From Nitratireductor thuwali (GTDB lineage Bacteria > Pseudomonadota > Alphaproteobacteria > Rhizobiales > Rhizobiaceae), in the NCBI RefSeq assembly GCF_036621415.1, contig NZ_CP030941.1, positions 434,001 to 498,000 of the forward strand: a stretch of DNA of 64,000 nucleotides. Direction: 5' to 3'. A program made the position numbers and the translations under genes. Positions 1 to 64,000 of the stretch are shown here, piece after piece (position 1 is the first letter of the stretch; each line of letters opens with the position of its first letter). The notes under the pieces are model-generated. The model was not told the origin of the DNA, made no database searches, and saw only the letters and a list, made by a program, of their open reading frames with translations.

Positions 1-1408
1 AGGAATTGGCGCCGTTTTCCAGAAGCCTGCGCACCAGATAAGCCAGCAGATCCCGATGCGCGCCCACCGGCGCATAGATGCGGCACCGCGTGCCCTGGCG
101 CTTGCGCACCACCTCGTGCAGCGCTTCGCCCATGCCGTGGAGCCGCTGGAACTCGAAGGCCTGCTTGTCTTCGGCCATGGAAAGGATGGCGGCGACCGTA
201 TGGGCGTTGTGCGTGGCGAATTGGGGGTAGATGCGGTCCGTCATCGACAGGAGCTTGCGCGCGCAGGCGATGTAGGAGACGTCCGTGTTCACCTTGCGCG
301 TGAAGACGGGATAGCCGTCAAGGCCCATCACCTGGGCGCGCTTGATCTCGGTGTCCCAATAGGCGCCTTTGACCAGCCGCACCATGATCCTTCGGCCGAG
401 CTTCCCGGCCAGCGCATGCAGCCAATCGATGACGAAGGGCGCGCGCTGCCCATAGGCCTGCACGACGACGCCGAACCCATCCCAGCCTTCCAGCGACGGA
501 TCGGCCAGAACCTGTTCGATCACGTCGAGCGAAACGTCCAGCCGGTCGGCTTCCTCGGCATCGATATTGAGTCCCATGCGCGCCGCCCTGGCCGCTTGCG
601 CCAGTTCCAGAAGCCGCGCCGTCATCAGCGGCATCATCTGCGCCTTGTGCGTCGCCTCGTAGCGCGGATGCAGCGCCGAAAGCTTGACCGATATGCCCGG
701 ATTGACACGGATGTCGCCGCTCTTGGCTTCGGCCTGGAGCGCTGCGATCGCGTCCGCATACGCCTTGTGATAACGCTGCGCATCCGCCTCGGTGCGCGCG
801 GCCTCGCCCAGCATGTCATAGGAATAGGTGTAGCCTTTCGCGGTCATCGAGCGGCCGCGCTTGATCGCCTCGGAGATGGTGCGCCCGAGCACGAACTGCT
901 CGCCCATCTCGCGCATGGCAGCGGCCACCGCGGTGCGGATCACCGGCTCGCCCAGCCGCCGCACCATGCCGCGCAGCAGCGATTCCACGCCGTCGCCGCT
1001 TTCGTCCAGCACCCGACCCGTGAGCATCAGCGCCCAGGTGGAGGCATTGACGAAAATGGAGGCCGATTCGCCGGAATGGGCAGACCAGTCATGCGGGGCG
1101 ATCTTGTCGCGGATCAGATCGTCGACCGTCTCGGCATCCGGCACGCGCAGCAGCGCCTCGGCAAGGCACATCAGCGCCACGCCCTCACTGGTCGAAAGGC
1201 CGTACTCGGAAAGGAAGGCCTCCATCAGATGGAGGTCGGAATCCGACCTTACCGCCCGCACCAGCTGCGCCGCCTCGGCCGATATCGCCGCCCGCCGCGC
1301 CTCCGAGAGACCGGCCATGGCCACCAGCGCGGACACGGCCTGTTCCTCATCGGCCAAATAGTGCTCACGGATCGCCCGGCGGATGGCATCCAGATCTGGC
1401 AACGGCAT
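1..1408 (-). CDS. putA: Bifunctional proline dehydrogenase / P5C dehydrogenase PutA (N-terminal part, cut by window edge)
   Basis: The reading frame is open from an ATG at 1408 down to base 1, giving about 469 residues; the C-terminal aldehyde dehydrogenase half lies outside. What is visible is the N-terminal arm followed by a proline dehydrogenase (FAD) barrel, with stretches such as RIMVRLVKGAYWD, YPQFATHNAHT, FQRLHGMGE and RIYAPVGAHRDLLAYL that are hallmarks of PutA. The enzyme oxidises proline to P5C and then, in the missing half, to glutamate. It is divergent from an Lrp-type regulator starting 208 bp away, the usual putA/putR arrangement in rhizobia and agrobacteria. There is no sign of a frameshift in the visible part. 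Confidence 0.95.
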   Translation of the reverse strand, partial: MPLPDLDAIRRAIREHYLADEEQAVSALVAMAGLSEARRAAISAEAAQLVRAVRSDSDLHLMEAFLSEYGLSTSEGVALMCLAEALLRVPDAETVDDLIRDKIAPHDWSAHSGESASIFVNASTWALMLTGRVLDESGDGVESLLRGMVRRLGEPVIRTAVAAAMREMGEQFVLGRTISEAIKRGRSMTAKGYTYSYDMLGEAARTEADAQRYHKAYADAIAALQAEAKSGDIRVNPGISVKLSALHPRYEATHKAQMMPLMTARLLELAQAARAARMGLNIDAEEADRLDVSLDVIEQVLADPSLEGWDGFGVVVQAYGQRAPFVIDWLHALAGKLGRRIMVRLVKGAYWDTEIKRAQVMGLDGYPVFTRKVNTDVSYIACARKLLSMTDRIYPQFATHNAHTVAAILSMAEDKQAFEFQRLHGMGEALHEVVRKRQGTRCRIYAPVGAHRDLLAYLVRRLLENGANS

Positions 1409-1615
1409 CGTGGCGCACTCCTCATGTCTACGACCAGCTTAGCATCGCAATCGCCGTTCCTGAAAAGACCGGACGCAGCCGATGGAACCCTGGCCTCGAT
1501 GCCATCCGGCTTCTCTAGCATGCCGCAAAACGCGCACACGGACTGAATCATTGCTATATGCAGAGCATTCAGACTAAAATTGCTCTTCAAACAGATCAAA
1601 TGAGATTGTTGTTCC

Positions 1616-2068
1616 ATGTCTGCAGGACAACTGGACCGCATCGACAGGAATATCGTCGACGCCCTTTCCCGCAACGCGCGCCTTTCGCTCAGCGCGCTCG
1701 CCCAGGAGGTCGGCCTTTCCAAGACGCCGGTCCAGGCCCGGCTCCGGCGCCTGGAAGAGCAAGGATATATCCGCGGCTATGCCGCGCTCGTGGACCGCGA
1801 GCGCATGGGCGAAGGGCACATCGCCTTCGTCCAGGTGACGCTCTCCGACACCCGGTCATCGGCTCTGGAAGCTTTCAACAAGGCAGCGCTCGCCGTGCCC
1901 GAAATCGAGCAGTGCCACATGATAGCGGCCAGCTTCGATTACCTCCTCAAGATCCGCACCCGCGATATCAAGGCGTATCGCCGGGTGCTGGGCGAGCGCA
2001 TCTCCGCCCTGCCCCACGTCTCGCACACCTCGACCTTTGTCGCCATGGAGACGGTGAAGGACCGTTAG
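1616..2068 (+). CDS. putR: Lrp/AsnC-family transcriptional regulator, PutR type
   Basis: 150 residues, the normal length of a single-domain Lrp. Residues about 5-64 form the winged helix-turn-helix (opening LDRIDRNIVDALSRNARLS, recognition region VGLSKTPVQARLRRLEEQG). Residues about 70-140 form the RAM/AsnC effector domain. It reads away from putA across a 207-bp shared intergenic region. In Agrobacterium and Rhodobacter the same arrangement encodes PutR, a proline-responsive activator of putA. The AT-richer stretch at about 1545-1615 is where a promoter and binding sites would be expected. Assignment as PutR rests on the neighbourhood; the family assignment is secure. Confidence 0.9.
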   Translation: MSAGQLDRIDRNIVDALSRNARLSLSALAQEVGLSKTPVQARLRRLEEQGYIRGYAALVDRERMGEGHIAFVQVTLSDTRSSALEAFNKAALAVPEIEQCHMIAASFDYLLKIRTRDIKAYRRVLGERISALPHVSHTSTFVAMETVKDR

Positions 2069-2079
2069 GCGTTTGAACG

Positions 2080-2112
2080 CCGGTTCCGATTTTCGGACCG
2101 ATGCCGCTGCAA
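2080..2112. repeat. Fragment of a dispersed palindromic repeat
   Basis: The segment after putR contains TTCCGATTTTCGG followed by a base change and CCGATGCC. Almost the same words recur at about 49126-49146, in the distal hairpin of the repeat behind the corrinoid activase gene. This looks like a partial or degenerate copy of that family. It is short, so coincidence cannot be excluded. Confidence 0.35.
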
Positions 2113-2173
2113 GATTTGCCAGACCGCCCGAACGTGCTATGCGCCCATGGCTTTGTCACGGAGAGGAATGCGC

Positions 2174-3100
2174 ATGGTCAACCATGGGGTGGCGTCGATC
2201 GGCGAATGCATGCTGGAGCTTTCCGGCGGCAGCGTGGGCGGCAATTGGAAGCTGGGCTATGCCGGCGACACCTTCAACACGCTCTGGGCCCTGCGCGCGC
2301 TGACCCCCGCCGAGATGCCGGCCGACTATGTCAGCGCCTTCGGCGACGATCCGTTCTCGCAACAGCAGATCGCCTTCTTCCGCGAACATGGCATCGGCAC
2401 GGCGGCAAGCCCGGTGATTGCCGGCGCCCGGCCCGGACTATACGCCATCACATTGACCGGCGCCGAACGCTCCTTCACCTATTGGCGCTCCGATTCCGCC
2501 GCGAGAAGGCTGGCGGACGATGCCGACGCATTGGCGAAAAGCCTTGAAAACCGGCAGCTTATATATTTTTCCGGAATCACTCTGGCAATTCTGTCGGAGG
2601 CCGGGCGCAACACGCTTCTGAACGCCCTGAAACAGGCCAGGGCCGGCGGCAGCCTCGTCGCCTTCGATCCCAACTATCGGCCACGCCTATGGCCGTCTCC
2701 CGATGCCGCCCGCGGCGCGATCGCAAAGGCGCTCGAAGTGACCGACATCGCGCTGCCGACATTCCCGGATGAGGCAGAGCTTTTCGGCGAAGCGACGCCC
2801 GCCGACACGGCGCGGCGCTTGGCAGAAGCCGGCGTCGGCGAGATCGCCGTCAAGGACGGGCAGCGGCCGACGGTCCTCCTGCTCGACGGCAGGCCGGTCG
2901 AAATTCCGGTCGAACCGGTGCCGGCGCCGGTTGACACGACCGGCGCCGGCGATTCCTTCAATGGCGGCTATCTGGCTGCCCGCCTGGCCGGAGATGCGCC
3001 TGACGAGGCGGCACGCCGGGCACACCGCGTTGCGGCGGCCTGCATCAAGGTGCACGGCGCGCTGGCGCCCTTCGAGGTGCTGCAAGCCGCCTTCAGATAG
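2174..3100 (+). CDS. kdgK: 2-dehydro-3-deoxygluconokinase (PfkB family)
   Basis: 308 residues. The protein opens with GVASIGECMLEL and YAGDTFNT, followed by SFTYWRSDSAARR, YFSGITLAILS and FDPNYRPRLW, all closely matching KdgK. The PfkB anion-hole and catalytic-base motif GAGD is at residues 257-260 with D260 as the base. It phosphorylates 2-keto-3-deoxygluconate to KDPG, feeding Entner-Doudoroff metabolism. I chose the ATG at 2174 because GGAGAGG at 2160-2166 sits 7 bp upstream; an upstream in-frame ATG at 2147 has no such site. Its 3' end converges with the aldehyde dehydrogenase gene, 5 bp apart. It could serve the uronate/sugar-acid module near 49-54 kb, but that link is inference. Confidence 0.9.
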   Translation: MVNHGVASIGECMLELSGGSVGGNWKLGYAGDTFNTLWALRALTPAEMPADYVSAFGDDPFSQQQIAFFREHGIGTAASPVIAGARPGLYAITLTGAERSFTYWRSDSAARRLADDADALAKSLENRQLIYFSGITLAILSEAGRNTLLNALKQARAGGSLVAFDPNYRPRLWPSPDAARGAIAKALEVTDIALPTFPDEAELFGEATPADTARRLAEAGVGEIAVKDGQRPTVLLLDGRPVEIPVEPVPAPVDTTGAGDSFNGGYLAARLAGDAPDEAARRAHRVAAACIKVHGALAPFEVLQAAFR

Positions 3101-3105
3101 CAGCC

Positions 3106-4563
3106 CTAAAGGCCCAACCCGCCGATGCAGACATATTTGGTGTCGAGATAGTCTTCGATGCCCTGGTGCCCGCCTTCCCTGCCGAGCCCGGATTCCTTCA
3201 CGCCGCCGAACGGTGCCTCCACGGCAGTGATGACGCCTTCATTGACGCCGACCAACCCGTATCTCAGACCTTCCATCACCCGGAATGCGCGGCCGAGATC
3301 GGACGTGTAGAAATAGCAGGCCAGGCCGAAGACCGTATCGTTGGCCAGCGCCACGCCGTCCTCCTCCTTCTCGAAACGGAAGATGGGCGCGACCGGGCCG
3401 AAGATTTCTTCCTGCATGAAGCGCATCTGCGGCGTCGCTTCGGTGATGATGGTGGGCTCGAAAAAGGTGCCGCCGAGCGCATGCCGGCTGCCGCCGGCGA
3501 CGACCTTGCCGCCTTTGGAGGTGGCATCGGCGATGAATTCCTCGACCTTCTCCACGGCATCGGCATCGATCAGCGGCCCCTGCTGGGTGCCGTCGTCGAG
3601 GCCGGAGCCGACCTTCAGCCGCTTCGTCTCCTCGACCATCTTCTCCACGAAGCGGTCGTAGATGCCCGCCTGCACGAAAAACCGGTTCGTGCACACGCAG
3701 GTCTGCCCGGAATTGCGGTACTTGGCGGCGATGGCGCCCTGCACGGCCCGATCAAGGTCGGCGTCGTCGAAAACGACGAAGGGAGCATTGCCCCCGAGCT
3801 CCATCGACACCTTCTTCACCGTATCGGCCGACTTCTTCAACAACAGCTTGCCGATCTCCGTGGAACCGGTGAACGTGATCTTGCGCACCAGCGGGTTGGA
3901 GCAAAGCTCGTCGCCGATTTGCGAGGCAGAGCCGGTCACGATGTTGACGACGCCCCTGGGAATGCCGGCTTCCTCGCACAGAACGCCCCATGCAAGGCCC
4001 GAATAGGGTGTCTGCGAGGCCGGCTTGGCGACTGCCGTGCAGCCGGCCGCGATCGCCGGGCCGAGCTTGCGCGCCAGCATGGAGGAGGGAAAGTTCCACG
4101 GGGTGATCGCGCCGATGACGCCGACGGGCTCTTTCGTCACCATGATACGCCGGTCCGCCCATGGCGAAGGTACCGTGTCGCCATAGATGCGGCGCCCTTC
4201 TTCGGCATACCACAGCACGTAGGAAGCCGACATGCCGACCTCGCCCTTGGCCTCTGCGAATGGCTTGCCCTGTTCCATGACCAGGAGTTCGGCGAGAGCA
4301 TCCTGATTGTCCATGATCACGTCGTGAAGCTTGCGCAGCATCCGCGCGCGCTCGGCGGCGGAGGTTTTCCTGAAACTGCCGAATGCTTCCTGCGCGGCCT
4401 CGATGGCGCGCCGCGTCTCCGCTCCGCCGGCCTTCGGTACGCCGCCGATGCGCTGGCCGTTGGCCGGATTGACGACATCGATCGTCTCGCCCGAATCGGC
4501 ACCGACCCAGGCGCCGCCGATATAGTTCGCCTCCTTCAGGAAATGGCTCGTCTTCTGCAGCAT
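3106..4563 (-). CDS. gabD: NAD(P)-dependent succinate-semialdehyde dehydrogenase
   Basis: 485 residues, the usual GabD length. It has the class-I aldehyde dehydrogenase layout: NAD-binding PWNFPSSMLARK at about 155-166, catalytic Glu255 in MELGG, catalytic Cys289 in NSGQTCVC, and a C-terminal FGGVKESGLGREGG. The CVC pair around the catalytic cysteine is a known feature of GabD. It oxidises succinate semialdehyde to succinate in GABA or amine breakdown. The start at 4563 is preceded by GAGGAGGT at good spacing; a longer form from 4590 is less likely. It may be co-transcribed from its own promoter, since the next gene upstream is about 155 bp away. Confidence 0.9.
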   Translation of the reverse strand: MLQKTSHFLKEANYIGGAWVGADSGETIDVVNPANGQRIGGVPKAGGAETRRAIEAAQEAFGSFRKTSAAERARMLRKLHDVIMDNQDALAELLVMEQGKPFAEAKGEVGMSASYVLWYAEEGRRIYGDTVPSPWADRRIMVTKEPVGVIGAITPWNFPSSMLARKLGPAIAAGCTAVAKPASQTPYSGLAWGVLCEEAGIPRGVVNIVTGSASQIGDELCSNPLVRKITFTGSTEIGKLLLKKSADTVKKVSMELGGNAPFVVFDDADLDRAVQGAIAAKYRNSGQTCVCTNRFFVQAGIYDRFVEKMVEETKRLKVGSGLDDGTQQGPLIDADAVEKVEEFIADATSKGGKVVAGGSRHALGGTFFEPTIITEATPQMRFMQEEIFGPVAPIFRFEKEEDGVALANDTVFGLACYFYTSDLGRAFRVMEGLRYGLVGVNEGVITAVEAPFGGVKESGLGREGGHQGIEDYLDTKYVCIGGLGL

Positions 4564-4719
4564 GGATACCTCCTCGGCGGCTCTGCGCACCGCTTCCGCT
4601 AAATCGACTACCGGTCAAGGCAAAGTGGGGCATAACAGGGCCGGCAGCAAGCATAGTCCTCGCACCAGTCCGTCTCAAACCTAGTGCCAGCCGCGATCGG
4701 GGCAAGGCCGATCCAGGGC

Positions 4720-5670
4720 CTATCCGAACACCCATTGCGCGACGGAAAGCCAGAAGGCGGTGGTCAGCACCGCCAGTGCCGTTCCGATGGTCATCGTGTT
4801 GGAGGCAAGCGCCTGGCCGGTGCCGAACTGCGAGGCGATCAGATAGGGGTTGACGCCGGTGGGCAGCGAGGCCGCGGCCACCACGACCTTGGCGCTCATC
4901 GGCGGAAGACCGATGAGCTTGGCGAGAAGCAGCGCGGCCGCGGGCATCAGAAACAGCTTGAGGGCGGCCACCGCGATGGCCGGCCGCACATTGCCTGAAA
5001 TTCCGTAGCGCCGAAGCCCGAGCCCCATGGCGAACAACGCGACGGGACCGGCGACATTGGCAAGCGAATCGACGAGCCGCGACATCAGCGACGGCATTTC
5101 CAGGCCGATGAAACGCCACAGGAGCCCGCAGACAATGCCGACGATGAGCGGATTGGTGAACATCTTGCGGACGAAATCCACCAGCAGCGCGCGGGGGGCC
5201 ACTTTCGGCCCAGCCGCCGGCCCGACAAGCCCGAACAGGAGAATCGACATGCCGATCATGATGGGCAGGTGGATCGACACGATCAGAGACAGCGTCTCGA
5301 AACCGCGCTCGCCATAGACGCCGAGCATGAACGGAATGCCCAGCAGGACCAGGTTCGAGAACCCGGCGGCAAGCCCGCCCACCACGCCGGCCTGACTCTC
5401 GCGCTTGAAGACATGCACGACCATGAGCTGCGAGACCGCCCAGGTGGCGGCGATCGCGGGGAAATATGCCGCCCAGAGTCCCCACGGCAGGCCATCGCCG
5501 AAATCGGCATTGGCCATGGTCCGGAACAGAAGCAGCGGAACGGCCACCGATACGGCAAAGGCCGTGAGCGCCTCGCCCGTTGCTTCGTTCAGGAAGCCGC
5601 GCCACCCGCTGGCATAGCCAAGCGCGACAAGACCGAATACGAAGGCAATGGTTTCGACAAGGGGAGACAT
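4720..5670 (-). CDS. AEC-family (auxin efflux carrier-like) permease
   Basis: 316 residues, strongly hydrophobic throughout, with about ten predicted membrane segments in two five-helix halves. The pattern (IGMSILLFGLVGPA, FTNPLIVGIVCGLLW, SLPTGVNPYLIASQFG) fits the AEC/membrane transport protein family. The SLPTGVNPYLIA stretch is typical of the second half. Family members export or exchange organic anions such as malate or malonate; the substrate here is unknown. The first ATG at 5670 lies very close to a GGGAG, so the true start could be slightly different. It shares the strand with gabD but is separated by about 155 bp. Confidence 0.8.
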   Translation of the reverse strand: MSPLVETIAFVFGLVALGYASGWRGFLNEATGEALTAFAVSVAVPLLLFRTMANADFGDGLPWGLWAAYFPAIAATWAVSQLMVVHVFKRESQAGVVGGLAAGFSNLVLLGIPFMLGVYGERGFETLSLIVSIHLPIMIGMSILLFGLVGPAAGPKVAPRALLVDFVRKMFTNPLIVGIVCGLLWRFIGLEMPSLMSRLVDSLANVAGPVALFAMGLGLRRYGISGNVRPAIAVAALKLFLMPAAALLLAKLIGLPPMSAKVVVAAASLPTGVNPYLIASQFGTGQALASNTMTIGTALAVLTTAFWLSVAQWVFG

Positions 5671-5788
5671 CTCCCACTGCCATAAGCTGAGTCCAGGCTG
5701 TGGTAAAGCTGGGGCAAGAGCGGCGGGTTTCCCTCAAACGCGCATCGATCCTATATGTAGGGCTGCTTTTCAGACACAGGACTACCGA

Positions 5789-6340
5789 ATGCTACGTTGG
5801 CTGCCTCTTCTTCTCGCTCTCCTCATAGTGCCGGCCCAGGCCACCGAAGCGGGATGGGCGCTGCTTCGCAATGGCGGCCAGGTCGTCCTGCTCAACCATG
5901 CGGACGCGCCTGGAACCGGCGATCCGGCCGCGTTCGAGATCGGCAATTGCGCCACCCAGCGCAATCTTTCGGCGCGCGGACGGCAGCAGGCAAAGCGCAT
6001 CGGCGCGCTGTTCTTCGCCCGTGCGGCACCCGTCGACCAGGTGCTGACAAGCCGCTACTGCCGGGCGCGCGACACGGCCGAACTCGCCTTCGGCGACACC
6101 GTGGTTGAGGAATTCGAACCGCTGGACCAGCTTCCGGCCGAACCGGAAGCCGCGGCGGCGCAGGTCGACGCCATGCTGGAGCGGATACTGGAGTACACGG
6201 GCTCCGGGAATCTCGTCATGGTGACGCACCCTTCCAACATCGAGGCGCTGACCGGGGTACGCCCGCGCGACGGCGAGGCCGTGATCCTGGCACGCGGCGA
6301 GGACAGCGTCAGCGCGGCAGCGCGCATCGCCTTCAACTGA
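5789..6340 (+). CDS. Exported histidine-phosphatase-superfamily protein with altered RH motif
   Basis: 183 residues. Residues 1-18 form a cleavable signal peptide ending PAQA. The rest is a histidine phosphatase fold: LLNHADAPGTGDP at 34-46, the second signature SRYCRARDTA, and VTHPSNIEALTG near the end. The usual motif in this family is LLRHA..; here the arginine is Asn36, although the nucleophile His37 is kept. This may mean weak or lost phosphatase activity. The start is chosen at 5789 because it puts the signal peptide at the N-terminus. A short inverted repeat (GGCAAC/GTTGCC, 6342-6358) follows the stop codon. Likely periplasmic; substrate unknown. Confidence 0.75.
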   Translation: MLRWLPLLLALLIVPAQATEAGWALLRNGGQVVLLNHADAPGTGDPAAFEIGNCATQRNLSARGRQQAKRIGALFFARAAPVDQVLTSRYCRARDTAELAFGDTVVEEFEPLDQLPAEPEAAAAQVDAMLERILEYTGSGNLVMVTHPSNIEALTGVRPRDGEAVILARGEDSVSAAARIAFN

Positions 6341-6449
6341 GGGCAACGGCCGGTTGCCGCCCATCGGCCCTTTTCCTGCCGCAAAAAACCGATTACAGAG
6401 CCGCTCATCCGCAAGCTGAAACGAATCTCCCCACACTGAGGGACCTGCC

Positions 6450-6731
6450 GTGACCACGACATTCGACAAAGTAGCCGACATTATCTCCGAGACCAGCGAG
6501 ATCGACCGCGAAAAGATCACGCCGGAAAGCCACACGATCGACGATCTGGGTATCGACAGCCTCGACTTTCTGGACATCGTTTTCGCCATCGACAAGGAAT
6601 TCGGCATCAAGGTGCCCCTGGAAAAATGGACCCAGGAGGTCAACGACGGAAAGGTTTCCACCGAGGAATATTTCGTCATGAAGAACCTTTGCTCGAAGAT
6701 CGACGACCTGGTCGCCGCGAAGGCCGCCTGA
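6450..6731 (+). CDS. acpXL: Specialised acyl carrier protein for very-long-chain lipid A acyl groups
   Basis: 93 residues, longer than housekeeping AcpP, with phosphopantetheine attachment at Ser37 in GIDSLDFLD. The C-terminal half ([17 protein letters not shown] and [14 protein letters not shown]) is characteristic of AcpXL. It carries the growing C26-C28 (omega-1)-hydroxy fatty acid that is later attached to lipid A. Translation starts at a GTG (6450) behind GAGGGAC. It opens a five-gene same-strand set ending with lpxXL. In Rhizobium leguminosarum a dehydratase gene fabZXL normally follows acpXL; here the next gene begins 57 bp later and is a ketosynthase. Confidence 0.95.
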
Positions 6732-6788
6732 TCGCCGCCTGACGTCCCGTGGGGCCGCGCTGCGCAACCGCCAGAAAATGAGGCCGAC

Positions 6789-7964
6789 ATGAAACCGAAC
6801 GACGTCGTCATCACCGGCATCGGCATCGTGTCCTCGCTCGGCCTTGGCGTTGACGAGCACTGGCGCGCGCTGGCCGACCCGAGACCGGTCCTCGATGGCG
6901 AGCGCTTCGCGCCCTATGTCGTCCATCCCCTGCCCGAGATCGACTGGAGCACACAGATCCCCAAGCGCGGCGATCAGCGGCAGATGGAGACCTGGCAGCG
7001 GCTGGGCACCTACACGGCCGGCCTCGCGCTGGCCGATGCGGGCATGAAGGAAGACGAGGCGCTGTGCGCCTCGATGGACATGGTGGTGGCCGCCGGCGGC
7101 GGCGAGCGCGACATCGACGTCGACCAGGGCATCCTCGATGCCTCGCTGACCCGCAACGACCATGACGTGCTGCTCAACGAGAAACTGACGACGGAATTGC
7201 GCCCGACCCTCTTCCTGGCGCAGCTTTCCAATCTGCTGGCCGGCAACATCTCCATCGTTCACAAGGTCACCGGCTCCTCACGCACCTTCATGGGCGAGGA
7301 AGGCGCCGGCGTCTCCGCTGTCGAAACCGCCGCCGCCCGCATCCGCTCCGGCCAGTCGAGCCACCTTCTGGTGGGCGCCGCCTTCCAGACCGAGCATCCC
7401 GACATGCTGCTCGCCTATGAGTTGGCCGGCTTCCTGCAGCGCGGCGACTGGTCGCCGGTGTGGGCGCGGCGCGAACAGGACGGCGGCGGCGTGATCACCG
7501 GTTCCGGCGCGGCCTTCCTGGTCCTTGAATCGCGCGAGCACGCGCAAAAGCGCGGCAGGCAGGCTTACGCCGCGATCGGACCCGTCGTATCGGGCCGCGC
7601 GCCGCGCGAGGACGCCGCGCTGGAGACAGCGCTGCGCGCCATGGCCGAAACGCTCGGCGGCGCGCCGACGCTGGCCCTCTCCGGCGCATCCGGGGCGCAC
7701 AAGGTCACCGCCCTCGAACGGCGCGTGTTGGAGGGACAGGAAGATATGGCCGTGCGCGGCTTCTCTTCCCTGACCGGTCACCTGAAGGAGGCCCAGTTCC
7801 CGTTCGCCGTGGCGCTGGCGGCGATGGCCATCCAAAAGCAGGCGGCCTATCCCGCTTTCGACCCCGACCGCGAGCGATCGACCGACGCCGCGCCTTCCGC
7901 CATACTGGCCACCGCCATCGGCTATAATTGCTTCGAAGGCATGGGCCTCGTGGTCAAGGCCTGA
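6789..7964 (+). CDS. fabF2XL: FabF2XL-type ketosynthase-like protein lacking the catalytic cysteine
   Basis: 391 residues with a thiolase/ketosynthase fold (VVITGIGIVSSLGLG at the start, GSGAAFLVLESREHA in the middle). The nucleophile region reads TGSSRTF (161-167) instead of the usual ACSSG-type motif. The first active-site histidine region (normally AHGT) is replaced by ALSGASGAH. The later GH of SLTGHLKE survives. This resembles the chain-length-factor subunit (KS-beta) of type II polyketide synthases. It lies immediately before a complete ketosynthase, so the two probably form a heterodimer that elongates the very-long-chain acyl group. The gene order matches the rhizobial acpXL operon. 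Confidence 0.85.
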   Translation: MKPNDVVITGIGIVSSLGLGVDEHWRALADPRPVLDGERFAPYVVHPLPEIDWSTQIPKRGDQRQMETWQRLGTYTAGLALADAGMKEDEALCASMDMVVAAGGGERDIDVDQGILDASLTRNDHDVLLNEKLTTELRPTLFLAQLSNLLAGNISIVHKVTGSSRTFMGEEGAGVSAVETAAARIRSGQSSHLLVGAAFQTEHPDMLLAYELAGFLQRGDWSPVWARREQDGGGVITGSGAAFLVLESREHAQKRGRQAYAAIGPVVSGRAPREDAALETALRAMAETLGGAPTLALSGASGAHKVTALERRVLEGQEDMAVRGFSSLTGHLKEAQFPFAVALAAMAIQKQAAYPAFDPDRERSTDAAPSAILATAIGYNCFEGMGLVVKA

Positions 7965-7981
7965 CAGAAAGGGCGCGCCCC

Positions 7982-9250
7982 ATGAAGACAACCGACAAGT
8001 TTGGCAGGCCCCTCGTCGCAGTGACCGGCATGGGCGTGGTCACATCGCTCGGCCAGGGCAAGAAGGACAATTGGGAGGCGCTGACCAGCGGCCGCTCCGG
8101 CATCCACGCCATTACCCGTTTTCCGGTTGACCACCTGGCGACGAAAATCTCCGGCATGGTCGACTTTCTCGAAGAGAGCGACAAGGGGGCAAGCCGCCTC
8201 ACCTACGCGCTGGCGGATCTCGCCGCGAGCGAGGCGCTGGCCGAGTCCGAATTGCCGGCTACCGATTTCGCGGGCCCGCTGTTCCTGGCCGCGCCGCCCG
8301 TGGAGATCGACTGGCATCACCGGCTGAGCCTTTACGCCCGTTCCGACAAGGGCGGCAACTGGCGCAGCCTGATCGAGGCGGCGCGCAAGCTGCGCGACAG
8401 CGAACTTTTCGACGAAACGCAATTCGCCACCATTGCCGATCGGCTGGCCGACAAATACGGCACGCGCGGCCTGCCCATCACGCTGTCCACCGCGTGCGCC
8501 TCCGGCGCCACCGCCATCCAGCTCGGCACCGAGGCCATCCGCCGGGGCGAGTGCGACCGGGCATTGGCCATCGGAGCGGACGGTTCGGCGACGGCCGAAG
8601 CGCTCATCCGCTTCTCGTTGCTTTCGGCGCTCACCACCCAGAACGACCCGCCGGAGAAGGCCTCGAAACCTTTTTCCAAGGATCGCAGCGGCTTCGTGCT
8701 CGCCGAAGGTTCGGGTGCGCTGGTGCTGGAATCCCTAGAAAGCGCTCTGGCGCGCGGGGCCGAGGTGCTGGGCATCATGCGCGGCTGCGGAGAGAAGGCG
8801 GACGACTTCCACCGCACCCGCTCGAAGCCCGACGGCTCGCCCGCCATTGCCGCCGTGCGCGCCGCCCTCGACGATGCCGGCATGAGCACCGAGGAGATCG
8901 AGTATATCAACGCCCACGGCACGTCGACCCAGGAAAACGAGAAGATGGAGCATCTCTCGCTCTCGACCGTTTTCGGCGAGCGCATCGGCTCGATCCCGAT
9001 TTCGTCCAACAAATCCATGATCGGCCACACGCTGTCGGCCGCCGGCGCGATCGAGGCCGTGTTTTCCTTCATGACCATGCGCGAAGGCGTGATCCCGCCC
9101 ACCATCAATTACGAGGTCCCGGACCCGGCGATCGAGCTCGACGTGGTGCCCAATGTCAAGCGCGCGGCCGATGTCGCGGCCGTCCTGTCGAACTCGTTCG
9201 GCTTCGGCGGCCAGAATGCCTGCCTTGTCATGGCGCGTGAAGCCGGATAA
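7982..9250 (+). CDS. fabF1XL: Beta-ketoacyl-ACP synthase II FabF1XL (catalytic)
   Basis: 422 residues with the complete ketosynthase triad: Cys172 in STACASG, His312 in NAHGTST and His349 in SMIGHTLSAAG. It extends the acyl chain on AcpXL toward C26-C28. I place the start at the ATG at 7982, 17 bp after the stop of fabF2XL, since the protein then begins a few residues before VAVTGMGVVTSLGQG as in homologues; an in-frame extension to 7928 overlaps the previous gene. It is most likely the active partner of the cysteine-less FabF2XL upstream. Confidence 0.92.
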   Translation: MKTTDKFGRPLVAVTGMGVVTSLGQGKKDNWEALTSGRSGIHAITRFPVDHLATKISGMVDFLEESDKGASRLTYALADLAASEALAESELPATDFAGPLFLAAPPVEIDWHHRLSLYARSDKGGNWRSLIEAARKLRDSELFDETQFATIADRLADKYGTRGLPITLSTACASGATAIQLGTEAIRRGECDRALAIGADGSATAEALIRFSLLSALTTQNDPPEKASKPFSKDRSGFVLAEGSGALVLESLESALARGAEVLGIMRGCGEKADDFHRTRSKPDGSPAIAAVRAALDDAGMSTEEIEYINAHGTSTQENEKMEHLSLSTVFGERIGSIPISSNKSMIGHTLSAAGAIEAVFSFMTMREGVIPPTINYEVPDPAIELDVVPNVKRAADVAAVLSNSFGFGGQNACLVMAREAG

Positions 9251-9295
9251 GCCGGCAGCCTTTCGCCCGCAGTCTTCCAGGGGAACGGACATTTC

Positions 9296-10324
9296 ATGCG
9301 CGCACTGCAACTCGTCGCCGATCGCAAGCTCGAACTGAGCGAGGTCCCGCCCCCGCCCCCGCCGGGCCAGGGCGAGGTGACGGTCAATATCCGCGCCGTC
9401 GCGCTCAATCATATCGACGTGTGGGGCTGGCGCGGAATGGCCTTCGCCAAGCGCAAGCTGCCGCTGACCGTGGGCGCCGAGGCCTCGGGCGTGGTCGACG
9501 CCGTAGGGGCTGGCGTGAGCGGCCTCCTGCCCGGCCAACTGGTCTCGATCTACGGCGCGCGCACCTGCGGGCTTTGCCGCCCCTGTCGCGAAGGCCGCGA
9601 CAATCTTTGCGAACATGTGGGCGGCGTGCACGGCTTCCATCTCGACGGCTTCGCCCAGGAGAAGATCAACCTGCCGGCGCGCCTGCTGGTCCCCGCCCCG
9701 CCCGGCGTCGACGAGATCGGCGCGGCGGTGGCGCCCGTGACCTTCGGCACGGTCGAACACATGCTCTTCGACAATGCGAGGCTCGAGCCCGGCGAGACGA
9801 TCCTGGTCCACGCCGGCGGCTCCGGCATCGGATCGGCGGCGATCCAGCTCGCCAAGCGCATGGGCTGCACCGTCATCACCACCGTGGGCTCCGACGCCAA
9901 GATCGACAGGGCGAAGGCGCTGGGCGCCGACCACGTCATCAACTACCGCGAAGACCGCTTCGAAGGCGCTGTGCGCAAGATCACCCGGAAGCGTGGCGTC
10001 GATGTGGTGTTCGAGCATGTGGGCGCCGACACCTGGGCGGGATCGATGCTCTGCCTGAAGCGCGGCGGCCGGCTTGTCACCTGCGGCTCCACCTCCGGCG
10101 TGTCGACCAGCATGAACCTTATGCAGCTCTTCCAGCAGCAGTTGAAGCTGTTCGGCTCCTTCGGCTGCCGCATGGAGAACATGGCCGACGCGATGCAGAA
10201 GATGGCGGCCGGCCTCGTTGCCCCCGTCATCGACACCGAAGTCGGCATCAGTGAGATCGACAAGGCGCTCGCGCGCATGGAAGGGCGCGACGTCTTCGGC
10301 AAGATCATCCTGCGCCTCGAATAG
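9296..10324 (+). CDS. adh2XL: Zinc-type alcohol dehydrogenase-like oxidoreductase of the acpXL operon
   Basis: 342 residues of the medium-chain dehydrogenase/reductase family. It has the GHE-region equivalent (VGAEASGVVDAVG), a structural zinc site CGLCRPCREGRDNLC with four cysteines, and a Rossmann motif HAGGSGIGSAAIQ. In rhizobial operons the equivalent gene (adh2XL) is thought to work in very-long-chain fatty-acid synthesis, for instance in reduction of an intermediate; its exact reaction is not settled. It lies 45 bp after fabF1XL and its stop codon almost touches the start of lpxXL, so it is in the same operon. Confidence 0.85.
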   Translation: MRALQLVADRKLELSEVPPPPPPGQGEVTVNIRAVALNHIDVWGWRGMAFAKRKLPLTVGAEASGVVDAVGAGVSGLLPGQLVSIYGARTCGLCRPCREGRDNLCEHVGGVHGFHLDGFAQEKINLPARLLVPAPPGVDEIGAAVAPVTFGTVEHMLFDNARLEPGETILVHAGGSGIGSAAIQLAKRMGCTVITTVGSDAKIDRAKALGADHVINYREDRFEGAVRKITRKRGVDVVFEHVGADTWAGSMLCLKRGGRLVTCGSTSGVSTSMNLMQLFQQQLKLFGSFGCRMENMADAMQKMAAGLVAPVIDTEVGISEIDKALARMEGRDVFGKIILRLE

Positions 10325-10325
10325 A

Positions 10326-11246
10326 ATGAAACCGTTTCCGGTCAAGCTCGGCCGCATGCTCAAGACGGCTGAACACTGGGCGAGCGCCCGGCTCATGCTG
10401 GCCGTTCTGGCACTGCTGCGCCGGTTGCCTCCGGACAAGGCGCTGGATTTTGCGGAGAGTGCGGCCCGCAGGGTCGGCCCCAAACTCGGGCGTCATCGCG
10501 TGGCGATGGATAATCTGCGCCAGGCCTATCCCGACAGAAGACCCGAGGAACTGGAAGCGATCGCCTCGGATATGTGGGCCAACATGGCGCGCCTGGCGGT
10601 CGAATACGTTTTTCTCGACAAGCTGTTCGACTACGACCCGGACACCGCCGAGCCCGGACGCGTCGAGGTCAAAGGCCGCGAGATCTTCGAGCGCGTGCGC
10701 GATGAGGCCGGGCCGCACATCTTCTTCACCGGCCATCTCGGCAATTTCGAGTTTCTGCCGATCGCCGCCTCGACATTCGGCCTGCGCGTCACGTCACTCT
10801 TCCGCGCGCCCAACAATCCCTATGTCGCCGACTATATCCACAGGACCCGCAGTTCATCGATGGGCAGCCTGCTCGCCTCGCGCTCCGGCGCCGCACTGCA
10901 TCTGGCCAGGGTGTTGGAGGACGGCGGCAATATCGGCGTGCTGGTCGACCAGAAGTTCATGCGCGGCGTCATGACCCGCTTTTTCGGCCGCCCCTGCCAG
11001 ACGAGTCCGCTGGTGCCGAAACTTGCCCGGCAATATGAGTGCGACGTCTATCCGGCCCGCTGCATCCGCCTGCCCGGCGGCCGCTTCCGGCTGGAGGTCG
11101 AAGACAAGATCACGCCGCCGCGCGACGATAAGGGCGCCGTCGACGTCGATCGCATGGCCCAGCAGCTCAACGATATCGTCGAGCGCTGGGTGCGCGAGGA
11201 TCCCGGCCAGTGGATGTGGTTCCACAAGCGCTGGGACATACGTTGA
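10326..11246 (+). CDS. lpxXL: Lipid A very-long-chain (C26-C28) acyltransferase
   Basis: 306 residues of the LpxL/HtrB acyltransferase family. The catalytic HX4E motif is HLGNFE (His137-Glu142), followed by LFRAPNNPY and LVDQKFMRG blocks. A hydrophobic N-terminal segment (about residues 21-32) would anchor it on the inner face of the inner membrane. It transfers the very-long-chain acyl group from AcpXL to the lipid A precursor. The start ATG follows the adh2XL stop by one base, so the two are translationally linked. It converges on the L,D-transpeptidase gene 45 bp downstream. Confidence 0.92.
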   Translation: MKPFPVKLGRMLKTAEHWASARLMLAVLALLRRLPPDKALDFAESAARRVGPKLGRHRVAMDNLRQAYPDRRPEELEAIASDMWANMARLAVEYVFLDKLFDYDPDTAEPGRVEVKGREIFERVRDEAGPHIFFTGHLGNFEFLPIAASTFGLRVTSLFRAPNNPYVADYIHRTRSSSMGSLLASRSGAALHLARVLEDGGNIGVLVDQKFMRGVMTRFFGRPCQTSPLVPKLARQYECDVYPARCIRLPGGRFRLEVEDKITPPRDDKGAVDVDRMAQQLNDIVERWVREDPGQWMWFHKRWDIR

Positions 11247-11291
11247 TGCGTTCGGGATGACTTCGGCACCCCCGCTCTGCCGCTACAGCCG

Positions 11292-11723
11292 TCAATCGAC
11301 CACCACGACCCGCGTATTGCCCGGCCCCACCTGCTTGACCAGCGAATAAAGCCGCGCCGCGTTGGAGGTGTGTAGCCGCACGCAGCCGTGCGAAGCGGGG
11401 CTTCCGAGCCTGCTGACCGCGTTGGTCCCGTGGATCGCGTAGCCGCGGTGATAGAAGATCGAATACGGCATCGGCGACATGTCGTATTTGCGCGAATGCC
11501 ACATGCGATGCATGCGCTTCGGCCGCCACTGGCCGCGCGGTGTGACATAGCCGCGCCGTGCCGTCGACACCTTCCAGCGGTGGATCACCCGGCCGCGATG
11601 CACCACCGTCATCGTCTGGCTGGAAACGTCCACCTTCGCCACAAGCGTGGCGGCAACGCTTGTCCCGCCGAATCCAAGCATGATCGCGGCCGCGACCACG
11701 GCTCCTCCGATAAGATTCCGCAT
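11292..11723 (-). CDS. Small exported L,D-transpeptidase (YkuD domain)
   Basis: 143 residues. A signal peptide covers about 1-24 (hydrophobic VVAAAIMLGFGG, then SVAA). The rest is a compact YkuD domain with the catalytic signature IHGTNAVSRLGSPASHGCVRL split as His98, His112 and nucleophile Cys114. Such enzymes make 3-3 peptidoglycan cross-links or attach proteins to peptidoglycan in the periplasm. The start at 11723 is set by an AGGGGG about 6 bases upstream and by the signal peptide; the open frame runs further upstream without features. It stands alone, convergent with lpxXL and divergent from the M20 gene. Confidence 0.88.
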   Translation of the reverse strand: MRNLIGGAVVAAAIMLGFGGTSVAATLVAKVDVSSQTMTVVHRGRVIHRWKVSTARRGYVTPRGQWRPKRMHRMWHSRKYDMSPMPYSIFYHRGYAIHGTNAVSRLGSPASHGCVRLHTSNAARLYSLVKQVGPGNTRVVVVD

Positions 11724-11918
11724 ATCAACCCCCTGCGCCCTTGTTGCGCAGGCCAGTATAGTCAAGCCCGGCAACGCAAGAATTAAGCACCAAAAGAAAA
11801 TTTTGTGCAATAATCGGCCTCTCCCTGCCCGATGCTGGAGCAAGGAAAAGTCTCTGGTGCGATCGGTTGAGCTCTCTGGCCCCTTGTCAGCACCGGGGGC
11901 AACCGGCCCAATTCGGCC

Positions 11919-13205
11919 ATGATCGAGAATCTCTACCGAGCCATAGAAGACCGCACCGAAGAACTCGTTGCGCTGACTTCCGACCTCATCCGCTTTCCCA
12001 CGGTCAATCCGCCGGGCGAAGCCTACACGCCATGTGCCGAATTCATCGCGCGCCGCCTTTCGGCCGGGGGGTTCCAGACGCTGTTCATGCGCGGCGAAGG
12101 CACGCCCGGCGACAGCGACCGCTATCCGCGGACCAATGTCGTCGCCCGCAAGGAAGGAAGGGGGCCGGGTCCGACCGTTCATTTCAACTCGCATATCGAC
12201 GTGGTGGAAGCCGGCGAAGGCTGGACGATGGACCCCTATGCGGGGCTGGTTCGCGACGGCAAGGTCTATGGGCGCGGCGCCTGTGACATGAAGGGCGGGC
12301 TGGCCGCCTCGATCATCGCGGCCGAAGCCTATATCGCCGTCAATCCGGGTTTCTCCGGCGCTATAGAGATTTCGGGCACGGTGGACGAGGAATCCGGCGG
12401 CTATGGCGGCGTAGCCTATCTGGCCTCCAAGGGCCTGTTCTCAAAGCCGCGCGTTGACCACGTCATCATTCCCGAGCCGCTGAACAAGGACCGCATCTGC
12501 CTCGGTCACCGCGGCGTCTGGTGGGCCGAGATCGAAACCCACGGCTCCATCGCCCATGGCGCCATGCCCTTCCTGGGCGATTCGGCGATCCGCCATATGG
12601 GGGCCGTGCTGCACGCCTTCGAGAAAGAGCTTTATCCGGCCCTCGACCGTAAGCAGACCCAGATGCCCGTGGTGCCGGAAGGCGCTCGCCGCTCGACCAT
12701 GAACATCAACTCCGTCCATGGCGGCCAGACGGAGGACTTCTTCCCCGGCCTGCCCTCGCCCAATGTCGCCGATTCCTGCCGCCTCGTAGTCGACCGTCGC
12801 TTCCTGATCGAGGAGGACATCGCCGAGGTGAAGGGCGAGATCGTCGCCATCCTCGAAGGGCTGAAGAAGAAGCGCCCGCGCTTCGACTACGCCATCCGCG
12901 ACCTGATGGAAGTGCTGCCGACCATGACCGATCGCGATGCGCCCGTGCCGGAAGCGCTGGCCGGGGCCATCCGCCAGGTGTTCGGCCGCGAGCCGGATTA
13001 TGTGATTTCACCCGGTACCTATGATCAAAAGCACGTCGCCCGCCTTGGCCATCTGCACGATTGCGTGGCCTATGGACCCGGCATCCTCGACCTTGCCCAC
13101 CGCCCGGACGAATGGGTGGGCATCGATGACATGGTGGAATCGGCCAAGGTCATGGCCATCGGCATCGGCGCCTTGTTGAACGGGGCGGCCAGGCCGGCCA
13201 CATAA
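11919..13205 (+). CDS. M20-family metallo-amidohydrolase (ArgE/DapE-like)
   Basis: 428 residues. The dinuclear metal site is visible: His92 and Asp94 in NSHIDVVEAG, Asp123 in GACDMKGG, and catalytic Glu157-Glu158 in VDEESGG, with a later HGSIAHGAMP in the lid domain. This is the pattern of acetylornithine deacetylase / succinyl-diaminopimelate desuccinylase relatives that cleave N-acyl groups or dipeptides. It precedes a peptide-type ABC importer on the same strand, so it probably processes the imported substrate (an N-acyl amino acid or peptide). The true substrate cannot be read from sequence; a role as argE or dapE itself is less likely given the context. Confidence 0.8.
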   Translation: MIENLYRAIEDRTEELVALTSDLIRFPTVNPPGEAYTPCAEFIARRLSAGGFQTLFMRGEGTPGDSDRYPRTNVVARKEGRGPGPTVHFNSHIDVVEAGEGWTMDPYAGLVRDGKVYGRGACDMKGGLAASIIAAEAYIAVNPGFSGAIEISGTVDEESGGYGGVAYLASKGLFSKPRVDHVIIPEPLNKDRICLGHRGVWWAEIETHGSIAHGAMPFLGDSAIRHMGAVLHAFEKELYPALDRKQTQMPVVPEGARRSTMNINSVHGGQTEDFFPGLPSPNVADSCRLVVDRRFLIEEDIAEVKGEIVAILEGLKKKRPRFDYAIRDLMEVLPTMTDRDAPVPEALAGAIRQVFGREPDYVISPGTYDQKHVARLGHLHDCVAYGPGILDLAHRPDEWVGIDDMVESAKVMAIGIGALLNGAARPAT

Positions 13206-13247
13206 GCCGATTTACTCGGCAGCCAATTCGCGCTTTCATGCGCGAGG

Positions 13248-13350
13248 GCATTCTGCGGCCAGGTGGAATCACCTGGCGTCCGCATAAATGCGGGAAAACA
13301 AGAAGATGGAGCGTCCTTTATGCGTCCGCATGGACGCACGGCGCTCCAGA
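13248..13350 (-). repeat. Two-hairpin dispersed repeat, family A, copy 1
   Basis: About 103 bp between the M20 gene and the substrate-binding protein. Read on the minus strand it has AGCGCCGTGCGTCC, a short loop and GGACGCATAAAGGACGCT (proximal hairpin), a spacer, then a second inverted repeat containing CAGGTG/CACCTG. Copies lie at 18368-18469, 22960-23055 and 49048-49146. It lies in the leader region of the ABC operon and ends about 44 bp before the start codon. Confidence 0.85.
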
Positions 13351-13393
13351 GCCGGCCGCAACCGGGCGGCTCGCAATTTGGGAGATGGGAACG

Positions 13394-14872
13394 ATGAACA
13401 AACTGGCTGCATTCCTCGGCGCGACCGCCATCGTCGCCGCGACGAGCAGCGCGGCCTATGCCGCGCGCACGGACCTCGTCCTGGGCGTCGTCCTGGAGCC
13501 GCCGCATCTCGATCCCACGGCCGGCGCCGCCGCAGCCATCGACGAGATCGTTTACGCCAATGTCTTCGAGGGCCTGACACGCATCGGCCCGAACGGCGAG
13601 GTGCAGCCGGCGCTGGCGGAAAGCTGGGAAATCTCCGACGACGGCAGGACATACACATTCAAGCTGCGCGAAGGCGCGACCTTCCACGACGGCACCAGCT
13701 TCGAGGCCGAGGATGTGAAATTCACCCTGGAGCGGGCCATGGCGGACGATTCGACCAATGCGCAGAAGGTCCTGTTCTCGGCCATCGAAAGCGTGGAGGC
13801 GGTCGGCCCAGTGACCCTCAAGGTGACACTCGAGCATCCGCAGGGCTCATTCCTCTACAATATGGGCTGGGGCGATGCCGTCGTGGTGGCGCCGGAAACG
13901 GCGGACGGCAACAAGGAAAACCCCGTCGGCACCGGCCCCTTCAAATTCGAGAACTGGGCCAAGGGTTCCTCAGTCACCATCGTGAAGAACCCCGACTATT
14001 GGGGCGAGCCGGTGGCGCTCGACAAGGCGGAATTCCGCTTCATTCCCGACGCGGCGGCCGCCATTCCGGCCCTCCTGTCGGGCGATGTGCATGCTTTTCC
14101 CATGTTTCCGCCCGATGCCGTCACACAGGTCCAGGGCGACCCCCGTTTCGAGGTCGTGATCGGCGCCACCGAAGGCGAAACGATCCTTGCCACCAACAAT
14201 GGCAAGGAGCCCTTCAGCAATCTGAAGGTGCGCCAGGCCATCGCCCACGCGCTCGACCGCGACGAAATCATCATGGGCGCCTCGAACGGCTTCGGCGTCC
14301 CGATCGGCTCCCATTTCTCGCCGGCCAACGAGGCCTATGTCGACCTCACCGGCACCTACCCTTACGATGTCGAAAAGGCAAAAGCCCTGCTTTCAGAGGC
14401 CGGTTATCCAGATGGCTTTTCCGGGACGCTCAAGCTTCCGCCACCGGCTTATGCGCGCCAGGGCGGCGAAGTCGTGGCCTCGCAACTGCGGGAAATCGGC
14501 ATCGATCTGGAGATCGTTCCCGTCGAATGGGCGCAATGGCTGGAACAGGTCTTCACCAACAAGGACTACGACCTGACGATCGTCTCCCATACCGAGCCCA
14601 ACGACATCAACATCTACGCCCGCGACGACTACTACTTCAACTACGACAACGATGTGTTCGACGCGGTGATCGAGGAGCTCGACCGCGTCTCCGATCCGGA
14701 AAAGCGCAACGAGCTATACGCCAAGGCCCAGCGGATAATTGCCGAGGATGCGGTGAACGGCTTCCTCTTCCAGCTTCCGAAAACCGGCGTATGGGATGCC
14801 AAGCTGGAAGGCATGTGGGAAAACATGCCGATCCAGGCGAACGACCTGACCGGGGTGCGCTGGGCGGAATGA
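13394..14872 (+). CDS. Peptide/opine-type ABC transporter substrate-binding protein (SBP family 5)
   Basis: 492 residues. A signal peptide of about 23 residues (AAFLGATAIVAATSSAAYA) precedes a family 5 extracellular binding domain with typical blocks: YANVFEGLTRIGPNG, PALAESWEISDDGRTYTF, LREGATFHDGT and KNPDYWG. It captures oligopeptides or related cargo in the periplasm. The ATG at 13394 is preferred over 13385 because GGGAGATGGG lies directly upstream at proper spacing. It is the first transporter gene of a four-gene set that continues to 18345. Confidence 0.9.
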   Translation: MNKLAAFLGATAIVAATSSAAYAARTDLVLGVVLEPPHLDPTAGAAAAIDEIVYANVFEGLTRIGPNGEVQPALAESWEISDDGRTYTFKLREGATFHDGTSFEAEDVKFTLERAMADDSTNAQKVLFSAIESVEAVGPVTLKVTLEHPQGSFLYNMGWGDAVVVAPETADGNKENPVGTGPFKFENWAKGSSVTIVKNPDYWGEPVALDKAEFRFIPDAAAAIPALLSGDVHAFPMFPPDAVTQVQGDPRFEVVIGATEGETILATNNGKEPFSNLKVRQAIAHALDRDEIIMGASNGFGVPIGSHFSPANEAYVDLTGTYPYDVEKAKALLSEAGYPDGFSGTLKLPPPAYARQGGEVVASQLREIGIDLEIVPVEWAQWLEQVFTNKDYDLTIVSHTEPNDINIYARDDYYFNYDNDVFDAVIEELDRVSDPEKRNELYAKAQRIIAEDAVNGFLFQLPKTGVWDAKLEGMWENMPIQANDLTGVRWAE

Positions 14873-14918
14873 GCATAACGGGCACGGGTTTGGAGCCGCG
14901 CAGGCTGCATAGCAAGAC

Positions 14919-15866
14919 ATGATCCCATACCTTGCCAAGCGGCTCCTCACCGGGCTCCTGACGCTGCTTGCTGCTTCCATCATCGTCTTTTCGGTGCTGG
15001 AAGTGCTGCCGGGCGATCCGGCGCGCATCATGCTGGGCATGAATGCCAGTCCAGAGGCGCTGGCGGCGCTGCGCACGGAAATGGGCATCGACCAGCCCGT
15101 CCTGGCCCGCTACCTTGATTGGGTAGCCGGGCTGGCAACCGGCGATTTCGGGCGGTCCTACACCTATTCGACGCCCGTCATCGACCTGATCGCCGAGCGC
15201 GTCGCCGTCTCGCTGCCGCTGGCGCTGCTGGCGCTTGCGCTGTCGACGCTGATCGCCCTGCCGGTGGGCGTCTACGCGGCCTCGCGCCGGGGCACGCTCT
15301 CCGACACGCTGACGATGGGGCTGGCGCAGGTGGGCGTGGCCATCCCCAACTTCTGGTTCGCGATGCTGCTCGTCTATGTCTTCGCGGTCGGTTTGCGGCT
15401 GGTGCCCGCCGGCGGTTTTCCGGGCTGGGACCAGGGCATCCTGCAAGGGCTGGCGGCCCTCCTGCTGCCCGCCGTGTCTCTGGCGCTGCCGCAGGCTGCC
15501 ATTCTCGCCCGCGTCACCCGTTCGGCAATGCTGGAGGTGCTGGGCGAAGACTATATCCGCACCGCCCGCGCCAAGGGCCTGCCGCGGCGGGCGGTTCTGT
15601 GGCGGCATGCGCTGCGGAACGCGCTCATCCCGGTGCTGACCATACTGGGCCTGCAGTTCGCTTTCCTGCTTGCCGGCACGATCATCATCGAGAACGTGTT
15701 CTACCTGCCGGGGCTGGGCCGCCTCGTCTTTCAGGCCATCAGCCAGCGCGATCTCATCGTCGTGGAAGGCGTGGTCATGCTGCTGGTCGCAACCGTCATT
15801 GCGGTGAACATGCTGGTCGACGTGTGCTACGCCATCGCCGATCCAAGACTGAGGACGGCGCGATGA
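14919..15866 (+). CDS. ABC transporter permease, DppB type
   Basis: 315 residues with six predicted membrane helices. The N-terminus (YLAKRLLTGLLTLLAASI) and the long first periplasmic loop with LEVLPGDPARIMLG are typical of DppB/OppB. The cytoplasmic EAA loop is seen in DYIRTARAKGLPRRAVLWRH. It forms the membrane channel with the DppC-type protein encoded next. Its stop codon overlaps the start of the next gene (ATGA), showing translational coupling. Confidence 0.92.
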   Translation: MIPYLAKRLLTGLLTLLAASIIVFSVLEVLPGDPARIMLGMNASPEALAALRTEMGIDQPVLARYLDWVAGLATGDFGRSYTYSTPVIDLIAERVAVSLPLALLALALSTLIALPVGVYAASRRGTLSDTLTMGLAQVGVAIPNFWFAMLLVYVFAVGLRLVPAGGFPGWDQGILQGLAALLLPAVSLALPQAAILARVTRSAMLEVLGEDYIRTARAKGLPRRAVLWRHALRNALIPVLTILGLQFAFLLAGTIIIENVFYLPGLGRLVFQAISQRDLIVVEGVVMLLVATVIAVNMLVDVCYAIADPRLRTAR

Positions 15867-16732
15867 GCCTTGATCCCGTTTTCATCGCGGGGCCTGAACG
15901 CCACATTCTGCGCCAGGCGCTCTCCAATCGCTCGTTCCTCATCGGCCTTGCCATCGTCGCGCTTGTGGCGGCCATGGCCATCGTCTCCTTCGCATGGACG
16001 CCCCAAGACATCACGCGCCTTCAGGTTTCCGACCGCATGCAGGGCCTGTCGCTGGCCCACCCGTTCGGCACCGACCATCTCGGCCGCGACATCCTCTCCA
16101 TGATCATGATCGGGGCGCGCAATTCCATCGCCGTGGCCATCCTTGCCGTCGGCATCGGCATCGGCCTCGGCGTGCCGCTGGGCTGCTGGGCCGCCGCGCG
16201 CGGCGGCTGGCTGGACGAGGCGGTGATGCGCGTCAACGACCTCGTCTTCGCATTTCCCGCCCTTCTGTCGGCTGTGATGATCACCGCGATCTTCGGCCCC
16301 AGCGCGATCAATGCGATCATCGCCATCGGCATCTTCAACGTGCCGGTCTTTGCCCGCGTGGCCCGGGCCGGCGCGCTGGCCATCTGGCCGCGCGAATATG
16401 TCCTTGCCGCCCGCGCATCCGGCAAGGGCCGCTTCCTGATCACCGTCGAACACATACTGCCGAACATCGCCAGCGTGCTTCTGGTGCAGGGCACGATCCA
16501 GTTCGCCCTGGGCATATTGGCCGAGGCGGGCCTGTCCTATCTCGGCCTCGGCACACAGCCGCCCATGCCTTCCTGGGGCCGCATGCTGTTCGACGCCCAG
16601 ACCCGCATGGTCGTGGCCCCTCACCTGGCGCTCTTCCCCGGCCTTGCCATCGTCGTCACCGTGCTCGGGCTCAACCTGCTCGGCGACGGCCTCCGCGACG
16701 TGCTCGACCCCCGCGTGAGGCGCCAGCGATGA
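15863..16732 (+). CDS. ABC transporter permease, DppC type
   Basis: 289 residues. An N-terminal helix (FLIGLAIVALVAAMAIVSFA) is followed by HPFGTDHLGRDILSMIMIGAR, the classic DppC/OppC motif, and an EAA loop at REYVLAARASGKGRFLI. It pairs with the preceding DppB-type permease. It overlaps both neighbours by 4 bp (ATGA at each end), so the three membrane and ATPase genes form one translationally coupled unit. Confidence 0.92.
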   Translation: MSLDPVFIAGPERHILRQALSNRSFLIGLAIVALVAAMAIVSFAWTPQDITRLQVSDRMQGLSLAHPFGTDHLGRDILSMIMIGARNSIAVAILAVGIGIGLGVPLGCWAAARGGWLDEAVMRVNDLVFAFPALLSAVMITAIFGPSAINAIIAIGIFNVPVFARVARAGALAIWPREYVLAARASGKGRFLITVEHILPNIASVLLVQGTIQFALGILAEAGLSYLGLGTQPPMPSWGRMLFDAQTRMVVAPHLALFPGLAIVVTVLGLNLLGDGLRDVLDPRVRRQR

Positions 16733-18345
16733 GCCTGCTCGAGATCGAGAACCTGTCGCTGGACATAGGCGGCACGCCCATCCTGAAGGATATCAGCCTG
16801 TCCATCGGGCGGGGTGAGGTCATGGGTCTGGTGGGGGAATCGGGTTCCGGCAAGTCGATGACGGCGCTTGCCGTCATGGGGCTTCTGCCACACGCCGCCC
16901 GTGCCAGGGGTAGCATCATGTTCGACGGAATAGACCTTGTGGCCGCGCCCGAGGCGGCCATGTGCCGGCTGCGCGGCGACGATCTGGGCATGGTGTTCCA
17001 GGAGCCTATGACGGCGCTCAACCCGGTCAAGACCATAGGCGAGCAGGTGGCGGAGGGCATTCGCTGGCATACCGGCGCCAACAGGGCCGACGCCGAGACG
17101 CGCGCCCGCGCCATGCTCCATCGCGTCGGCCTGCCCGAAGCGCAATTTCCGCTGACCCGCTATCCGCACGAGCTTTCCGGCGGCCAGCGCCAGCGCGTGG
17201 TGATCGCCATCGCCTGCGCGCTGAAGCCCAAGCTGCTGATCGCCGATGAACCCACCACCGCGCTTGACGTCGTGTTGCAGGCGCAGATCCTCGAGCTCTT
17301 GAAGAGCCTGGTGGCCGAAGGCGGGATGAGCCTGCTTCTCATCTCCCACGATCTTGCCGTGGTGGCGGATATGGCAGAGCGCATCACCATCATGCGCCAT
17401 GGCGAAGTGATGGAGGCCGGCAACACCAGACAGACGCTGTCGCAGCGTGCCCACCCCTATACGAGGCAGCTTGCCGAAGCCTCCACCCATGTTCCCCATC
17501 GCCCGCAATCACCCGGCCAATCCAAGCCCGCGCCGTTGCTACAAGTAAAGGAGGTCGTGCGCGATTATCCGGTGCGTGCGCGTCGGCTTTTCACGCGCCC
17601 CGCGCCCTTCCGCGCGGTCGACCATGTCTCGTTCGAACTGCCCGCCGGGCGTTCGATGGCGCTGGTCGGGCGGTCGGGCTGCGGAAAATCGACCCTCGCC
17701 CGCATGATCCTGGCGCTGGATCGCCCGACGGCGGGCTCCATTCGTTTTCAGGGCGAAGCGCTGGAGGACAAGAGCGAGGATGCGCTCAGGCCGCACCGCC
17801 GCAACATGCAGGTGGTGTTCCAGGACCCCTACGGCTCCTTCAACCCGCGCCACAAGGTGGAACGGCTGGTCGCCGAGCCCCTGCACCTTTTGGACCGCAG
17901 GCCGTCGCCGGCGGAGCGCCGCGAGAGCGTGGCCGAGGCCCTGTCGCAGGTTGGGCTTTCGCCTGCCGACATGGAGAAATACCCGCATGAGTTCTCGGGC
18001 GGCCAGCGCCAGCGCATCTCCATCGCCCGCGCCATCATCACAAGGCCAAAGCTGATCGTGGCCGACGAGCCTGTCTCCGCCCTCGACGTTTCCATACGCG
18101 CCCAGGTGCTCGACCTCTTCGCCGACCTCAACGCCAGGCTCGGCGTCGCCTATCTCTTCATCACCCACGACCTGACCGTGGCGCGCGCCATTACCGACGA
18201 GGTGATGGTGATGCATGCCGGCAGGATCGTCGAGCGCGGGCCGACGGCGCGTGTGCTCCATCACCCCGAGACCGAGCCCGCGCGCGCCCTCATCGATGCC
18301 GCCCCCGACCTCGAGCGCGCCCTGCAGAGGCAAGGCGCCGCCTGA
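16729..18345 (+). CDS. Fused tandem ATP-binding protein of the peptide ABC importer (DppD-DppF type)
   Basis: 538 residues made of two complete ABC ATPase domains in one chain. The first has Walker A GESGSGKSM (36-44), signature LSGGQRQR and Walker B LLIADEPTTALD. The second has Walker A GRSGCGKST, signature FSGGQRQR and Walker B LIVADEPVSALD. Many bacteria encode the two halves separately as DppD and DppF; the fused form is common in rhizobia. The start at 16729 overlaps the DppC stop by 4 bp. It energises uptake by the permeases just upstream and completes the transporter. Confidence 0.93.
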   Translation: MSLLEIENLSLDIGGTPILKDISLSIGRGEVMGLVGESGSGKSMTALAVMGLLPHAARARGSIMFDGIDLVAAPEAAMCRLRGDDLGMVFQEPMTALNPVKTIGEQVAEGIRWHTGANRADAETRARAMLHRVGLPEAQFPLTRYPHELSGGQRQRVVIAIACALKPKLLIADEPTTALDVVLQAQILELLKSLVAEGGMSLLLISHDLAVVADMAERITIMRHGEVMEAGNTRQTLSQRAHPYTRQLAEASTHVPHRPQSPGQSKPAPLLQVKEVVRDYPVRARRLFTRPAPFRAVDHVSFELPAGRSMALVGRSGCGKSTLARMILALDRPTAGSIRFQGEALEDKSEDALRPHRRNMQVVFQDPYGSFNPRHKVERLVAEPLHLLDRRPSPAERRESVAEALSQVGLSPADMEKYPHEFSGGQRQRISIARAIITRPKLIVADEPVSALDVSIRAQVLDLFADLNARLGVAYLFITHDLTVARAITDEVMVMHAGRIVERGPTARVLHHPETEPARALIDAAPDLERALQRQGAA

Positions 18346-18367
18346 GGCGCAAGGGCGCTGCGCTAAA

Positions 18368-18469
18368 GCATTTGCAGGCAGATGGAATCATCCGACGTCC
18401 GCATAAATGCGGAAAAACAAGAAGATGGAGTGTCCTTTATGCGTCCGAACGAGCGCATGGCGCTCTAGA
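18368..18469 (-). repeat. Two-hairpin dispersed repeat, family A, copy 2
   Basis: About 102 bp directly after the ABC operon. It shares with copy 1 the run CGCATAAATGCGG, AAAACAAGAAGATGGAG and the CTTTATGCGTCCG block. The proximal hairpin is less perfect than in the other copies. Its right end overlaps the stop codon of the minus-strand gene at 18465, so the repeat has become part of that gene's end. Confidence 0.85.
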
Positions 18470-18860
18470 TTCCGTCTTCCTCGATGTCCAAGAGCACGGC
18501 AACGCGGCTGCGGACCCGCCCGATATGCGGCTTCAGCGCCTCGTCGTGTCGGCAGATGGCCATGATCGTGCGGCCGAGAGCCACCTTTTCGGGCCGGGGC
18601 TTTTCCTGAAAATGCGCCGCCGCGCCGGCCGCGCCCGCCTCGCCGAGGGCGCGCAAGGAGACGTAGATTTCCAGGAAATCCGCCTCGTTGAGACCGAAGG
18701 CGCGCCGGGCAACCCGTTGCAGCACCGTCGCGACCTTCTTGTCCGGCGCGCCGTCCGACAGGACCAGCCGCAGGAGCAGCAACACTTCCGCGGCATCTGC
18801 CGCCGGGTCAGCAGCAGGTGCGGAGGGAACCTCGTGGTCCGGTTCTTTTGCGGAAACCAT
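18465..18860 (-). CDS. TerB-like small helical protein of unknown function
   Basis: 131 residues, Ala-rich and predicted mostly helical, with charged N-terminus and a helical body (AAEVLLLLRLVLSDGAP, VALGRTIMAICRHDEALKP). The spacing of acidic residues weakly recalls the TerB/tellurite-resistance fold, but no metal motif is clear. The ATG at 18860 is chosen because GGGAGGGAACGGC directly precedes it; an in-frame ATG at 18890 lacks this. It converges on the ABC operon and reads away from the TSUP gene. I cannot assign a function. Confidence 0.6.
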   Translation of the reverse strand: MVSAKEPDHEVPSAPAADPAADAAEVLLLLRLVLSDGAPDKKVATVLQRVARRAFGLNEADFLEIYVSLRALGEAGAAGAAAHFQEKPRPEKVALGRTIMAICRHDEALKPHIGRVRSRVAVLLDIEEDGI

Positions 18861-18966
18861 GCCGTTCCCTCCCAACTCCGGTACTGGCACAAGCGAAATC
18901 GCCTTGCACCTGCCGCCGGTCTGTGATGCAAGTCCGCTTCTTGCCTTTGCAGGTTAATATTGCCAA

Positions 18967-19752
18967 ATGTTTGACATATTCGGCGAAACGCTCGTTCTCC
19001 TTGCTTTCGCCGCCTTTTTTGCCGGCTTCATCGACGCGATTGCAGGCGGCGGCGGTCTGGTGACCATCCCCGCCCTGCTTCTGGCCGGCTTCAGCCCCAT
19101 CGAAGCACTCGGCACCAACAAGCTGCAGGGCCTTTTCGGCTCCGGCTCTTCGGTGATCGCCTACGCCGCCAAGGGCCATGTCGACCTCAGGGCCCAATTG
19201 CCGTGGGCGCTGCTTTCGTTCCTCGCCTCCATCGGCGGGGCGGCGCTCGCGACCATCCTGCCCGGCGCGGTTCTTGAAACGATACTGCCGCTGCTTCTGA
19301 TCGGCATCGCCGTCTATTTCGCGCTGAAGCCCGATATGGACGATCTCGACCGGATACGCCGCATTTCACCCGCCCTGTTCGGCTTCACGGTCGTGCCTCT
19401 GATCGGCTTTTACGACGGCGCGTTCGGGCCGGGAACCGGCTCCTTTTTCATGATCGCCTTCGTCGCCTTTGCCGGCTTCGGCGTCTTGAAGGCGACCGCA
19501 CACACCAAGCTTTTGAACTTCTCGTCGAATGTCGGCGGCTTTCTCGCCTTCGCGCTGGCGGGAGCAGTGGTCTGGAAGGCCGGGCTGGTGATGGGCGCGG
19601 CGCAATTCGCCGGCGCGCGGCTCGGCGCCTCGCTTGCCATGAAGAACGGCGCAAAGCTCATCAAGCCACTGCTGGTGATCACCTGCATCGCGCTCGCCAT
19701 CAAGCTCCTGACCGAGGACGGGAACCCGATCGGCGCCTATATTGGCCTATAA
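18967..19752 (+). CDS. TSUP (TauE/SafE) family membrane exporter
   Basis: 261 residues with about eight membrane helices. The N-terminal AAFFAGFIDAIAGGGGLVTIPAL and the ALGTNKLQGLFGS block are signatures of the TauE/SafE family; GFYDGAFGPGTGSFFMI marks the second half. Members move sulfite, sulfoacetate or other organic sulfur anions across the inner membrane. Nothing nearby fixes the substrate. A 56-residue membrane protein follows 53 bp downstream on the same strand. Confidence 0.88.
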   Translation: MFDIFGETLVLLAFAAFFAGFIDAIAGGGGLVTIPALLLAGFSPIEALGTNKLQGLFGSGSSVIAYAAKGHVDLRAQLPWALLSFLASIGGAALATILPGAVLETILPLLLIGIAVYFALKPDMDDLDRIRRISPALFGFTVVPLIGFYDGAFGPGTGSFFMIAFVAFAGFGVLKATAHTKLLNFSSNVGGFLAFALAGAVVWKAGLVMGAAQFAGARLGASLAMKNGAKLIKPLLVITCIALAIKLLTEDGNPIGAYIGL

Positions 19753-19805
19753 CCGTCCGGTCGGTCTAGGAATCCACGCAGGCACAACTTTGTCGCGAGG
19801 ATCCC

Positions 19806-19976
19806 ATGACACTCAATGCACCGACCAAGCTCGTATTCCTGATCTCCCTTCTGATCGCCATCATCGCGCTCGTCGGCGCCTTCGGCTTCCTGGCGATGAT
19901 TCCGATCTCGGCGGTCTGGATCATGACAGTCGCCTATGCGCTGCTGGCCCTGGCCTGCGTCTTGAGGGGAATCTAG
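19806..19976 (+). CDS. 56-residue two-helix membrane protein
   Basis: A short gene that translates to 56 residues from an ATG with GAGG 5 bp upstream. Two hydrophobic stretches are clear: LVFLISLLIAIIALVGAFGFLA is the first (about 9-30, interrupted here only by naming), and AVWIMTVAYALLALACVL is the second (about 36-53). The short loop between them is MIPIS. It lies 53 bp after the TSUP exporter and before an AraC gene, all on the plus strand. Codon use matches the neighbours. Function unknown; it resembles small conserved inner-membrane proteins seen in Rhizobiales. Confidence 0.65.
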   Translation: MTLNAPTKLVFLISLLIAIIALVGAFGFLAMIPISAVWIMTVAYALLALACVLRGI

Positions 19977-20034
19977 CCCACGCGAATACGCCAAAGGCTT
20001 CTGAGCTCAAACGAAGTGCGCTATCCTGCCCCGC

Positions 20035-20874
20035 ATGGAACGCACTCCCGCCTTGAGCGAGCCGGCGCCGCCTTCGACCGGCGACTGCCATTTTCTGCGC
20101 CGCCGGCCGCCACCGGCACTGGCTGGCGACGTCGTCGACATCTGCGACTATCGCGAGACCCGCCGGGCGCATTTCAGACAGCGCGAGGCAGCATCCCTGG
20201 TCGTTCCGCTGATCGTCAGCTTCGGCGATCCCTTCGTCATCGGCCTCGGCCGAACGGCGGAGACGCATGAGCGGTATGGCACCTTTGCCGCCGGGCTTTT
20301 CGCGGGCCCCGTCTATATCGACAGCTTCGGCGCATCGGCATGTGTCCAGGTGAATTTTACCCCAAGGGGCGCACGGCGCTTTTTCGGGATGCCCTTGAGC
20401 GAGTTGACCGCCCGCATGATCCCGCTCGACACGCTTTTGGGTGCCGACGCCGAACGCCTGCGCGAAAGGCTGGCGCTCGAAAGAGCGCCCGTGCGCAGGC
20501 TGGACATCGTCGCCCGGTTCGTCGCCGGCCGGCTTGCCGCCGCTCCCCCGCCCTGCGCTGCCGTCGGGCGGGCTATGGCCATGGTGGAATTCAGCCGTGG
20601 AAGGCTGCCTGTCGGCAGGATCGCGGCAGAAATCGGCTGGAGCCGCAAGCATCTCAACGAGCGCTTCAAGGCCGAGATTGGCCTTGGCCCGAAAGCGGTG
20701 GCCCGCATTGTCCGGCTGGACGCTACCATGCACGCCATCGACGAGGCGCCGGTCCGCTGGGCGGAGATCGCCGACCAGGGCGGCTATTCGGATCAGGCAC
20801 ATTTCATTCGTGAATGCCGGACGCTGACTGGCATCTCCCCGGCCGCCCTCCAGCATGTGGGCGCCCTCGGCTGA
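20035..20874 (+). CDS. AraC-family transcriptional regulator
   Basis: 279 residues. The C-terminal ~100 residues form the double helix-turn-helix: IAAEIGWSRKHLNERFKAEIG (first motif, partial) and a second half with IADQGGYSDQAHFIREC and TGISPAAL. The N-terminal ~170 residues form a cupin-like sensing domain without obvious ligand motif. It is followed 87 bp later by a VOC-fold protein on the same strand. This AraC plus glyoxalase-like pair is common and probably co-transcribed, but the target genes are unknown. Confidence 0.85.
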   Translation: MERTPALSEPAPPSTGDCHFLRRRPPPALAGDVVDICDYRETRRAHFRQREAASLVVPLIVSFGDPFVIGLGRTAETHERYGTFAAGLFAGPVYIDSFGASACVQVNFTPRGARRFFGMPLSELTARMIPLDTLLGADAERLRERLALERAPVRRLDIVARFVAGRLAAAPPPCAAVGRAMAMVEFSRGRLPVGRIAAEIGWSRKHLNERFKAEIGLGPKAVARIVRLDATMHAIDEAPVRWAEIADQGGYSDQAHFIRECRTLTGISPAALQHVGALG

Positions 20875-20961
20875 ACGCCGGACACGCGCAGGTAACATTT
20901 CTTCAAGACCGCAGGGGCGCGGCAGGCCTATCTTCCCACAATCGACATCGGGAGAAACCTC

Positions 20962-21384
20962 ATGAATGAAAGCACCGGCCGAGCCCCTTGCATCTATCCG
21001 ACATTCCGCTACCGCAACGCCTCCGCCATGATCGAGTGGCTGGAAAGGGCACTGGGTTTGACGGTCCGGGAAAAGCATATGGACGGGACCCGCGTGGCCC
21101 ATGCGGAGATGGCGTTGGGCTCCTCCATCATCATGCTGGGCGATGCGGCCGACGACGCCTTCGGCGCGATGGTCGGCACATCGGGAGCGACCGGCGGAAA
21201 ATCGACCTATATCGCCGTCGAAGACGCCGCCGCGGCTTACGAGAAGGCCAAGGATGCGGGGGCGGAAATGCTCCAGAACCTGGTGGAGCGGACCTATGGC
21301 AGCACCGAATTCATCTGCCGCGACCCCGAAGGCAATGTGTGGTGCGTCGGCACCTATTGGCCCCAGGCCGGCGAGGCATCCTGA
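20962..21384 (+). CDS. VOC-superfamily (glyoxalase/bleomycin-resistance-like) protein
   Basis: 140 residues with the paired beta-alpha-beta-beta-beta modules of the VOC fold. It begins IYPTFRYRNASAMIEWL and ends FICRDPEGNVWCVGTYWP, the pattern of the PhnB/YdeN-like subgroup. These proteins often bind metals or small molecules; here a clear metal triad is not obvious. A GGGAGAAACCTC sits before the start. It follows the AraC gene and converges on cobQ. Confidence 0.8.
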   Translation: MNESTGRAPCIYPTFRYRNASAMIEWLERALGLTVREKHMDGTRVAHAEMALGSSIIMLGDAADDAFGAMVGTSGATGGKSTYIAVEDAAAAYEKAKDAGAEMLQNLVERTYGSTEFICRDPEGNVWCVGTYWPQAGEAS

Positions 21385-21391
21385 TCGGCTC

Positions 21392-22864
21392 CTATCGGGC
21401 GAGCGCGAAAAGGCCGGTGCAATCCAGATGCTGTTCCAGCGCATCGGCGATCCCGTCGAGGGCCGTCTCCAGGCGCTCACGATAACCGGCGCTGGCCGCC
21501 TGGACGCCATAACCGGCAAGGAAGGCGCGGCGATAGGCATCGGCGGTAAAGATGCCATGCAGATAGGTGCCCCAGACGCGCCCGTCCGCTGACGTCGCAC
21601 CCTCCGGCCGCCCCTCGACCAGCGCCACGGGTCGGGCGCAGTCGGGCCCGCTCGTCCGCCCCATATGTATCTCATAGGCGGAAATGGGCAGTTCGCCGGC
21701 CACGGAAAGGGCCATGACGCCCCGGACCTGCTTTTCGGCGGCCATCACGGTATCGACATCGAGGAGGCCCAGGCCCTTTTCCTCGCCGCCGGCCCCGTCG
21801 TGGCCCTCGGGATCGCGCACCAGCCGGCCCAGCATCTGGAAGCCGCCGCACAGGCCGATCACCGACCCGCCGCGCCCGTGATGACGCAGGATATCCTCGT
21901 CCCAGCCCTGGGCGCGCAGGAAGCCCATATCGGCGACCGTCGACTTGGTGCCCGGCAGCACGATCAGATCCGCATCGCGCGGCAGCGCGCGTCCCGGCGG
22001 CACGAACACCACCTCTACCCCGGGCTCGGAGCCGAGCGGGTCGAGATCGTCGAAATTGGCGATGCGCGACAGCATCGGAACCGCGATCCGCAGCCGGACA
22101 TCCGTACCCGCCGCCGCGCGCCGGTCGAGCGCGACCGCATCCTCTGGCGGCAGATGCGCCACCTGCGGAAGCCAGGGTACGACGCCGAACGAGCGCCAGC
22201 CGGTGAAGCGGGTGATGGCTGACAGCCCGGCGTCGAACAATGAAACATCGCCGCGGAACTTGTTGATGATGAAACCCTCGATCGCCGCGCGGTCGCCTTC
22301 CGGCAGGATCAAATGGGTTCCGGCCAGCGCCGCGATCACGCCGCCCCGGTCTATGTCTCCCACCAGGATGACGGGCACGCCGGCCCTGGTGGCAAAGCCC
22401 ATATTGGCGATATCGCGGTCGCGCAGATTGATTTCGGCCGGCGACCCGGCGCCTTCGACGATGACGAGGTCGGCCCCCTCGCCCAGCTTGCGCCAGGAAT
22501 CCATCACCGCCGCCAATAGTTGCTCCTTCAGCGCGCCATAGGCCGAGGCCTTCGCCTCGCCGAAGACGCGGCCCTGCACGACGACCTGAGCGCCGAGATC
22601 GCTTTGCGGCTTGAGCAGGACGGGGTTCATGTGAACGGTTGGCCTGACGCCGCAGGCCAGCGCCTGGAGCCACTGCGCCCGCCCGATTTCCCCTTCCATA
22701 TTTGCCCCGGGAATCCCGGCAATCGCCGCGTTGTTCGACATGTTCTGCGGCTTGAAGGGACGCACCGTCAGCCCGCGATTGCGCGCCGCGCGGCAAAGGC
22801 CGGCCACCAACACGGATTTGCCGACGTCCGAGCCCGTTCCCTGCAGCATGATGGCACGCGCCAT
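21392..22864 (-). CDS. cobQ: Cobyric acid synthase CobQ
   Basis: 490 residues, the normal length. The N-terminal P-loop region is MLQGTGSDVGKSVLVAGLCR and is followed by PFKPQNMSNNAA, diagnostic for CobQ. The C-terminal glutamine-amidotransferase half has the nucleophile in GLCGGFQMLG. It amidates four side chains of adenosyl-cobyrinic acid a,c-diamide in the cytoplasm. It stands alone here rather than in a cob cluster. No cobalamin-riboswitch-like block was recognised upstream. Its presence shows the organism makes or salvages B12, in keeping with the corrinoid genes at 35-49 kb. Confidence 0.95.
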   Translation of the reverse strand: MARAIMLQGTGSDVGKSVLVAGLCRAARNRGLTVRPFKPQNMSNNAAIAGIPGANMEGEIGRAQWLQALACGVRPTVHMNPVLLKPQSDLGAQVVVQGRVFGEAKASAYGALKEQLLAAVMDSWRKLGEGADLVIVEGAGSPAEINLRDRDIANMGFATRAGVPVILVGDIDRGGVIAALAGTHLILPEGDRAAIEGFIINKFRGDVSLFDAGLSAITRFTGWRSFGVVPWLPQVAHLPPEDAVALDRRAAAGTDVRLRIAVPMLSRIANFDDLDPLGSEPGVEVVFVPPGRALPRDADLIVLPGTKSTVADMGFLRAQGWDEDILRHHGRGGSVIGLCGGFQMLGRLVRDPEGHDGAGGEEKGLGLLDVDTVMAAEKQVRGVMALSVAGELPISAYEIHMGRTSGPDCARPVALVEGRPEGATSADGRVWGTYLHGIFTADAYRRAFLAGYGVQAASAGYRERLETALDGIADALEQHLDCTGLFALAR

Positions 22865-22959
22865 GGAATCTCCTTCTGCACACCGACTGTGTACGCCTTC
22901 GGATTGCGCGCCCGACCCAATGCACTAGACTGCCGGATAAGAAAAGATGCCGGCAACCC

Positions 22960-23055
22960 GCATTTTGGAGTCAGGTGGAATCACCCGACCTACGCATAAA
23001 TGCGGAAAAGAAGGAAGAGCGTCCCTATGCGTCCAAATGGACGCACAGCGCTCCG
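22960..23055 (-). repeat. Two-hairpin dispersed repeat, family A, copy 3
   Basis: About 96 bp between cobQ and the acyl-CoA dehydrogenase gene. The minus strand reads AGCGCTGTGCGTCC, a 5-nt loop and GGACGCATAGGGACGCTC, with the second hairpin built from CAGGTG/ a degenerate partner. The loop-stem bases differ from copies 1 and 4 but pairing is kept. It ends exactly where the ribosome-binding site GGGAGG (23055-23060) of the next gene begins. Confidence 0.85.
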
Positions 23056-23065
23056 GGAGGACGAG

Positions 23066-24232
23066 ATGGATGCCAAAGTCGAGAGCGGCAGCGAAGCTTT
23101 TTCGCTGAACGCCGATCAGCGCGCAATCCAGGAAATGAGCCAGGCCTTTGCGGCGGACCGCGTCGCCCCCCACGCCCTGGAATGGGACGAGAGGCGGCAT
23201 TTTCCCGCCGATGTCATCCGCGAGACCGGCCCGCTCGGCTTCGGCGGCATCTATGTGCGCGACGATGTCGGCGGCTCGGCGCTTGGCCGGCTGGACGCCG
23301 TGCTGATCTTCGAGGCGCTCGCGGCCGCCTGCCCCGGCTTTTCCTCCTTCATCTCCATCCACAACATGGCGGCCTGGATGATCGACGTCTTCGGCAATGA
23401 GGAACAGCGCCAGCGCTTCCTGCCGAAGCTCACCGCCATGGATTGGCTGGCCAGCTATTGCCTGACGGAACCGGGTGCCGGTTCCGACGCGGCGGCGCTC
23501 AAAACCAGGGCCGTCAAGTCGGGCGATCACTATGTGATCAACGGCTCGAAACAATTCATCTCGGGCGCCGGCGTCAGCGACATCTATGTGACCATGGTGC
23601 GCACCGGCGAGGACGGGCCGAAAGGCGTCTCCACCCTTGTCATACCGAAAGACGCTCCCGGCCTTTCCTTCGGGCCCGCGGAAAAGAAGATGGGCTGGCA
23701 CATGCAGCCCACGCGGCAGGTCGTTTTCGAGGATTGCCGGGTCCCGGCAGAAAACCTTCTCTCCGACGAGGGACAGGGTTTCCGGATCGCCATGGCCGGG
23801 CTCGACGGCGGCCGGCTCAACATCGCCGCCTGCTCGCTCGGCGGCGCGCAATCGGCCATCGACAAGGCGGTCGCCTATACGGGAGAGCGGGAGGCCTTCG
23901 GCCAGAAGATCAACCGCTTCCAGGGGCTGCAGTTCAAGCTCGCCGACATGGAGACCAACCTCAACGCATCGCGCATGTTGCTCTATACGGCGGCCGCAAG
24001 GCTGGACGCCAAGGCGCCCGATGCCTCGAAATGGTCGGCCATGGCCAAACGCTTCGTCACCGACACCTGTTTCGACATTGCCAACGACGCGCTGCAACTC
24101 CACGGCGGCTACGGCTATCTGCACGAATACGGCCTGGAAAAGCTGGTGCGCGACCTGCGTGTCCACCAGATCCTGGAAGGCACCAACGAGATCATGCGCG
24201 TCATCGTCGCGCGGCAGTTGCTGGGGCGATAG
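23066..24232 (+). CDS. Acyl-CoA dehydrogenase, probably isobutyryl-CoA dehydrogenase
   Basis: 388 residues, a full acyl-CoA dehydrogenase. Signature blocks are CLTEPGAGSDAAALKT (FAD/substrate loop), SKQFISGAGVSDIYV, REAFGQKINRFQGLQ and, near the C-terminus, LHGGYGYLHEYGLEKLVRD with ILEGTNEIMR carrying the probable catalytic glutamate. The overall sequence is closest in feel to isobutyryl-CoA dehydrogenases, and the next gene is 3-hydroxyisobutyrate dehydrogenase, so a role in valine catabolism is likely. The ATG at 23066 has GGGAGG 5 bp upstream. Upstream in-frame ATGs fall inside the family A repeat. Confidence 0.88.
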   Translation: MDAKVESGSEAFSLNADQRAIQEMSQAFAADRVAPHALEWDERRHFPADVIRETGPLGFGGIYVRDDVGGSALGRLDAVLIFEALAAACPGFSSFISIHNMAAWMIDVFGNEEQRQRFLPKLTAMDWLASYCLTEPGAGSDAAALKTRAVKSGDHYVINGSKQFISGAGVSDIYVTMVRTGEDGPKGVSTLVIPKDAPGLSFGPAEKKMGWHMQPTRQVVFEDCRVPAENLLSDEGQGFRIAMAGLDGGRLNIAACSLGGAQSAIDKAVAYTGEREAFGQKINRFQGLQFKLADMETNLNASRMLLYTAAARLDAKAPDASKWSAMAKRFVTDTCFDIANDALQLHGGYGYLHEYGLEKLVRDLRVHQILEGTNEIMRVIVARQLLGR

Positions 24233-24245
24233 GATATAGCGGAAT

Positions 24246-24317
24246 GGGGCAACAAGGTAGCAAGGCAGTAGGAGAATTGCCGGCCCGATGCTTCATTGCC
24301 CTACTCCCTTACTGCCC
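24246..24317. repeat. Family C imperfect palindromic repeat, copy 1
   Basis: An inverted repeat between the two valine-pathway genes, beginning GGGCAACAAGGTAGCAAGG and ending CTCCCTTACTGCCC. The arms read like iterated GGCAGTAGGG units. A second copy with the same layout (including GGGAGAATT and GGCTTCAT words) is at 45835-45931. It may act as a processing or stabilising element in the mRNA between the two genes, or be a mobile REP-like sequence. Confidence 0.7.
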
Positions 24318-24339
24318 AAATCCACCGGAGGAACCTCAA

Positions 24340-25233
24340 ATGGCCACCATCGCATTCATCGGCCTCGGCAATATGGGAAATCCCATGGCGGCCAATCTGG
24401 TCAAGGCCGGCCACGCGGTCACCGGCTACGATCTTGTCGCCGACAATCTGAGAAAGGCCGAAAGCAGCGGCGTTTCCGTTGCCGGCAGCGCCCATGAGGC
24501 CATTGCCGGCACGGAGATCGTCGTCACCATGCTGCCGGCTGGAGCGCATGTGATCTCGGTCTATGAAGACCTCGCGCCGCGCGCGCCGAAGGGAACGCTC
24601 TTTATCGATTCGTCCACCATCGACGTGGCATCCGCCCGCCGCGCCCACGAGATCGCCGCGGCGAACGGTCACCTTTCGGTCGACGCCCCCGTCTCGGGCG
24701 GCGTCGGCGGCGCGGAAGCCGGCACGCTGACCTTCATGGCGGGCGGCGGCGAGGAAGCCTTCGCAAGGGCCCGGCCGGTGCTCGACGCCATGGCCGGCAA
24801 GATCGTGCATTGCGGCGACGCCGGGGCCGGCCAGGCCGCCAAGATCTGCAACAATATGATCCTCGGCATTTCGATGATCGGGGTGTGCGAGGCCTTCGTG
24901 CTCGCAGAGAAGCTCGGCCTGTCGCACCAGGCGCTGTTCGACGTCGCGTCGACGTCGTCCGGGCAGTGCTGGTCGCTCACCACCTATTGCCCGGTTCCCG
25001 GCCCCGTGCCCGCCTCGCCCGCCAATCGCGACTACAAGCCCGGCTTTGCCGCCGGCCTGATGCTCAAGGATTTGCGCCTGGCACAGGAGGCCGCGGGCAG
25101 CACGGGTGCCGCCACGCCGCTCGGCGCCGAGGCCGCTCAGCTCTACGCCCTCTTCGAAGCCATGGGCAATGGAGGCGCGGATTTCTCGGGCATCATCAAC
25201 TTCCTGCGCGGGAAAGCTGCACCGTCGCCGTAA
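24340..25233 (+). CDS. mmsB: 3-hydroxyisobutyrate dehydrogenase
   Basis: 297 residues. It has an N-terminal Rossmann motif GLGNMGNPMAANL, the substrate motif DAPVSGGVGGAEAGTL and the catalytic-lysine segment GAGQAAKICNNMILG, all standard for 3-hydroxyisobutyrate dehydrogenase. It converts 3-hydroxyisobutyrate to methylmalonate semialdehyde with NAD+ in valine breakdown. The start at 24340 follows GGAGGAAC (24326 onward). It is the second gene of a pair with the acyl-CoA dehydrogenase, separated by a family C palindrome. Confidence 0.93.
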   Translation: MATIAFIGLGNMGNPMAANLVKAGHAVTGYDLVADNLRKAESSGVSVAGSAHEAIAGTEIVVTMLPAGAHVISVYEDLAPRAPKGTLFIDSSTIDVASARRAHEIAAANGHLSVDAPVSGGVGGAEAGTLTFMAGGGEEAFARARPVLDAMAGKIVHCGDAGAGQAAKICNNMILGISMIGVCEAFVLAEKLGLSHQALFDVASTSSGQCWSLTTYCPVPGPVPASPANRDYKPGFAAGLMLKDLRLAQEAAGSTGAATPLGAEAAQLYALFEAMGNGGADFSGIINFLRGKAAPSP

Positions 25234-25299
25234 TGCACGAGCATGGCGCGAAACCTTACCCAATCGTAAAACTGCAGAAAAAACAGCAAATTAAGATTT

Positions 25300-25497
25300 G
25301 CGAAAGCACTTGCTAACCTCCCGGTAACGATGTCCGGCTAAAACGGTCTTCGAGGCGGACATCAAGGCCTCCAAGTGCTCCGGAAAAGGTCTCGCGTACC
25401 GGAGACAAGGGCCTGCCAGCGTATCGTATCAGGCAAGGTTTCCGCTTACGTGTATGCGTAACGCCGCGTCTCTCCCCGCCCGGAGAGCGCGGCTTTC
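25300..25497 (+). ncRNA. Candidate structured small RNA (unrecognised family)
   Basis: A non-coding stretch between mmsB and the AhpD-like gene holds five consecutive inverted repeats. These are GATGTCCG/CGGACATC (25329-25363), CTCCGG/CCGGAG (25378-25404), GCCTG/CAGGC (25411-25434), TTACG/CGTAA (25446-25461) and a strong GC-rich stem at 25464-25492 followed by CTTTC. A serial-hairpin array with a terminator-like last stem is what a trans-acting sRNA of about 170-200 nt looks like. The 5' end is a guess. I could not match it to 6S, SRP, tmRNA, RNase P or a riboswitch. It could instead be an attenuated mmsB 3' UTR. Confidence 0.45.
25464..25497 (+). terminator. Terminator-like stem-loop
   Basis: Stem CCGCG-T-CTCTCC pairs with GGAGAG-CGCGG across the loop CCGCCC, with one bulged T, and is followed by CTTTC. 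The U-run is short, so efficiency is uncertain. It could end the candidate small RNA or the mmsB transcript, and in reverse it could also serve the minus-strand gene at 25525. Confidence 0.55.
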
Positions 25498-25524
25498 GCA
25501 TATCGGTGGCCCCACATGCCGTCG

Positions 25525-25929
25525 TCAGGCCGGAAGGAATGCCTCGTCCACCGGCGGCCGCAGCCCGTTGGCCAGCCTGTTGGTCTCGTTGGCCATGCCG
25601 ACGACGGCCATCACCTCCATGAGCTGGGCATCGCTCATGCCCTTGGCGCGCGCCGAGGCGGTGTGGGAATAGGTACAATAGGTGCATCCGTTGGTGGCCG
25701 ACACGGCGACATAGATCATCTCCTTCACCAGGGGATCGAGCGCGCCGGGGGCCATCACCTCTCTGACGCTTTGCCAGGTCCGCTTGAGCAGCGCCGGATC
25801 GTGCGCCAGCACCTTCCAGAAATTGTTCACCCAATCCGTCCCGCGCGTCTGCATGATGTCGTCATACACCGCGCGTACTTCGTCATTCGCCACTTCATAT
25901 TCCACCAGCGGCACCACGGGCCCATCCAT
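25525..25929 (-). CDS. Carboxymuconolactone-decarboxylase-family, AhpD-like protein
   Basis: 134 residues, all helical. The redox motif is CTYC at 82-85 followed by His89 (NGCTYCTYSHTASA), the arrangement of AhpD-like alkylhydroperoxidases rather than of true carboxymuconolactone decarboxylase. The ribosome-binding site GAGGAGG precedes the start at 25929. It lies 56 bp downstream of the aminotransferase gene on the same strand, so they may be co-transcribed. A peroxidase role is likely but the physiological substrate is unknown. Confidence 0.82.
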   Translation of the reverse strand: MDGPVVPLVEYEVANDEVRAVYDDIMQTRGTDWVNNFWKVLAHDPALLKRTWQSVREVMAPGALDPLVKEMIYVAVSATNGCTYCTYSHTASARAKGMSDAQLMEVMAVVGMANETNRLANGLRPPVDEAFLPA

Positions 25930-25985
25930 CGTCGCCTCCTCGATTGCGCGGCGGGAGGCAAGGCTCCCCGGCCGCTATTGCTGGG

Positions 25986-27365
25986 TCACGTCTTACGCAA
26001 GTCGATCTCCGCCTTGTCCAGCGCCCTGACGATACGATCGCAGGCCATGTCGATGGTCTCCCTCGTCCAGATCAGCGGCGGCGACAGGATCATGGTATTG
26101 CCGACGGCGCGCATCATCATGCCTTCCGCGATCGCGTGGTCGCGCACGGCCACGGCCGCCGCGCCGCCGCCGTCGAAGCGCTTCCGCGTGTCCTTGTGGC
26201 TGACGATCTCGATGGCGCCCATCAGGCCGAAGCTGCGCGTCTCGCCCACGATGCCATGGCCGGCCAGGCGCTCTTCCAGCGCCTCGGCGAAATAGGGGCC
26301 GGTATCCTCGCGCACGCGCTCGATCAGGCCTTCGCGCTCGATGATCTCGAGGTTCCTCAGCGCCACGGCGCAGGCCACCGGATGCCCCGAATAGGTGTAG
26401 CCGTGATAGAACTCGCCGCCCTTTTCCACCAGCGTGGCGGCGATGCGGTCGCCCACCAGAAGCGCCGAGAGCGGCTGATAGCCGGATGTGAGCGCCTTGG
26501 CCGTGGTGATCGTATCGGGCTCCAGCCCCAGCCTCTGGGCGGCAAACCATTCTCCGGTGCGGCCGTAGCCGGTGATCACCTCGTCGAGCATCAGGAGCAC
26601 ATCGTGCTTCTTGCAGATGCGGTCTATCTCCGGCCAATAGCTTTCCGGCGGGACCTTCACGCCGCCCGCCCCCATAGCCGGTTCGCCGATAAAGGCGGCG
26701 ACGTTCTCTGGGCCGGCCTCCAAGATGGCGTCCTCGACCGCCCTTGCCGCGCGCAGCCCGAAATCATGGTCGCTCTCGCCCTTCTCCTTCAGCTCGAAAG
26801 CATAGGGCGGCATGACATGAGCGATATTGGGCACCGCGCCGTGGAGCTGGCCGTGCATGGCCTCCATGCCGCCGAGCGAGGTGCCGGCGATGGTCGAGCC
26901 GTGATAGGCCCATTTGCGCGATATGATGCGGTTCTTCTGCGGCTTCCCCTCCAGCGCCCAATAGTGCCGCACCAGCCGCAGCGCCGTATCGTTGGCCTCC
27001 GACCCCGACGAGCCGTAAAATACCTGGTTGACGTTCTTCGGCGCGATCTCCGCCAGCTTTTGCGCAAGCAGCACCGGCGAAGGCGTGGAGCAGCGAAAGA
27101 AGGAGTTGTAGTAGGGCAACTCCTTCATCTGTGCATAGGCGACGTCGGCAAGCTCGTCGCGGCCATAGCCGATATTCACGCACCAAAGGCCGGCCATGCC
27201 GTCGAGGATCTCGTTGCCTTCGGTATCGTAGACGAAGGGGCCTTGGGCGTGGGTGATGATGCGCGCGCCCGCATCACGCAGATCCTTATGATCGGTGAAA
27301 GGATGCAGATGGTGCGCGGCATCGATATCCTGAAGCTGCTTCAGGGAAAAATTCTGATACGTCAT
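25986..27365 (-). CDS. Class III PLP-dependent aminotransferase (omega-amino acid/putrescine:pyruvate type)
   Basis: 459 residues, the typical length. The order of motifs fits fold type I class III: FVYDTEGNEILDGMAGLWC, FYGSSGSEANDTALRL for the phosphate-binding region, KWAYHGSTIAGTSLGGM, LLMLDEVITGYGRTGEWFA, and the PLP lysine in TITTAKALTSGYQPLSA. It resembles SpuC/omega-amino-acid--pyruvate transaminases, which take amines such as putrescine, beta-alanine or taurine. The ATG at 27365 is used; the open frame extends upstream without conserved sequence. It is divergent from the mttB-family gene with 336 bp between. Confidence 0.87.
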   Translation of the reverse strand: MTYQNFSLKQLQDIDAAHHLHPFTDHKDLRDAGARIITHAQGPFVYDTEGNEILDGMAGLWCVNIGYGRDELADVAYAQMKELPYYNSFFRCSTPSPVLLAQKLAEIAPKNVNQVFYGSSGSEANDTALRLVRHYWALEGKPQKNRIISRKWAYHGSTIAGTSLGGMEAMHGQLHGAVPNIAHVMPPYAFELKEKGESDHDFGLRAARAVEDAILEAGPENVAAFIGEPAMGAGGVKVPPESYWPEIDRICKKHDVLLMLDEVITGYGRTGEWFAAQRLGLEPDTITTAKALTSGYQPLSALLVGDRIAATLVEKGGEFYHGYTYSGHPVACAVALRNLEIIEREGLIERVREDTGPYFAEALEERLAGHGIVGETRSFGLMGAIEIVSHKDTRKRFDGGGAAAVAVRDHAIAEGMMMRAVGNTMILSPPLIWTRETIDMACDRIVRALDKAEIDLRKT

Positions 27366-27701
27366 AGGATTGGCGTCTCCGTTTGAATCGTTCCGGCAAG
27401 GGCCGGGCGGCGTTTTAAACGGAACGCGGCGGCGAGTATCCGATGCGGGCGCACAGGCGCAGAAGCTCCGCATGCCGCGTGCGCGGCGACGGCTTTGCGG
27501 CTGGCGCGATGTGCCCGAGCTTTTCCATGCGGCCAATGTAGCGGGTGCCGGCACCGGCAATCAAGCCGAACCGGCATCTGCCTCAAAAGGCCTTTTCGCG
27601 TCGCGCGATGTCGCATCTGTTGCCCTTTCCGTCGCCGCTCCCGTGTTCTGCGACCGAGGACGGGTCCATCATTCCGCTGTTCCAGGAGGATGAGGCGCTT
27701 G
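27366..27701. other. Divergent intergenic region between aminotransferase and mttB-family genes
   Basis: 336 bp without a convincing gene. Two perfect 12-bp palindromes stand out: GGTGCCGGCACC at 27544-27555 and AAAAGGCCTTTT at 27585-27596. Either could be an operator for the divergent promoters. A purine-rich AGGAGG at 27684-27689 is the ribosome-binding site of the methyltransferase gene. I see no riboswitch or tRNA. Confidence 0.5.
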
Positions 27702-29276
27702 ATGACCGAATTCAGCACGCCGAACGAAACCGCGCCGGAGCCGGGCCGCACCCGCCGCGGCGGGCGCACGGGAAAGCGGAATGGCGCTTCCGGCTTCTCC
27801 CAGCCGGCTTTCCAGCAGATCAGATCGCCCTTCCCCTGCACCCCGATCGTTTCCGATGATGAGCTGGAATCCATTCACCTCGCCTCGCTGCGCGTGCTTT
27901 CGGAGATCGGCCTGGAGGTGCTCCACGATGAAGCGCGTGCGATCATGAAGGAGCACGGCGCGGACGTGCGGCCGGACACCCATCGCGTCCATTTCGACGC
28001 CGAGCTGATCACCGAGCTGATCGCCCATTGCCCGTCCGAATACACGCTCCACGCCCGCAACCCCGCCCACAACCTGCACATGGGCGGCAGCAGCATGATC
28101 TTTTCGCAGATCGGCTCGGCGCCCAATTGCTCCGACACGGACCGGGGCCGCCGGCCCGGGAACCAGGCGGACTTCCGGAATTTCATCAAGCTCGCCCAAA
28201 TGCATAACATCATCCACTGCATCGGCGGCTATCCGGTCGAGCCGATCGACGTGCATCCTTCGGTCCGCCATCTGGAGTGCCTGCGCGATATCGTGACGCT
28301 GACGGACAAGGTCTTTCACGTCTATTCGCTGGGCAAGGAGCGCAACCAGGACGGCATCGAGATCGCGCGCATTGCGCGCGGCCTCAGCCGCGAGCAGTTG
28401 CAGGACCAGCCTTCCTGCATGACCGTCATCAACACCAATTCGCCGCTCAAGCTGGATGTTCCGATGATGGAAGGCATCATCCAGATGTCCTCCATGGGGC
28501 AGGCCGTCATCATCACACCCTTCACCCTGGCCGGCGCCATGGCCCCCGTCACCATCGCCGGCGCGGTCGTGCAGCAGAACGCCGAGGCGCTGGCGGGGCT
28601 TGCCTTCAGCCAGATGGTCAGGAAAGGCGCGCCCGCCGCCTATGGCGGCTTCACCTCCAATGTCGACATGCGCTCCGGTGCCCCGGCCTTCGGCACGCCG
28701 GAATACATGAAGGCGCAATTATTGGGCGGCCAGCTCGCCCGCCGCTACGACATACCCTATCGCAGCTCCAATGCCTGCGCGGCAAACACGGTGGACGCCC
28801 AGGCCGCCTATGAAAGCGTGTTCTCGCTGTGGGGCTGCGTCCAGTCCGGAACGAACTTCGTCAAGCATGCCGCCGGCTGGCTGGAGGGCGGGCTGTGCTG
28901 CTCCTACGAAAAGATGATGCTCGACATCGACCTGTTGCAGATGGTGGCCGAGTTCCTCACCCCGCTCGACCTTTCGCCGGACGCGCTGGCGGTCGATGCG
29001 ATCCGCGACGTCGGCCCCGGCGGCCACTTCTTCGGCTCGCCGCACACCCAGGCCCGCTACAAGACCGCCTTCTACGCCCCCATCATCTCCGATTGGCGCA
29101 ATTACGAAAGCTGGGCGCAGGCCGGCGCGCCGACAGCCATCGAGCACGCCAACCGGCTGTGGAAAGAGCGCCTCGCCATCTATGAGGAGCCGCCCATGGA
29201 CCCGGCGATCCGCGAGGAACTTGGCGATTTCGTCGCCCGGCGCATCCGCGAAGGCGGCGCGCCGACGGATTTTTGA
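27702..29276 (+). CDS. MttB-superfamily (trimethylamine/glycine betaine methyltransferase-like) protein, non-pyrrolysine
   Basis: 524 residues of the MttB superfamily: a TIM barrel with stretches such as LASLRVLSEIGLEVLHDEA, YTLHARNPAHNLHMGG, TPFTLAGAMAPVTIAGA, KHAAGWLEGGLCCSYEKMM and DVGPGGHFFGSPHTQ. These proteins move a methyl group from a quaternary amine to a corrinoid protein. There is no in-frame amber codon, so it is the MtgB-like, non-pyrrolysine type; glycine or proline betaine are likely substrates. Residues 16-27 (GRTRRGGRTGKR) form a basic Arg/Gly tail. It is followed by a dimethylglycine dehydrogenase-like gene, which fits demethylation of glycine betaine. A start at 27690 is also in frame, but AGGAGG spacing favours 27702. 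Confidence 0.88.
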   Translation: MTEFSTPNETAPEPGRTRRGGRTGKRNGASGFSQPAFQQIRSPFPCTPIVSDDELESIHLASLRVLSEIGLEVLHDEARAIMKEHGADVRPDTHRVHFDAELITELIAHCPSEYTLHARNPAHNLHMGGSSMIFSQIGSAPNCSDTDRGRRPGNQADFRNFIKLAQMHNIIHCIGGYPVEPIDVHPSVRHLECLRDIVTLTDKVFHVYSLGKERNQDGIEIARIARGLSREQLQDQPSCMTVINTNSPLKLDVPMMEGIIQMSSMGQAVIITPFTLAGAMAPVTIAGAVVQQNAEALAGLAFSQMVRKGAPAAYGGFTSNVDMRSGAPAFGTPEYMKAQLLGGQLARRYDIPYRSSNACAANTVDAQAAYESVFSLWGCVQSGTNFVKHAAGWLEGGLCCSYEKMMLDIDLLQMVAEFLTPLDLSPDALAVDAIRDVGPGGHFFGSPHTQARYKTAFYAPIISDWRNYESWAQAGAPTAIEHANRLWKERLAIYEEPPMDPAIREELGDFVARRIREGGAPTDF

Positions 29277-29295
29277 GATGATGCGGCACGGTCGA

Positions 29296-29428
29296 CCCCC
29301 ACTCCGATCCGCTTCGCGGACCACCTCTCCCCCGCTCGACGGGGGAGAGGAAGAGCCGGCCGCAACCTCAGGCACCCTTCCTCTCCCCCCAGCGGGGGGA
29401 GAGGTGGCCCGCAGGGACGGAGTGGGGG
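29296..29428. repeat. Compound palindromic element with 11-bp terminal inverted repeats (family D)
   Basis: The element starts CCCCCACTCCG (29296-29306) and ends CGGAGTGGGGG (29418-29428), a perfect 11-bp inverted pair. Inside are two near-identical hairpins: CCTCTCCCCC/GGGGGAGAGG (29324-29350) and CCTCTCCCCCC/GGGGGGAGAGG (29380-29404). It lies between the mttB-family gene and a DUF559 gene and overlaps the latter's possible start. Similar CCTCTCCCC-type repeats are frequent in Rhizobiales genomes. Confidence 0.8.
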
Positions 29429-29871
29429 AAGACGCCGCTGACACGCGAAGCCGCCGGAAAGCGGGCGTCACCAAACGCGCTCGTCAGCTCCGCCAGACCG
29501 ATAATGAAGCGGAAGCCCTGCTCTGGCTGGAGTTGAAGCGGCGCAGGTTGGGCGGTTTCAAATTTACGCGCCAGTTCCCCATCGGCCCCTTCTTCGCTGA
29601 CTTCGCTTGCCGGGAACGATGGCTCGTCGTCGAGGTCGACGGCAGTCAACATATCGAAAGTGCACATGACCGCAGGCGCGATGAGTTCATGCGTTCCCAC
29701 GGCTACTCCGTGCTGCGCTTTGGGAATGTCGACGTTCTGCAGCAGCGAAGCACGGTCTGCGAAACAATCCTTGCAGCCCTGGAGGGCCGCATTGCCGAGG
29801 ACGTCAGCGCTCCCGACCTGCGCTTTATACACGCCCCAACATCAATTTCAGGTACGGACATAAGCAAATGA
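29422..29871 (+). CDS. DUF559 (Vsr/restriction-endonuclease-fold-like) protein
   Basis: About 149 residues from a GTG at 29422. The DUF559 core is clear: TDNEAEALLWLELKRRRLGG, FTRQFPIGPFFADFACRE, LVVEVDGSQHI, DRRRDEFMRSHGYSVLRF and NVDVLQQ. The D..EVDGSQH arrangement matches a PD-(D/E)XK nuclease fold related to very-short-patch repair endonucleases. The frame stays open back to an ATG at 29278, but that part is merely translation of the palindromic element, so I prefer the later start. Its stop overlaps the start of the next gene by 4 bp. It separates two genes of one pathway, which suggests insertion of the repeat plus gene into an operon. Confidence 0.7.
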   Translation: MGEDAADTRSRRKAGVTKRARQLRQTDNEAEALLWLELKRRRLGGFKFTRQFPIGPFFADFACRERWLVVEVDGSQHIESAHDRRRDEFMRSHGYSVLRFGNVDVLQQRSTVCETILAALEGRIAEDVSAPDLRFIHAPTSISGTDISK

Positions 29872-32453
29872 ATTCTCACGCAAAAGCGGTTGTCATCGGT
29901 GGCGGCGTCGTTGGCTGCTCGGTCCTCTACCACCTCGCCCGCGCCGGTTGGCGGGACGTCATGCTCATCGAGCGCTCGGAGCTCACCTCCGGTTCGTCCT
30001 GGCACGCCGCCGGCGGTTTCCATACGCTGAATGGCGATCCGAACGTCGCCAGGCTGCAGGCCTACACCGTGCAGCTCTACAAGGAGATCGAGGAGCTTTC
30101 CGGGCAATCCTGCGGCCTGCATCTGACCGGCGGCGTGATGCTGGCCGACAGCCCGGAGCGCATGGATTTCCTGCGGCTGGCCCATGCCAAGGGCCGCTAT
30201 CTCGGCATGGAGACGGAGCTGATCACGCCATCGGAAGCCAAGGCGATGTTCCCGCTGATGGACGAAACGCATTTCGTCGGCGCCATGTGGGATCCGGTGG
30301 AAGGGCATCTCGACCCCTCGGGCACAACCCACGCCTATGCCAGGGCCGCGCGCAAGCTCGGCGCCGAGATCGTGCTTCGGAACCGCGTGACCGAGCTTAC
30401 CCAGGAGCCGGACGGCACATGGAACGTCGTCACCGAGCAGGGCACGGTAAAGGCCGAGAATGTGGTCAATTGTGGCGGCCTATGGGCGCGCGAGGTGGGA
30501 CGCATGGTCGGGCTGGAACTGCCGCTTCTGGCCATGGAGCACATGTATCTGCTCACCGAGCCCATGCCGGAGGTGGAAGAATTCAACCGCTCCACCGGCC
30601 GCGAGATGATCGGCGTCATCGATTTCAAGGGCGAAATCTATACGCGGCAGGAGCGCAACGGCATCCTGCTCGGCACCTATGAGAAGGCGGCGAAACCCTG
30701 GTCGCCGCGCCAGACGCCTTGGGATTTCGGCCACGAGCTTCTGGAGCCCGACATCGATCGCATCGCGCCATCGCTGGAAGTCGGCTTCCGCCATTTCCCG
30801 GCGCTGCAGAATGCTGGCATCAAGCAGATTATCAACGGCCCCTTCACCTTCGCCCCCGACGGCAACCCGCTGGTCGGGCCCGTGCAGGGGCTGACCAATT
30901 TCTGGTGCGCCTGCGCCGTTATGGCCGGGTTCAGCCAGGGCGGCGGCGTCGGGCTGGCGCTTGCCAACTGGATGGTCGACGGCGATCCCGGCTTCGACGT
31001 CTGGGGCATGGATGTCGCCCGCTTCGGCGAGTGGGCAACCCTGCGCTACACCAACGCCAAAGTGCGCGAGAACTATTCCCGCCGCTTCTCCATCCGCTTC
31101 CCCAACGAGGAACTGCCCGCCGCCCGTCCCGCGCAGACGACGCCCCTCTACGACATCATGACCCGCGACAACAATGCGGTGATGGGCGATTCCTGGGGGC
31201 TGGAAACGGCGCTCTGGTTCGCGCCCAAGGGCACGGCGCCGAAGGATATCGTCTCCTTCCACCGCTCCAACGACTTCGAGCATGTGGGAGAAGAGGTGCG
31301 CGCCGTGCGCGAGCGCGTCGGTGTCACGGAGATCGCCAATTTCGCCAAATACGAGGTCACCGGCCCCGGCGCGGAAGACTTCCTCAACCGGCTGATGACC
31401 AACAGCATGCCGAAGACGGGCCGCATCGTGCTTTCGCCCATGCTCAACGAGTTCGGCAAGCTCATCGGCGATTTCACCATCGCCAAGGCGCAAGAAGGGC
31501 GGTTCATGATCTGGGGCTCGTCGGCGGCGCAGGTCTATCACATGCGCTGGTTTGAAAAGCACCTGCCGGAGGACGGCTCGGTCCGCATCCACCGTTTCGA
31601 CCAGACGCTGGTGGGTCTTTCCATTGCCGGACCGCAATCGCGCGCAGTACTGGAAAAGCTCGCCGACATCGACGTATCGAAAGATGCCTTCCGTTTCATG
31701 GAATTTCGGGAGATGGCGGTGGCCGGGTGCCCCTGCATGGTCAACCGGCTGACCTATACCGGCGATCTGGGCTACGAGATCTGGATGCCGCCCGCCTATC
31801 AGCGCCGGGTCTATCTGGCGATCAAGGAGGCAGGCGCGCCGTTCGGCATCGTCGATTTCGGCATGCGCGCCCTGCTGTGCATGCGGCTGGAAAAGAACTT
31901 TCCGACATGGTTCCGCGAGCTGCGCCCGATCTACGGCCCCTGCGAAGGGGGCATGGACCGGTTCGTCAAGCTCGAGAAGAACGATTTCGTCGGACGGGAG
32001 GCTGCCGCCAGGGAGCAGGCCGACGGCCCGAAGCTTCGGCGGGTCTCGTTCATTGTCGAGGCCGCGGACGCCGACGTGATGGGCGACGAGCCTGTATGGG
32101 CCCGCGTGAACGGGCGCGAATTCGGCACCGTCGCAAAATCCCATGGCTTCGGCGCACAGCGCTTCGGCGCGGATGGTGGTGAGATCAAGGGCCGCGCCGT
32201 GCCGGCCGGATCGGGCGATGCGTCCTCAATCAGGGGCACCGAGGATGGCGATTGGCGCGTGGTCGGCTGGGTCACTTCGGGCGGATATGCGCATTATGTG
32301 CGCAAATCCATGGCGCAGGGCTACGTGCCGGCCGAACTCGCGTCGGACCAAAGCGAAGGCCTGTTCGAAATCGAAATCCTCGGCCACCGCCGCCCGGCCC
32401 GCATCAATATCGATCCCCCCTTCGATCCGGCGGGCGAGCGGATGCGAGGGTGA
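29868..32453 (+). CDS. Dimethylglycine/sarcosine dehydrogenase-like FAD enzyme with GcvT domain
   Basis: 861 residues. Residues about 1-390 are a DAO-type FAD domain: VIGGGVVGCSVLYHLARAG for the dinucleotide fold, then TSGSSWHAAGG, where the His is the usual covalent FAD site in this family. A short linker (FAO_M) follows, then an aminomethyltransferase (GcvT) domain from about 430 to the end, including FDQTLVGLSIAGPQSR, YTGDLGYEIWMP and DFGMRALLCMRLEKNF. Such enzymes oxidatively demethylate dimethylglycine or sarcosine and pass formaldehyde to THF. The position after an mttB-family gene fits removal of the remaining methyl groups of glycine betaine. The ATG overlaps the DUF559 stop. Confidence 0.88.
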   Translation: MNSHAKAVVIGGGVVGCSVLYHLARAGWRDVMLIERSELTSGSSWHAAGGFHTLNGDPNVARLQAYTVQLYKEIEELSGQSCGLHLTGGVMLADSPERMDFLRLAHAKGRYLGMETELITPSEAKAMFPLMDETHFVGAMWDPVEGHLDPSGTTHAYARAARKLGAEIVLRNRVTELTQEPDGTWNVVTEQGTVKAENVVNCGGLWAREVGRMVGLELPLLAMEHMYLLTEPMPEVEEFNRSTGREMIGVIDFKGEIYTRQERNGILLGTYEKAAKPWSPRQTPWDFGHELLEPDIDRIAPSLEVGFRHFPALQNAGIKQIINGPFTFAPDGNPLVGPVQGLTNFWCACAVMAGFSQGGGVGLALANWMVDGDPGFDVWGMDVARFGEWATLRYTNAKVRENYSRRFSIRFPNEELPAARPAQTTPLYDIMTRDNNAVMGDSWGLETALWFAPKGTAPKDIVSFHRSNDFEHVGEEVRAVRERVGVTEIANFAKYEVTGPGAEDFLNRLMTNSMPKTGRIVLSPMLNEFGKLIGDFTIAKAQEGRFMIWGSSAAQVYHMRWFEKHLPEDGSVRIHRFDQTLVGLSIAGPQSRAVLEKLADIDVSKDAFRFMEFREMAVAGCPCMVNRLTYTGDLGYEIWMPPAYQRRVYLAIKEAGAPFGIVDFGMRALLCMRLEKNFPTWFRELRPIYGPCEGGMDRFVKLEKNDFVGREAAAREQADGPKLRRVSFIVEAADADVMGDEPVWARVNGREFGTVAKSHGFGAQRFGADGGEIKGRAVPAGSGDASSIRGTEDGDWRVVGWVTSGGYAHYVRKSMAQGYVPAELASDQSEGLFEIEILGHRRPARINIDPPFDPAGERMRG

Positions 32454-32464
32454 CGTAGGGCAGA

Positions 32465-33253
32465 TCAATCCGCCAGCGCCAGCACGCGCCGCAGGACGCG
32501 TATATCGTTGGGCGCGGTATATCTCGAGGTGATGTAGGGCAGACCCTTGCGCCGGGCCGTCCAGCCGACGGCGACAAGCTCTGCCGCATAGGGCTCGAAA
32601 CGCTGAATGAGGGCCCAGCTCCGGCAATCGACGGCGCACAGATCCGCCCTGCCCTCCGCCACCGCCCGCGCCGAAGCCCGATGCGAACCCGTCGCGACGG
32701 TCTCGGCGAACAGGTCGGCATCGCTGCCGATGTCCTGCAAGAGCGCGAAATAGCCCGACATCGAAACCGGCTCGTTGTAGGCCAACCGCAGGCCTTGCAT
32801 CCGGTCCAGCGGCAATACGGCACCCCCATCCGGGGGAGCGGCGACGCTGGTGCCCTCGCCCCGCCGCATCAGGACGGCGCTGGAATAGCAGGCGCCGGCG
32901 CCGCCCTCGCAGGACGAATAGTCGGGTTGGCCCACCAGTTGCACATGCTCATGCAGGCCCGCATTCATCGGGCCCCAGCAGGTCTGCGCCAAAAGCAGAT
33001 GCGGGTGATGCCACAATGCCTGCAGGTCCAGTCCGTCGGGCGGCAGGTCCGCCGGATCGGCGGCGATGACGGTCCCGGCCTCGTCGCGGATGCCGCCCGG
33101 CACCGGCGGCAGAGCGGCATTGTTGCGGGCAAGCCGCTCCGGAGCCTCGACACCGCAAGACCGCAGCGCCTTGGCGAGCTGGCTCCACAGCGCATCCGTG
33201 TCGGCCCGGATTTCGGGCCAGTCATACATCGGCAGCGCGGCGACCTGGCTCAT
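32465..33253 (-). CDS. PhnD-like periplasmic-binding-fold protein lacking a signal peptide
   Basis: 262 residues. Sequence blocks VAALPMYDWPE at the start, LLLAQTCWGPM, GACYSSAVLMRR, LAYNEPVSMSGYFALLQD and GRADLCAVDC match the phosphate/phosphite/phosphonate binding family (PhnD type). There is no hydrophobic signal sequence or lipobox at the N-terminus and no permease or ATPase next to it, so it may act in the cytoplasm or be a relict. The ATG at 33253 is used; upstream the frame continues only from a TTG. It converges on the dehydrogenase gene 11 bp away. Ligand unknown. Confidence 0.7.
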   Translation of the reverse strand: MSQVAALPMYDWPEIRADTDALWSQLAKALRSCGVEAPERLARNNAALPPVPGGIRDEAGTVIAADPADLPPDGLDLQALWHHPHLLLAQTCWGPMNAGLHEHVQLVGQPDYSSCEGGAGACYSSAVLMRRGEGTSVAAPPDGGAVLPLDRMQGLRLAYNEPVSMSGYFALLQDIGSDADLFAETVATGSHRASARAVAEGRADLCAVDCRSWALIQRFEPYAAELVAVGWTARRKGLPYITSRYTAPNDIRVLRRVLALAD

Positions 33254-33319
33254 GGCCGAATGTGTACGCAAACGGGCGCAAGGTTCAAGCTTTTAGAAAG
33301 CCCCTTTTCACGGACTGTC

Positions 33320-34327
33320 TTAATCGTCCGTAGGCTTGGCAGGGACCGGCATCACGCCGCTCCGTGCCTTGGCGCCCGCCACCCGTGGACGGAAGGCGCG
33401 CGGCTGGTGCGGCTCGCGGCGCAGGACCGGATGAGGCACCGGCTCCTTGCCCTTGAAGGCAAAATCCCTGAAGAGCGCCAGGTAGTTCGGATAGGCGTAG
33501 CCGCCGTTCAGCCGAAGCCATTCCTCGCGCTTCTGCCGGTAGTGCTCGGGCAGCCGGTACCAGGGGACGGTCGGCATCTTATGGTGAACGAGGTGCAGGT
33601 TGTTGTTCAGGAACAGGAAGGACAGCGGCGAGCGCTCGACGATGATCGTCCGCCCGTCCGGCCGCTCGGACCATTGATGCTCGGCAAAGGTCCTGATCGA
33701 GATCAGCGATTGGCCGAGCCATGCGGGCACCAGCACATAGAGCCACAGGGGCATTGAGAAGGCATAGCCAACGACCGGCAGCACGACGGCAAGCCCCGCA
33801 CCATGCAGGAGCCAAGCACCGCGCACCGCGCGATCGCCCTGGCGGATCAGGCGCAATTCGGAGGCGATGAAGCCGAAATTCATGATTGCCGGACCGAGGA
33901 TGAAGCGCCCGAGCATAGTGTTGTTGATGTCGAGCAGCCGGCGCGCCCATGCCGGCATGGCCTGATATTCCCACAGGGCCCGGTAATAGCTTTCCGGATC
34001 TTCGAACGGGTCGGTCAGCCTTTCGTCCGCATGATGGCGCAGATGGAGCGCCTTGAAGCGGCGGTAGGGATAGACGAGGCCGATGGGCAGGAAGACGAGC
34101 GCCTCGTTCACCCGGGCATTCCGCGTGGGATGGCCGTGCAGACACTCGTGCATCAGCGAGGACTGCAGCGCGACGGTGAGTGTCAGGATCACCAGCGCCG
34201 CGACGGGCCAATCGGGCCACAGGAAAACGCCCGCGCCGCCCCAGGCGGCGTAGCACGCCAGAATCAAGGCAAATGTCGGCCATTCAATCGCCGGACGACC
34301 GTCCCGGCTCTTGCTCTCGAGTCTCAT
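33320..34327 (-). CDS. Membrane fatty-acid-desaturase-family protein
   Basis: 335 residues with the three histidine boxes of membrane di-iron enzymes: HECLHGH, HLRHHADE and LHLVHHKMP. Hydrophobic helices flank them (ILACYAAWGGAGVFLW, WPVAALVILTLTVALQ). The family includes acyl-lipid desaturases, carotenoid ketolases and hydroxylases. The C-terminal 40 residues are Pro/Arg rich. Its location next to betaine-related genes is suggestive but a link is not shown; substrate unknown. It reads divergently from the XRE regulator. Confidence 0.8.
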   Translation of the reverse strand: MRLESKSRDGRPAIEWPTFALILACYAAWGGAGVFLWPDWPVAALVILTLTVALQSSLMHECLHGHPTRNARVNEALVFLPIGLVYPYRRFKALHLRHHADERLTDPFEDPESYYRALWEYQAMPAWARRLLDINNTMLGRFILGPAIMNFGFIASELRLIRQGDRAVRGAWLLHGAGLAVVLPVVGYAFSMPLWLYVLVPAWLGQSLISIRTFAEHQWSERPDGRTIIVERSPLSFLFLNNNLHLVHHKMPTVPWYRLPEHYRQKREEWLRLNGGYAYPNYLALFRDFAFKGKEPVPHPVLRREPHQPRAFRPRVAGAKARSGVMPVPAKPTDD

Positions 34328-34522
34328 TCATTTCCCTGGTTGGCGCCACCCTGCATCGAATCGCCGGGCGCAGCCTTCACTTGACTGACAGGAAGATGTC
34401 AGCAGCCGCGCGGCGCTTCAACGAGAGAATGCGCATAATCCGTTGCGGATGCGCAGCAAACAGCGCATGTGTTTACTAAAGTGACGAAGAATTCTTAAAA
34501 AGCATCATTCGAGGAAAAGCTC

Positions 34523-35371
34523 ATGGACCGCATGATCGACAAGCGCGACCTTTCCGGCACGTTTCGCGAGCGCATGAAACTCTTGATGCAGCGCACCGGG
34601 CTCAACCAGTCGGCCTTTGCCGGCGCCGTCGGCATCGACCGGTCGGCCCTGTCGCAGCTTCTCTCGGGAGGCTCGACCCGCCTGCCCCGCGCCGAGACGC
34701 TGCTGAATATCGCCGCCGAGCATCAGGTCTCGCTCGATTGGCTGCTTGGCCTCAGCCAGGATGAAGGCATCACCGGGGAACTGCGGCAGAGCCTGGAGAT
34801 CGCCGAGGCGGAAGCAGGCTTCGGCAGCACCATGCTGGCCAAGTGGCATGCCGAGGCGGCGGGCACCAAGATCCGCTACGTGCCCTCCGGCATCCCCGAC
34901 CTGCTGCGCACCGAGGCGGTGATCGATTTCGAGGCCGACGCAGCCCATATCAGCCGCGACGCCCAGCGCGAGGAAGCCCGATACCGCGTGGACTACAACC
35001 GCCGCCCCGAGACCGACATGGAGGTCTGCATGCCGCGCCAGACGCTGGAGCTGTTCGCCCTCGGCAAAGGCCGGTGGGACGGGCTGCCGGCGGCGGTGCG
35101 CGCGGCGCAGCTTGCCCATATGGCCGAGCTAGTCGAGGACCTCTACCCCACCTTCCGGCTGTTTCTTTTCGACTGGCGGCAGCGCTTTTCCGCGCCCTAC
35201 ACGGTTTTCGGTCCCTATCGGGCGGCGGTCTACATGGGCGGCATGTATCTGGTGCTGAACGCCCGGCAGACCGTGACGACGCTGGCCCGCCATTTCGACG
35301 GCCTCATCCGTGCCGCCGAAATCAATGCGCACGAGAGCGCCGGCTTCATCCGAGGGCTGAGGGTGGAATAG
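34523..35371 (+). CDS. XRE-family transcriptional regulator upstream of bmt
   Basis: 282 residues. The N-terminal helix-turn-helix spans about residues 12-75: FRERMKLLMQRTGLNQSAFA, GIDRSALSQLLSGG and TLLNIAAEHQVSLDWLLG. The remaining ~200 residues form a conserved unknown domain (FRLFLFDWRQRFSAPYTVFG, ARHFDGLIRAAEINAHE) that could bind a ligand. GAGGAAAAGCTC precedes the ATG. It lies 168 bp before bmt on the same strand, with a 22-bp palindrome in between, and may be a dedicated regulator of the methyl-transfer genes. That role is inference. Confidence 0.82.
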   Translation: MDRMIDKRDLSGTFRERMKLLMQRTGLNQSAFAGAVGIDRSALSQLLSGGSTRLPRAETLLNIAAEHQVSLDWLLGLSQDEGITGELRQSLEIAEAEAGFGSTMLAKWHAEAAGTKIRYVPSGIPDLLRTEAVIDFEADAAHISRDAQREEARYRVDYNRRPETDMEVCMPRQTLELFALGKGRWDGLPAAVRAAQLAHMAELVEDLYPTFRLFLFDWRQRFSAPYTVFGPYRAAVYMGGMYLVLNARQTVTTLARHFDGLIRAAEINAHESAGFIRGLRVE

Positions 35372-35382
35372 CGGGCTAGAAT

Positions 35383-35432
35383 GTGAGCTTTCAGGAAAAG
35401 TGGAAGCCGGTTTCCCGTCCGCAATCGCGAGA
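35383..35432. repeat. Rhizobiales-type intergenic repeat (family B)
   Basis: The segment TTTCAGGAAAAGTGGAAGCC and following GGTTTCCCGTCCGCAATCGC is a recognisable form of a repeat that is scattered through Mesorhizobium-like genomes, usually ending genes. A related, more degenerate run (GCATGATCCCGAAAAG) follows the desaturase gene at about 57405. It lies just after the XRE gene stop. Confidence 0.55.
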
Positions 35433-35472
35433 TCCAATAGTTGGATCAGGGGAGCGCCACGCACATTGACGC

Positions 35473-35494
35473 CATATAAAGATTTCTTTATATG
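35473..35494. promoter_or_regulatory. 22-bp palindromic operator, SahR-like, upstream of bmt
   Basis: A perfect palindrome with arms CATATAAAGA and TCTTTATATG separated by TT, 46 bp before the bmt start codon in an otherwise GC-rich region. It matches, as far as I recall, the motif described for SahR, the ArsR-family regulator of methionine and S-adenosylhomocysteine metabolism in proteobacteria. An almost identical site precedes the pterin methyltransferase gene at 45955. No SahR gene is visible in this window. Confidence 0.75.
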
Positions 35495-35539
35495 TTTATC
35501 TTGATCTCGGATCGACAATTCCAGAGAAGGCAGCATTTC

Positions 35540-36559
35540 ATGCAGAACCCAATCGATGCGCTGATTGCGGAAAAGGGCGTGCTTCTCGCCGACGGCGCGA
35601 CCGGCACCAACCTCTTCGCCATGGGGCTGCAGTCCGGCGAGGCGCCGGAGCTTTGGAACGAGGAAGCACCGGAAAAGATCGAGGCACTGCATCAGGGCTT
35701 CATCGACGCGGGCGCCGATATCATCCTGACCAATTCCTTTGGCGGAACCCGCCACAGGCTCAAGCTGCACGACGCCCAGGACCGCGTCTTCGAGCTCAAC
35801 AAGAAGGCTGCCGAGATCGCCTGCCGCGTGGCCGCCAAGGCCGGCCGCCGCGTCGTCGTCGCCGGTTCCGTCGGCCCCACCGGCGAACTGCTGGTGCCGT
35901 TGGGCGCGCTCACCTACGAGGCCGCCGTCGAGGCCTTCGTGGAACAGATCGAGGGCCTCAAGGCCGGCGGCGCGCAAGTCGCGTGGATCGAGACCATGTC
36001 GGCGCCCGACGAAATCAAGGCCGCGGCCGAAGCCGCCATCAAGGTGGGCCTGCCCTATACCTATACCGGCTCGTTCGACACCGCCGGCCGCACCATGATG
36101 GGGCTTGCCCCCAAGAACATCCACGATGTCGGCGAAACGATGCCGCAGAAGCCGGTCGCCGTGGGCGCCAATTGCGGCGTCGGCGCGCCCGACATCCTTG
36201 CCGCCCTGCTGGACATGTCCGAAGCCCGCCCCGAGGCCACCATCGTCGTCAAGGGCAATTGTGGCATCCCGGAGTTTCGCGGCACCGAGATTCATTATTC
36301 GGGGACGCCCGAGCTCATGAGCGAGTATGTGCGGCTTGCCGTCGACGGCGGCGCAAGGATCATCGGCGGCTGCTGCGGCACCTCGTTCGAGCACCTGGCC
36401 GCCATGCGCAGGGCGCTCGATGAGCACCGGAAGAACGGCAGGCCCGACATCGCCGCCATCGAAGCCCGCGTCGGCCCGATGCGCAACAAGGGCGCGGCCC
36501 AGAGCGGCGCCGACAGCGCGCCCGGCGGCCGCCGCGAAAGGCGCCGTGCACGGGGCTAG
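35540..36559 (+). CDS. bmt: Homocysteine S-methyltransferase (betaine-homocysteine type / split methionine synthase module)
   Basis: 339 residues of the zinc-dependent homocysteine S-methyltransferase family. The start is LLADGATGTNLFAMGL, and the zinc ligands are the cysteine in GANCGVG and the pair in GGCCGTS. In MetH this is only the first module; here it is a separate protein, with the B12 and pterin modules encoded at 40666 and 45993. It could therefore be part of a split methionine synthase, or a betaine-homocysteine methyltransferase. The C-terminus ends in a basic tail (PGGRRERRRARG). The ATG at 35540 fits homologues; a 22-bp palindrome lies upstream. Confidence 0.88.
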   Translation: MQNPIDALIAEKGVLLADGATGTNLFAMGLQSGEAPELWNEEAPEKIEALHQGFIDAGADIILTNSFGGTRHRLKLHDAQDRVFELNKKAAEIACRVAAKAGRRVVVAGSVGPTGELLVPLGALTYEAAVEAFVEQIEGLKAGGAQVAWIETMSAPDEIKAAAEAAIKVGLPYTYTGSFDTAGRTMMGLAPKNIHDVGETMPQKPVAVGANCGVGAPDILAALLDMSEARPEATIVVKGNCGIPEFRGTEIHYSGTPELMSEYVRLAVDGGARIIGGCCGTSFEHLAAMRRALDEHRKNGRPDIAAIEARVGPMRNKGAAQSGADSAPGGRRERRRARG

Positions 36560-36593
36560 ATCGTGTTGCCATTTCCCAGAATGGCTGGATGAC

Positions 36594-37226
36594 CTAGGTC
36601 GAGATCGGATTGCGGCTGTCGGCGAGGATGCGTCCGCCGATCCCGACGAAACAGACGCCGGCCACCCGCTCGATCCAGTGCCGCGCATGGCCGAAGGAGC
36701 GGATCACCGGCGCCGAAGACATGCACAGGCTGACAAAGGAATACCACACAAGCGCGCTTGCCATGACCAGCCCGACCATGAGCGCCATCAGCACGCCGGG
36801 CGTGTCGGCCGTCACGGCGGTGGCGAAAACGCTGGCGAACAGGACGATCGCCTTGGGATTGGTCAGCGTGACGGCGAAGCCGAAGAGAAACGCGTTGGCA
36901 CTCGACTTGTGATCGTCGACGGGGACGCCGATCTGCTCCGGCCGGGCAAGGATCAGGCGAATGCCGAGATAAATCAGGTATAGCCCGCCCGCGATGCGGA
37001 TCGCCCAGGCAAGCCACTGGTACTGGACCAGGATCGCGGAGAGCCCGAGCAGGCTGAGCGCAGCATAAAGGCCGAGCCCCAGCGACACGCCGGCCGTCGT
37101 CAACAGCCCTGCAACCGTTCCCCGGCTCATCGAAGACCGGACCACGGCCACGAAATCGGGACCGGGCAGGATCAGGGCCGGTATGAAAACGGCGAAGACA
37201 CTGATCAACAGGACGGTCGGTTCCAT
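36594..37226 (-). CDS. LysE-family amino-acid exporter
   Basis: 210 residues with about six membrane helices. The N-terminal SVFAVFIPALILPGPDFVAV and the later FGFAVTLTNPKAIVLFASVF are LysE/RhtB signatures. It exports amino acids or their derivatives. The start at 37226 has GGAGGAG 8 bp upstream. It converges on bmt and lies downstream of the second mttB-family gene on the same strand, with 115 bp between. A role in exporting methionine or homocysteine/homoserine lactone is possible but not shown. Confidence 0.85.
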   Translation of the reverse strand: MEPTVLLISVFAVFIPALILPGPDFVAVVRSSMSRGTVAGLLTTAGVSLGLGLYAALSLLGLSAILVQYQWLAWAIRIAGGLYLIYLGIRLILARPEQIGVPVDDHKSSANAFLFGFAVTLTNPKAIVLFASVFATAVTADTPGVLMALMVGLVMASALVWYSFVSLCMSSAPVIRSFGHARHWIERVAGVCFVGIGGRILADSRNPIST

Positions 37227-37342
37227 GCGCACGCTCCTCCGGCAGGCCGTTGTCGGTGGAAGTAGACCACTGTGCGAGCCGCCTTGCAACGGCAAGGCGC
37301 GCAAGAACAAGTGCGCGCCCCGGACGCGGTAAGGTCGCACCA

Positions 37343-38941
37343 TCAGGTGAAAGCGTCGGGCATTGCCTCCTTGCGCTTTGCCACGAAGTCCTTCAGCGCC
37401 TCGTCGATGCCTTCGTCGAGCGGCGGCGGCTGATAGGCCTCCAGCCAGCTTCGCGCCAGTTGATTGGCACGCTGGTTCGCCGTCTTTTCACCTTCCGCCG
37501 ACCATTGTTCATAGGAATTGTTGTCGGCAATCGATGAACGGTAGAAGGCCGTCTGGAAGTTCGCCTGCGTATGCGCGCAGCCGAGATAATGGCTGCCCGG
37601 GCCCACTTCGCGGATGGCGTCCATCGCCTGGCCGTTCTCCGAAAGATCCAGCGGCTCGCACAGGCGCTGCTGCATGCCGAGCTGGTCGATGTCCATCATG
37701 AATTTCTCGTAGGACGACACCAGCCCGCCCTCCAGCCAGCCGGCCGCATGCAGCACGAAATTCGTTCCCGCCAGCACCGTCGAATTGAGCGTGTTGGCGC
37801 TTTCATAGGCCGCCTGCGCATCGGCAACCTTGGAAGCCGTCAGCGAGCCGCCCGTACGGAACGGCAGGCCGAGCCGCCGCGCGAGCTGTGCCGCCCCGTA
37901 GGAGACGAGCGAAGGTTCCGGCGTTCCGAAGGTGGGCGCGCCCGACTGCATGGAAATGGACGAAGCGAAGGTGCCGAAGAGCACCGGCGCACCGGGCCGC
38001 ACAAGCTGGGTGAAGGCGGCGCCCGCCAGCACTTCGGCCAGCACCTGCGTGAGCGTGCCGGCCACCGTCACCGGGCTCATGGCCCCTGCCAGGATGAAAG
38101 GCGTGATGATGCAGGCCTGGTTGGCCCTCGCATACACCTTGGCCGCGCCCAGCATCGTCTCGTCGAAGACCATGGGCGAGTTGGCGTTGATGAGATTGAT
38201 GACGACGGTGTTGTTGTCGACGAATTCCTCGCCGAAGAGGATCCTCGCCATCGCCACCGTGTCCTCGGCACGGTCCGGCGCCGTCACCGACCCCATGAAG
38301 GGTTTGTCGGACAGGCGCATATGGGCATAAACCATGTCCAGATGGCGCTTGTTGACGGGCACGTCCACTGGCTCGCAAACGGTGCCGCCCGAATGGTGGA
38401 TCGACGGCGCCATATAGGCCAGCTTCACGAAATTGCGGAAGTCCTCGATCGTGGCATAGCGGCGGGTGCCATCCAGGTCGCGCACGAAAGGCGGGCCGTA
38501 TACGGGCGCGAAAACCGTGGCATTGCCGCCGATCTCGACCGAACGCTCCGGGTTGCGGGCGTGCTGCGTGAAGACGGGGGGCGCAGTCTTCAGAAGCTCT
38601 CGGCACAGGCCCTTGGGGAAATGCACCCGCTCGCCCTGAACGTCGGCGCCTGCAGCCTTCCAGAGCGCCAACGCCTCGGCGTCGTCGCGGAACTCAATGC
38701 CGATCTCCTCGAGCACCGTATCGGCGTTGGCCTCGATAAGCGCCAGGCCTTCCTCGTCCAGGATCCCGTAGGGCGACAGGCTGCGGCGGATATAGGCGAG
38801 CTGGGTTCCCGGCCCGCCGCCCGTGCGCGCCGCGCGCCGCGCGGCGGCGCCGCCGCGCTCCCCTCGCCCGCCCCTGCCGCGGCGCCCTTCGGCTGCGACG
38901 TCGGGGGTGGCTGAAAACTCGTCCGGCGAATTCTGGTTCAT
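37343..38941 (-). CDS. Second MttB-superfamily methyltransferase with Arg/Gly-rich N-terminus
   Basis: 532 residues, MttB superfamily, about as far from the protein at 27702 as different subfamilies are. Typical blocks are ANADTVLEEIGIEFRDD, FTQHARNPERSVEIGG, TPFILAGAMSPVTVAGT, LHAAGWLEGGLVSSYEKF and REVGPGSHYLGCAHTQ. No in-frame stop codon interrupts it, so it is a non-pyrrolysine form. Residues 20-39 hold at least eight arginines interspersed with glycine (RRGRGGRGERGG then RRAAR), a disordered basic extension ahead of the barrel. The start at 38941 is the better of two ATGs. It lies in the corrinoid cluster, opposite strand to bmt. Substrate unknown, probably a quaternary amine. Confidence 0.87.
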   Translation of the reverse strand: MNQNSPDEFSATPDVAAEGRRGRGGRGERGGAAARRAARTGGGPGTQLAYIRRSLSPYGILDEEGLALIEANADTVLEEIGIEFRDDAEALALWKAAGADVQGERVHFPKGLCRELLKTAPPVFTQHARNPERSVEIGGNATVFAPVYGPPFVRDLDGTRRYATIEDFRNFVKLAYMAPSIHHSGGTVCEPVDVPVNKRHLDMVYAHMRLSDKPFMGSVTAPDRAEDTVAMARILFGEEFVDNNTVVINLINANSPMVFDETMLGAAKVYARANQACIITPFILAGAMSPVTVAGTLTQVLAEVLAGAAFTQLVRPGAPVLFGTFASSISMQSGAPTFGTPEPSLVSYGAAQLARRLGLPFRTGGSLTASKVADAQAAYESANTLNSTVLAGTNFVLHAAGWLEGGLVSSYEKFMMDIDQLGMQQRLCEPLDLSENGQAMDAIREVGPGSHYLGCAHTQANFQTAFYRSSIADNNSYEQWSAEGEKTANQRANQLARSWLEAYQPPPLDEGIDEALKDFVAKRKEAMPDAFT

Positions 38942-39071
38942 GACGCTGGCCTTCAATGTCCGCTGCCCGCGCAGTCGGCACGGGGATTCTCCATGACATC
39001 GTATTCAGCCAGGCAGCGGTGAACGGTCAGCGAGCGTCGAAGCGTGTCGCAGAAAGAGCGATGGCGGCGGG

Positions 39072-39542
39072 CTATTTCCGATCGCCCGTCGTCCAACCGC
39101 TGCCGCTGGCCCAACTGGCATCGTTTGAAACGGCCTGGCTTGTGCGCGGGTCGAGGCCGCGCTTGAGCAGTTGCACCTCCAGTTGAAGCCGCTCCAGCTC
39201 GAGCTGATACAGCCTGTCGCAATTCAGCCGCCTGGGCTTCTCGCCGAGGGGCATCACGATGCGGCCATAGGCGGACAAGGGGCGGGAATCACCGTTGAGC
39301 CCGCCGCCGATCACGCCCGTATCCAGATAGGCGCCCGCGCCTCCCATGGCCGAGCGGCAGGTCGTTCCGTCGGCGGCCCTCACCTCGTCGAAGCCATGTG
39401 GCGACGATATCCCCGGCAGTGTCATGCCGGCATGGTTCTGGTTGACGATGTATTGATCCTGAGCAATGGCGGCCGAATGCATCATGCCTGACGATGCCAA
39501 CACGGCGGCTATTGCAAGCGTCGTCCTAGAAATCGACCACAT
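39072..39542 (-). CDS. Small exported protein, third gene of a fimbria-like trio
   Basis: 156 residues from the ATG at 39542. Residues 1-27 form a signal peptide (TTLAIAAVLASSGMMHSAAIA). The mature protein has two cysteines likely to form a disulfide, a Gly-rich middle, and a helical C-terminal part (DRLYQLELERLQLEVQLLKRG). It overlaps the preceding gene by 34 bp, so they are translated together. I do not recognise the family. Given its partners it could be a surface-structure component in the periplasm or outside. Confidence 0.6.
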   Translation of the reverse strand: MWSISRTTLAIAAVLASSGMMHSAAIAQDQYIVNQNHAGMTLPGISSPHGFDEVRAADGTTCRSAMGGAGAYLDTGVIGGGLNGDSRPLSAYGRIVMPLGEKPRRLNCDRLYQLELERLQLEVQLLKRGLDPRTSQAVSNDASWASGSGWTTGDRK

Positions 39543-39904
39543 ATCTGTGCCTTGATCCTGGTTGCCTGATTGGGAAACGGAACGCTTTCGGTACAAATGC
39601 GCACGCGCCGCGATCCGGCCCCCTCGAAGGGCAGGACCACCAGAACGGGCCGGGAACTGTCGCTGCCCAGCATCATCGTCGACGGTGTCACGCGAGCCCT
39701 CACCGGACGGAAGTTTTCGTCATAGACCTTCACCTCCACCAGAATGCGCTGGCGATAGGGATTGTACGGGCGAACCCGGATGGCGAATTCGTCGGTGAAG
39801 CTGGAGACCTCGCCGCGCATCGGCGTCATCGATTGGGCGGCCGCCGCGACCGGCAGACCGAGCGCGAACACGGCAACCGCCGCGAACCATACGGAGGGGC
39901 TCAT
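39509..39904 (-). CDS. Exported beta-sandwich protein resembling half of a pilus chaperone
   Basis: 131 residues with a signal peptide to about residue 22 (PVAAAA). The mature part runs SFTDEFAIRVRPYNPYRQRI, VEVKVYDENFRPVRARV, MMLGSDSSRPVLVVLPF and RRVRICTESVPFP, which has the strand pattern and the RxxxICxxxxP end seen in the N-terminal domain of periplasmic pilus chaperones. The second chaperone domain is missing. It lies between a pilin-like protein and another secreted protein. No usher gene is visible nearby. The family assignment is by pattern only. Confidence 0.6.
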   Translation of the reverse strand: MSPSVWFAAVAVFALGLPVAAAAQSMTPMRGEVSSFTDEFAIRVRPYNPYRQRILVEVKVYDENFRPVRARVTPSTMMLGSDSSRPVLVVLPFEGAGSRRVRICTESVPFPNQATRIKAQICGRFLGRRLQ

Positions 39905-39912
39905 GGCTGGTC

Positions 39913-40383
39913 CTACTCGCAGGTCACGGTCACTTCGGCGGTATAGGAACCGGCCGGGAATATGCCGGCCGGCTTGGTGGCGGCCAAGTCGACCTCGACA
40001 TTGGTGATGCCGAGGCCGAGCGGCGATGTCACCGAACCGACGACATCGAGCAACGAAGTGACGCCGCTGGCGCTGTAGGAGGAGGAGAAGGTGACATTGG
40101 CATCGCCGTCGGCAGGCGCGGAGGTGAAAGACGCCGGCGCGCTGGTCGAAAGCGAATAGCCAAGCCCCGTCGTGACGACGGTAGCCGTTCCCGACAATCC
40201 TCCGCCGTTCTGCGAGCTGAGTTCCGTGAAGTCCGCGCTTGCCACGAGCGTGCCAGGTGTGCCGATGGTGATGAGACAGGTGGCAAGGATGGTGCCATTG
40301 AAGATCACGGTGCCATTGACGGCGTTGGCGGCCGGAATACCGATCGTGCTGAATGCAACGGCGAAAGGGAGAAGCTTTTTCAT
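39913..40383 (-). CDS. Pilin-like / spore-coat-U-like exported protein
   Basis: 156 residues. After a signal peptide (KLLPFAVAFSTIGIPAANA) come VNGTVIFNGTILATCLITIG with one cysteine near the start, a Ser/Thr/Gly-rich beta region, and a C-terminal SYTAEVTVTCE with the second cysteine. This one-disulfide beta-sandwich pattern with a terminal TVTC strand resembles DUF4402 and spore-coat-U/fimbrial subunits. It is first of three same-strand genes. The ATG at 40383 is used; the frame before it continues only from a TTG. Confidence 0.6.
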   Translation of the reverse strand: MKKLLPFAVAFSTIGIPAANAVNGTVIFNGTILATCLITIGTPGTLVASADFTELSSQNGGGLSGTATVVTTGLGYSLSTSAPASFTSAPADGDANVTFSSSYSASGVTSLLDVVGSVTSPLGLGITNVEVDLAATKPAGIFPAGSYTAEVTVTCE

Positions 40384-40665
40384 AGGCAACAATCCAGGCT
40401 ACGCCCCGGTAGGTGCCCCCGCTCGCAGTGTACCCAAGGTTGTTGCATGGAACATGTTAACTTGACCTTAAATTGCAAATGCCATTTCCAATATCGGACG
40501 CCGTTTGCTCCCGGCGCTTCGTCGCAACGCCCCCGTCAGCCGCGCTTCCCGCCGGCTCCAGTCGCTTTCCTTTTGCATCTCGTCGCAATTCGGCTATGGA
40601 AGCCGGCCACGAGCGGCTTATGTAGAGTTGCCATCAGCGCCCCGCATCACCGGCAGGAGACGGAC

Positions 40666-41364
40666 ATGTCCGACGACGAAATCATCCTTTCGGACCTTTC
40701 TGACGAAGAACTCGTGCAGCAGATGCACGACGACCTTTATGACGGTCTGAAAGAAGAGATCGAGGAAGGCACGCGGATTCTTCTGGAGCGCGGCTGGACA
40801 CCCTACGACCTGCTCACCAAGGCCCTGGTGGAAGGCATGCGCATCGTCGGCGAGGATTTCCGCGACGGCATCCTGTTCGTGCCGGAGGTGCTGTTGTCTG
40901 CCAACGCCATGAAAGCGGGAATGACCATCCTGCGCCCTCTTCTGGTGGAAACCGGCGCGCCCAAGCAGGGCAAGATGGTCATCGGCACCGTCAAGGGCGA
41001 TATCCACGACATCGGCAAGAACCTCGTCGGCATGATGATGGAGGGCGCCGGTTTCGACGTGATCGACCTCGGCATCAACAACCCGGTGGAGAACTACCTC
41101 GCGGCCATCGAGGAGCACCAGCCCGACATCGTCGGCATGTCGGCGCTTTTGACCACGACCATGCCCTATATGAAGGTCGTGATAGACACGCTTAAGGAAA
41201 GGGGCATCCGCGACGACCTTATCGTGCTGGTGGGCGGCGCGCCCCTCAACGAGGAATTCGGCAAGGCGGTCGGCGCGGACGCCTATTGCCGCGATGCGGC
41301 CGTCGCCGTCGAAACGGCGAAGGCCTTCATGAAGCGGAAGCACAATGTCGGCGCTTCAGCGTAG
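40666..41364 (+). CDS. Stand-alone corrinoid (B12-binding) methyl-carrier protein
   Basis: 232 residues. Residues about 20-100 form the four-helix cap domain. From 104 on there is the Rossmann-like B12 domain with DIHDIG at 112-117 (His114 as the lower cobalt ligand), the SALL motif at 159-162 and LVGGAPLNEEF. It shuttles methyl groups between methyltransferases, like MtaC/MttC or the cobalamin module of MetH. The N-terminal 35 residues hold 14 Asp/Glu and one Lys. AGGAG precedes the ATG at 40666. It is the hub of the cluster: donors (mttB genes, pterin methyltransferase) and acceptor (bmt) flank it. Confidence 0.92.
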   Translation: MSDDEIILSDLSDEELVQQMHDDLYDGLKEEIEEGTRILLERGWTPYDLLTKALVEGMRIVGEDFRDGILFVPEVLLSANAMKAGMTILRPLLVETGAPKQGKMVIGTVKGDIHDIGKNLVGMMMEGAGFDVIDLGINNPVENYLAAIEEHQPDIVGMSALLTTTMPYMKVVIDTLKERGIRDDLIVLVGGAPLNEEFGKAVGADAYCRDAAVAVETAKAFMKRKHNVGASA

Positions 41365-41530
41365 CGCTTTGGATATCTGAGTCATATCTGCGCAGGCGAA
41401 CCAGACCGACCGTAAAAGCGTTATGGCGGCGCTTAGTGCAGTTCCAGAAAGGTGGTCTGTTTTCCCTCTGGAACCGCATGGGACCAAACAGGTGGATCGG
41501 ATCGGCGCTTCTGTGAAACGGCGAGCTGAT

Positions 41531-41689
41531 CTAGTCGACGGCTTCAGCGACGTTCTCACCGGCGCCCTGCGTCGCGTCGACGACATTGGCCGTATCCTGC
41601 CCCACGCCGCGAATGGTGTTGGCGCAGCCGGCGGCCAGCCCGAGGACGGCAATGACCAAGATGATGCGCGAAAAAACCGAACGTGTCAT
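41531..41689 (-). CDS. Entericidin-like small lipoprotein
   Basis: 52 residues. The N-terminus SRIILVIAVLGLAAGC is a lipoprotein signal with lipobox LAAGC. The mature part NTIRGVGQDTANVVDATQGAG matches the entericidin A/B family. AGGAGGG precedes the start. It sits alone on the minus strand inside the plus-strand corrinoid cluster, with only 34 bp between its start and that of DUF1638. Entericidins are small membrane lipoproteins, in enterics linked to a toxin/antidote pair; a partner is not visible here. Confidence 0.78.
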   Translation of the reverse strand: MTRSVFSRIILVIAVLGLAAGCANTIRGVGQDTANVVDATQGAGENVAEAVD

Positions 41690-41723
41690 GATTGTCCCTC
41701 CTGGAACGGCCTGAGAGTTTGAA

Positions 41724-42374
41724 TTGGCACAGCTACAACGCGGCAATGCGGAAAAGGTTCTGGTGATCGCCTGCGGGATGATCGCCCGCGAGGTGCTGGC
41801 CGTGCGCCAGCGCCTGGGCTTTGACCATATCGAGCTGACCTGTCTGCCCGCGCAATATCACTACCGCCCGGACAGGATCGCGCCGGAGATCGACAAGGCC
41901 GTCGAGAAAGCCAGGTCCGAAGGCTATCGGCATATCTTCATCGGCTATGCCGACTGCGGAACCGGCGGCGCCCTTGACCGCGTGTGCGAAAAACATGGCG
42001 TGGAGCGTATAGCCGGACCGCACTGCTTCGCCTTTTATCAGGGGCTCGAGGCTTTCGAGAAGGTGATGGAGGATGATATGATGTCCTTCTACATGACGGA
42101 CTTCCTGTGCCGCCATTTCGACGCGTTCTTCATGCGCCCCCTGGCCCTCGACCGCCACCCGGAACTCATCCAGGACTTCTTCGGCAACTATGAGAAAGTG
42201 ATCTATCTGGCCCAGACGGAAGATCCGGTGCTCGAGAAGGTGGCGCGCGCGGCCGCCCGCCTGCTCGGGCTTGAATATGAGCGGCGCTTCACCGGCTATG
42301 GCGACCTTTCGCAGGCCATGGCGCAGGCAGCCGGCGCGTCCGTTCAGGACCATAAAAAGGCTTCAATCGGCTGA
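41724..42374 (+). CDS. DUF1638 protein of the corrinoid methyl-transfer cluster
   Basis: 216 residues starting from a TTG (41724); no ATG fits better because conserved sequence begins at residue 10 (EKVLVIACGMIAREVLAV). Conserved blocks include HIELTCLPAQYHYRPDRI, IFIGYADCGTGGALDRVC and AGPHCFAFYQG, with four conserved-looking cysteines (17, 39, 77, 88 approximately) that could bind a metal or cofactor. This is DUF1638. Proteins of this family often occur with corrinoid methyltransferases and the activase in other genomes, from memory. A role in corrinoid loading, reactivation or methyl transfer is plausible; the activity is unknown. Confidence 0.8.
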   Translation: MAQLQRGNAEKVLVIACGMIAREVLAVRQRLGFDHIELTCLPAQYHYRPDRIAPEIDKAVEKARSEGYRHIFIGYADCGTGGALDRVCEKHGVERIAGPHCFAFYQGLEAFEKVMEDDMMSFYMTDFLCRHFDAFFMRPLALDRHPELIQDFFGNYEKVIYLAQTEDPVLEKVARAAARLLGLEYERRFTGYGDLSQAMAQAAGASVQDHKKASIG

Positions 42375-42402
42375 TTGGTTCACGCTTGGCTTGGAGATGT
42401 CC

Positions 42403-42984
42403 ATGTTGATGCGGTTGTGCTCGCTTTCCCTTTTCCTGTTCGCTTCATCCCTTCCCGCGCTCGCCACCGGCGAATTGCCCGATCTTCTGACCGAGGCCGA
42501 CAAGAGCCGGCTCGCCCGCTACGAAGAAAGCCGGCAGGAAGCAATCGACGAGGCCGTGGCCGGCGGCGCTGAAGAAGATGTGGCTGTCTTTCGCCAGATC
42601 GTCGAGCACCGGCCGCGCTCCTTCGACGGATTCGACATGACCGGCGCCTGGCAATGCCGCACGATAAAGGCCGGCGGGCTGGCAAGCCTCGTCATCTATG
42701 ACTGGTTTTCCTGCCGCGTGAGCGACGACGGCAGCGGCTGGCGCCTGGAAAAGCTATCCGGCTCGCAAAGAACGGTCGGGCGGTTCTTCACCGAAAGCGA
42801 CACCCGCCTCGTCTATCTCGGCGCCTATTTCGTTGCCGGGGACACCCCACCTGAATATGGCGCGGGGCCCGACACCGATCAGGTCGGTTATGCCTATCGC
42901 AGCGGCGATCAGCATTGGCGAATCGAGTTCCCGGCACCGGCGCGCGAATCCAAGCTGGACATCCTGGAATTCAGACGTCCGTGA
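42403..42984 (+). CDS. Exported DUF4893-type protein
   Basis: 193 residues with a signal peptide (SLSLFLFASSLPALA). The mature part starts LLTEADKSRLARYEESRQEAI, then FDMTGAWQCRTIKAGGLASL and FSCRVSDDGSGWRLEKLSGS, with a disulfide-like Cys pair, and ends LDILEFRRP. This is the pattern of DUF4893. I pick 42403 because the GGAG at 42393 is 6 bp upstream of it and too close to the ATG at 42397. It follows DUF1638 by 28 bp, so may be co-transcribed, though a periplasmic protein has no obvious role in methyl transfer. Confidence 0.68.
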   Translation: MLMRLCSLSLFLFASSLPALATGELPDLLTEADKSRLARYEESRQEAIDEAVAGGAEEDVAVFRQIVEHRPRSFDGFDMTGAWQCRTIKAGGLASLVIYDWFSCRVSDDGSGWRLEKLSGSQRTVGRFFTESDTRLVYLGAYFVAGDTPPEYGAGPDTDQVGYAYRSGDQHWRIEFPAPARESKLDILEFRRP

Positions 42985-43076
42985 CGGCCGTGGAACCCTC
43001 GGCATGGCTGTCATGAAGGCTTAACCGCTCGAGGGCATGATGCATTCAACACAACGAGCATGAAGAAAGACATCCG

Positions 43077-43721
43077 GTGAAAGCGGAGGGAACGGGTTCG
43101 GGCATGGCCATGCGCGCGCCGACGGCTGACGCGCCGCGCAGGCTGTCGCGCGTATTCGAGGAGCTTGCCGGCAACGCCCACGGCTCGGTGACGGTGGAAC
43201 AGCTCCGTCAGGCGCTGGGTGACCGCAGCTTCGCAACGCTTCTCGTCTTTTTCTCTTGCCTTAACATGCTGCCCCTGCCGCCGGGCAGCACGCTGGTCCT
43301 CGGCATTCCCCTGATTCTGCTGTCGATCCAGATGGTCCTGGGCAGCCGAACGGTCTGGCTGCCCCGGTTCGTCTTGAGAAAATCGCTGACCGCCGACAGT
43401 TTCCGCCACATGAGCGGCCGGCTGGTGCCGCGAATCAAATGGGTGGAGAAGCTCATCCGCCCCCGCTATTGGCCTTTCGCCCGTGACCACGCCGACCGCA
43501 TCATCGGCCTGATCGCGCTGATACTGTCGATAGCGGTCACCCTGCCGATCCCGCTCGGCAACTGGTTTCCCGCCTTTTCCTGCGCCCTTGTAGGCCTTGC
43601 TCTTTCCGAGCGCGACGGTGTGCTTCTGGGCGTCGCCGTCGTTAGCGGCACCCTTTCGCTGCTTGTCATCGCGGTCGTTATCGGGGCCGCGAGCATGGTG
43701 GCGGGCACGGTCCTCGGCTGA
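43077..43721 (+). CDS. exoD: ExoD-family inner-membrane protein
   Basis: 214 residues from a GTG at 43077 (an ATG at 43104 behind GGAGGG is an alternative start). It begins with a soluble helical part (LSRVFEELAGNAHGSVTVEQ) and then has several membrane helices: FATLLVFFSCLNMLPLPPGS, GIPLILLSIQMVLG, IIGLIALILSIAVTLPIPLG and GVAVVSGTLSLLVIAVVIG. This is the ExoD family, first linked to exopolysaccharide synthesis and alkaline tolerance in Sinorhizobium. The link to its methyl-transfer neighbours is positional only. Confidence 0.82.
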   Translation: MKAEGTGSGMAMRAPTADAPRRLSRVFEELAGNAHGSVTVEQLRQALGDRSFATLLVFFSCLNMLPLPPGSTLVLGIPLILLSIQMVLGSRTVWLPRFVLRKSLTADSFRHMSGRLVPRIKWVEKLIRPRYWPFARDHADRIIGLIALILSIAVTLPIPLGNWFPAFSCALVGLALSERDGVLLGVAVVSGTLSLLVIAVVIGAASMVAGTVLG

Positions 43722-43836
43722 ACCCGCCGGTTGACGGCATCTCCCGCGTCGCATTTGAAAGAACCAGCGTCGTCGCGCAGCAAGCGGGCGTGCGCGCAAC
43801 GGCGCAATCCTCAATCCCAATGGAGACATATCGGAC

Positions 43837-44139
43837 ATGGCCGATCTGATCGTAGTTTACTGGCGCGACATCCCCGCCCAGGTCATCGTCAAGAAGGGCC
43901 GCAAGACGGCCCGGCGCGAGCTTTCCCTGCGCTTTACCGAAGCGATCGACATGTGCGCGATGCGCGTCGGCGCCCGCGATACCGATTCCTATCTCGCCGA
44001 ATGGCGGCGCGCCGACCCGATTGCTGTCAGCGACGACCTCGAAACGGAGGCCGAAAAGGCCAGATCCGACCTCGAAGAAACCTATACGGACGAGCGCCTG
44101 AAGGCGCTTGTAAAGGCAGGCGGACATGACCGCGAATGA
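43837..44139 (+). CDS. Virul_Fac-family small protein upstream of metV/metF
   Basis: 100 residues, soluble. The sequence begins ADLIVVYWRDIPAQVIVKKG, then FTEAIDMCAMRVGARDTDSY and LAEWRRADPI, matching the small 'virulence factor' (Virul_Fac) family, whose name gives no real function. GGAGACATATCGGAC precedes the ATG. It overlaps the following MetV-like gene by 14 bp, so it is translated with metV and metF. Consistent linkage to one-carbon genes would argue for a role in methylene-THF reductase or corrinoid chemistry. Confidence 0.75.
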   Translation: MADLIVVYWRDIPAQVIVKKGRKTARRELSLRFTEAIDMCAMRVGARDTDSYLAEWRRADPIAVSDDLETEAEKARSDLEETYTDERLKALVKAGGHDRE

Positions 44140-44731
44140 AAAGCCGACGCGCCTGCGTCAGCGCGTGACGCAGGCAACCATCGTGCGCAAGGCGCGGGAG
44201 CTTATCGCCTACAAGCCGGCGGATGTTTCGCCGCAGCGGCGCGTGCAGCGCCGTTACACGATGCGGCGGTGGTCGGTGCGCCATTCGCGCGGCCTGGAAT
44301 GGTTCTACGCCCATTTCGCCGACGCTTTCCTGGCGCTGCATCCCCTGTGGCGCGCCATCGGATACCGGCGGGCCGAGGCTCCGGTGAAGTTCGTCGAGAA
44401 ACGGGTCAAGGGCCTCTTGTTCGACTGCCGCATGTGCGGCCAGTGCATCCTTTCCTCCACCGGCATGTCCTGCCCCATGAACTGCCCGAAGCAATTGCGC
44501 AACGGCCCCTGCGGCGGCGTGCGCGCCAACGGCAATTGCGAAGTCGAGCCCGACATGCCTTGCGTGTGGGTGAAGGCATGGGAAGGCTCGCAGCGGATGC
44601 GCGGCAAGGAAAATATTCTTGCGGTGCAGGAACCGGTCGACCAGTCCCTGCGCGAGACGTCCTCGTGGCTGCGCGTCACCGCGCTCGCCGCCGCCGAGCG
44701 CGACCGGAAAACGGAGGACGCCGCCGGATGA
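44126..44731 (+). CDS. MetV-like Cys-rich protein (methylene-THF reductase C-terminal-domain family)
   Basis: 201 residues. The N-terminal 55 residues are very basic (RQRVTQATIVRKARE, RRVQRRYTMRRWSVRHSRG). The C-terminal half has eight cysteines: C101, C104, C107, C116, C120, C129, C138 and C146 within CRMCGQC, GMSCPMNC and GPCGG. This matches the MTHFR_C/MetV family, which partners MetF in acetogens and carries iron-sulfur clusters. It overlaps both neighbours, with its stop inside the metF start (ATGA). It probably forms a MetVF complex for methylene-THF/methyl-THF interconversion with an electron donor other than NADH. That function is inferred from relatives. Confidence 0.82.
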   Translation: MTANEKPTRLRQRVTQATIVRKARELIAYKPADVSPQRRVQRRYTMRRWSVRHSRGLEWFYAHFADAFLALHPLWRAIGYRRAEAPVKFVEKRVKGLLFDCRMCGQCILSSTGMSCPMNCPKQLRNGPCGGVRANGNCEVEPDMPCVWVKAWEGSQRMRGKENILAVQEPVDQSLRETSSWLRVTALAAAERDRKTEDAAG

Positions 44732-45843
44732 TCCACCGACCTCCCCAGATCGATGAAAACCCGCATGGCGTGGACCTGCCGCTCGAGCCCCTGCCAGGCC
44801 ATTCCTCGCGCGGCAGACTGGAGCGCGTGCTGCGCCGCGGCGAGTTCGCCGTCACCGCCGAATTGAACCCGCCCGACAGCGCCAATGCGCAGGACGTCTA
44901 TGAGCGCGCCGCCGTCTTCGACGGCTGGGTGGACGGCATCAACGCCGTCGACGCCTCCGGCGCCAACTGCCACATGTCGTCGCTCGGCATCTGCGCGCTG
45001 CTTACCCGCATGGGCTATGCCACGATCATGCAGATCGCCTGCCGCGACCGCAACCGCATCGCCATTCAGGGCGACGTGCTGGGCGCGGCGGCCATGGGCG
45101 TGGCCAACATATTGTGTCTGACCGGCGATGGCGTGCAGGCCGGCGACCAGCCGGGCGCCAAGCCGGTTTTCGACCTCGACAGCATGTCGCTCCTTGAGAC
45201 GATACGCATCATGCGCGACGAGGAACGGTTTCTGTCCGGCCGCAAACTTTCGACGCCGCCCGCCGTTTTCATGGGCGCGGCCATCAATCCCTTCGCCCCG
45301 CCTTATGATTTCCGCCCGCTGCGCCTCGCCAAGAAGATCGCCGCCGGCGCGCAGTTCGTGCAGAGCCAATATTGCTTCGACGTGCCGATGCTGCAGGAAT
45401 ATATGAAGCGGGCGCGCGACCTCGGGCTGATCGAAAAATGCTACATACTGGTCGGCGTCGGCCCCCTCGCCTCGGCCAGGACCGCCCGCTGGATTCGCGC
45501 CAACGTGCCCGGCGTCCATATCCCCGACGACGTGGTGCGCCGCCTGGAAGGCGCGCAGAACCAGAAGGAAGAAGGCAAGCGCCTGTGCATCGACATCATC
45601 AACGAGGTGAAGGAGATCGAAGGCGTGTCGGGCATCCATGTCATGGCATACAGGCAGGAGGAGTATGTCGCCGAAATCGTCCACGAATCGGGCGTTCTGA
45701 AGGGCCGCCGCCCCTGGAAACGCGAACCCGGTCCCGACGACGCCATGGTGGCCGACCGCCTGGATCACCTTCTGGAAACGCCAAGCCAGCGGCCGGTGGA
45801 CATGGTGAAGGATGCCGCGGGGGAGAGTCCATTAGGGCAATAG
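44728..45843 (+). CDS. metF: 5,10-methylenetetrahydrofolate reductase-family protein MetF
   Basis: 371 residues, longer than the ~300-residue E. coli MetF. TIM-barrel blocks are present: FAVTAELNPPDSANAQ (with the Glu of the catalytic TAE motif), MQIACRDRNRIAIQGD, NILCLTGDGVQAGD, AAINPF and AGAQFVQSQYCFD. FAD binds in the ILCLTGD region. It overlaps the MetV-like gene by 4 bp. It interconverts methylene- and methyl-THF; in this context it may supply methyl-THF for methionine or oxidise methyl-THF made from betaine methyl groups. Unlike the corrinoid-contacting proteins it has no Arg/Gly tail. Confidence 0.88.
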   Translation: MIHRPPQIDENPHGVDLPLEPLPGHSSRGRLERVLRRGEFAVTAELNPPDSANAQDVYERAAVFDGWVDGINAVDASGANCHMSSLGICALLTRMGYATIMQIACRDRNRIAIQGDVLGAAAMGVANILCLTGDGVQAGDQPGAKPVFDLDSMSLLETIRIMRDEERFLSGRKLSTPPAVFMGAAINPFAPPYDFRPLRLAKKIAAGAQFVQSQYCFDVPMLQEYMKRARDLGLIEKCYILVGVGPLASARTARWIRANVPGVHIPDDVVRRLEGAQNQKEEGKRLCIDIINEVKEIEGVSGIHVMAYRQEEYVAEIVHESGVLKGRRPWKREPGPDDAMVADRLDHLLETPSQRPVDMVKDAAGESPLGQ

Positions 45844-45931
45844 GGGAATAGGACGGTAAGGCAGCGGGAGAATTACGAGGCTTCATCAACCATTCCGGCC
45901 CCCACTGCCGTCCTGCCTTACATCCCTGCCC
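45835..45931. repeat. Family C imperfect palindromic repeat, copy 2
   Basis: Begins GGGCAATAGGGGAATAGGA inside the metF stop and ends TCCTGCCTTACATCCCTGCCC. The inner arms GTAAGGCAG and CTGCCTTAC pair perfectly. It shares GGGAGAATT and GGCTTCAT with copy 1 at 24246-24317. It sits just before the palindromic operator of the next gene. Confidence 0.7.
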
Positions 45932-45954
45932 CCGCTTGAAACCTGTCAAATAAC

Positions 45955-45976
45955 GATATAAACAAGTCTTTATATC
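45955..45976. promoter_or_regulatory. 22-bp palindromic operator, SahR-like, upstream of pterin methyltransferase gene
   Basis: Arms GATATAAACA and TCTTTATATC around AG; only one pair is mismatched. It is the same motif as at 35473-35494, in both cases the only strongly AT-rich patch nearby. It ends 16 bp before the ATG at 45993, overlapping where transcription would begin, so repression is likely. It ties this gene to bmt in one regulon. Confidence 0.72.
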
Positions 45977-45992
45977 TTCTGGAGGATTGTGA

Positions 45993-46946
45993 ATGACCCG
46001 CACCATCGTCGCCTCGGCGACAAAGGAAGTTATCATCGGCTTCGATCAGCCGTTCTGCGTCATCGGCGAGCGCATCAACCCGACCGGCCGCAAGAAACTC
46101 GCCGCCGAGATGGTCGAGGGCAATTTCGAGACCGTGATCAACGATGCGCTTGCCCAGGTAGCCGCCGGGGCCACCATGCTGGACGTCAATGCCGGCGTGA
46201 CCGCCGTCGATCCCAACGCGACCGAGCCGGCGCTGCTGGTTCAGACGCTGGAGATCGTCCAGGGCCTCGTCGACGTGCCCCTGTCGATCGACTCCTCGGT
46301 CTCGGCCGCCATCGAGGCAGCGCTGAAGGTGGCCAAGGGCCGGCCGCTGGTCAATTCGGTGACCGGCGAGGAAGAAAAGCTCGAAGCGATCCTGCCGCTC
46401 ATCAAGAAGTACGACGTGCCCGTCGTCGCCATCTCGAACGATGAGACAGGGATCTCGGAAGATCCCGACGTGCGCTTCGAAGTGGCCAGGAAGATAGTGC
46501 GGCGGGCCGCCGATTTCGGCATCCCGGCGCACGACATCGTGGTCGATCCGCTGGTCATGCCCATCGGCGCCATGGGCACGGCGGGCAAGCAGGTCTTCGC
46601 GCTCCTGCGCCGGCTGCGGGAGGAACTGAAGGTCAACACGACCTGCGGCCTGTCCAACATATCCTTCGGCCTGCCGCACCGCCACGGCATCAATGCCGGC
46701 TTCATTCCCATGGTCATCGGCGCCGGCATGACCAGCGCCATCATGAACCCCTGCCGCCCGCAGGAAATGGAGGCGGTGCGCGCCGCCAACGTTCTCAACG
46801 GCACCGACGCGAACTGCCACACCTGGATCATGACCTACCGCGACCATCAGCCGGCGGCCGGCGGCACAGCGCAGGCAGCGCACGTCGATTCCTCGTCCGG
46901 CGGACGCCGCCGCGGCGGGCGCGAGGCGCGGCGGGCGCGGGCCTGA
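45993..46946 (+). CDS. Methyltetrahydrofolate:corrinoid methyltransferase (pterin-binding, AcsE/MtgA-like)
   Basis: 317 residues with a pterin-binding TIM barrel: FCVIGERINPTGRKKLAAEM at the start, ATMLDVNAGV, VPLSIDSSVSAAIEAAL, PLVNSVTGEEEKL and VVAISNDETG. The later TTCGLSNISFGLPHRHGIN is typical of AcsE/MtgA and of the pterin module of MetH. It moves methyl groups between THF and the corrinoid protein. A basic Arg/Gly tail (SGGRRRGGREARRARA) follows the barrel. CTGGAGGATTGTG precedes the ATG and a 22-bp palindrome lies just upstream. It could be the third piece of a split methionine synthase or the betaine pathway's exit to THF; both could be true. Confidence 0.9.
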   Translation: MTRTIVASATKEVIIGFDQPFCVIGERINPTGRKKLAAEMVEGNFETVINDALAQVAAGATMLDVNAGVTAVDPNATEPALLVQTLEIVQGLVDVPLSIDSSVSAAIEAALKVAKGRPLVNSVTGEEEKLEAILPLIKKYDVPVVAISNDETGISEDPDVRFEVARKIVRRAADFGIPAHDIVVDPLVMPIGAMGTAGKQVFALLRRLREELKVNTTCGLSNISFGLPHRHGINAGFIPMVIGAGMTSAIMNPCRPQEMEAVRAANVLNGTDANCHTWIMTYRDHQPAAGGTAQAAHVDSSSGGRRRGGREARRARA

Positions 46947-47000
46947 GACGATCTTGAAGGACAGCACGCTACATACCCCATCGCCACAAGGCTGCAGGTC

Positions 47001-49049
47001 ATGACCGACCACCTCGTCCTCTTCATGCCGTCCGGCAAGCGCGGGCGCTTCGAGAAGGGGACGACCGTGCTCGACGCTGCGCGGAAGCTGGGCGTCTATG
47101 TCGAGAGCGTGTGCGGCGGTCGCGCGACCTGCGGGCGCTGCCAGATCGAGGTGCAGGAAGGCCACTTCGCCAAGCACAAGATATCCTCGTCCAAGGAGAG
47201 CATTTCCGGCGTCGGACCCAACGAGGCGCGCTATCTGGAAAAGCGGTCCCTGCCGGCCGGGCGCCGCCTTTCCTGCGCCGCGACCATCGAAGGCGATCTT
47301 GTCGTCGACGTCCCGCAGGACGCGGTGGTCAACGCGCAGGTGGTGCGCAAGGACGCCGACGACCGCCAGATCGCGCGCCGCCCCGCCGTTGGGCTTTGCT
47401 ATGTCGAGGTGGAAGAGCCCGACATGCACAAGCCGCTGGGCGATCTCGACCGGGTAAAGGCCGCGCTTCAGAAGGATTGGGGCTATGAGCGGCTGGAGGC
47501 CGATTATCATCTGCTGCCGCAGGCGCAGAAGATCCTGCGCGAGGGGCAATGGGCCGTCACCGCCGCCGTCCACCAGGACGAGGACGACGAGACCGCGCGC
47601 ATCATCGCACTATGGCCGGGACTGAAGAACGAGGCCTATGGCATCGCCTGCGATATCGGCTCGACCACCATCGCCATGCATCTGGTCTCGCTTCTGTCGG
47701 GCCGTGTCGCTGCTTCCGCCGGAACGTCGAACCCGCAGATCCGTTTCGGCGAAGATCTGATGAGCCGCGTTTCCTATGTGATGATGAATCCGGAAGGCCG
47801 CGACGCCATGACCAAGGCGGTGCGGCTGGAAATATCCAAGCTCGTTCAGCAGGTCGTGGACGAGGCCGGCTGCGCCCGCGAGGATGTGCTGGACGCCGTC
47901 TTTGTCGCCAACCCCATCATGCACCACCTGTTCCTGGGCATCGACCCGACGGAGCTCGGCGGCGCGCCCTTTGCGCTGGCCGTATCGGGCGCTGTGAAAT
48001 TGAGGGCCGACGATCTGCGCCTGAAGCTCAATCCGGGCGCACGCACCTATCTGTTGCCCTGCATCGCCGGCCATGTCGGCGCCGATGCCGCCGCCGTGAC
48101 GCTGTCGGAGGGACCGCATCGGCAGGACGAGATGATGCTGATCGTCGATGTCGGCACCAATGCCGAAATCGTGCTCGGCAACCGGAGCCGCGTCGTCGCC
48201 GCCTCCTCGCCCACCGGCCCCGCTTTCGAAGGCGCCGAAATCTCCGGGGGCCAGCGTGCCGCCCCCGGCGCCATCGAGCGCGTGCGCATCGACCGCGACA
48301 CGCTTGAGCCGCGCTACCGCGTGATCGGCGCCGATATCTGGTCGGACGAGCCCGGTTTCCTTGAGGCGATCGGCCCGACCGGAGTGACCGGCATTTGCGG
48401 CTCCGGCATCATCGAAGTGATCGCCGAGATGTACCTGTCGGGCATCATCTCCGAAGACGGCGTCATCGACGGCGCGCTTGCCGCGAAAAGCCGCCGTATC
48501 GTCGGCGATGGGCGCACCTTCTCCTATGTCCTGGTCGAGTCCGAGCCGCGCCTGACGATCACGCAGAACGACGTGCGCGCCATCCAGCTCGCCAAGTCGG
48601 CGCTCTATGCCGGGACGAAGCTTCTCATGGAAAAACAGGGCGCTGAGACGGTTGATTCCATCCGCTTCGCAGGCGCCTTCGGCTCGTTCATCGACCCGAC
48701 CTACGCGATGGTCCTCGGCCTCATTCCCGACTGCGAACTGGAAAAGGTCTCAGCCGTGGGCAACGCCGCCGGCACCGGCGCGCGCATGGCGCTGCTCAAC
48801 CGCGACCACCGCCGCGAGATCGAGGAGACGGTGCGCCGGATCGAGAAGATCGAAACCGCCCTGGAGCCGAAGTTCCAGGAGCATTTCGTCTACGCCATGG
48901 CGCTGCCCAACAAGGTCGATCCGTTCCCCAAGCTCGCGGCCCAGATCCAGCTTCCACCGCGCAAGGTGCTCGGCGGCGACAGTGGCGATCCCAGCCGCCC
49001 CCGCCGCCGCTCCCGCGAAGAGCGTGACGCGAGGCGGCAGCGCGGATAG
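47001..49049 (+). CDS. Corrinoid reactivation protein (RACo/RamA-type, 2Fe-2S ferredoxin plus ASKHA ATPase)
   Basis: 682 residues. The N-terminal ferredoxin domain has Cys38-x5-Cys44-x2-Cys47 in VCGGRATCGRC and a fourth cysteine at 92 (LSCAA). A linker is followed by a RACo middle/ASKHA domain (DUF4445): YGIACDIGSTTIAMHLVS, VADAVFVANPIMHHLFLG-like region, LIVDVGTNAEIVLGN, SGGQRAAPGAIERV and GICGSGIIEVIAEMYLSG. It uses ATP and an electron to reduce cob(II)alamin formed by accidental oxidation. The last 18 residues are basic (SRPRRRSREERDARRQRG). It is the final gene of the plus-strand corrinoid run. Confidence 0.9.
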   Translation: MTDHLVLFMPSGKRGRFEKGTTVLDAARKLGVYVESVCGGRATCGRCQIEVQEGHFAKHKISSSKESISGVGPNEARYLEKRSLPAGRRLSCAATIEGDLVVDVPQDAVVNAQVVRKDADDRQIARRPAVGLCYVEVEEPDMHKPLGDLDRVKAALQKDWGYERLEADYHLLPQAQKILREGQWAVTAAVHQDEDDETARIIALWPGLKNEAYGIACDIGSTTIAMHLVSLLSGRVAASAGTSNPQIRFGEDLMSRVSYVMMNPEGRDAMTKAVRLEISKLVQQVVDEAGCAREDVLDAVFVANPIMHHLFLGIDPTELGGAPFALAVSGAVKLRADDLRLKLNPGARTYLLPCIAGHVGADAAAVTLSEGPHRQDEMMLIVDVGTNAEIVLGNRSRVVAASSPTGPAFEGAEISGGQRAAPGAIERVRIDRDTLEPRYRVIGADIWSDEPGFLEAIGPTGVTGICGSGIIEVIAEMYLSGIISEDGVIDGALAAKSRRIVGDGRTFSYVLVESEPRLTITQNDVRAIQLAKSALYAGTKLLMEKQGAETVDSIRFAGAFGSFIDPTYAMVLGLIPDCELEKVSAVGNAAGTGARMALLNRDHRREIEETVRRIEKIETALEPKFQEHFVYAMALPNKVDPFPKLAAQIQLPPRKVLGGDSGDPSRPRRRSREERDARRQRG

Positions 49050-49146
49050 AGCGCCGTGCGTCTTTCAAGACGCACAAAGGACGCTCTAAACCATTGAATC
49101 TACGCATCGTGCCTCCCGAAAATCGATTCCGATTTTCGGGCCGATG
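49048..49146 (+). repeat. Two-hairpin dispersed repeat, family A, copy 4
   Basis: Starts in the activase stop codon with AGAGCGCCGTGCGTC, loop TTTCAA region, GACGCACAAAGGACGCTCT, then a second hairpin with arms CGAAAATCG and CGATTTTCG near 49118-49139. It is in the opposite orientation to copies 1-3. The stem bases differ from the others, but pairing is kept. Confidence 0.85.
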
Positions 49147-49181
49147 CCGTAGAGCGGCTTGCCCCGGGACGGCGCGGCGGG

Positions 49182-50714
49182 CTACATCGTTGCGCCGACC
49201 TGCCAGGGCACGAACTCGTTGTCGCCATAGCCGAGCTCTTCGGATTTGGAACGCTTGCCGGAGGCCACCGCAAGCACTTCCTCGAAGATCTGCCGGCCCT
49301 TCTCCTCCAAGCTGACGCCGTCGAGGATGTCGCCGCAATTGATGTCCATGTCCTCCTCCATCCGCTCATACATGGCGGTGTTGGTGGCCAGCTTGATGGA
49401 CGGGGAAGGCTTGCAGCCATAGGCGGAGCCGCGGCCCGTGGTGAAACACACGACATTGGAGCCGCCCGCCACCTGCCCGGTCACCGATACGGGATCGTAG
49501 CCGGGCGTATCCATGAAGACGAAACCCTTTTCGCGGATGAGCTCGGCATATTCGTAGACGGCGTTGAGCGGCGTCGAGCCGCCCTTGGCGGCCGCGCCCA
49601 GCGACTTTTCGAGGATGGTCGTCAGCCCGCCGGCCTTGTTGCCCGGCGAGGGATTGTTGTTCATCTCGCCCATGTTGCGGGCGGTATAGTCCTCCCACCA
49701 GTGGATGCGCTCGATGAGCTTTTCGCCGACGGCGCGGTTGATGGCGCGCGCCGTCAGCAGGTGCTCCGCACCGTAGATCTCCGGCGTTTCGGCCAGCACC
49801 GCCGTGCCGCCATTGCGCACGAGCATGTCGGCGGCGACGCCCAGCGCGGGATTGGCGGTGATGCCGGAATAGCCGTCCGAGCCGCCGCATTGGAGAGCCA
49901 GCGTGATCTCGGAAGCAGGCAGGGTCTCGCGCTTGTGGGCGCCGACGGCGGGCAGCATCTCGCGGATGCGCTCCAACCCCGCCTCAATGGTGCGCCTCGT
50001 GCCGCCGGTGTCCTGGATGGTCATGGTGCGGAAGGTTTCGCTTTCCCCCAGGCCGTAAAGTTCCTTCAGCCGGGCAATTTGGAAGACCTCGCAGCCAAGC
50101 CCGACCATCAGCGCGCCGCCGAGATTGGGATGGGCGGCATAGCCCCACTGGGTGCGCTTGAGCATGTCGAAGCCCTCGCCCGAGCCGGCGATGCCGCAGC
50201 CCGTGCCGTGGGTGAAGGAGACGACGCCATCGATCTCCGGCCAGTCGTCGAGCATGCCGGATCTGTTGGCCGCCTCGGCGATGAAGCGCGCGACCGAAGC
50301 CGAGCAGTTCACGCTCGTCAGGATGCCGATATAGTTGCGGGTGCCCACCCGGCCATTGGCCCGGCGGTAGCCTTCGAAAGTCGCCTGCTCCTCGACGGGC
50401 AGCACGTTGACCGGCCGGGCTTCCTGCGAAAAGCGGTAGTCGCGCTCGAAGTCACCCATGGCCAGATTGTGCTCATGCACCCATTCGCCGGGCGCGATTG
50501 CCGTCTTGGCAAAGCCTATGATCTGGCCGAACTTGCGCACGGGAGCGCCCTCGGCGATCGCCTCCAGCGCCACCTTGTGGCCGAAGGGGATGCGGGCTTT
50601 GGCGGTGGCTCCGCCAGGCAGCGCCGTGCCTTCGTCGGCCTTGCGGGCGGCCACGGCGATGTTATCGGTTTCGGCAAGCCGCAGGAAAGGCGACTGCCCG
50701 TTTTCTTGGTTCAT
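49182..50714 (-). CDS. UxaA/GarD-family sugar-acid dehydratase (altronate dehydratase-like)
   Basis: 510 residues: an N-terminal SAF domain (about 1-100, NIAVAARKADEGTALPGG and PIPFGHKVAL-like stretch) and a large dehydratase domain with GRVGTRNYIGILTSVNCSAS, FTHGTGCGIAG, GCEVFQIARL, LALQCGGSDGYSGITANPALG and FTTGRGSAYGCKPSPSIKLATN (split across the iron site). It would dehydrate altronate, galactarate or a related acid. It is the last gene of a same-strand run with a TRAP transporter, pointing to uptake and breakdown of one sugar acid. The substrate cannot be fixed from sequence. Confidence 0.87.
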   Translation of the reverse strand: MNQENGQSPFLRLAETDNIAVAARKADEGTALPGGATAKARIPFGHKVALEAIAEGAPVRKFGQIIGFAKTAIAPGEWVHEHNLAMGDFERDYRFSQEARPVNVLPVEEQATFEGYRRANGRVGTRNYIGILTSVNCSASVARFIAEAANRSGMLDDWPEIDGVVSFTHGTGCGIAGSGEGFDMLKRTQWGYAAHPNLGGALMVGLGCEVFQIARLKELYGLGESETFRTMTIQDTGGTRRTIEAGLERIREMLPAVGAHKRETLPASEITLALQCGGSDGYSGITANPALGVAADMLVRNGGTAVLAETPEIYGAEHLLTARAINRAVGEKLIERIHWWEDYTARNMGEMNNNPSPGNKAGGLTTILEKSLGAAAKGGSTPLNAVYEYAELIREKGFVFMDTPGYDPVSVTGQVAGGSNVVCFTTGRGSAYGCKPSPSIKLATNTAMYERMEEDMDINCGDILDGVSLEEKGRQIFEEVLAVASGKRSKSEELGYGDNEFVPWQVGATM

Positions 50715-50755
50715 TCAAGACCTCCGGCGGCCGCTTGCCGCCTTGTTCAGTTCGA

Positions 50756-52036
50756 TCAGCGATAGATGAGCGTTGGCAGCCACATGGTGAGCGCCGGCAC
50801 GAATGTCACGGCCATGAGCACCAGGAAAAGCGGGACCAGGAAGGGGAGCGTTGCCTGCATGCAGCGCTCGAAGGGAACCTTCGACACGCGCGAGAGCACG
50901 TAGAGCACCATACCTACGGGCGGTGTCAGCAGTCCCAGCATCAGGTTGAGAACCAGGATCACGCCGAAATGCACCGGGTCCACGCCCATCTGCACCGCGA
51001 TCGGCAACAGCACGGGGACGAGGATGGTAATCGCGGCGACCGTTTCCATGAAGCAGCCGACGATGAGCAGGATCAGATTGATCAGCAGCAGGACGATGAT
51101 CGGGTTTTCCGAGACGGTGAGGATCAGCGACGCGAAATGCTCAGGCACCCGGTTCGAGGTGAGGATCCAGGCGAAGATCGATGCCGCCGCGACGATGAAC
51201 AGCACCACGGCGGTCGTCTCGATCGTATCGAAGGAAACGCGCAGGAACCGTTTCAACGGAAGCGTGCGATAGACGAAGAGGCCGAGGAACAGCGCCCAGG
51301 CACAGGCCGCAATCGCTGCCTCGGTGGGCGTGAAGGCGCCGGTGAGGATGCCGCCGACGATGATGACCGGGGTCATCAGCGACAGGAAAGCCTGCTTGAA
51401 CGTGCTCCACAGGATGGAGACACGGAACGCCTGATCGCGCGGATAGCCGCGCCGATGGGCATACCAGGCCACCATCGCCATCAGCGCCAGCGCCATCAGC
51501 AGACCGGGAACCAGGCCCGCCGCGAAAAGCTGCCCGATGGAGGCCCCGGCGACCACGCCATAGATGACCATGGGCAAGGATGGCGGGATGATGGGGCCGA
51601 TGGTGGAGGAGGCCGCCGTTATGCCGACCGAGAAGCCCGGGTCGTACTTGGCGTCGCGCATGGCCTTGATCTCGATGGCGCCGAGGCCGCCGGCATCGGC
51701 GACGGCCGCGCCCGACATTCCGGCGAAGATGACCGAGGCGCCGATATTCACATGGCCCAGCCCGCCGCGCATCCACCCGACAAGCGCCTTGGCGAAGTTG
51801 AAGATGCGTTCGGTGATGCCGGCCGTGTTCATGAGATTGCCGGCCAGGATGAAGAAGGGAACGGCCAGCAGCGGAAAGGAATCCACGCCGTTGATCATCC
51901 GGTGGATGACCACGACGTCCGGGATGCGCCCGTCCAGGAAGATGAACACGGCCGACGAGGCGGCGAGCGCGATGCCGACGGGAACGCCGAGGCAGATCAT
52001 CGCGAAGAGTAGAACGAAAAGCAGCGTGAGCAGCAT
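50756..52036 (-). CDS. TRAP transporter large membrane subunit (DctM type)
   Basis: 426 residues, about twelve membrane helices. It starts LLTLLFVLLFAMICLGVPVG and contains PLLAVPFFILAGNLMNTAGI, HVNIGASVIFAGMSGAAVAD, AASSTIGPIIPPSLPMVIYG and LGLLTPPVGMVLYV, all DctM signatures. It is the transport channel for the substrate delivered by the DctP-type protein. The ATG at 52036 is 8 bp from the stop of the small subunit gene. Confidence 0.93.
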   Translation of the reverse strand: MLLTLLFVLLFAMICLGVPVGIALAASSAVFIFLDGRIPDVVVIHRMINGVDSFPLLAVPFFILAGNLMNTAGITERIFNFAKALVGWMRGGLGHVNIGASVIFAGMSGAAVADAGGLGAIEIKAMRDAKYDPGFSVGITAASSTIGPIIPPSLPMVIYGVVAGASIGQLFAAGLVPGLLMALALMAMVAWYAHRRGYPRDQAFRVSILWSTFKQAFLSLMTPVIIVGGILTGAFTPTEAAIAACAWALFLGLFVYRTLPLKRFLRVSFDTIETTAVVLFIVAAASIFAWILTSNRVPEHFASLILTVSENPIIVLLLINLILLIVGCFMETVAAITILVPVLLPIAVQMGVDPVHFGVILVLNLMLGLLTPPVGMVLYVLSRVSKVPFERCMQATLPFLVPLFLVLMAVTFVPALTMWLPTLIYR

Positions 52037-52044
52037 GGAGCAGC

Positions 52045-52596
52045 CTAGATGTTCTTGCCTGTTACGGCGAAGGTTTCCGGATCGATGAGGCGGCTGCTGC
52101 CGGTCCGCAGGTGCCTTATCAGCACCAGCACGGCATAGACGGCCATCGCGAAAAAGCAGGCGGCGACGATCCAGTAGACGACCGATTTCGGCACGTCGAT
52201 GGACACCATCATCTGCTGCGTCTTCTGAGCCATCTGGGTGCACAGCCAGGCGGTGACTCCGTAAAACAGGAGCGAGATCACATCGACCGCGACCTGGAGC
52301 ACGAAGCGGCCGCGGCGCGGCAGGTAGCGGTAAAAAAGTTCCACCGCGATGTGGCTTTCCTTGCGCACCGCCATGATGGCGCCGATGAAGGTGACCCCGA
52401 TCAGCAGGAAGCGCGCGATCTCCTCCGTCCAGCCCAGCGAATTGTTGAGCACGTAACGGGTGAAGAACTGCAGAAAGACCACGAAGGCCAGAGCCCAGAA
52501 GACGCCGAGAACCAGGTAGTCGTCCACCCGGACGTCGGACAGGTCTTCTTCCTCGGGCGTGACGGCAATGCCGCTATTGTCGGTTGGCTGTGACAT
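52045..52596 (-). CDS. TRAP transporter small membrane subunit (DctQ type)
   Basis: 183 residues with four membrane helices, including LVLGVFWALAFVVFLQFFTRYV, then NNSLGWTEEIARFLLIGVTF, the classic DctQ motif, and VVYWIVAACFFAMAVYAVLV. It forms the integral membrane complex with the DctM subunit downstream. The N-terminal 25 residues are acidic and cytosolic. It lies between DctP and DctM genes, in the same operon. Confidence 0.9.
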   Translation of the reverse strand: MSQPTDNSGIAVTPEEEDLSDVRVDDYLVLGVFWALAFVVFLQFFTRYVLNNSLGWTEEIARFLLIGVTFIGAIMAVRKESHIAVELFYRYLPRRGRFVLQVAVDVISLLFYGVTAWLCTQMAQKTQQMMVSIDVPKSVVYWIVAACFFAMAVYAVLVLIRHLRTGSSRLIDPETFAVTGKNI

Positions 52597-52685
52597 GAAC
52601 CTGTTCCGGATATGAGGCGCGCCGCGGCCTCGATGCCGCAGCGCGCACGTCCCGTTTCACTGTGTCAGGGCGACCGGACCCAAGC

Positions 52686-53666
52686 CTATTCGATCGACTG
52701 AAGCCGGTCGTAGGTCTCCTGGTCCCAGGTCGCGTCCTCGCTATTGTGAAGCTTCATCGTCGCCTCGCGGAACGGCGTACGGTCCGGTTCGTTGACCGTA
52801 ACACCCTCGTCACGGAACCACTGAACCAGTTCCTTTTCCTGGTCGATGATCTGCTGTGTGGCGCAGGCAGCGGTCTCGTCCAGCACCGTCTCGAGCGCCT
52901 CGCGGTCCGCTTCGTCCATGGAGCTCCACGTCGGCCCGCCGACGATGGTCAACAGCGCATCCGTGATGTGGCCGGTCAGCGTGATGTAGTCCTGGACCTC
53001 GTAGAACTTCTTGGCCTGGATGGTGGGCAGCGGGTTTTCCTGTGCGTCCACCGTGCCCTGCTGCAGGGCCAGATAGACTTCGGCGAAGGCGATCGGCGTG
53101 GGATTGGCGCCAACGGCCTTCGGGAACATCATGTAGAGCGGCGCGTTCGGCACGCGGATCTTCAAGCCTTCCATGTCGCTCGGCTGCTGGATCTCCTTGT
53201 TGGAGGTCACATGGCGCTCGCCGTAATAGGTCAGCGAGGTGATGTGATTGCCCGTGGCCTCTTCATAGCCGGCAGACAATTCGGCGAAGAGATCGGAATT
53301 GCGGTACTTGTCCCAGTGATCATAGTCGCGGAACATGTAGGGCGCGCCGCCGATGGCGATGGGACCATAGGCGCGACCGGCAAAGAGCTGGCCCGTATAG
53401 ATGATGTCGACGGTGCCCAGGCCCAGCCCTTCATTGATGTCGACTTCCTTGCCGAGTGAGGAAGCCGGGAAGACCTCTATGGCATAGCGATCTTCGGTAG
53501 CCGCCTTCAGCCTGTCCGAAGCTTCCACGGCGCAGGTGTGATAGGGCTCGCTCGATTCATAGACATGGGCCCACTTCAGTACCGTCTGGGCCGATGCGGG
53601 CATGGCAAGCATGGACACGCCGGCCAGAGCGGCGGCGGCCAATGAGTAGGTTACGTTCTTTCTCAA
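52686..53666 (-). CDS. TRAP transporter substrate-binding protein (DctP type)
   Basis: 326 residues with a signal peptide (AAAALAGVSMLAMPASA). The mature part has TVLKWAHVYESSEPYHTC, FPASSLGKEVDINEGLGLG, SDMEGLKIRVPNAPLYM, AFAEVYLALQQGTVDAQENP and FYEVQDYITLTGH, the DctP signatures with the conserved arginine in KIRVP. I start it at the TTG at 53666 because AGGGAGGAG is 6-7 bp upstream; no ATG fits. It leads the TRAP-dehydratase operon and is divergent from the GntR gene 173 bp away. Confidence 0.9.
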   Translation of the reverse strand: MRKNVTYSLAAAALAGVSMLAMPASAQTVLKWAHVYESSEPYHTCAVEASDRLKAATEDRYAIEVFPASSLGKEVDINEGLGLGTVDIIYTGQLFAGRAYGPIAIGGAPYMFRDYDHWDKYRNSDLFAELSAGYEEATGNHITSLTYYGERHVTSNKEIQQPSDMEGLKIRVPNAPLYMMFPKAVGANPTPIAFAEVYLALQQGTVDAQENPLPTIQAKKFYEVQDYITLTGHITDALLTIVGGPTWSSMDEADREALETVLDETAACATQQIIDQEKELVQWFRDEGVTVNEPDRTPFREATMKLHNSEDATWDQETYDRLQSIE

Positions 53667-53826
53667 CTTCAACTCCTCCCTTTTGTACAAGATCACTCGA
53701 AACCCGTCACAGCGGACGCCCGTTCTTCCTCCGCGCCGGCGCAGGCGGAAATGCCCCTTTTCGCCAGCGCACCGTTGCCCGTGGACGATTGCTGCAGACC
53801 ATGATTTTCAAGCCATCAAAACTGTA

Positions 53827-53838
53827 CTAACATGTTAG
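53827..53838. promoter_or_regulatory. 12-bp palindrome, candidate GntR operator
   Basis: CTAACATGTTAG, perfectly palindromic, ends 1 bp before the ATG of the GntR/FCD regulator in the 173-bp region shared with the TRAP operon. FCD-type regulators usually bind short palindromes of this form and autoregulate. The position over the regulator's start fits autorepression. Confidence 0.5.
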
Positions 53839-53839
53839 C

Positions 53840-54562
53840 ATGACATCAAGCACCAATATCGCGAGCAAGGGCGTGGCCGAGCGCGTCGGCGCCACCGACA
53901 GGGTAGCCGATGCGTTGCGCCAGGCAATCGTCACCCTCGAAGTTGCGCCGGGCACGCCGCTCGACAAAGCCGAGCTGACGACGCGATTCGGCGTCTCCCG
54001 CTTCCCCATTTCCGAGGCGCTCAACCGGTTGAAAAGCGAAGGCCTCGTCGACATCCGTCCGCAAAGCGGCTCCAGCGTGTCGCTCATCCGGCTTGCCGAC
54101 GTAATGGAGAACCTGTTCATCCGCCGCGCGCTCGAGGCCGATGTCGCAGAAGCGCTCGCCCGCGCGCCGGACGACCGGATGATGGAGGACCTGCGGCGCA
54201 ACATGCGCTACCAGAAGGCCGCGGTGGAAGCGGACGACCGCGAGGGCTTCCATTCCCTCGACATCGCCTTTCACGACCGCATGGTGCGTGCGCTTGACTA
54301 TCCCAAGCTCCGCGCCATCGTCGAGAGCGTGCGGCTCGGCCTCGACCGGGTACGCCGGCTCCTGGGCACGCCGCGCCGCCACGCCGTCACCTATGCCGAA
54401 CATCTGGCGATCATCGGCGCACTGGAGCGGGCCGACCCACCAGCCGCGCGCGCGGCCATGGCGGCACATATCGATGCCGTCATCGCGGAACTTCAAACCT
54501 TTTCCGGGGAACATCCCGAAGTCTTCGCCGACCGGGCGGCCAGCGCGAACCCTGAGAGATAA
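53840..54562 (+). CDS. GntR-family (FadR/FCD subfamily) regulator of the sugar-acid operon
   Basis: 240 residues. The winged helix-turn-helix covers about 18-85: RVADALRQAIVTLEVAPGTP, ELTTRFGVSRFPISEALNRL and SEGLVDIRPQSGSSV. The C-terminal FCD domain has the metal-site residues in FHSLDIAFHDRMVRA and the late AEHLAIIGALE and MAAHIDAV. The ligand is probably the transported acid or a breakdown product. It is divergent from the TRAP genes, which it most likely controls. Confidence 0.87.
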   Translation: MTSSTNIASKGVAERVGATDRVADALRQAIVTLEVAPGTPLDKAELTTRFGVSRFPISEALNRLKSEGLVDIRPQSGSSVSLIRLADVMENLFIRRALEADVAEALARAPDDRMMEDLRRNMRYQKAAVEADDREGFHSLDIAFHDRMVRALDYPKLRAIVESVRLGLDRVRRLLGTPRRHAVTYAEHLAIIGALERADPPAARAAMAAHIDAVIAELQTFSGEHPEVFADRAASANPER

Positions 54563-54576
54563 ACAGACATGAACCG

Positions 54577-54605
54577 CGGGAGGCGGCGCCGAAAGCCGCC
54601 TCCCG
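54577..54605. terminator. Bidirectional terminator-like hairpin between gntR and hsp20
   Basis: An 11-bp perfect stem CGGGAGGCGGC / GCCGCCTCCCG with a 7-nt loop, in the 56 bp between the convergent ends of the GntR gene and the small heat-shock gene. There is no long U-run on either side. Confidence 0.6.
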
Positions 54606-54618
54606 GTCATCGTCAGGG

Positions 54619-55122
54619 TCAGCTTTTGATCGCGATGCGCTTGACCTGCGACTGCGCCTTCTCCGTCTTCGGCAGCGTTACGGTAAGCACGCCGTTCTTG
54701 TAGCGGGCGTCGACCTTGTCCTCGTCGACCTCATAGCCGATCGGGATGCGACGCTCGAAGCGGCCATAGTAGCGTTCGGAGAACTGTTTCTCCTGGTCTT
54801 CGTCCTCCACCCGCTTCTCGCCGCGCAACGTCAGGACGCCATTGTCCAAAAGGAGCTCGACATCCTTCTCCTCCATGCCGGGCACTTCGGCGGTAATCTT
54901 GACGTGCTTTTCGGTCTCGGAGACCTCGACATTCGGCCAGCCGACATCGAATGACGGGAACCTGGCCGACGCCGGAAGGCGGCTGTCGAAACCGCGAAAG
55001 GCATCGTCGAACAACCGATTCACCTCGCGATGCAGCGACAGGAACGGATTGCGGTCGTCATCGCGATAGACGGTGGGGGTCTGTCCGTTGCGACCCCACG
55101 GGATCAGTTCACGCATATTCAT
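54619..55122 (-). CDS. Small heat-shock protein Hsp20, second of operon
   Basis: 167 residues. The N-terminal arm (DRNPFLSLHREVNRLFDDAF) is followed by an alpha-crystallin domain: WPNVEVSETEKHVKITAEVP, MEEKDVELLLDNGVLTLRGE and ERRIPIGYEVDEDKVDARYK, then NGVLTVTLPK. It has the class seen in many proteobacteria beside an IbpA-like gene. AAGGAGGTAGCA precedes the ATG. It lies 126 bp after the first hsp20, with a perfect inverted repeat in the gap. It holds unfolding proteins in the cytoplasm. Confidence 0.93.
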   Translation of the reverse strand: MNMRELIPWGRNGQTPTVYRDDDRNPFLSLHREVNRLFDDAFRGFDSRLPASARFPSFDVGWPNVEVSETEKHVKITAEVPGMEEKDVELLLDNGVLTLRGEKRVEDEDQEKQFSERYYGRFERRIPIGYEVDEDKVDARYKNGVLTVTLPKTEKAQSQVKRIAIKS

Positions 55123-55183
55123 TGCTACCTCCTTGCTGTTCCAACATGCGCCCGCGGCGCCAGACCTGCCGCGCGATGCGCTC

Positions 55184-55208
55184 CCCATCTCGCGATGCGC
55201 GAGATGGG
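55184..55208. repeat. Perfect 11-bp inverted repeat between the two hsp20 genes
   Basis: Arms CCCATCTCGCG and CGCGAGATGGG around ATG. In the mRNA this gives a very stable hairpin between the two cistrons. It could lower expression of the second gene, act as a processing site, or stabilise the upstream message. Confidence 0.7.
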
Positions 55209-55247
55209 CAGGACCCGCGCCGGGGCTTCAGATGAGCCGGACAGGCG

Positions 55248-55724
55248 TCAGGCGGCCTGCTTTTCGGCCTCTATCTGACGCGTTCGGCTCTTCGGCAGGG
55301 CCTTGCCGCTGGCGATATCGATCCGGCGCGGCTTCATTTCCTCGGGAAGTTCACGCTTGAGATCGATGATCAGCAGACCGTTTTCCAGGGTCGCTCCGCA
55401 GACCTTTACGTGGTCTGCCAATTCGAAGCGGCGCTGGAAGGCCCGTCCGGCGATGCCGCGATGCAGATACCGGCCGTTGTCCTCGTCCGCCTTCTGGCCG
55501 GAGACCATGAGCATGTTCGGCTCATAGGTGACGGTCAGCTCGTCCTGCGAGAAGCCAGCTACCGCCATCGTGATGCGGTAGTCGTCCTCGCCGACCTTGG
55601 CGATGTCGTAGGGAGGCCAGTTGTCGATGGTCTCGACGCGGCTCGCGTTCTCGATCATGTCGAACACCCGGTCGAAGCCGATGCTGGACCGGAACAGAGG
55701 TGACAGATCGAAGGCGGTCCTCAT
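55248..55724 (-). CDS. Small heat-shock protein Hsp20 (IbpA-like), first of operon
   Basis: 158 residues from the ATG at 55724. The N-terminus MRTAFDLSPLFRSSIGFDRV is the usual form of rhizobial HspA/IbpA proteins. The alpha-crystallin domain follows (YDIAKVGEDDYRITMAVAGF, MLMVSGQKADED, FELADHVKVCGATLENGLL), with a C-terminal RIDI-type motif. I prefer 55724 over the ATG at 55730, which is inside the predicted thermometer hairpin and only 2 bp from the ribosome-binding site. It is probably controlled by RpoH and by a ROSE-like element. Confidence 0.92.
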   Translation of the reverse strand: MRTAFDLSPLFRSSIGFDRVFDMIENASRVETIDNWPPYDIAKVGEDDYRITMAVAGFSQDELTVTYEPNMLMVSGQKADEDNGRYLHRGIAGRAFQRRFELADHVKVCGATLENGLLIIDLKRELPEEMKPRRIDIASGKALPKSRTRQIEAEKQAA

Positions 55725-55726
55725 AG

Positions 55727-55792
55727 CCATATCCTCCTTTTGAGCAACATGGATACGAAAGGCACCGCAGAGGCCGAGCCGGCCTCTGTGCC
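55727..55792 (-). promoter_or_regulatory. ROSE-like RNA thermometer in the hsp20 leader
   Basis: On the minus strand the leader has a strong hairpin (55761-55792, built from GGCACAGAGGCC-type arms) and then a hairpin at 55727-55752. In the latter CCATGTTGCTC pairs, with a bulged G, to GGAGGATATGG across an AAAA loop. This buries the Shine-Dalgarno sequence. The UUGCU-type strand with one unpaired G opposite the SD is the hallmark of ROSE elements, which melt on heating in rhizobial small heat-shock genes. Confidence 0.75.
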
Positions 55793-55834
55793 TCGGACTG
55801 CGCCGGCCCCGTCTTTGGCGACCGGCAACAAATT

Positions 55835-55862
55835 ATTTGGTTTGGCCCCTTAAGGATTCAAG
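55835..55862 (-). promoter_or_regulatory. Candidate RpoH-type promoter of the hsp20 operon
   Basis: Minus strand: CTTGAA at 55857-55862 and CCAAAT at 55835-55840, 16 bp apart, placing a start near 55828 and giving a leader of about 100 nt containing the ROSE-like element. The -35 matches the alphaproteobacterial heat-shock sigma consensus well, the -10 moderately. Confidence 0.4.
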
Positions 55863-56373
55863 AGATGATGGTCGCGGTCCATCACGCGCAGGAAGACCTT
55901 CACGCGCATTTTTGGCACGCGCATGCAAGGCAAGCAACGGCACCCGGATCCACGGCATGGGAAGCCCCTGCAACATGGGAAGCGCAAAGACCGGCTGTTG
56001 AGGAGAACTCTGCGTCTTCCCACTTTCTGGTTCGCACCCCATAGGGCCAGTTAGCCGCAATGTCTGTTCCGCAGATGCCTTGTTTTTAACAACAACGGCC
56101 ACCATGTGTGCGAAATCGATCTTGCTACTTGAACTTTGTACTGCGCCGAAGGCGCCTCAACGATTTTCCTGCACAAAGTCGAACTGAATGGCCACCGTCC
56201 CGGCTGCCCGGCACCTGCCTGGTTTTGCCTGTGCGGTGGACAAAGCTGATGCGCCAAAGCGCCGTTTTCCACGTTAAGCGTGCGCCGAAGCAGAAGTGGT
56301 GGGCTGCGCTTGAAACGTCTCGTCCCATTTAGATGTGTTTTGCCTGGGCGATGCGTCCAGGCCCGGAGGTCCC
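55863..56373. other. About 510 bp without a recognisable gene
   Basis: The stretch between the heat-shock promoter and the desaturase gene contains only short open frames without recognisable sequence or good ribosome-binding sites. Base composition is lower in GC than its surroundings. I see no riboswitch, tRNA or repeat. The last 10 bases hold the CGGAGG of the desaturase gene. Confidence 0.5.
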
Positions 56374-57402
56374 GTGAATCCTGATGTAAATGGCGATGCC
56401 GCCATCAATGCCGATGCCCGCGCCTGGTTGGCCGCCCTTGCTCCCTACCGCAAACCCAGTACGTTCCGCAGCGCAATCGAGATCGTCATAACCGCCGTTC
56501 CCTTCGCGGCGTTATGGACGCTGGCCGCCCTGGCCGCCATCAATGGCTGGTGGTGGGGGCTGCTGTTGACCATTCCAGCGGCCGGTTTCTTGATCCGCTT
56601 GTTCATATTGCAGCACGATTGCGGCCACGGCTCGCTCTTCGGGCGGCGCAGCACCAATGACTGGACCGGCCGGACCATCGGCGTCCTGACGCTGACCCCC
56701 TATGATTACTGGCGCCGCAGCCACGCCATCCATCACGCGACCGCAGGCAATCTGGACCAACGCGGCATCGGCGATATCGAGACGTTGACTGTCGGCGAGT
56801 ACCGGGCACTTTCTCGGTGGGGCCGCACACGGTACTGGCTCTACCGCCATCCCGTGGTGATGTTCGGCCTCGGCCCGGCTTGGTTGTTCATCTGCCAATA
56901 CAGGCTGCCCATCGGTTTCATGCGTGCGGGTGCCCTGCCCTGGGTCTCCACCATCGCGACGAATCTCGGCATCGCGGTCCCGGTGGCGTGCCTGATCTGG
57001 CTGATGGGTCTTGGTCCGTTTCTCATGGTGCAGCTGCCGATCACGCTGATGGCGGCCACGGGCGGTGTCTGGCTCTTCTATGTTCAGCACCAGTTCGAGG
57101 AGACGCACTGGTCGGAAGGCGAGGAATGGAACTTCCAGCGCGCGGCACTCCACGGCAGCTCGCACTACGACCTTCCGGCGGTGCTGCACTGGTTCACCGG
57201 CAATATCGGCATCCACCATGTGCATCACCTGTCGAGCAAGGTTCCCTTCTACCGCCTGCCGCAGGTTCTGCGCGACCACCCCAAATTGCGCGACATCGGC
57301 CGCATCACCTTTTGGGAGAGCCTGCGCTGCGTGAAGCTGGTGCTATGGGACGAGAAGGCCAGGCGCCTCGTGTCGTTTCGCGAAGCGCGGGCGGCCGCTT
57401 AA
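56374..57402 (+). CDS. Fatty-acid desaturase (delta-type acyl-lipid desaturase family)
   Basis: 342 residues from a GTG at 56374 with CGGAGG 4 bp upstream. The three His boxes are HDCGHG, HAIHHA and HHVHHL in GIHHVHHLSSKVPFYRLP. Four or more membrane helices are evident (VITAVPFAALWTLAALAAI, WWWGLLLTIPAAGFLIRLF, VPVACLIWLMGLGPFLMV). It resembles DesA-type acyl-lipid or fatty-acyl desaturases. Its position after the heat-shock operon may be chance. It is a different subfamily from the protein at 33320. Confidence 0.87.
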   Translation: MNPDVNGDAAINADARAWLAALAPYRKPSTFRSAIEIVITAVPFAALWTLAALAAINGWWWGLLLTIPAAGFLIRLFILQHDCGHGSLFGRRSTNDWTGRTIGVLTLTPYDYWRRSHAIHHATAGNLDQRGIGDIETLTVGEYRALSRWGRTRYWLYRHPVVMFGLGPAWLFICQYRLPIGFMRAGALPWVSTIATNLGIAVPVACLIWLMGLGPFLMVQLPITLMAATGGVWLFYVQHQFEETHWSEGEEWNFQRAALHGSSHYDLPAVLHWFTGNIGIHHVHHLSSKVPFYRLPQVLRDHPKLRDIGRITFWESLRCVKLVLWDEKARRLVSFREARAAA

Positions 57403-57454
57403 GGCATGATCCCGAAAAGGGGCGTCGCTAAGATCAAGCTCCAGAATGGGAATA

Positions 57455-57483
57455 GATCACGATGACGAAGCGTCATCGTGATC
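57455..57483. terminator. Perfect 13-bp hairpin between convergent desaturase and dksA-like genes
   Basis: Arms GATCACGATGACG and CGTCATCGTGATC around AAG. It lies between the ends of two convergent genes and probably ends transcription from both sides, though U-runs are lacking. Upstream words GCATGATCCCGAAAAG recall an intergenic repeat of Rhizobiales. Confidence 0.55.
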
Positions 57484-57507
57484 TGCGCCACAATCGCCGA
57501 TATCCCG

Positions 57508-57855
57508 TCACTCGGCGCACCGCACGCATGCGATGACGCCGGGGTCGACGTTCAGGCGCCCGAGGGCAATTTCCTCGCCGCATTCGCTGCAATAGCCAAA
57601 TTCGCCTTCATCCATCCGCTTCAACGCCTGCAGGAGCAACTGACGCCGCCCTGCCCGCCGCCGCTGAACCGCCTGCGACATGGCCTGCATCTGCATCGCA
57701 TCGATGCGGGAGACGCGGCCGACGCTTTGCTGGTCGAGCTCGACCGGCGCGCTCCACGCCGCGTTTTCCTCGCTCAGCCTGTCGATTTCCGCCAGCTCTT
57801 CTTCGATCCGTGGCCGAAACCGCCGCAATAGTTCTGAATATGCCTTGTCATCCAT
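57508..57855 (-). CDS. TraR/DksA-family zinc-finger protein
   Basis: 115 residues. An N-terminal coiled coil (YSELLRRFRPRIEEELAEID, SAPVELDQQSVGRVSRIDAM) is followed by a C4 zinc finger: Cys89, Cys92, Cys110 and Cys113 in YCSECGEE and ACVRCAE. The acidic tip expected in DksA itself is not obvious, so it may be one of the DksA-like paralogues. Such proteins bind the secondary channel of RNA polymerase. The ATG at 57855 fits the family length. Confidence 0.85.
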   Translation of the reverse strand: MDDKAYSELLRRFRPRIEEELAEIDRLSEENAAWSAPVELDQQSVGRVSRIDAMQMQAMSQAVQRRRAGRRQLLLQALKRMDEGEFGYCSECGEEIALGRLNVDPGVIACVRCAE

Positions 57856-57939
57856 GAGGCATAGAAGAACCCGGGGCCGGCGAAACATCAAGTGCGGCGT
57901 GCCGCCGGCGCTCTCGCTCTCCAGCGTCGGACCGAGCCG

Positions 57940-58863
57940 TCATAGAGCAGGCACGTCTGCATCCGCCCCGACGGCAGCAAGCATCTTGCGCGTGATCGAT
58001 TGCCGCCACTCAGCCATTTCCGCCCATGGATCGGGCTGTTCCAGCCGATCCGCCATGTCCTCTAGGTGAAAGGCGTTGGCCGCCTGGAGCGTCTCCAACT
58101 CGTCCCATGAAACCGGCGTCGCCACGGGGCAGCCGGGCTTTGCGCGCGTCGAATAGGGAGCGATCGCTGTCGACCCGCGCTCATTGCGCAGCCAATCGAG
58201 GAATATCCGCCCTTCCCTTTTTGCCTTCGAAGCCTGCGCCAGATAGCGGTCACTCTCTTCCGAGGCCATCCGTTTCGCGAAACCCCGCGCGAAGGCCTTG
58301 ACCAGCGGCCACTTAACGCGCCGTTCCAGCGGGGCGATCACGTGGATGCCCTTGCCGCCGGTCAGAAGGGCCACTGTTTCCATACCCATGGCGCCGAGCC
58401 GTTCCTTCACATCGACGGCCGCCTGCCGGACATCCGCAAAATCAAGCCCCTCGTCGGGATCGAGATCGAACACCAGCCGGTCGGGCCGCTCCAGCTTGTC
58501 GATGCGCGAGCCCCAGATGTGGAACTCCAGGGTGCCCATCTGCACGCCGGCAACGAGCCCGGCAAGATTATCGACATAAAGATATTCGGCGCGCCCGCCG
58601 TCCTTTTCGACGATCGTCTCGCGCTTCACCTCGTCGCGGAACCCCTTGCCGCCGTGCTTCTGGAAAAAGCATTGCCCCGTCTGCCCTTCCGGACAGCGCA
58701 CGAGGCTCAGCAGCCGGTTTTCGATAAACGGCAGTGCGCGCGTGGCCACGCGCTCATAATGGGCGGCAAGGTCTGCCTTGGTCACGCCCTGCTGGTCGAA
58801 CAGCACCTTTGTCGGGCTCGACAGCTTTACGCCGGCGAACCGATCCCGCGTTTCATGCTTCAT
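57940..58863 (-). CDS. Stand-alone LigD-type polymerase/primase domain protein
   Basis: 307 residues. This is the LigD polymerase (archaeo-eukaryotic primase) domain alone: KVLFDQQGVTKADLAAHYE at the start, then PFIENRLLSLVRCPEGQTGQ (partial), CFFQKHGGKGF, LVFDLDPDEGLDFADV with the catalytic aspartates, LLTGGKGIHVIAPL and FLDWLRNERGSTAIAPYSTR. Neither a ligase nor a nuclease domain is present, and no Ku gene is in view. It probably fills gaps in non-homologous end joining. The ATG at 58863 is preceded by GAGGGCGGC. The gene is close to, and on the same strand as, the DksA-like gene. Confidence 0.88.
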   Translation of the reverse strand: MKHETRDRFAGVKLSSPTKVLFDQQGVTKADLAAHYERVATRALPFIENRLLSLVRCPEGQTGQCFFQKHGGKGFRDEVKRETIVEKDGGRAEYLYVDNLAGLVAGVQMGTLEFHIWGSRIDKLERPDRLVFDLDPDEGLDFADVRQAAVDVKERLGAMGMETVALLTGGKGIHVIAPLERRVKWPLVKAFARGFAKRMASEESDRYLAQASKAKREGRIFLDWLRNERGSTAIAPYSTRAKPGCPVATPVSWDELETLQAANAFHLEDMADRLEQPDPWAEMAEWRQSITRKMLAAVGADADVPAL

Positions 58864-58954
58864 GCCGCCCTCTTCCACTCTTCACCCCAACCCCGACGAC
58901 CGGGGGTCGTCAAGGCTTATAAGCGGCGCCAGGGGCGGGAAGTTCCCTCCCCGA

Positions 58955-59854
58955 TCAGAACCTGCCGGTCTCGGCGAACATTTCGAAGGTGGCACGGATG
59001 TGGTCGGCTGCGGCCCTTACCGGGGCCGAAGCATCCGGGCCGACGATCATGCCCAGGCGGTAATTGCCCATTTTCGGCATCCCGTCCTTCTCGGTTAGTT
59101 CCACGAGATCGCCGCCGAGGAAGGTCTTGGGAAGCGGCGCGACGGCGAGCCCGGCCAGGATCGCTGCGCGTTGCCCTGCCGTGTGGGCGCTCATATAGGC
59201 GATGCGATAGTCGCGCCCCTGTTCGTTCAGCGCCTTGACGGCGGCCGCGCGCCATGCGCAGCCATCCTCCCATAGCGACACCGGCAAGGGCTCGCGCAGA
59301 TGGGCGCAGCCGCCCTTGGTCCCGGCCCACACGATCGGCTCCGTCATGAGAACCTCGACGTCGCTCGTGTCGGCGCAGTCCGAGCAGGTCAAAAGGGTAA
59401 TGTCGAGCTGGCGCGCGGCCATCCGCTTGCGCAGATTGGCGCTCTGGTCGATCGTCACATCCACGGCGATTGCCGGATGGGTCTCGGCAAAGCGCTTGAG
59501 CACGCTCGGCAGGACGCGCTCGCCATAATCGTCGGGCGAGCCCAGCCGCACGATGCCGCTGATATCCGGCATCACGAATTTCGACACCGCCTCCCGGTTG
59601 AGCGCCAGAAGCCGGCGCGCATAGCCGAGCAGCATCTCACCGTCCGCCGTCAGCGAGACGGACCGCGCGTCGCGCAGGAAAACGGACCGGCCCAGCAACT
59701 CCTCCAGCTTCTTGATCTGCATGGAAACGGCCGAGGGGGTCCGGAAAACGGCATTCGCCGCCGCGGTGAAGCTGCCCGTTTCGGCAATGGCGACAAAGGT
59801 GCGCAGCACATCGAGTTCCAGCAGCGGCATGGGGTGGTTGAGTGGGGCGTTCAT
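58955..59854 (-). CDS. LysR-family transcriptional regulator
   Basis: 299 residues, standard LysR length. The N-terminal HTH (about 10-70) includes LLELDVLRTFVAIAETGSFT, AANAVFRTPSAVSMQIKKLE and LLGRSVFLRDARSVSLTADG. The effector domain follows. It is divergent from the DUF1127 gene with 119 bp between, so it may control the small-protein locus. No clue to the effector. Confidence 0.88.
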   Translation of the reverse strand: MNAPLNHPMPLLELDVLRTFVAIAETGSFTAAANAVFRTPSAVSMQIKKLEELLGRSVFLRDARSVSLTADGEMLLGYARRLLALNREAVSKFVMPDISGIVRLGSPDDYGERVLPSVLKRFAETHPAIAVDVTIDQSANLRKRMAARQLDITLLTCSDCADTSDVEVLMTEPIVWAGTKGGCAHLREPLPVSLWEDGCAWRAAAVKALNEQGRDYRIAYMSAHTAGQRAAILAGLAVAPLPKTFLGGDLVELTEKDGMPKMGNYRLGMIVGPDASAPVRAAADHIRATFEMFAETGRF

Positions 59855-59973
59855 GGCATCGCTTTCAATTTCGTTGATGCAAAACATCATTTCATTGCGT
59901 TTGATTGAACATCATCTCCGCGCCATAGTCAATCCCGAGGCCGACGATCCGGCGTACTTGAAGGAGAAGGACC

Positions 59974-60162
59974 ATGACCATTCACACACGCATCACCAGC
60001 TATCTGCGCCGCAGGGCCGCTCTGTGGGAACGTCGGCGCACCGAGCGCTTTATCCAGAACCTGCCGGCCGAAGTGCAGAAGGATATCGGCTGGCCGGGCA
60101 GCGACAACGGCCGGTCGTCGAACCAGCAGGCGTCGCTGTCGCACTGGGAACACCGCTGGTAG
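59974..60162 (+). CDS. DUF1127 small protein
   Basis: 62 residues. The middle, YLRRRAALWERRRTERFIQN followed by LPAEVQKDIGWP, is the DUF1127 motif. It is Arg-rich and may bind RNA: related alphaproteobacterial DUF1127 proteins such as Rhodobacter CcaF1 affect RNA maturation. AAGGAGAAGGACC precedes the ATG. It is the first of three small genes in a row and is divergent from a LysR gene. Confidence 0.85.
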   Translation: MTIHTRITSYLRRRAALWERRRTERFIQNLPAEVQKDIGWPGSDNGRSSNQQASLSHWEHRW

Positions 60163-60181
60163 AAATGAAAGGAGCATCGGT

Positions 60182-60319
60182 ATGCCGGTACACACCCTCT
60201 GGAAAAGCATGAGCGAGTTCCTGCGCGAATTCTCGGCGATCATGGACCACGCCCGCACCGGCAGGCCCTCCCCGCATCGTGGGGCCGGCAACCGGCCTCC
60301 CGCTGCGGGGCGCAGGTGA
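60182..60319 (+). CDS. 45-residue protein downstream of DUF1127
   Basis: A short gene encoding 45 residues, with AAAGGAGCATCGGT directly before its ATG. It reads PVHTLWKSMSEFLREFSA as a likely amphipathic helix, followed by a basic, Pro/Gly-rich tail. It begins 20 bp after the DUF1127 stop and is probably in the same transcript. No family recognised. Confidence 0.6.
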   Translation: MPVHTLWKSMSEFLREFSAIMDHARTGRPSPHRGAGNRPPAAGRR

Positions 60320-60473
60320 CGTGAGGCGTGTCGCATTTTCTAACGGCCGCTTCGCATTTGCAGCGGCGACGGTAGCCGGCTGGCACTAAAAGGCGCGCAA
60401 CGAGACGCTCCACTCCATGGCTAACCAGGTAAGGCGCTCGGTGTAAGCCGGACAACCGTTCATGGAGACTGAA

Positions 60474-60614
60474 ATGAAGCTGTTGAGAATGTTCCGAAAG
60501 ACGAACCGCCGCCGCGCCCGATTGGCGCATGGTGACCGCAGTCGCCTTGCAGCAAGCATGCCTGGCGAAACCGGCGCGCTCGCCGGCCTTCGGCTCGGGA
60601 TGCTGGTCAACTAG
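60474..60614 (+). CDS. 46-residue basic protein followed by a strong terminator
   Basis: 46 residues from the ATG at 60474, with GGAGACTGAA upstream. The N-terminal half is very basic (KLLRMFRKTNRRRARL), the rest neutral and Gly/Leu rich (GALAGLRLGMLVN at the end). A near-perfect hairpin terminator starts 27 bp after its stop, which supports a real transcript. It could also be the coding trace within a small RNA. Function unknown. Confidence 0.5.
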   Translation: MKLLRMFRKTNRRRARLAHGDRSRLAASMPGETGALAGLRLGMLVN

Positions 60615-60640
60615 CCGCTGCGTAACGAGACCGTCCCATC

Positions 60641-60671
60641 AAAAGCCGCTTCCTCGCACGAAGCGGCTTTT
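60641..60671 (+). terminator. Rho-independent terminator
   Basis: Stem AAAAGCCGCTT pairs with AAGCGGCTTTT around CCTCGCACG, and the 3' arm ends in a U-run. This is the clearest intrinsic terminator in the window. It closes the small-protein locus before the regulator gene at 60805, and since the stem has A and U ends it may work in both directions. Confidence 0.85.
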
Positions 60672-60804
60672 CCGTGACCGGACTGTTGCCCGCCGGGCAC
60701 AAAAGTCGTGTGAGCGTCAGGACAAGCCATTGACAGCAACCATCAATCAGGCGCAGGCTTTCTTGTTAGCGACATTGTATGGCGGCTTATATAGGGGCTG
60801 TGGC

Positions 60805-61803
60805 ATGCGGGAAGACAAACCGATAAAGCGCTCCCTCGTTTTCTTTCTCGTGCCCGATTTCACGCTGGTGGCGTTCGCCACCGCGCTGGAGCCGTTGCGC
60901 GCTGCCAATCGCATGGCCGGTTACGAGGCCTATACCTGGCGGCTTGCCAGTTTCGACGGCCAGCCCGTTCGCGCCTCCAACGGCGTGGAGATCGCTGTCG
61001 ACTTCTCGCTGGCCGAGGAGCGGCAGAAGATGGGCGGACGCGAACGGCCGACGATGGTGGTCATATGCGGCGGCCTCAATATCGAGAACTATGCCAACAA
61101 GTCCGTCTTCGCCTGGCTGCGCGAGGAGTACAACCGCGGTGTGGCCGTGGGCGGACTTTGCACCGGCGCCCATATCCTGGCTGCCGCCGGGCTGCTGGCC
61201 AACAAGCGCTGCGCCATCCATTGGGAAAACCTGCCCGGTTTCGCCGAAAAATACCCCAAGGCCAATGTCTTCGCCGACCTGTTCGAGATCGACTCCAACA
61301 TCTACACCTGCGCCGGCGGCACGGCCTCCATGGACATGATGTTCCAGCTCATCGGCGAGGATTTCGACGACAATCTGGTCAACCGGGTCTGCGAGCAGAT
61401 GCTGACCGACCGCGTGCGCAGCCCCTCGGACCGGCAGCGCCTGCCGCTTCGCGCCCGCCTGGGCGTGCAGAACTCGAAGGTGCTGACGATCATAGAGTTG
61501 ATGGAAGCCAATCTGAGCGAACCGCTCTCGCTGGTCGAGATCGCCGCCGCCGTCGGGCTTTCCCGGCGCCAGATCGAGCGGCTGTTCCGCCAGGAGATGG
61601 GCCGCTCGCCCGCCCGCTACTACCTGGAAATCCGTCTCGACCGCGCCCGCCACCTGCTGGTGCAGTCGACGCTGCCCGTGGTCGAGGTGGCGGTCGCCTG
61701 CGGTTTCGTCTCCGCCTCGCATTTCTCCAAATGCTATCGCGAGCTCTACGCCCGCTCGCCCCAGCAGGAACGCGCCGACCGGAAGCAGCTCATGGCCGCT
61801 TGA
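60805..61803 (+). CDS. GlxA-family AraC regulator with DJ-1/PfpI domain (GbdR-like)
   Basis: 332 residues. Residues about 8-190 form a class I amidotransferase-like (DJ-1/PfpI) domain: SLVFFLVPDFTLVAFATALE, MVVICGGLNIENYANKSVF, VGGLCTGAHILAAAGLLANK and IHWENLPGFAEKYP. Residues about 225-325 form the AraC double HTH: IAAAVGLSRRQIERLFRQEM and VAVACGFVSASHFSKCYREL. GbdR, the glycine betaine/dimethylglycine regulator, has this architecture. Sarcosine dehydrogenase-like genes in the window (63347, 29868) fit, but other GlxA regulators control arginine or carnitine genes, so the ligand is not fixed. Confidence 0.85.
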   Translation: MREDKPIKRSLVFFLVPDFTLVAFATALEPLRAANRMAGYEAYTWRLASFDGQPVRASNGVEIAVDFSLAEERQKMGGRERPTMVVICGGLNIENYANKSVFAWLREEYNRGVAVGGLCTGAHILAAAGLLANKRCAIHWENLPGFAEKYPKANVFADLFEIDSNIYTCAGGTASMDMMFQLIGEDFDDNLVNRVCEQMLTDRVRSPSDRQRLPLRARLGVQNSKVLTIIELMEANLSEPLSLVEIAAAVGLSRRQIERLFRQEMGRSPARYYLEIRLDRARHLLVQSTLPVVEVAVACGFVSASHFSKCYRELYARSPQQERADRKQLMAA

Positions 61804-61896
61804 GCAGGCGGTTCCTGCACAAAGCGAGTAGAGCATGTCGGTTTAGCCGTTGCCAGGCCGTCCTAGGGGTCTTCGACGGATCATTAGGAGTGGGCC

Positions 61897-62382
61897 ATGG
61901 CCACCAAAATCGACATCGAACCGGCATCAGAGCACGAACTCGTGCTGGCGCGCATCATCGATGCGCCGCGCGCAAACATCTTCCGTGCGTGGACGGACCC
62001 GGACGTCCTGAAGCGATGGTTCACCCCCGCGCCGTGGACGACGTCGAGGGCGGAACTCGACGTGCGCCCGGGCGGCTCCAGCCTTGTCGTCATGAAAGAC
62101 CCCGACGGCAACGAGTACCCGAACAAGGGCGTCTATCTCGAAGTCGTGGAGAACGAGAAGATCGTGCTCACCGACGCCTATACGGAGGCCTGGGTGCCTT
62201 CCGGCAAGCCCTTCTTCACCCTCGTCCTGACCCTGGAAGACGAAGGCGACGGCAAGACCCGCTACATCGCCCGCGCACGCCATTGGACGGCCGAAGACCG
62301 CGAGGCCCACGAGAAGATGGGTTTCCACGAAGGATGGGGCCAGTGCGCCGGGCAACTCGAGGCGGTGGCCGCGAAGCTCTGA
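61897..62382 (+). CDS. SRPBCC/AHSA1-family protein
   Basis: 161 residues. It opens LVLARIIDAPRANIFRAWTDP, followed by LKRWFTPAPWTT, DVRPGGSSLVVMKDPDG and, near the end, THKA-like HEKMGFHEGWGQCAGQLEA. These are typical of the AHSA1 branch of the SRPBCC (START/Bet v1) fold, which has a hydrophobic ligand cavity. Ligand unknown. It stands between the GbdR-like gene and a DUF1194 gene on the other strand. Confidence 0.85.
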   Translation: MATKIDIEPASEHELVLARIIDAPRANIFRAWTDPDVLKRWFTPAPWTTSRAELDVRPGGSSLVVMKDPDGNEYPNKGVYLEVVENEKIVLTDAYTEAWVPSGKPFFTLVLTLEDEGDGKTRYIARARHWTAEDREAHEKMGFHEGWGQCAGQLEAVAAKL

Positions 62383-62412
62383 GGGCCTGCCTGTAACGAT
62401 GGCGTGACCCGC

Positions 62413-63267
62413 TCACGAGTCGCGGTACATCCAGGAGCGGTTCTGCCACATCTTTTCGCCGATGAGACAATCGACGGCGCTGGCCTGGGCGAGGACGAAG
62501 TGCACGCCTCCCTCGCCTTCCGGCGGCTCCATCGGTTTGCCGGCCAGTTCGATGACGAGCTTGCGGCGGACGGCCTCCGGAAACTGCGACCAGTCGTTGA
62601 CCGGTATCATGAAGGCGCCGGGCCCCCCGATCACGCAGTCGCGGTAATAGATGTCGAGATCTTCCACATCGAACGACGTCGCCAGGCCGCCACTGGTCAT
62701 CAGCGGCAGCCCGTTGATGGTGACGCCCTGCTCCGTCAGCCGGTCTCGGGCGGGTGTCACGGGCGGCCCCTGATTGTTGGGTCCGTCGCCGGAAACATCG
62801 ACCACCCGGCGCAGGCCGCGATAGCCGCTTTCGGCCAGCAGATCGGCCGCAAAGCCCAGCGCTCCCGAAATCGACGTGCGCCGCGCGCTGCTGGGCGGGT
62901 TCGCCGAAAGGCGCTCCGCCAGACGAACCGCATCCTCGCGGGATGCGATCGTCGTCCAAGGCACCACCACGGACTGTGTAAACTCGCCAGCCCATTCGAA
63001 ATAGGTCACCGCGATCCTGCCATGGGCTCCTTCGAGAACGGCATTGACGACATCCTCATGGGCAAGCGCGGCCGCATAGCCCCGGCGCTGGATCTCGAGC
63101 TCGTCCTGCGACATCGACAGCGATACGTCCACCGCCAGGACGAGTTCCACGTCCACGACTTCCTGCGAGCCGCCGGATTGGGGCTGGAGAACCAGGCCCG
63201 ACAGAACACCCAACGCGGCAAGCGCGCTCTTTCTCAGCCGGCGCCAGGGTTCCCTGTCATGGTCCAT
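62413..63267 (-). CDS. Exported DUF1194 (von Willebrand A-fold) protein
   Basis: 284 residues from the ATG at 63267. A signal sequence (ALAALGVLSGLVLQPQ) leads to a VWA fold with the metal-ion site Asp47-x-Ser49-x-Ser51 in AVDVSLSMS. DUF1194 blocks follow: RRGYAAALAHEDVVNAV, IAVTYFEWAGEFTQSVVVPW, GALGFAADLLAESGYRG and VVDVSGDGPNNQGPPV. The C-terminal half ends with AVDCLIGEKMWQNRSW. VWA proteins bind partners through the metal site; partners here are unknown. Confidence 0.85.
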   Translation of the reverse strand: MDHDREPWRRLRKSALAALGVLSGLVLQPQSGGSQEVVDVELVLAVDVSLSMSQDELEIQRRGYAAALAHEDVVNAVLEGAHGRIAVTYFEWAGEFTQSVVVPWTTIASREDAVRLAERLSANPPSSARRTSISGALGFAADLLAESGYRGLRRVVDVSGDGPNNQGPPVTPARDRLTEQGVTINGLPLMTSGGLATSFDVEDLDIYYRDCVIGGPGAFMIPVNDWSQFPEAVRRKLVIELAGKPMEPPEGEGGVHFVLAQASAVDCLIGEKMWQNRSWMYRDS

Positions 63268-63346
63268 CCGATGGATTTTAGCGCGGGCGCCGTCCACGGC
63301 AAGCAGCCGCAGCGCAGCGCCCGATCAATCTTCCGCAGCCGGTGTC

Positions 63347-64000
63347 CTAGCCGTCGGCCCGCAGCGCCGCATTTTCCGGGTCGAACGGGCTCTCGGCGAT
63401 CACGGTCGCTTCGTGCAGCTTGCCGAGAATCTTGATCTCCAGCCTCGTCCCCTCGCCCGCCGCCTCCGGGCGCACCATGGCAAGCGCCAGGCTCTTGCCG
63501 ACGCGCCAGCCATAGCCGCCATGGGTCGCCCGGCCGATCAGCTTGCCGTCGCGGTAAATGGCTTCATTGCCGCGCGCGTCCGCATCGGTGATTCCGTGCA
63601 CCTCGAGCGTGACATAGTTCCAGTTGAGACCCTCCTCCCGCTGCCTGACGAGAGCGTCACGGCCGATGAAATCGCCTTTCTCCAGACGCACGAAACGGTC
63701 CAGCCCGCTTTCCCAGGCGGTATATTCGATGGAAAGCTCGCGCGGAATGAGGCGGTAGCTCTTCTCGATGGCCATGGCGGTCATGGCGCGAATGCCGAAT
63801 GGCTTTATGCCGAACTCGGCGCCGGCCTCCATCAGCATGTCGAAAATGGCGTTCTGCATCTCGATCGGGTGATGCAGCTCCCAGCCGAGCTCGCCGACGA
63901 AATTGACCCGCAGGGCGTGCGCCGTGGCATGGCCGAGCGATACCTTGCGACCCGACAGCCATGGAAAATCTGCATTGGCAAGCCTCGTGCGCGTGAGTTT
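63347..64000 (-). CDS. C-terminal part of a dimethylglycine/sarcosine dehydrogenase-like protein (5' end outside window)
   Basis: An open frame of 217 residues runs from base 64000 to the stop at 63347. It is the GcvT-like aminomethyltransferase end of a DAO-GcvT fusion: LGHATAHALRVNFVGELGWEL (partial), FGIKPFGIRAMTAMAIEKSY, LEKGDFIGRDALVRQREEG and VTHGGYGWRVGKSLALAMV-like stretch, ending ATVIAESPFDPENAALR. The enzyme would oxidise dimethylglycine or sarcosine and load the one-carbon unit onto THF. It is a second such gene, distinct from that at 29868. A GbdR-like regulator lies 1.5 kb away. Confidence 0.85.
   Translation of the reverse strand, partial: KLTRTRLANADFPWLSGRKVSLGHATAHALRVNFVGELGWELHHPIEMQNAIFDMLMEAGAEFGIKPFGIRAMTAMAIEKSYRLIPRELSIEYTAWESGLDRFVRLEKGDFIGRDALVRQREEGLNWNYVTLEVHGITDADARGNEAIYRDGKLIGRATHGGYGWRVGKSLALAMVRPEAAGEGTRLEIKILGKLHEATVIAESPFDPENAALRADG

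What the first reader, a model, noticed from the sequence alone, without database searches (positions are those of the whole stretch)
27702..49049. Arg/Gly-rich basic tails on five enzymes that should contact one acidic corrinoid protein
Seen in sequence: the MttB-like protein at 27702 has GRTRRGGRTGKR near its N-terminus; the MttB-like protein at 37343 has about eight Arg in residues 20-39; bmt ends GGRRERRRARG; the pterin methyltransferase ends GGRRRGGREARRARA; the activase ends SRPRRRSREERDARRQRG. The corrinoid protein at 40666 begins with 14 Asp/Glu and one Lys in 35 residues. MetF, which should not touch the corrinoid, has no such tail. Inference: the tails are an electrostatic docking code that gathers donors, acceptor and activase around the shared methyl carrier, a kind of metabolon or condensate. 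I know of no description of this.
Basis: partly seen in the sequence, partly recalled or inferred. Interest (0 to 1): 0.8.

Follow-up and report, generated by a model that had tools for sequence, protein, structure and literature searches.

The report
Arginine tails on methyl-carrier partner enzymes
Enzymes that pass methyl groups through one very acidic vitamin-B12 protein carry conserved arginine-rich tails, probably a charge-based tether that stands in for the covalent links of ordinary methionine synthase, though binding has not been tested.

Summary
All six charge features are present. Of 1525 genes called from 1.66 of this genome's 4.75 Mb, four end in a hydrophobic-free stretch with at least 7 Arg. 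Three are this cluster's activase, Bmt and pterin methyltransferase; MttB2 ranks first among N-termini. The corrinoid protein has the most acidic first 35 residues (-13).

Relatives keep the tails. Class-wide activase 46/48, pterin methyltransferase 42/42, Bmt 29/29, MttB 13/15. They do not follow GC content and are more constrained than the adjacent linker. A divergent corrinoid system (0/7 loci) and two-part MetH (0/12) lack them.

The cluster is the published split methionine synthase/glycine-betaine methyltransferase MtgBCDE (PMC12478193, PMC5764234). Ten paper searches found no description of the tails. Best reading: electrostatic tethers to the acidic carrier, replacing MetH's covalent linkers (about 0.5). 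Against: binding and condensation are untested (structure prediction was off), tail charge does not covary with carrier acidity, tail-less carriers are acidic too, and some neighbours are also basic.

The parts
27702..29276 (+). MttB-like methyltransferase 1 (MtgB family, no in-frame TAG); Arg/Gly tail GRTRRGGRTGKR at residues 15-26 (27744-27779)
   Evidence: PF06253 672 bits; no stops inside; translation
27744..27779 (+). N-terminal Arg/Gly/Lys tail of MttB1
35540..36559 (+). bmt / mtgE: homocysteine S-methyltransferase module, with C-terminal Arg tail
   Evidence: NF005718 544 bits over cut-off 338; only PF02574 hit in the genome
36524..36556 (+). C-terminal tail of Bmt, GGRRERRRARG
   Evidence: 29/29 class-wide; 240 of the 240 listed Bmt homologues (best 120 of 8000 scored, best 120) have >=4 Arg per 12
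37343..38941 (-). MttB-like methyltransferase 2 (MtgB family)
   Evidence: PF06253 792 bits; closest PDB chain 4YYC carries the same kind of N-terminal tail in its sequence
38822..38887 (-). N-terminal Arg/Gly tail of MttB2 (residues 19-40)
   Evidence: rank 1 of 1525 N-termini
40666..41364 (+). MtgC: corrinoid (B12-binding) methyl carrier
   Evidence: PF02607 + PF02310; one of two PF02310 hits in the genome
40666..40770 (+). Acidic N-terminal segment of MtgC (14 Asp/Glu, 1 Lys, net -13)
   Evidence: alignment A1
41724..42374 (+). DUF1638 protein (no tail); start codon not settled
   Evidence: PF07796; homologue needed for methionine synthesis in P. inhibens (PMC5764234, passages)
44728..45843 (+). 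MetF (metF2-like), no Arg tail at its C-terminus
   Evidence: PF02219 (on a longer frame); called gene start
45993..46946 (+). Ptr / mtgD: methyltetrahydrofolate:corrinoid methyltransferase with C-terminal Arg tail
   Evidence: PRK07535 398 bits over cut-off 259
46899..46943 (+). C-terminal tail of Ptr, GGRRRGGREARRARA
   Evidence: 42/42 class-wide; pN/pS 0.21 in tail versus 0.61 in linker
47001..49049 (+). RACo/RamA-like corrinoid activase (ASKHA) with C-terminal Arg tail
   Evidence: PF14574, PF17651, PF17650, PF00111
48993..49046 (+). C-terminal tail of RACo, SRPRRRSREERDARRQRG
   Evidence: 46/48 class-wide; solved RACo 3ZYY matches only query residues 1-637 of 682

Best explanation
The cluster is the split methionine synthase / glycine-betaine methyltransferase (MtgBCDE plus RamA-like activase and DUF1638). 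MetH joins its homocysteine, folate, B12 and reactivation modules covalently; here they are separate chains. Each chain that must meet the B12 protein (MtgB, MtgD, MtgE, activase) carries a linker and an Arg-rich tail, usually with 4 to 9 Arg. The B12 protein MtgC carries its negative charge concentrated in its first 35 residues. I propose that the tails are non-covalent electrostatic tethers. They hold each acidic enzyme core near the acidic carrier loosely and exchangeably, so that donors, acceptor and activase take turns at the cofactor. Shown: the split system's anatomy, tail rarity, tail conservation, purifying selection, Arg preference, absence from control systems, and the charge complement. 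Inferred: that the tails are flexible, that they bind MtgC, that the N-terminal segment is the site, and that this raises methyl-transfer rates.
For: Rarity and charge complement in one genome: top-ranked Arg tails and the most acidic N-terminus of 1525 proteins.

Conservation at >=5 Arg per 12 residues, distinct proteins from the fetched loci of the class sample: RACo 46/48, Ptr 42/42, Bmt 29/29, MttB N-terminus 13/15; genome background 46/1525 (C) and 43/1525 (N). All 360 listed homologues of three searches (120 Ptr, 240 Bmt; the best 120 of about 8000 each, the window's own Bmt among them) have >=4 Arg per 12 in the last 45 residues.

Not a GC artefact: r = 0.08 over 120 tails; Arg/(Arg+Lys) is 0.90-0.95 in tails versus 0.58-0.70 in bodies. 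Ptr and Bmt tails persist in a genome whose loci are 32-33% GC.

Selection, pN/pS tail versus linker versus body: RACo 0.34/0.57/0.23, Ptr 0.21/0.61/0.14.

Specificity at the same threshold: RACo 0/7 and Ptr 0/7 in a divergent corrinoid system, homocysteine subunit 0/12 and B12 subunit 0/12 in two-part MetH. Among 322 open frames (>=100 aa) of the fetched neighbourhoods with a >=6-Arg hydrophobic-free C-tail, 200 match a cluster protein, and only RACo (126), Ptr (43) or Bmt (31).

Enzyme cores are negative (medians -14, -7, -14, -16) and MtgC is -18, so without tails like charges would repel. In the tail clade MtgC's charge sits at residues 1-35 (-13), with -1 and -4.5 elsewhere; in tail-less carriers it is spread (-8, -2, -13).
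Against: Tail charge does not covary with carrier acidity across 84 loci (r -0.05, -0.16), though both vary little. Tail-less corrinoid proteins have first-35 charges of -5 to -14, overlapping the tail clade's -10 to -15; one tailed system, Paracoccus methylovorus, has -9. Whole-protein charge is similar in both groups.

Neighbours not expected to touch the carrier are also basic: the MTHFR C-terminal-domain protein (median net +13; N-terminus >=5 Arg per 12 in 12/27 near relatives); MetF's N-terminal Arg cluster (39/44 near relatives); and a MetF homologue beside the tail-less system in L269 that ends RRRPKRARSAVKAG (5 Arg per 12). One tail-less-system Ptr (L269) ends RTKQRETKRAAR, 4 Arg.

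MttB tails are looser: only 8 of 42 near relatives reach >=5 Arg per 12, although 43 of 43 reach >=5 per 20. Purified P. inhibens Bmt works alone with betaine and DMSP (PMC12366255, passages). Arg-rich tails would also bind RNA or other polyanions in a cell.
Confidence: 0.5

Rival explanations
1. The tails bind another polyanion (RNA, nucleoid, polyphosphate, ribosome or acidic membrane lipids), which serves as the scaffold that co-localises the pathway; MtgC is not the direct partner.
For: Arg blocks bind nucleic acids non-specifically (general knowledge). The tail sequence is degenerate and mainly its composition is kept. The only other >=7-Arg tail in the sample is on an unidentified 743-aa protein; I suspect an RNA helicase from memory of such tails, not tested.
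Against: The one protein every enzyme must reach, MtgC, has the opposite charge and no tail (0/20), so a polyanion scaffold would repel it. Tails are missing from RACo and Ptr homologues that sit beside another corrinoid protein.
Confidence: 0.22
2. Arg tails plus the acidic MtgC segment drive multivalent condensation: a membraneless methyl-transfer compartment rather than one-to-one docking.
For: Oligomeric enzymes with several tails each would be multivalent: the Methanosarcina MttB is a hexamer (PMC9842639, passages). Arg-rich chains phase-separate with anionic partners more readily than Lys-rich ones (PMC9705477, abstract start in the listing), and the tails strongly prefer Arg.
Against: One short acidic segment per MtgC and about 4-9 Arg per tail is low valence. 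The oligomeric state of the tailed enzymes is unknown. Nothing here tests condensation.
Confidence: 0.12
3. The tails act separately on each protein (solubility of acidic cores, stability, degradation control or oligomer contacts), and their shared presence reflects shared regulation or gene history, not one partner.
For: The enzymes' cores are net negative and a tail partly balances them. Solved MttB uses its N-terminal region for oligomer contacts (PMC9842639, passages).
Against: Four enzyme families (RACo, Ptr, Bmt, MttB), on either end of the chain, carry the same rare feature, while a comparably acidic neighbour (DUF1638, median -8) does not.
Confidence: 0.12
4. Compositional accident of a GC-rich genome.
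For: Many of the unassigned open frames with Arg-rich ends in these loci look like non-coding frames, so GC-rich DNA does produce such ends.
Against: No GC dependence (r=0.08), a low-GC genome keeps Arg, purifying selection on the tail, 1 of 76,250 shuffled proteins.
Confidence: 0.02

Closest known systems
Split methionine synthase / glycine-betaine methyltransferase MtgBCDE (Ruegeria pomeroyi, Phaeobacter inhibens; PMC12478193, PMC5764234)
   Same: Same modules: MttB/MtgB, MtgC, pterin-binding MtgD, homocysteine module MtgE (= Bmt), RamA-like activase, DUF1638, metF2
   Different: No difference of the system was found. The tails and acidic start are not mentioned in the main text of PMC12478193 for the six terms searched, and 'arginine-rich' does not occur in PMC5764234. 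I did not fetch the R. pomeroyi or P. inhibens proteins themselves
Multi-domain MetH and two-part MetH
   Same: Same chemistry; modules homologous to Bmt, Ptr and MtgC
   Different: Modules are covalently linked, or split once; in the two-part form neither subunit has an Arg tail (0/12 each)
Solved corrinoid methyltransferases and activases: MtgB (2QNE, 9YCE), MttB-MttC complex (7XCN), RACo (3ZYY, 4C1N), MeTr (1F6Y, 2E7F)
   Same: Same enzyme families and reactions
   Different: Their chains do not align to the tails and are too short to hold them: 3ZYY (631 aa) aligns to residues 1-637 of 682, 1F6Y (262 aa) to 23-283 of 317, 9YCE (477 aa) from residue 55. Exception: 4YYC, an MttB, includes a tail of this kind in its chain sequence
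MtaC N-terminal domain docking into MtaB (PMC9842639, passages)
   Same: A corrinoid protein's N-terminal extension provides docking
   Different: A folded domain in a groove, one partner; here a short acidic segment and, by inference, many partners
Acidic carrier hubs: acyl carrier protein with basic patches on partners, SSB C-terminal tail, CsoS2-Rubisco (recalled; CsoS2 papers seen only in a search listing)
   Same: One charged hub or carrier recognised by many partners through opposite charge
   Different: In ACP systems the basic patch is on the folded surface (recalled); here an Arg tail recurs on four enzyme families

Membership tests
Split methionine synthase / GBT methyltransferase MtgBCDE | Separate genes for homocysteine, pterin, B12 modules and MttB-family donor | tested here: met
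   PF02574, PF00809, PF02607/PF02310, PF06253 on separate ORFs
Split methionine synthase / GBT methyltransferase MtgBCDE | RamA-like activase, DUF1638 and a metF paralogue in the neighbourhood | tested here: met
   same order from mtgC to the activase gene in S. meliloti pSymB and Azoarcus, with extra genes between in S. meliloti
Split methionine synthase / GBT methyltransferase MtgBCDE | No full-length MetH in the genome, as in P. inhibens | tested here: met
   Only two PF02310 hits (mtgC and a 731-aa frame) and one PF02574 hit (bmt). Two Meth_synt_2 (core-MetE-like, 351 and 390 aa frames) hits exist
Split methionine synthase / GBT methyltransferase MtgBCDE | Mutants are methionine auxotrophs and fail on glycine betaine | not testable with these tools
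   Shown for mtgC and mtgD in R. pomeroyi by others (PMC12478193, Results part 1 of 2 read)
Glycine betaine-specific corrinoid protein MtgC, curated models NF047996 and NF047995 | Score over curated cut-off (370; 310) | tested here: not met
   211.8 and 178.2 bits
Trimethylamine--corrinoid methyltransferase with pyrrolysine (TIGR02369) | Score over cut-off 525 and in-frame TAG | tested here: not met
   301 and 278 bits, no stops inside
Corrinoid activation protein AcsV (NF040756) | Score over cut-off 800 | tested here: not met
   394 bits
Betaine--homocysteine S-methyltransferase, PRK07534-type (NF005718) | Score over cut-off 338 | tested here: met
   544 bits; PMC12478193's Discussion equates S. 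meliloti bhmt with mtgE
Acidic carrier with electrostatic docking of partners (ACP-like) | Carrier strongly acidic, partners carry a conserved basic element | tested here: met
Acidic carrier with electrostatic docking of partners (ACP-like) | Salt-sensitive binding through those elements | not testable with these tools
   No binding data; structure prediction switched off
Biomolecular condensate / metabolon | Co-localisation or phase separation of the members | not testable with these tools
   none

The most novel reading that the evidence does not exclude
Split methionine synthase is held together by a charge code. Arginine tails on four enzyme families (at either terminus) recognise the acidic N-terminus of one shared methyl carrier and functionally replace the covalent linkers of MetH. 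This lets one B12 protein serve many donors (several MttB paralogues), one acceptor and one activase, possibly as a condensate. Any enzyme bearing such a tail could then be predicted to be a client of the carrier.
Probability: 0.4. Interest if true: 0.8.

Novelty: new variant of a known kind. Interest (0 to 1): 0.62.

Why it matters
How separately encoded B12 methyltransferase modules find one carrier without MetH's linkers is, as far as I found, open: the sections of PMC12478193 that I read describe a core MtgC interacting with the other modules without saying what holds them together. A conserved, easily deleted element on the partner enzymes makes this directly testable in the system that links glycine-betaine use to methionine synthesis in marine and soil Alphaproteobacteria. 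If true, the tail is also a sequence marker for new clients of the carrier, and a compact transferable tether for multi-enzyme engineering.

Tried and rejected
GC or codon artefact: rejected. Tails as a general feature of the genome: rejected. A shared exact motif: not found. The tails share composition and short pieces such as RRGREARR, not one motif, and I made no formal motif test. Other tail-bearing families in the neighbourhood: none convincing. Of the 322 candidates, 122 in 81 clusters matched no cluster protein; I saw one example each of the 25 largest clusters. Nearly all look like non-coding frames, judged by eye; a 557-aa frame in L035 may be a real protein. That search covered C-termini only. 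Quantitative covariation of tail charge with MtgC acidity: none.

Four window proteins as members of curated families whose cut-offs they miss (MtgC NF047996, AcsV activase, pyrrolysine MttB for both MttB proteins): not filed there. Tail presence on SAR11-type stand-alone Bhmt: wanted as a control, not reached. MttB paralogues away from the fetched loci, and in genomes without MtgC: not sampled, because the letters could not be cut. Two RACo misses in the class sample: L019 has RRRGLRRRG followed by a further extension, and L227 has no tail in its frame. One near-relative miss, L044, ends in an unrelated sequence that looks like a frameshift; the cause was not tested.

Counting choices: sets were reduced to distinct proteins by a 50-residue segment near the C-terminus; ORFs running off a locus were dropped. 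Loci were fetched for the best RACo and Bmt matches of the class sample, not for all. The phylum sample shares genomes with the class sample (for example G022, G154, G252). The MetF rows used an ORF with a wrong, too early start, so I rely for MetF.

Full report
What is there. The window is bases 434001-498000 of contig C1 of a 4.75-Mb genome. Among the 80 loci returned, the nearest named relative of its activase is in Nitratireductor luteus (96% identical in the best tblastn segment). The region encodes two MttB-family proteins, a homocysteine S-methyltransferase (Bmt), a corrinoid protein, DUF1638, MetF, a methyltetrahydrofolate:corrinoid methyltransferase (Ptr) and a RACo/RamA-like activase. 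Two small ORFs lie just before MetF. By comparison with the annotated Sinorhizobium meliloti pSymB and Azoarcus clusters they match in order a 'virulence factor' family protein (43837-44139) and a 'methylenetetrahydrofolate reductase C-terminal domain' protein (44126-44731).

What system it is. This is the split methionine synthase described in Phaeobacter inhibens (PMC5764234; passages read), later shown in Ruegeria pomeroyi to be also the glycine-betaine methyltransferase MtgBCDE (PMC12478193; abstract, part 1 of 2 of the Results and the Discussion read). Bmt is their MtgE, Ptr is MtgD and the corrinoid protein is MtgC. The genome has no full-length MetH: only two PF02310 hits, of which the second is a 731-aa frame, and one PF02574 hit, which is bmt. 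Two core-MetE-like frames exist.

The observation. All tails and the acidic start are as stated. To ask whether they are unusual I called genes by script in 1.6 Mb of the same chromosome plus the window (1525 genes). Only 4 proteins have a hydrophobic-free C-terminal stretch with at least 7 Arg: RACo (9), Bmt (7), Ptr (7) and an unidentified 743-aa protein (7). For N-termini MttB2 ranks first with 8 Arg, and MttB1 is among five proteins with 5. In a simpler measure, at least 5 Arg in some 12 residues, 46 of 1525 C-termini and 43 of 1525 N-termini qualify. MtgC's first 35 residues have net charge -13, and no other protein of the 1525 reaches -10. The chance figures (8e-7; 1 of 76,250 shuffles) were computed after seeing the pattern.

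Conservation. The class sample searched 289 genomes; the counts are distinct proteins from the loci fetched around the best RACo and Bmt matches. With the 12-residue measure at >=5 Arg they give RACo 46/48, Ptr 42/42, Bmt 29/29, MttB1 2/2 and MttB2 11/13. The 80 nearest named records give RACo 45/46 distinct, Ptr 23/26 (26/26 at >=4), Bmt 9/9, but MttB2 only 8/42 (20/42 at >=4), because its Arg are spaced by Gly and Ala. With a 20-residue window 43/43 of those MttB2 reach at least 5 Arg; background for that measure is 33/1525. A phylum sample (398 genomes, 43 with a RACo match, sharing some genomes with the class sample) gives RACo 25/25 and Ptr 7/9, or 9/9 at >=4. One of the 43 lies outside the class (L298), with tails on both proteins. 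Azoarcus sp. KH32C, a betaproteobacterium, has 7 (Ptr) and 6 (RACo) Arg per 12; S. meliloti pSymB has 4 (MttB), 4 (Ptr) and 6 (RACo). Three protein searches each list the best 120 of about 8000 scored homologues. All 360 have at least 4 Arg in 12 of the last 45 residues, and 120, 112 and 118 of 120 have at least 5; these are close relatives, and the first list includes the window's own Bmt.

It is not base composition. Tail Arg count does not follow locus GC (r = 0.08, 120 tails), and Arg/(Arg+Lys) is 0.90-0.95 in tails against 0.58-0.70 in the bodies. A genome whose loci are 32-33% GC still ends Ptr in RQRARRRG and Bmt in RRTRRRR. In the near relatives (80 RACo, 78 Ptr) the tail is more constrained than the linker just before it: pN/pS 0.34 against 0.57 in RACo (body 0.23), 0.21 against 0.61 in Ptr (body 0.14). 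Single Arg positions use up to six codons.

Controls. Seven loci of sampled genomes hold a divergent corrinoid system (RACo about 30%, Ptr about 30%, corrinoid protein about 45% identical). At the same threshold RACo scores 0/7 and Ptr 0/7 (L265-L271). The nearest approach is the Ptr of L269, ending RTKQRETKRAAR (4 Arg). A MetF homologue in that same locus ends RRRPKRARSAVKAG and does reach 5, which is against a strict 'carrier contacts only' rule. In twelve genomes with two-part MetH the detached homocysteine subunit scores 0/12 and the B12-bearing subunit 0/12 (L273-L284). A RACo of 55% identity beside a fused 667-aa corrinoid protein (L272) ends in a Lys/Arg-mixed basic stretch, not an Arg block. 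In the cluster, DUF1638 C-termini qualify in 1/20, MetF C-termini in 1/16 and MtgC in 0/20 of the class sample. Solved relatives do not reach into the tails, whereas 4YYC, the closest MttB chain, has one in its sequence. A distant haloarchaeal cluster has no tails (36% RACo; L313).

Charge logic. Without their tails the enzymes are negative (median net charge RACo -14, Ptr -7, Bmt -14, MttB -16) and MtgC is -18, so the tail is the evident positive element each brings. In the tail clade MtgC's charge is concentrated in residues 1-35 (median -13, then -1 and -4.5; 30 sequences); in tail-less carriers it is spread (-8, -2, -13; 8 sequences). The tail clade's first 35 residues range from -10 to -15 (n=52), with -9 in Paracoccus methylovorus. 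Tail-less carriers range from -5 to -14 (n=8; -6 to -10, n=9, with other start choices). The difference is therefore one of averages and the ranges overlap.

Reading. I think the most likely role is non-covalent tethering: the split enzyme lacks MetH's linkers (PMC12478193 argues that it evolved separately from MetH), and Arg tails on its clients keep them close to one acidic carrier. That the tails bind MtgC is inference. Rivals are binding to RNA or another polyanion, condensation, or separate roles on each enzyme. Against the RNA-scaffold rival, the carrier itself has the wrong charge and no tail.

Results against the reading. There is no covariation of tail charge and carrier acidity over 84 loci. 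The MTHFR C-terminal-domain protein is basic (+13) and its N-terminus qualifies in 12/27 near relatives. MetF has a conserved Arg cluster near its N-terminus (39/44). Neither should meet MtgC. Purified P. inhibens Bmt acts in vitro without the co-factors tetrahydrofolate or cobalamin (PMC12366255; passages).

Print status. Ten searches of the paper library found no description of these tails in what their listings showed. PMC12478193's main text has none of 'arginine', 'tail', 'terminus', 'disordered', 'electrostatic', 'charged' at a word start; 'arginine-rich' does not occur in PMC5764234, nor 'arginine' in PMC12366255. Supplements and subscription papers were not seen.

Noticed in passing
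43837-44139; L315 9701-11983: A 100-aa ORF matches proteins annotated 'virulence factor' in the S. meliloti and Azoarcus clusters; in Terrarubrum flagellatum a 760-aa gene of that annotation begins like it and continues as the RACo activase, suggesting a role in corrinoid activation rather than virulence.
   Followed up: partly
L265-L271: Several sampled genomes of the class carry a divergent, tail-less corrinoid methyltransferase system with its own RACo, pterin enzyme and corrinoid protein.
   Followed up: partly
L269, MetF homologue of 278 aa: A MetF homologue beside the tail-less system ends in an Arg-rich stretch (RRRPKRARSAVKAG), an exception to the idea that only carrier contacts have tails.
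   Followed up: no
L313 7146-11852: A haloarchaeal plasmid (Halomicrococcus gelatinilyticus) has a corrinoid protein, RACo-like activase, DUF1638 and MtrH-like gene in a row, without Arg tails.
   Followed up: partly
L316, L317 (G000:C1:64645 and 1175869): The genome has two Meth_synt_2 (core-MetE-like) frames of 351 and 390 aa that may be extra methionine synthases.
   Followed up: no
28996-29871: The second half of this ORF resembles a DUF559-type nuclease-like protein (recalled, not searched), placed between MttB1 and the FAD/GCV_T dehydrogenase gene.
   Followed up: no
44126-44731: The MTHFR C-terminal-domain protein is strongly basic (median net +13 in relatives) and could be another charge partner in the cluster.
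   Followed up: no
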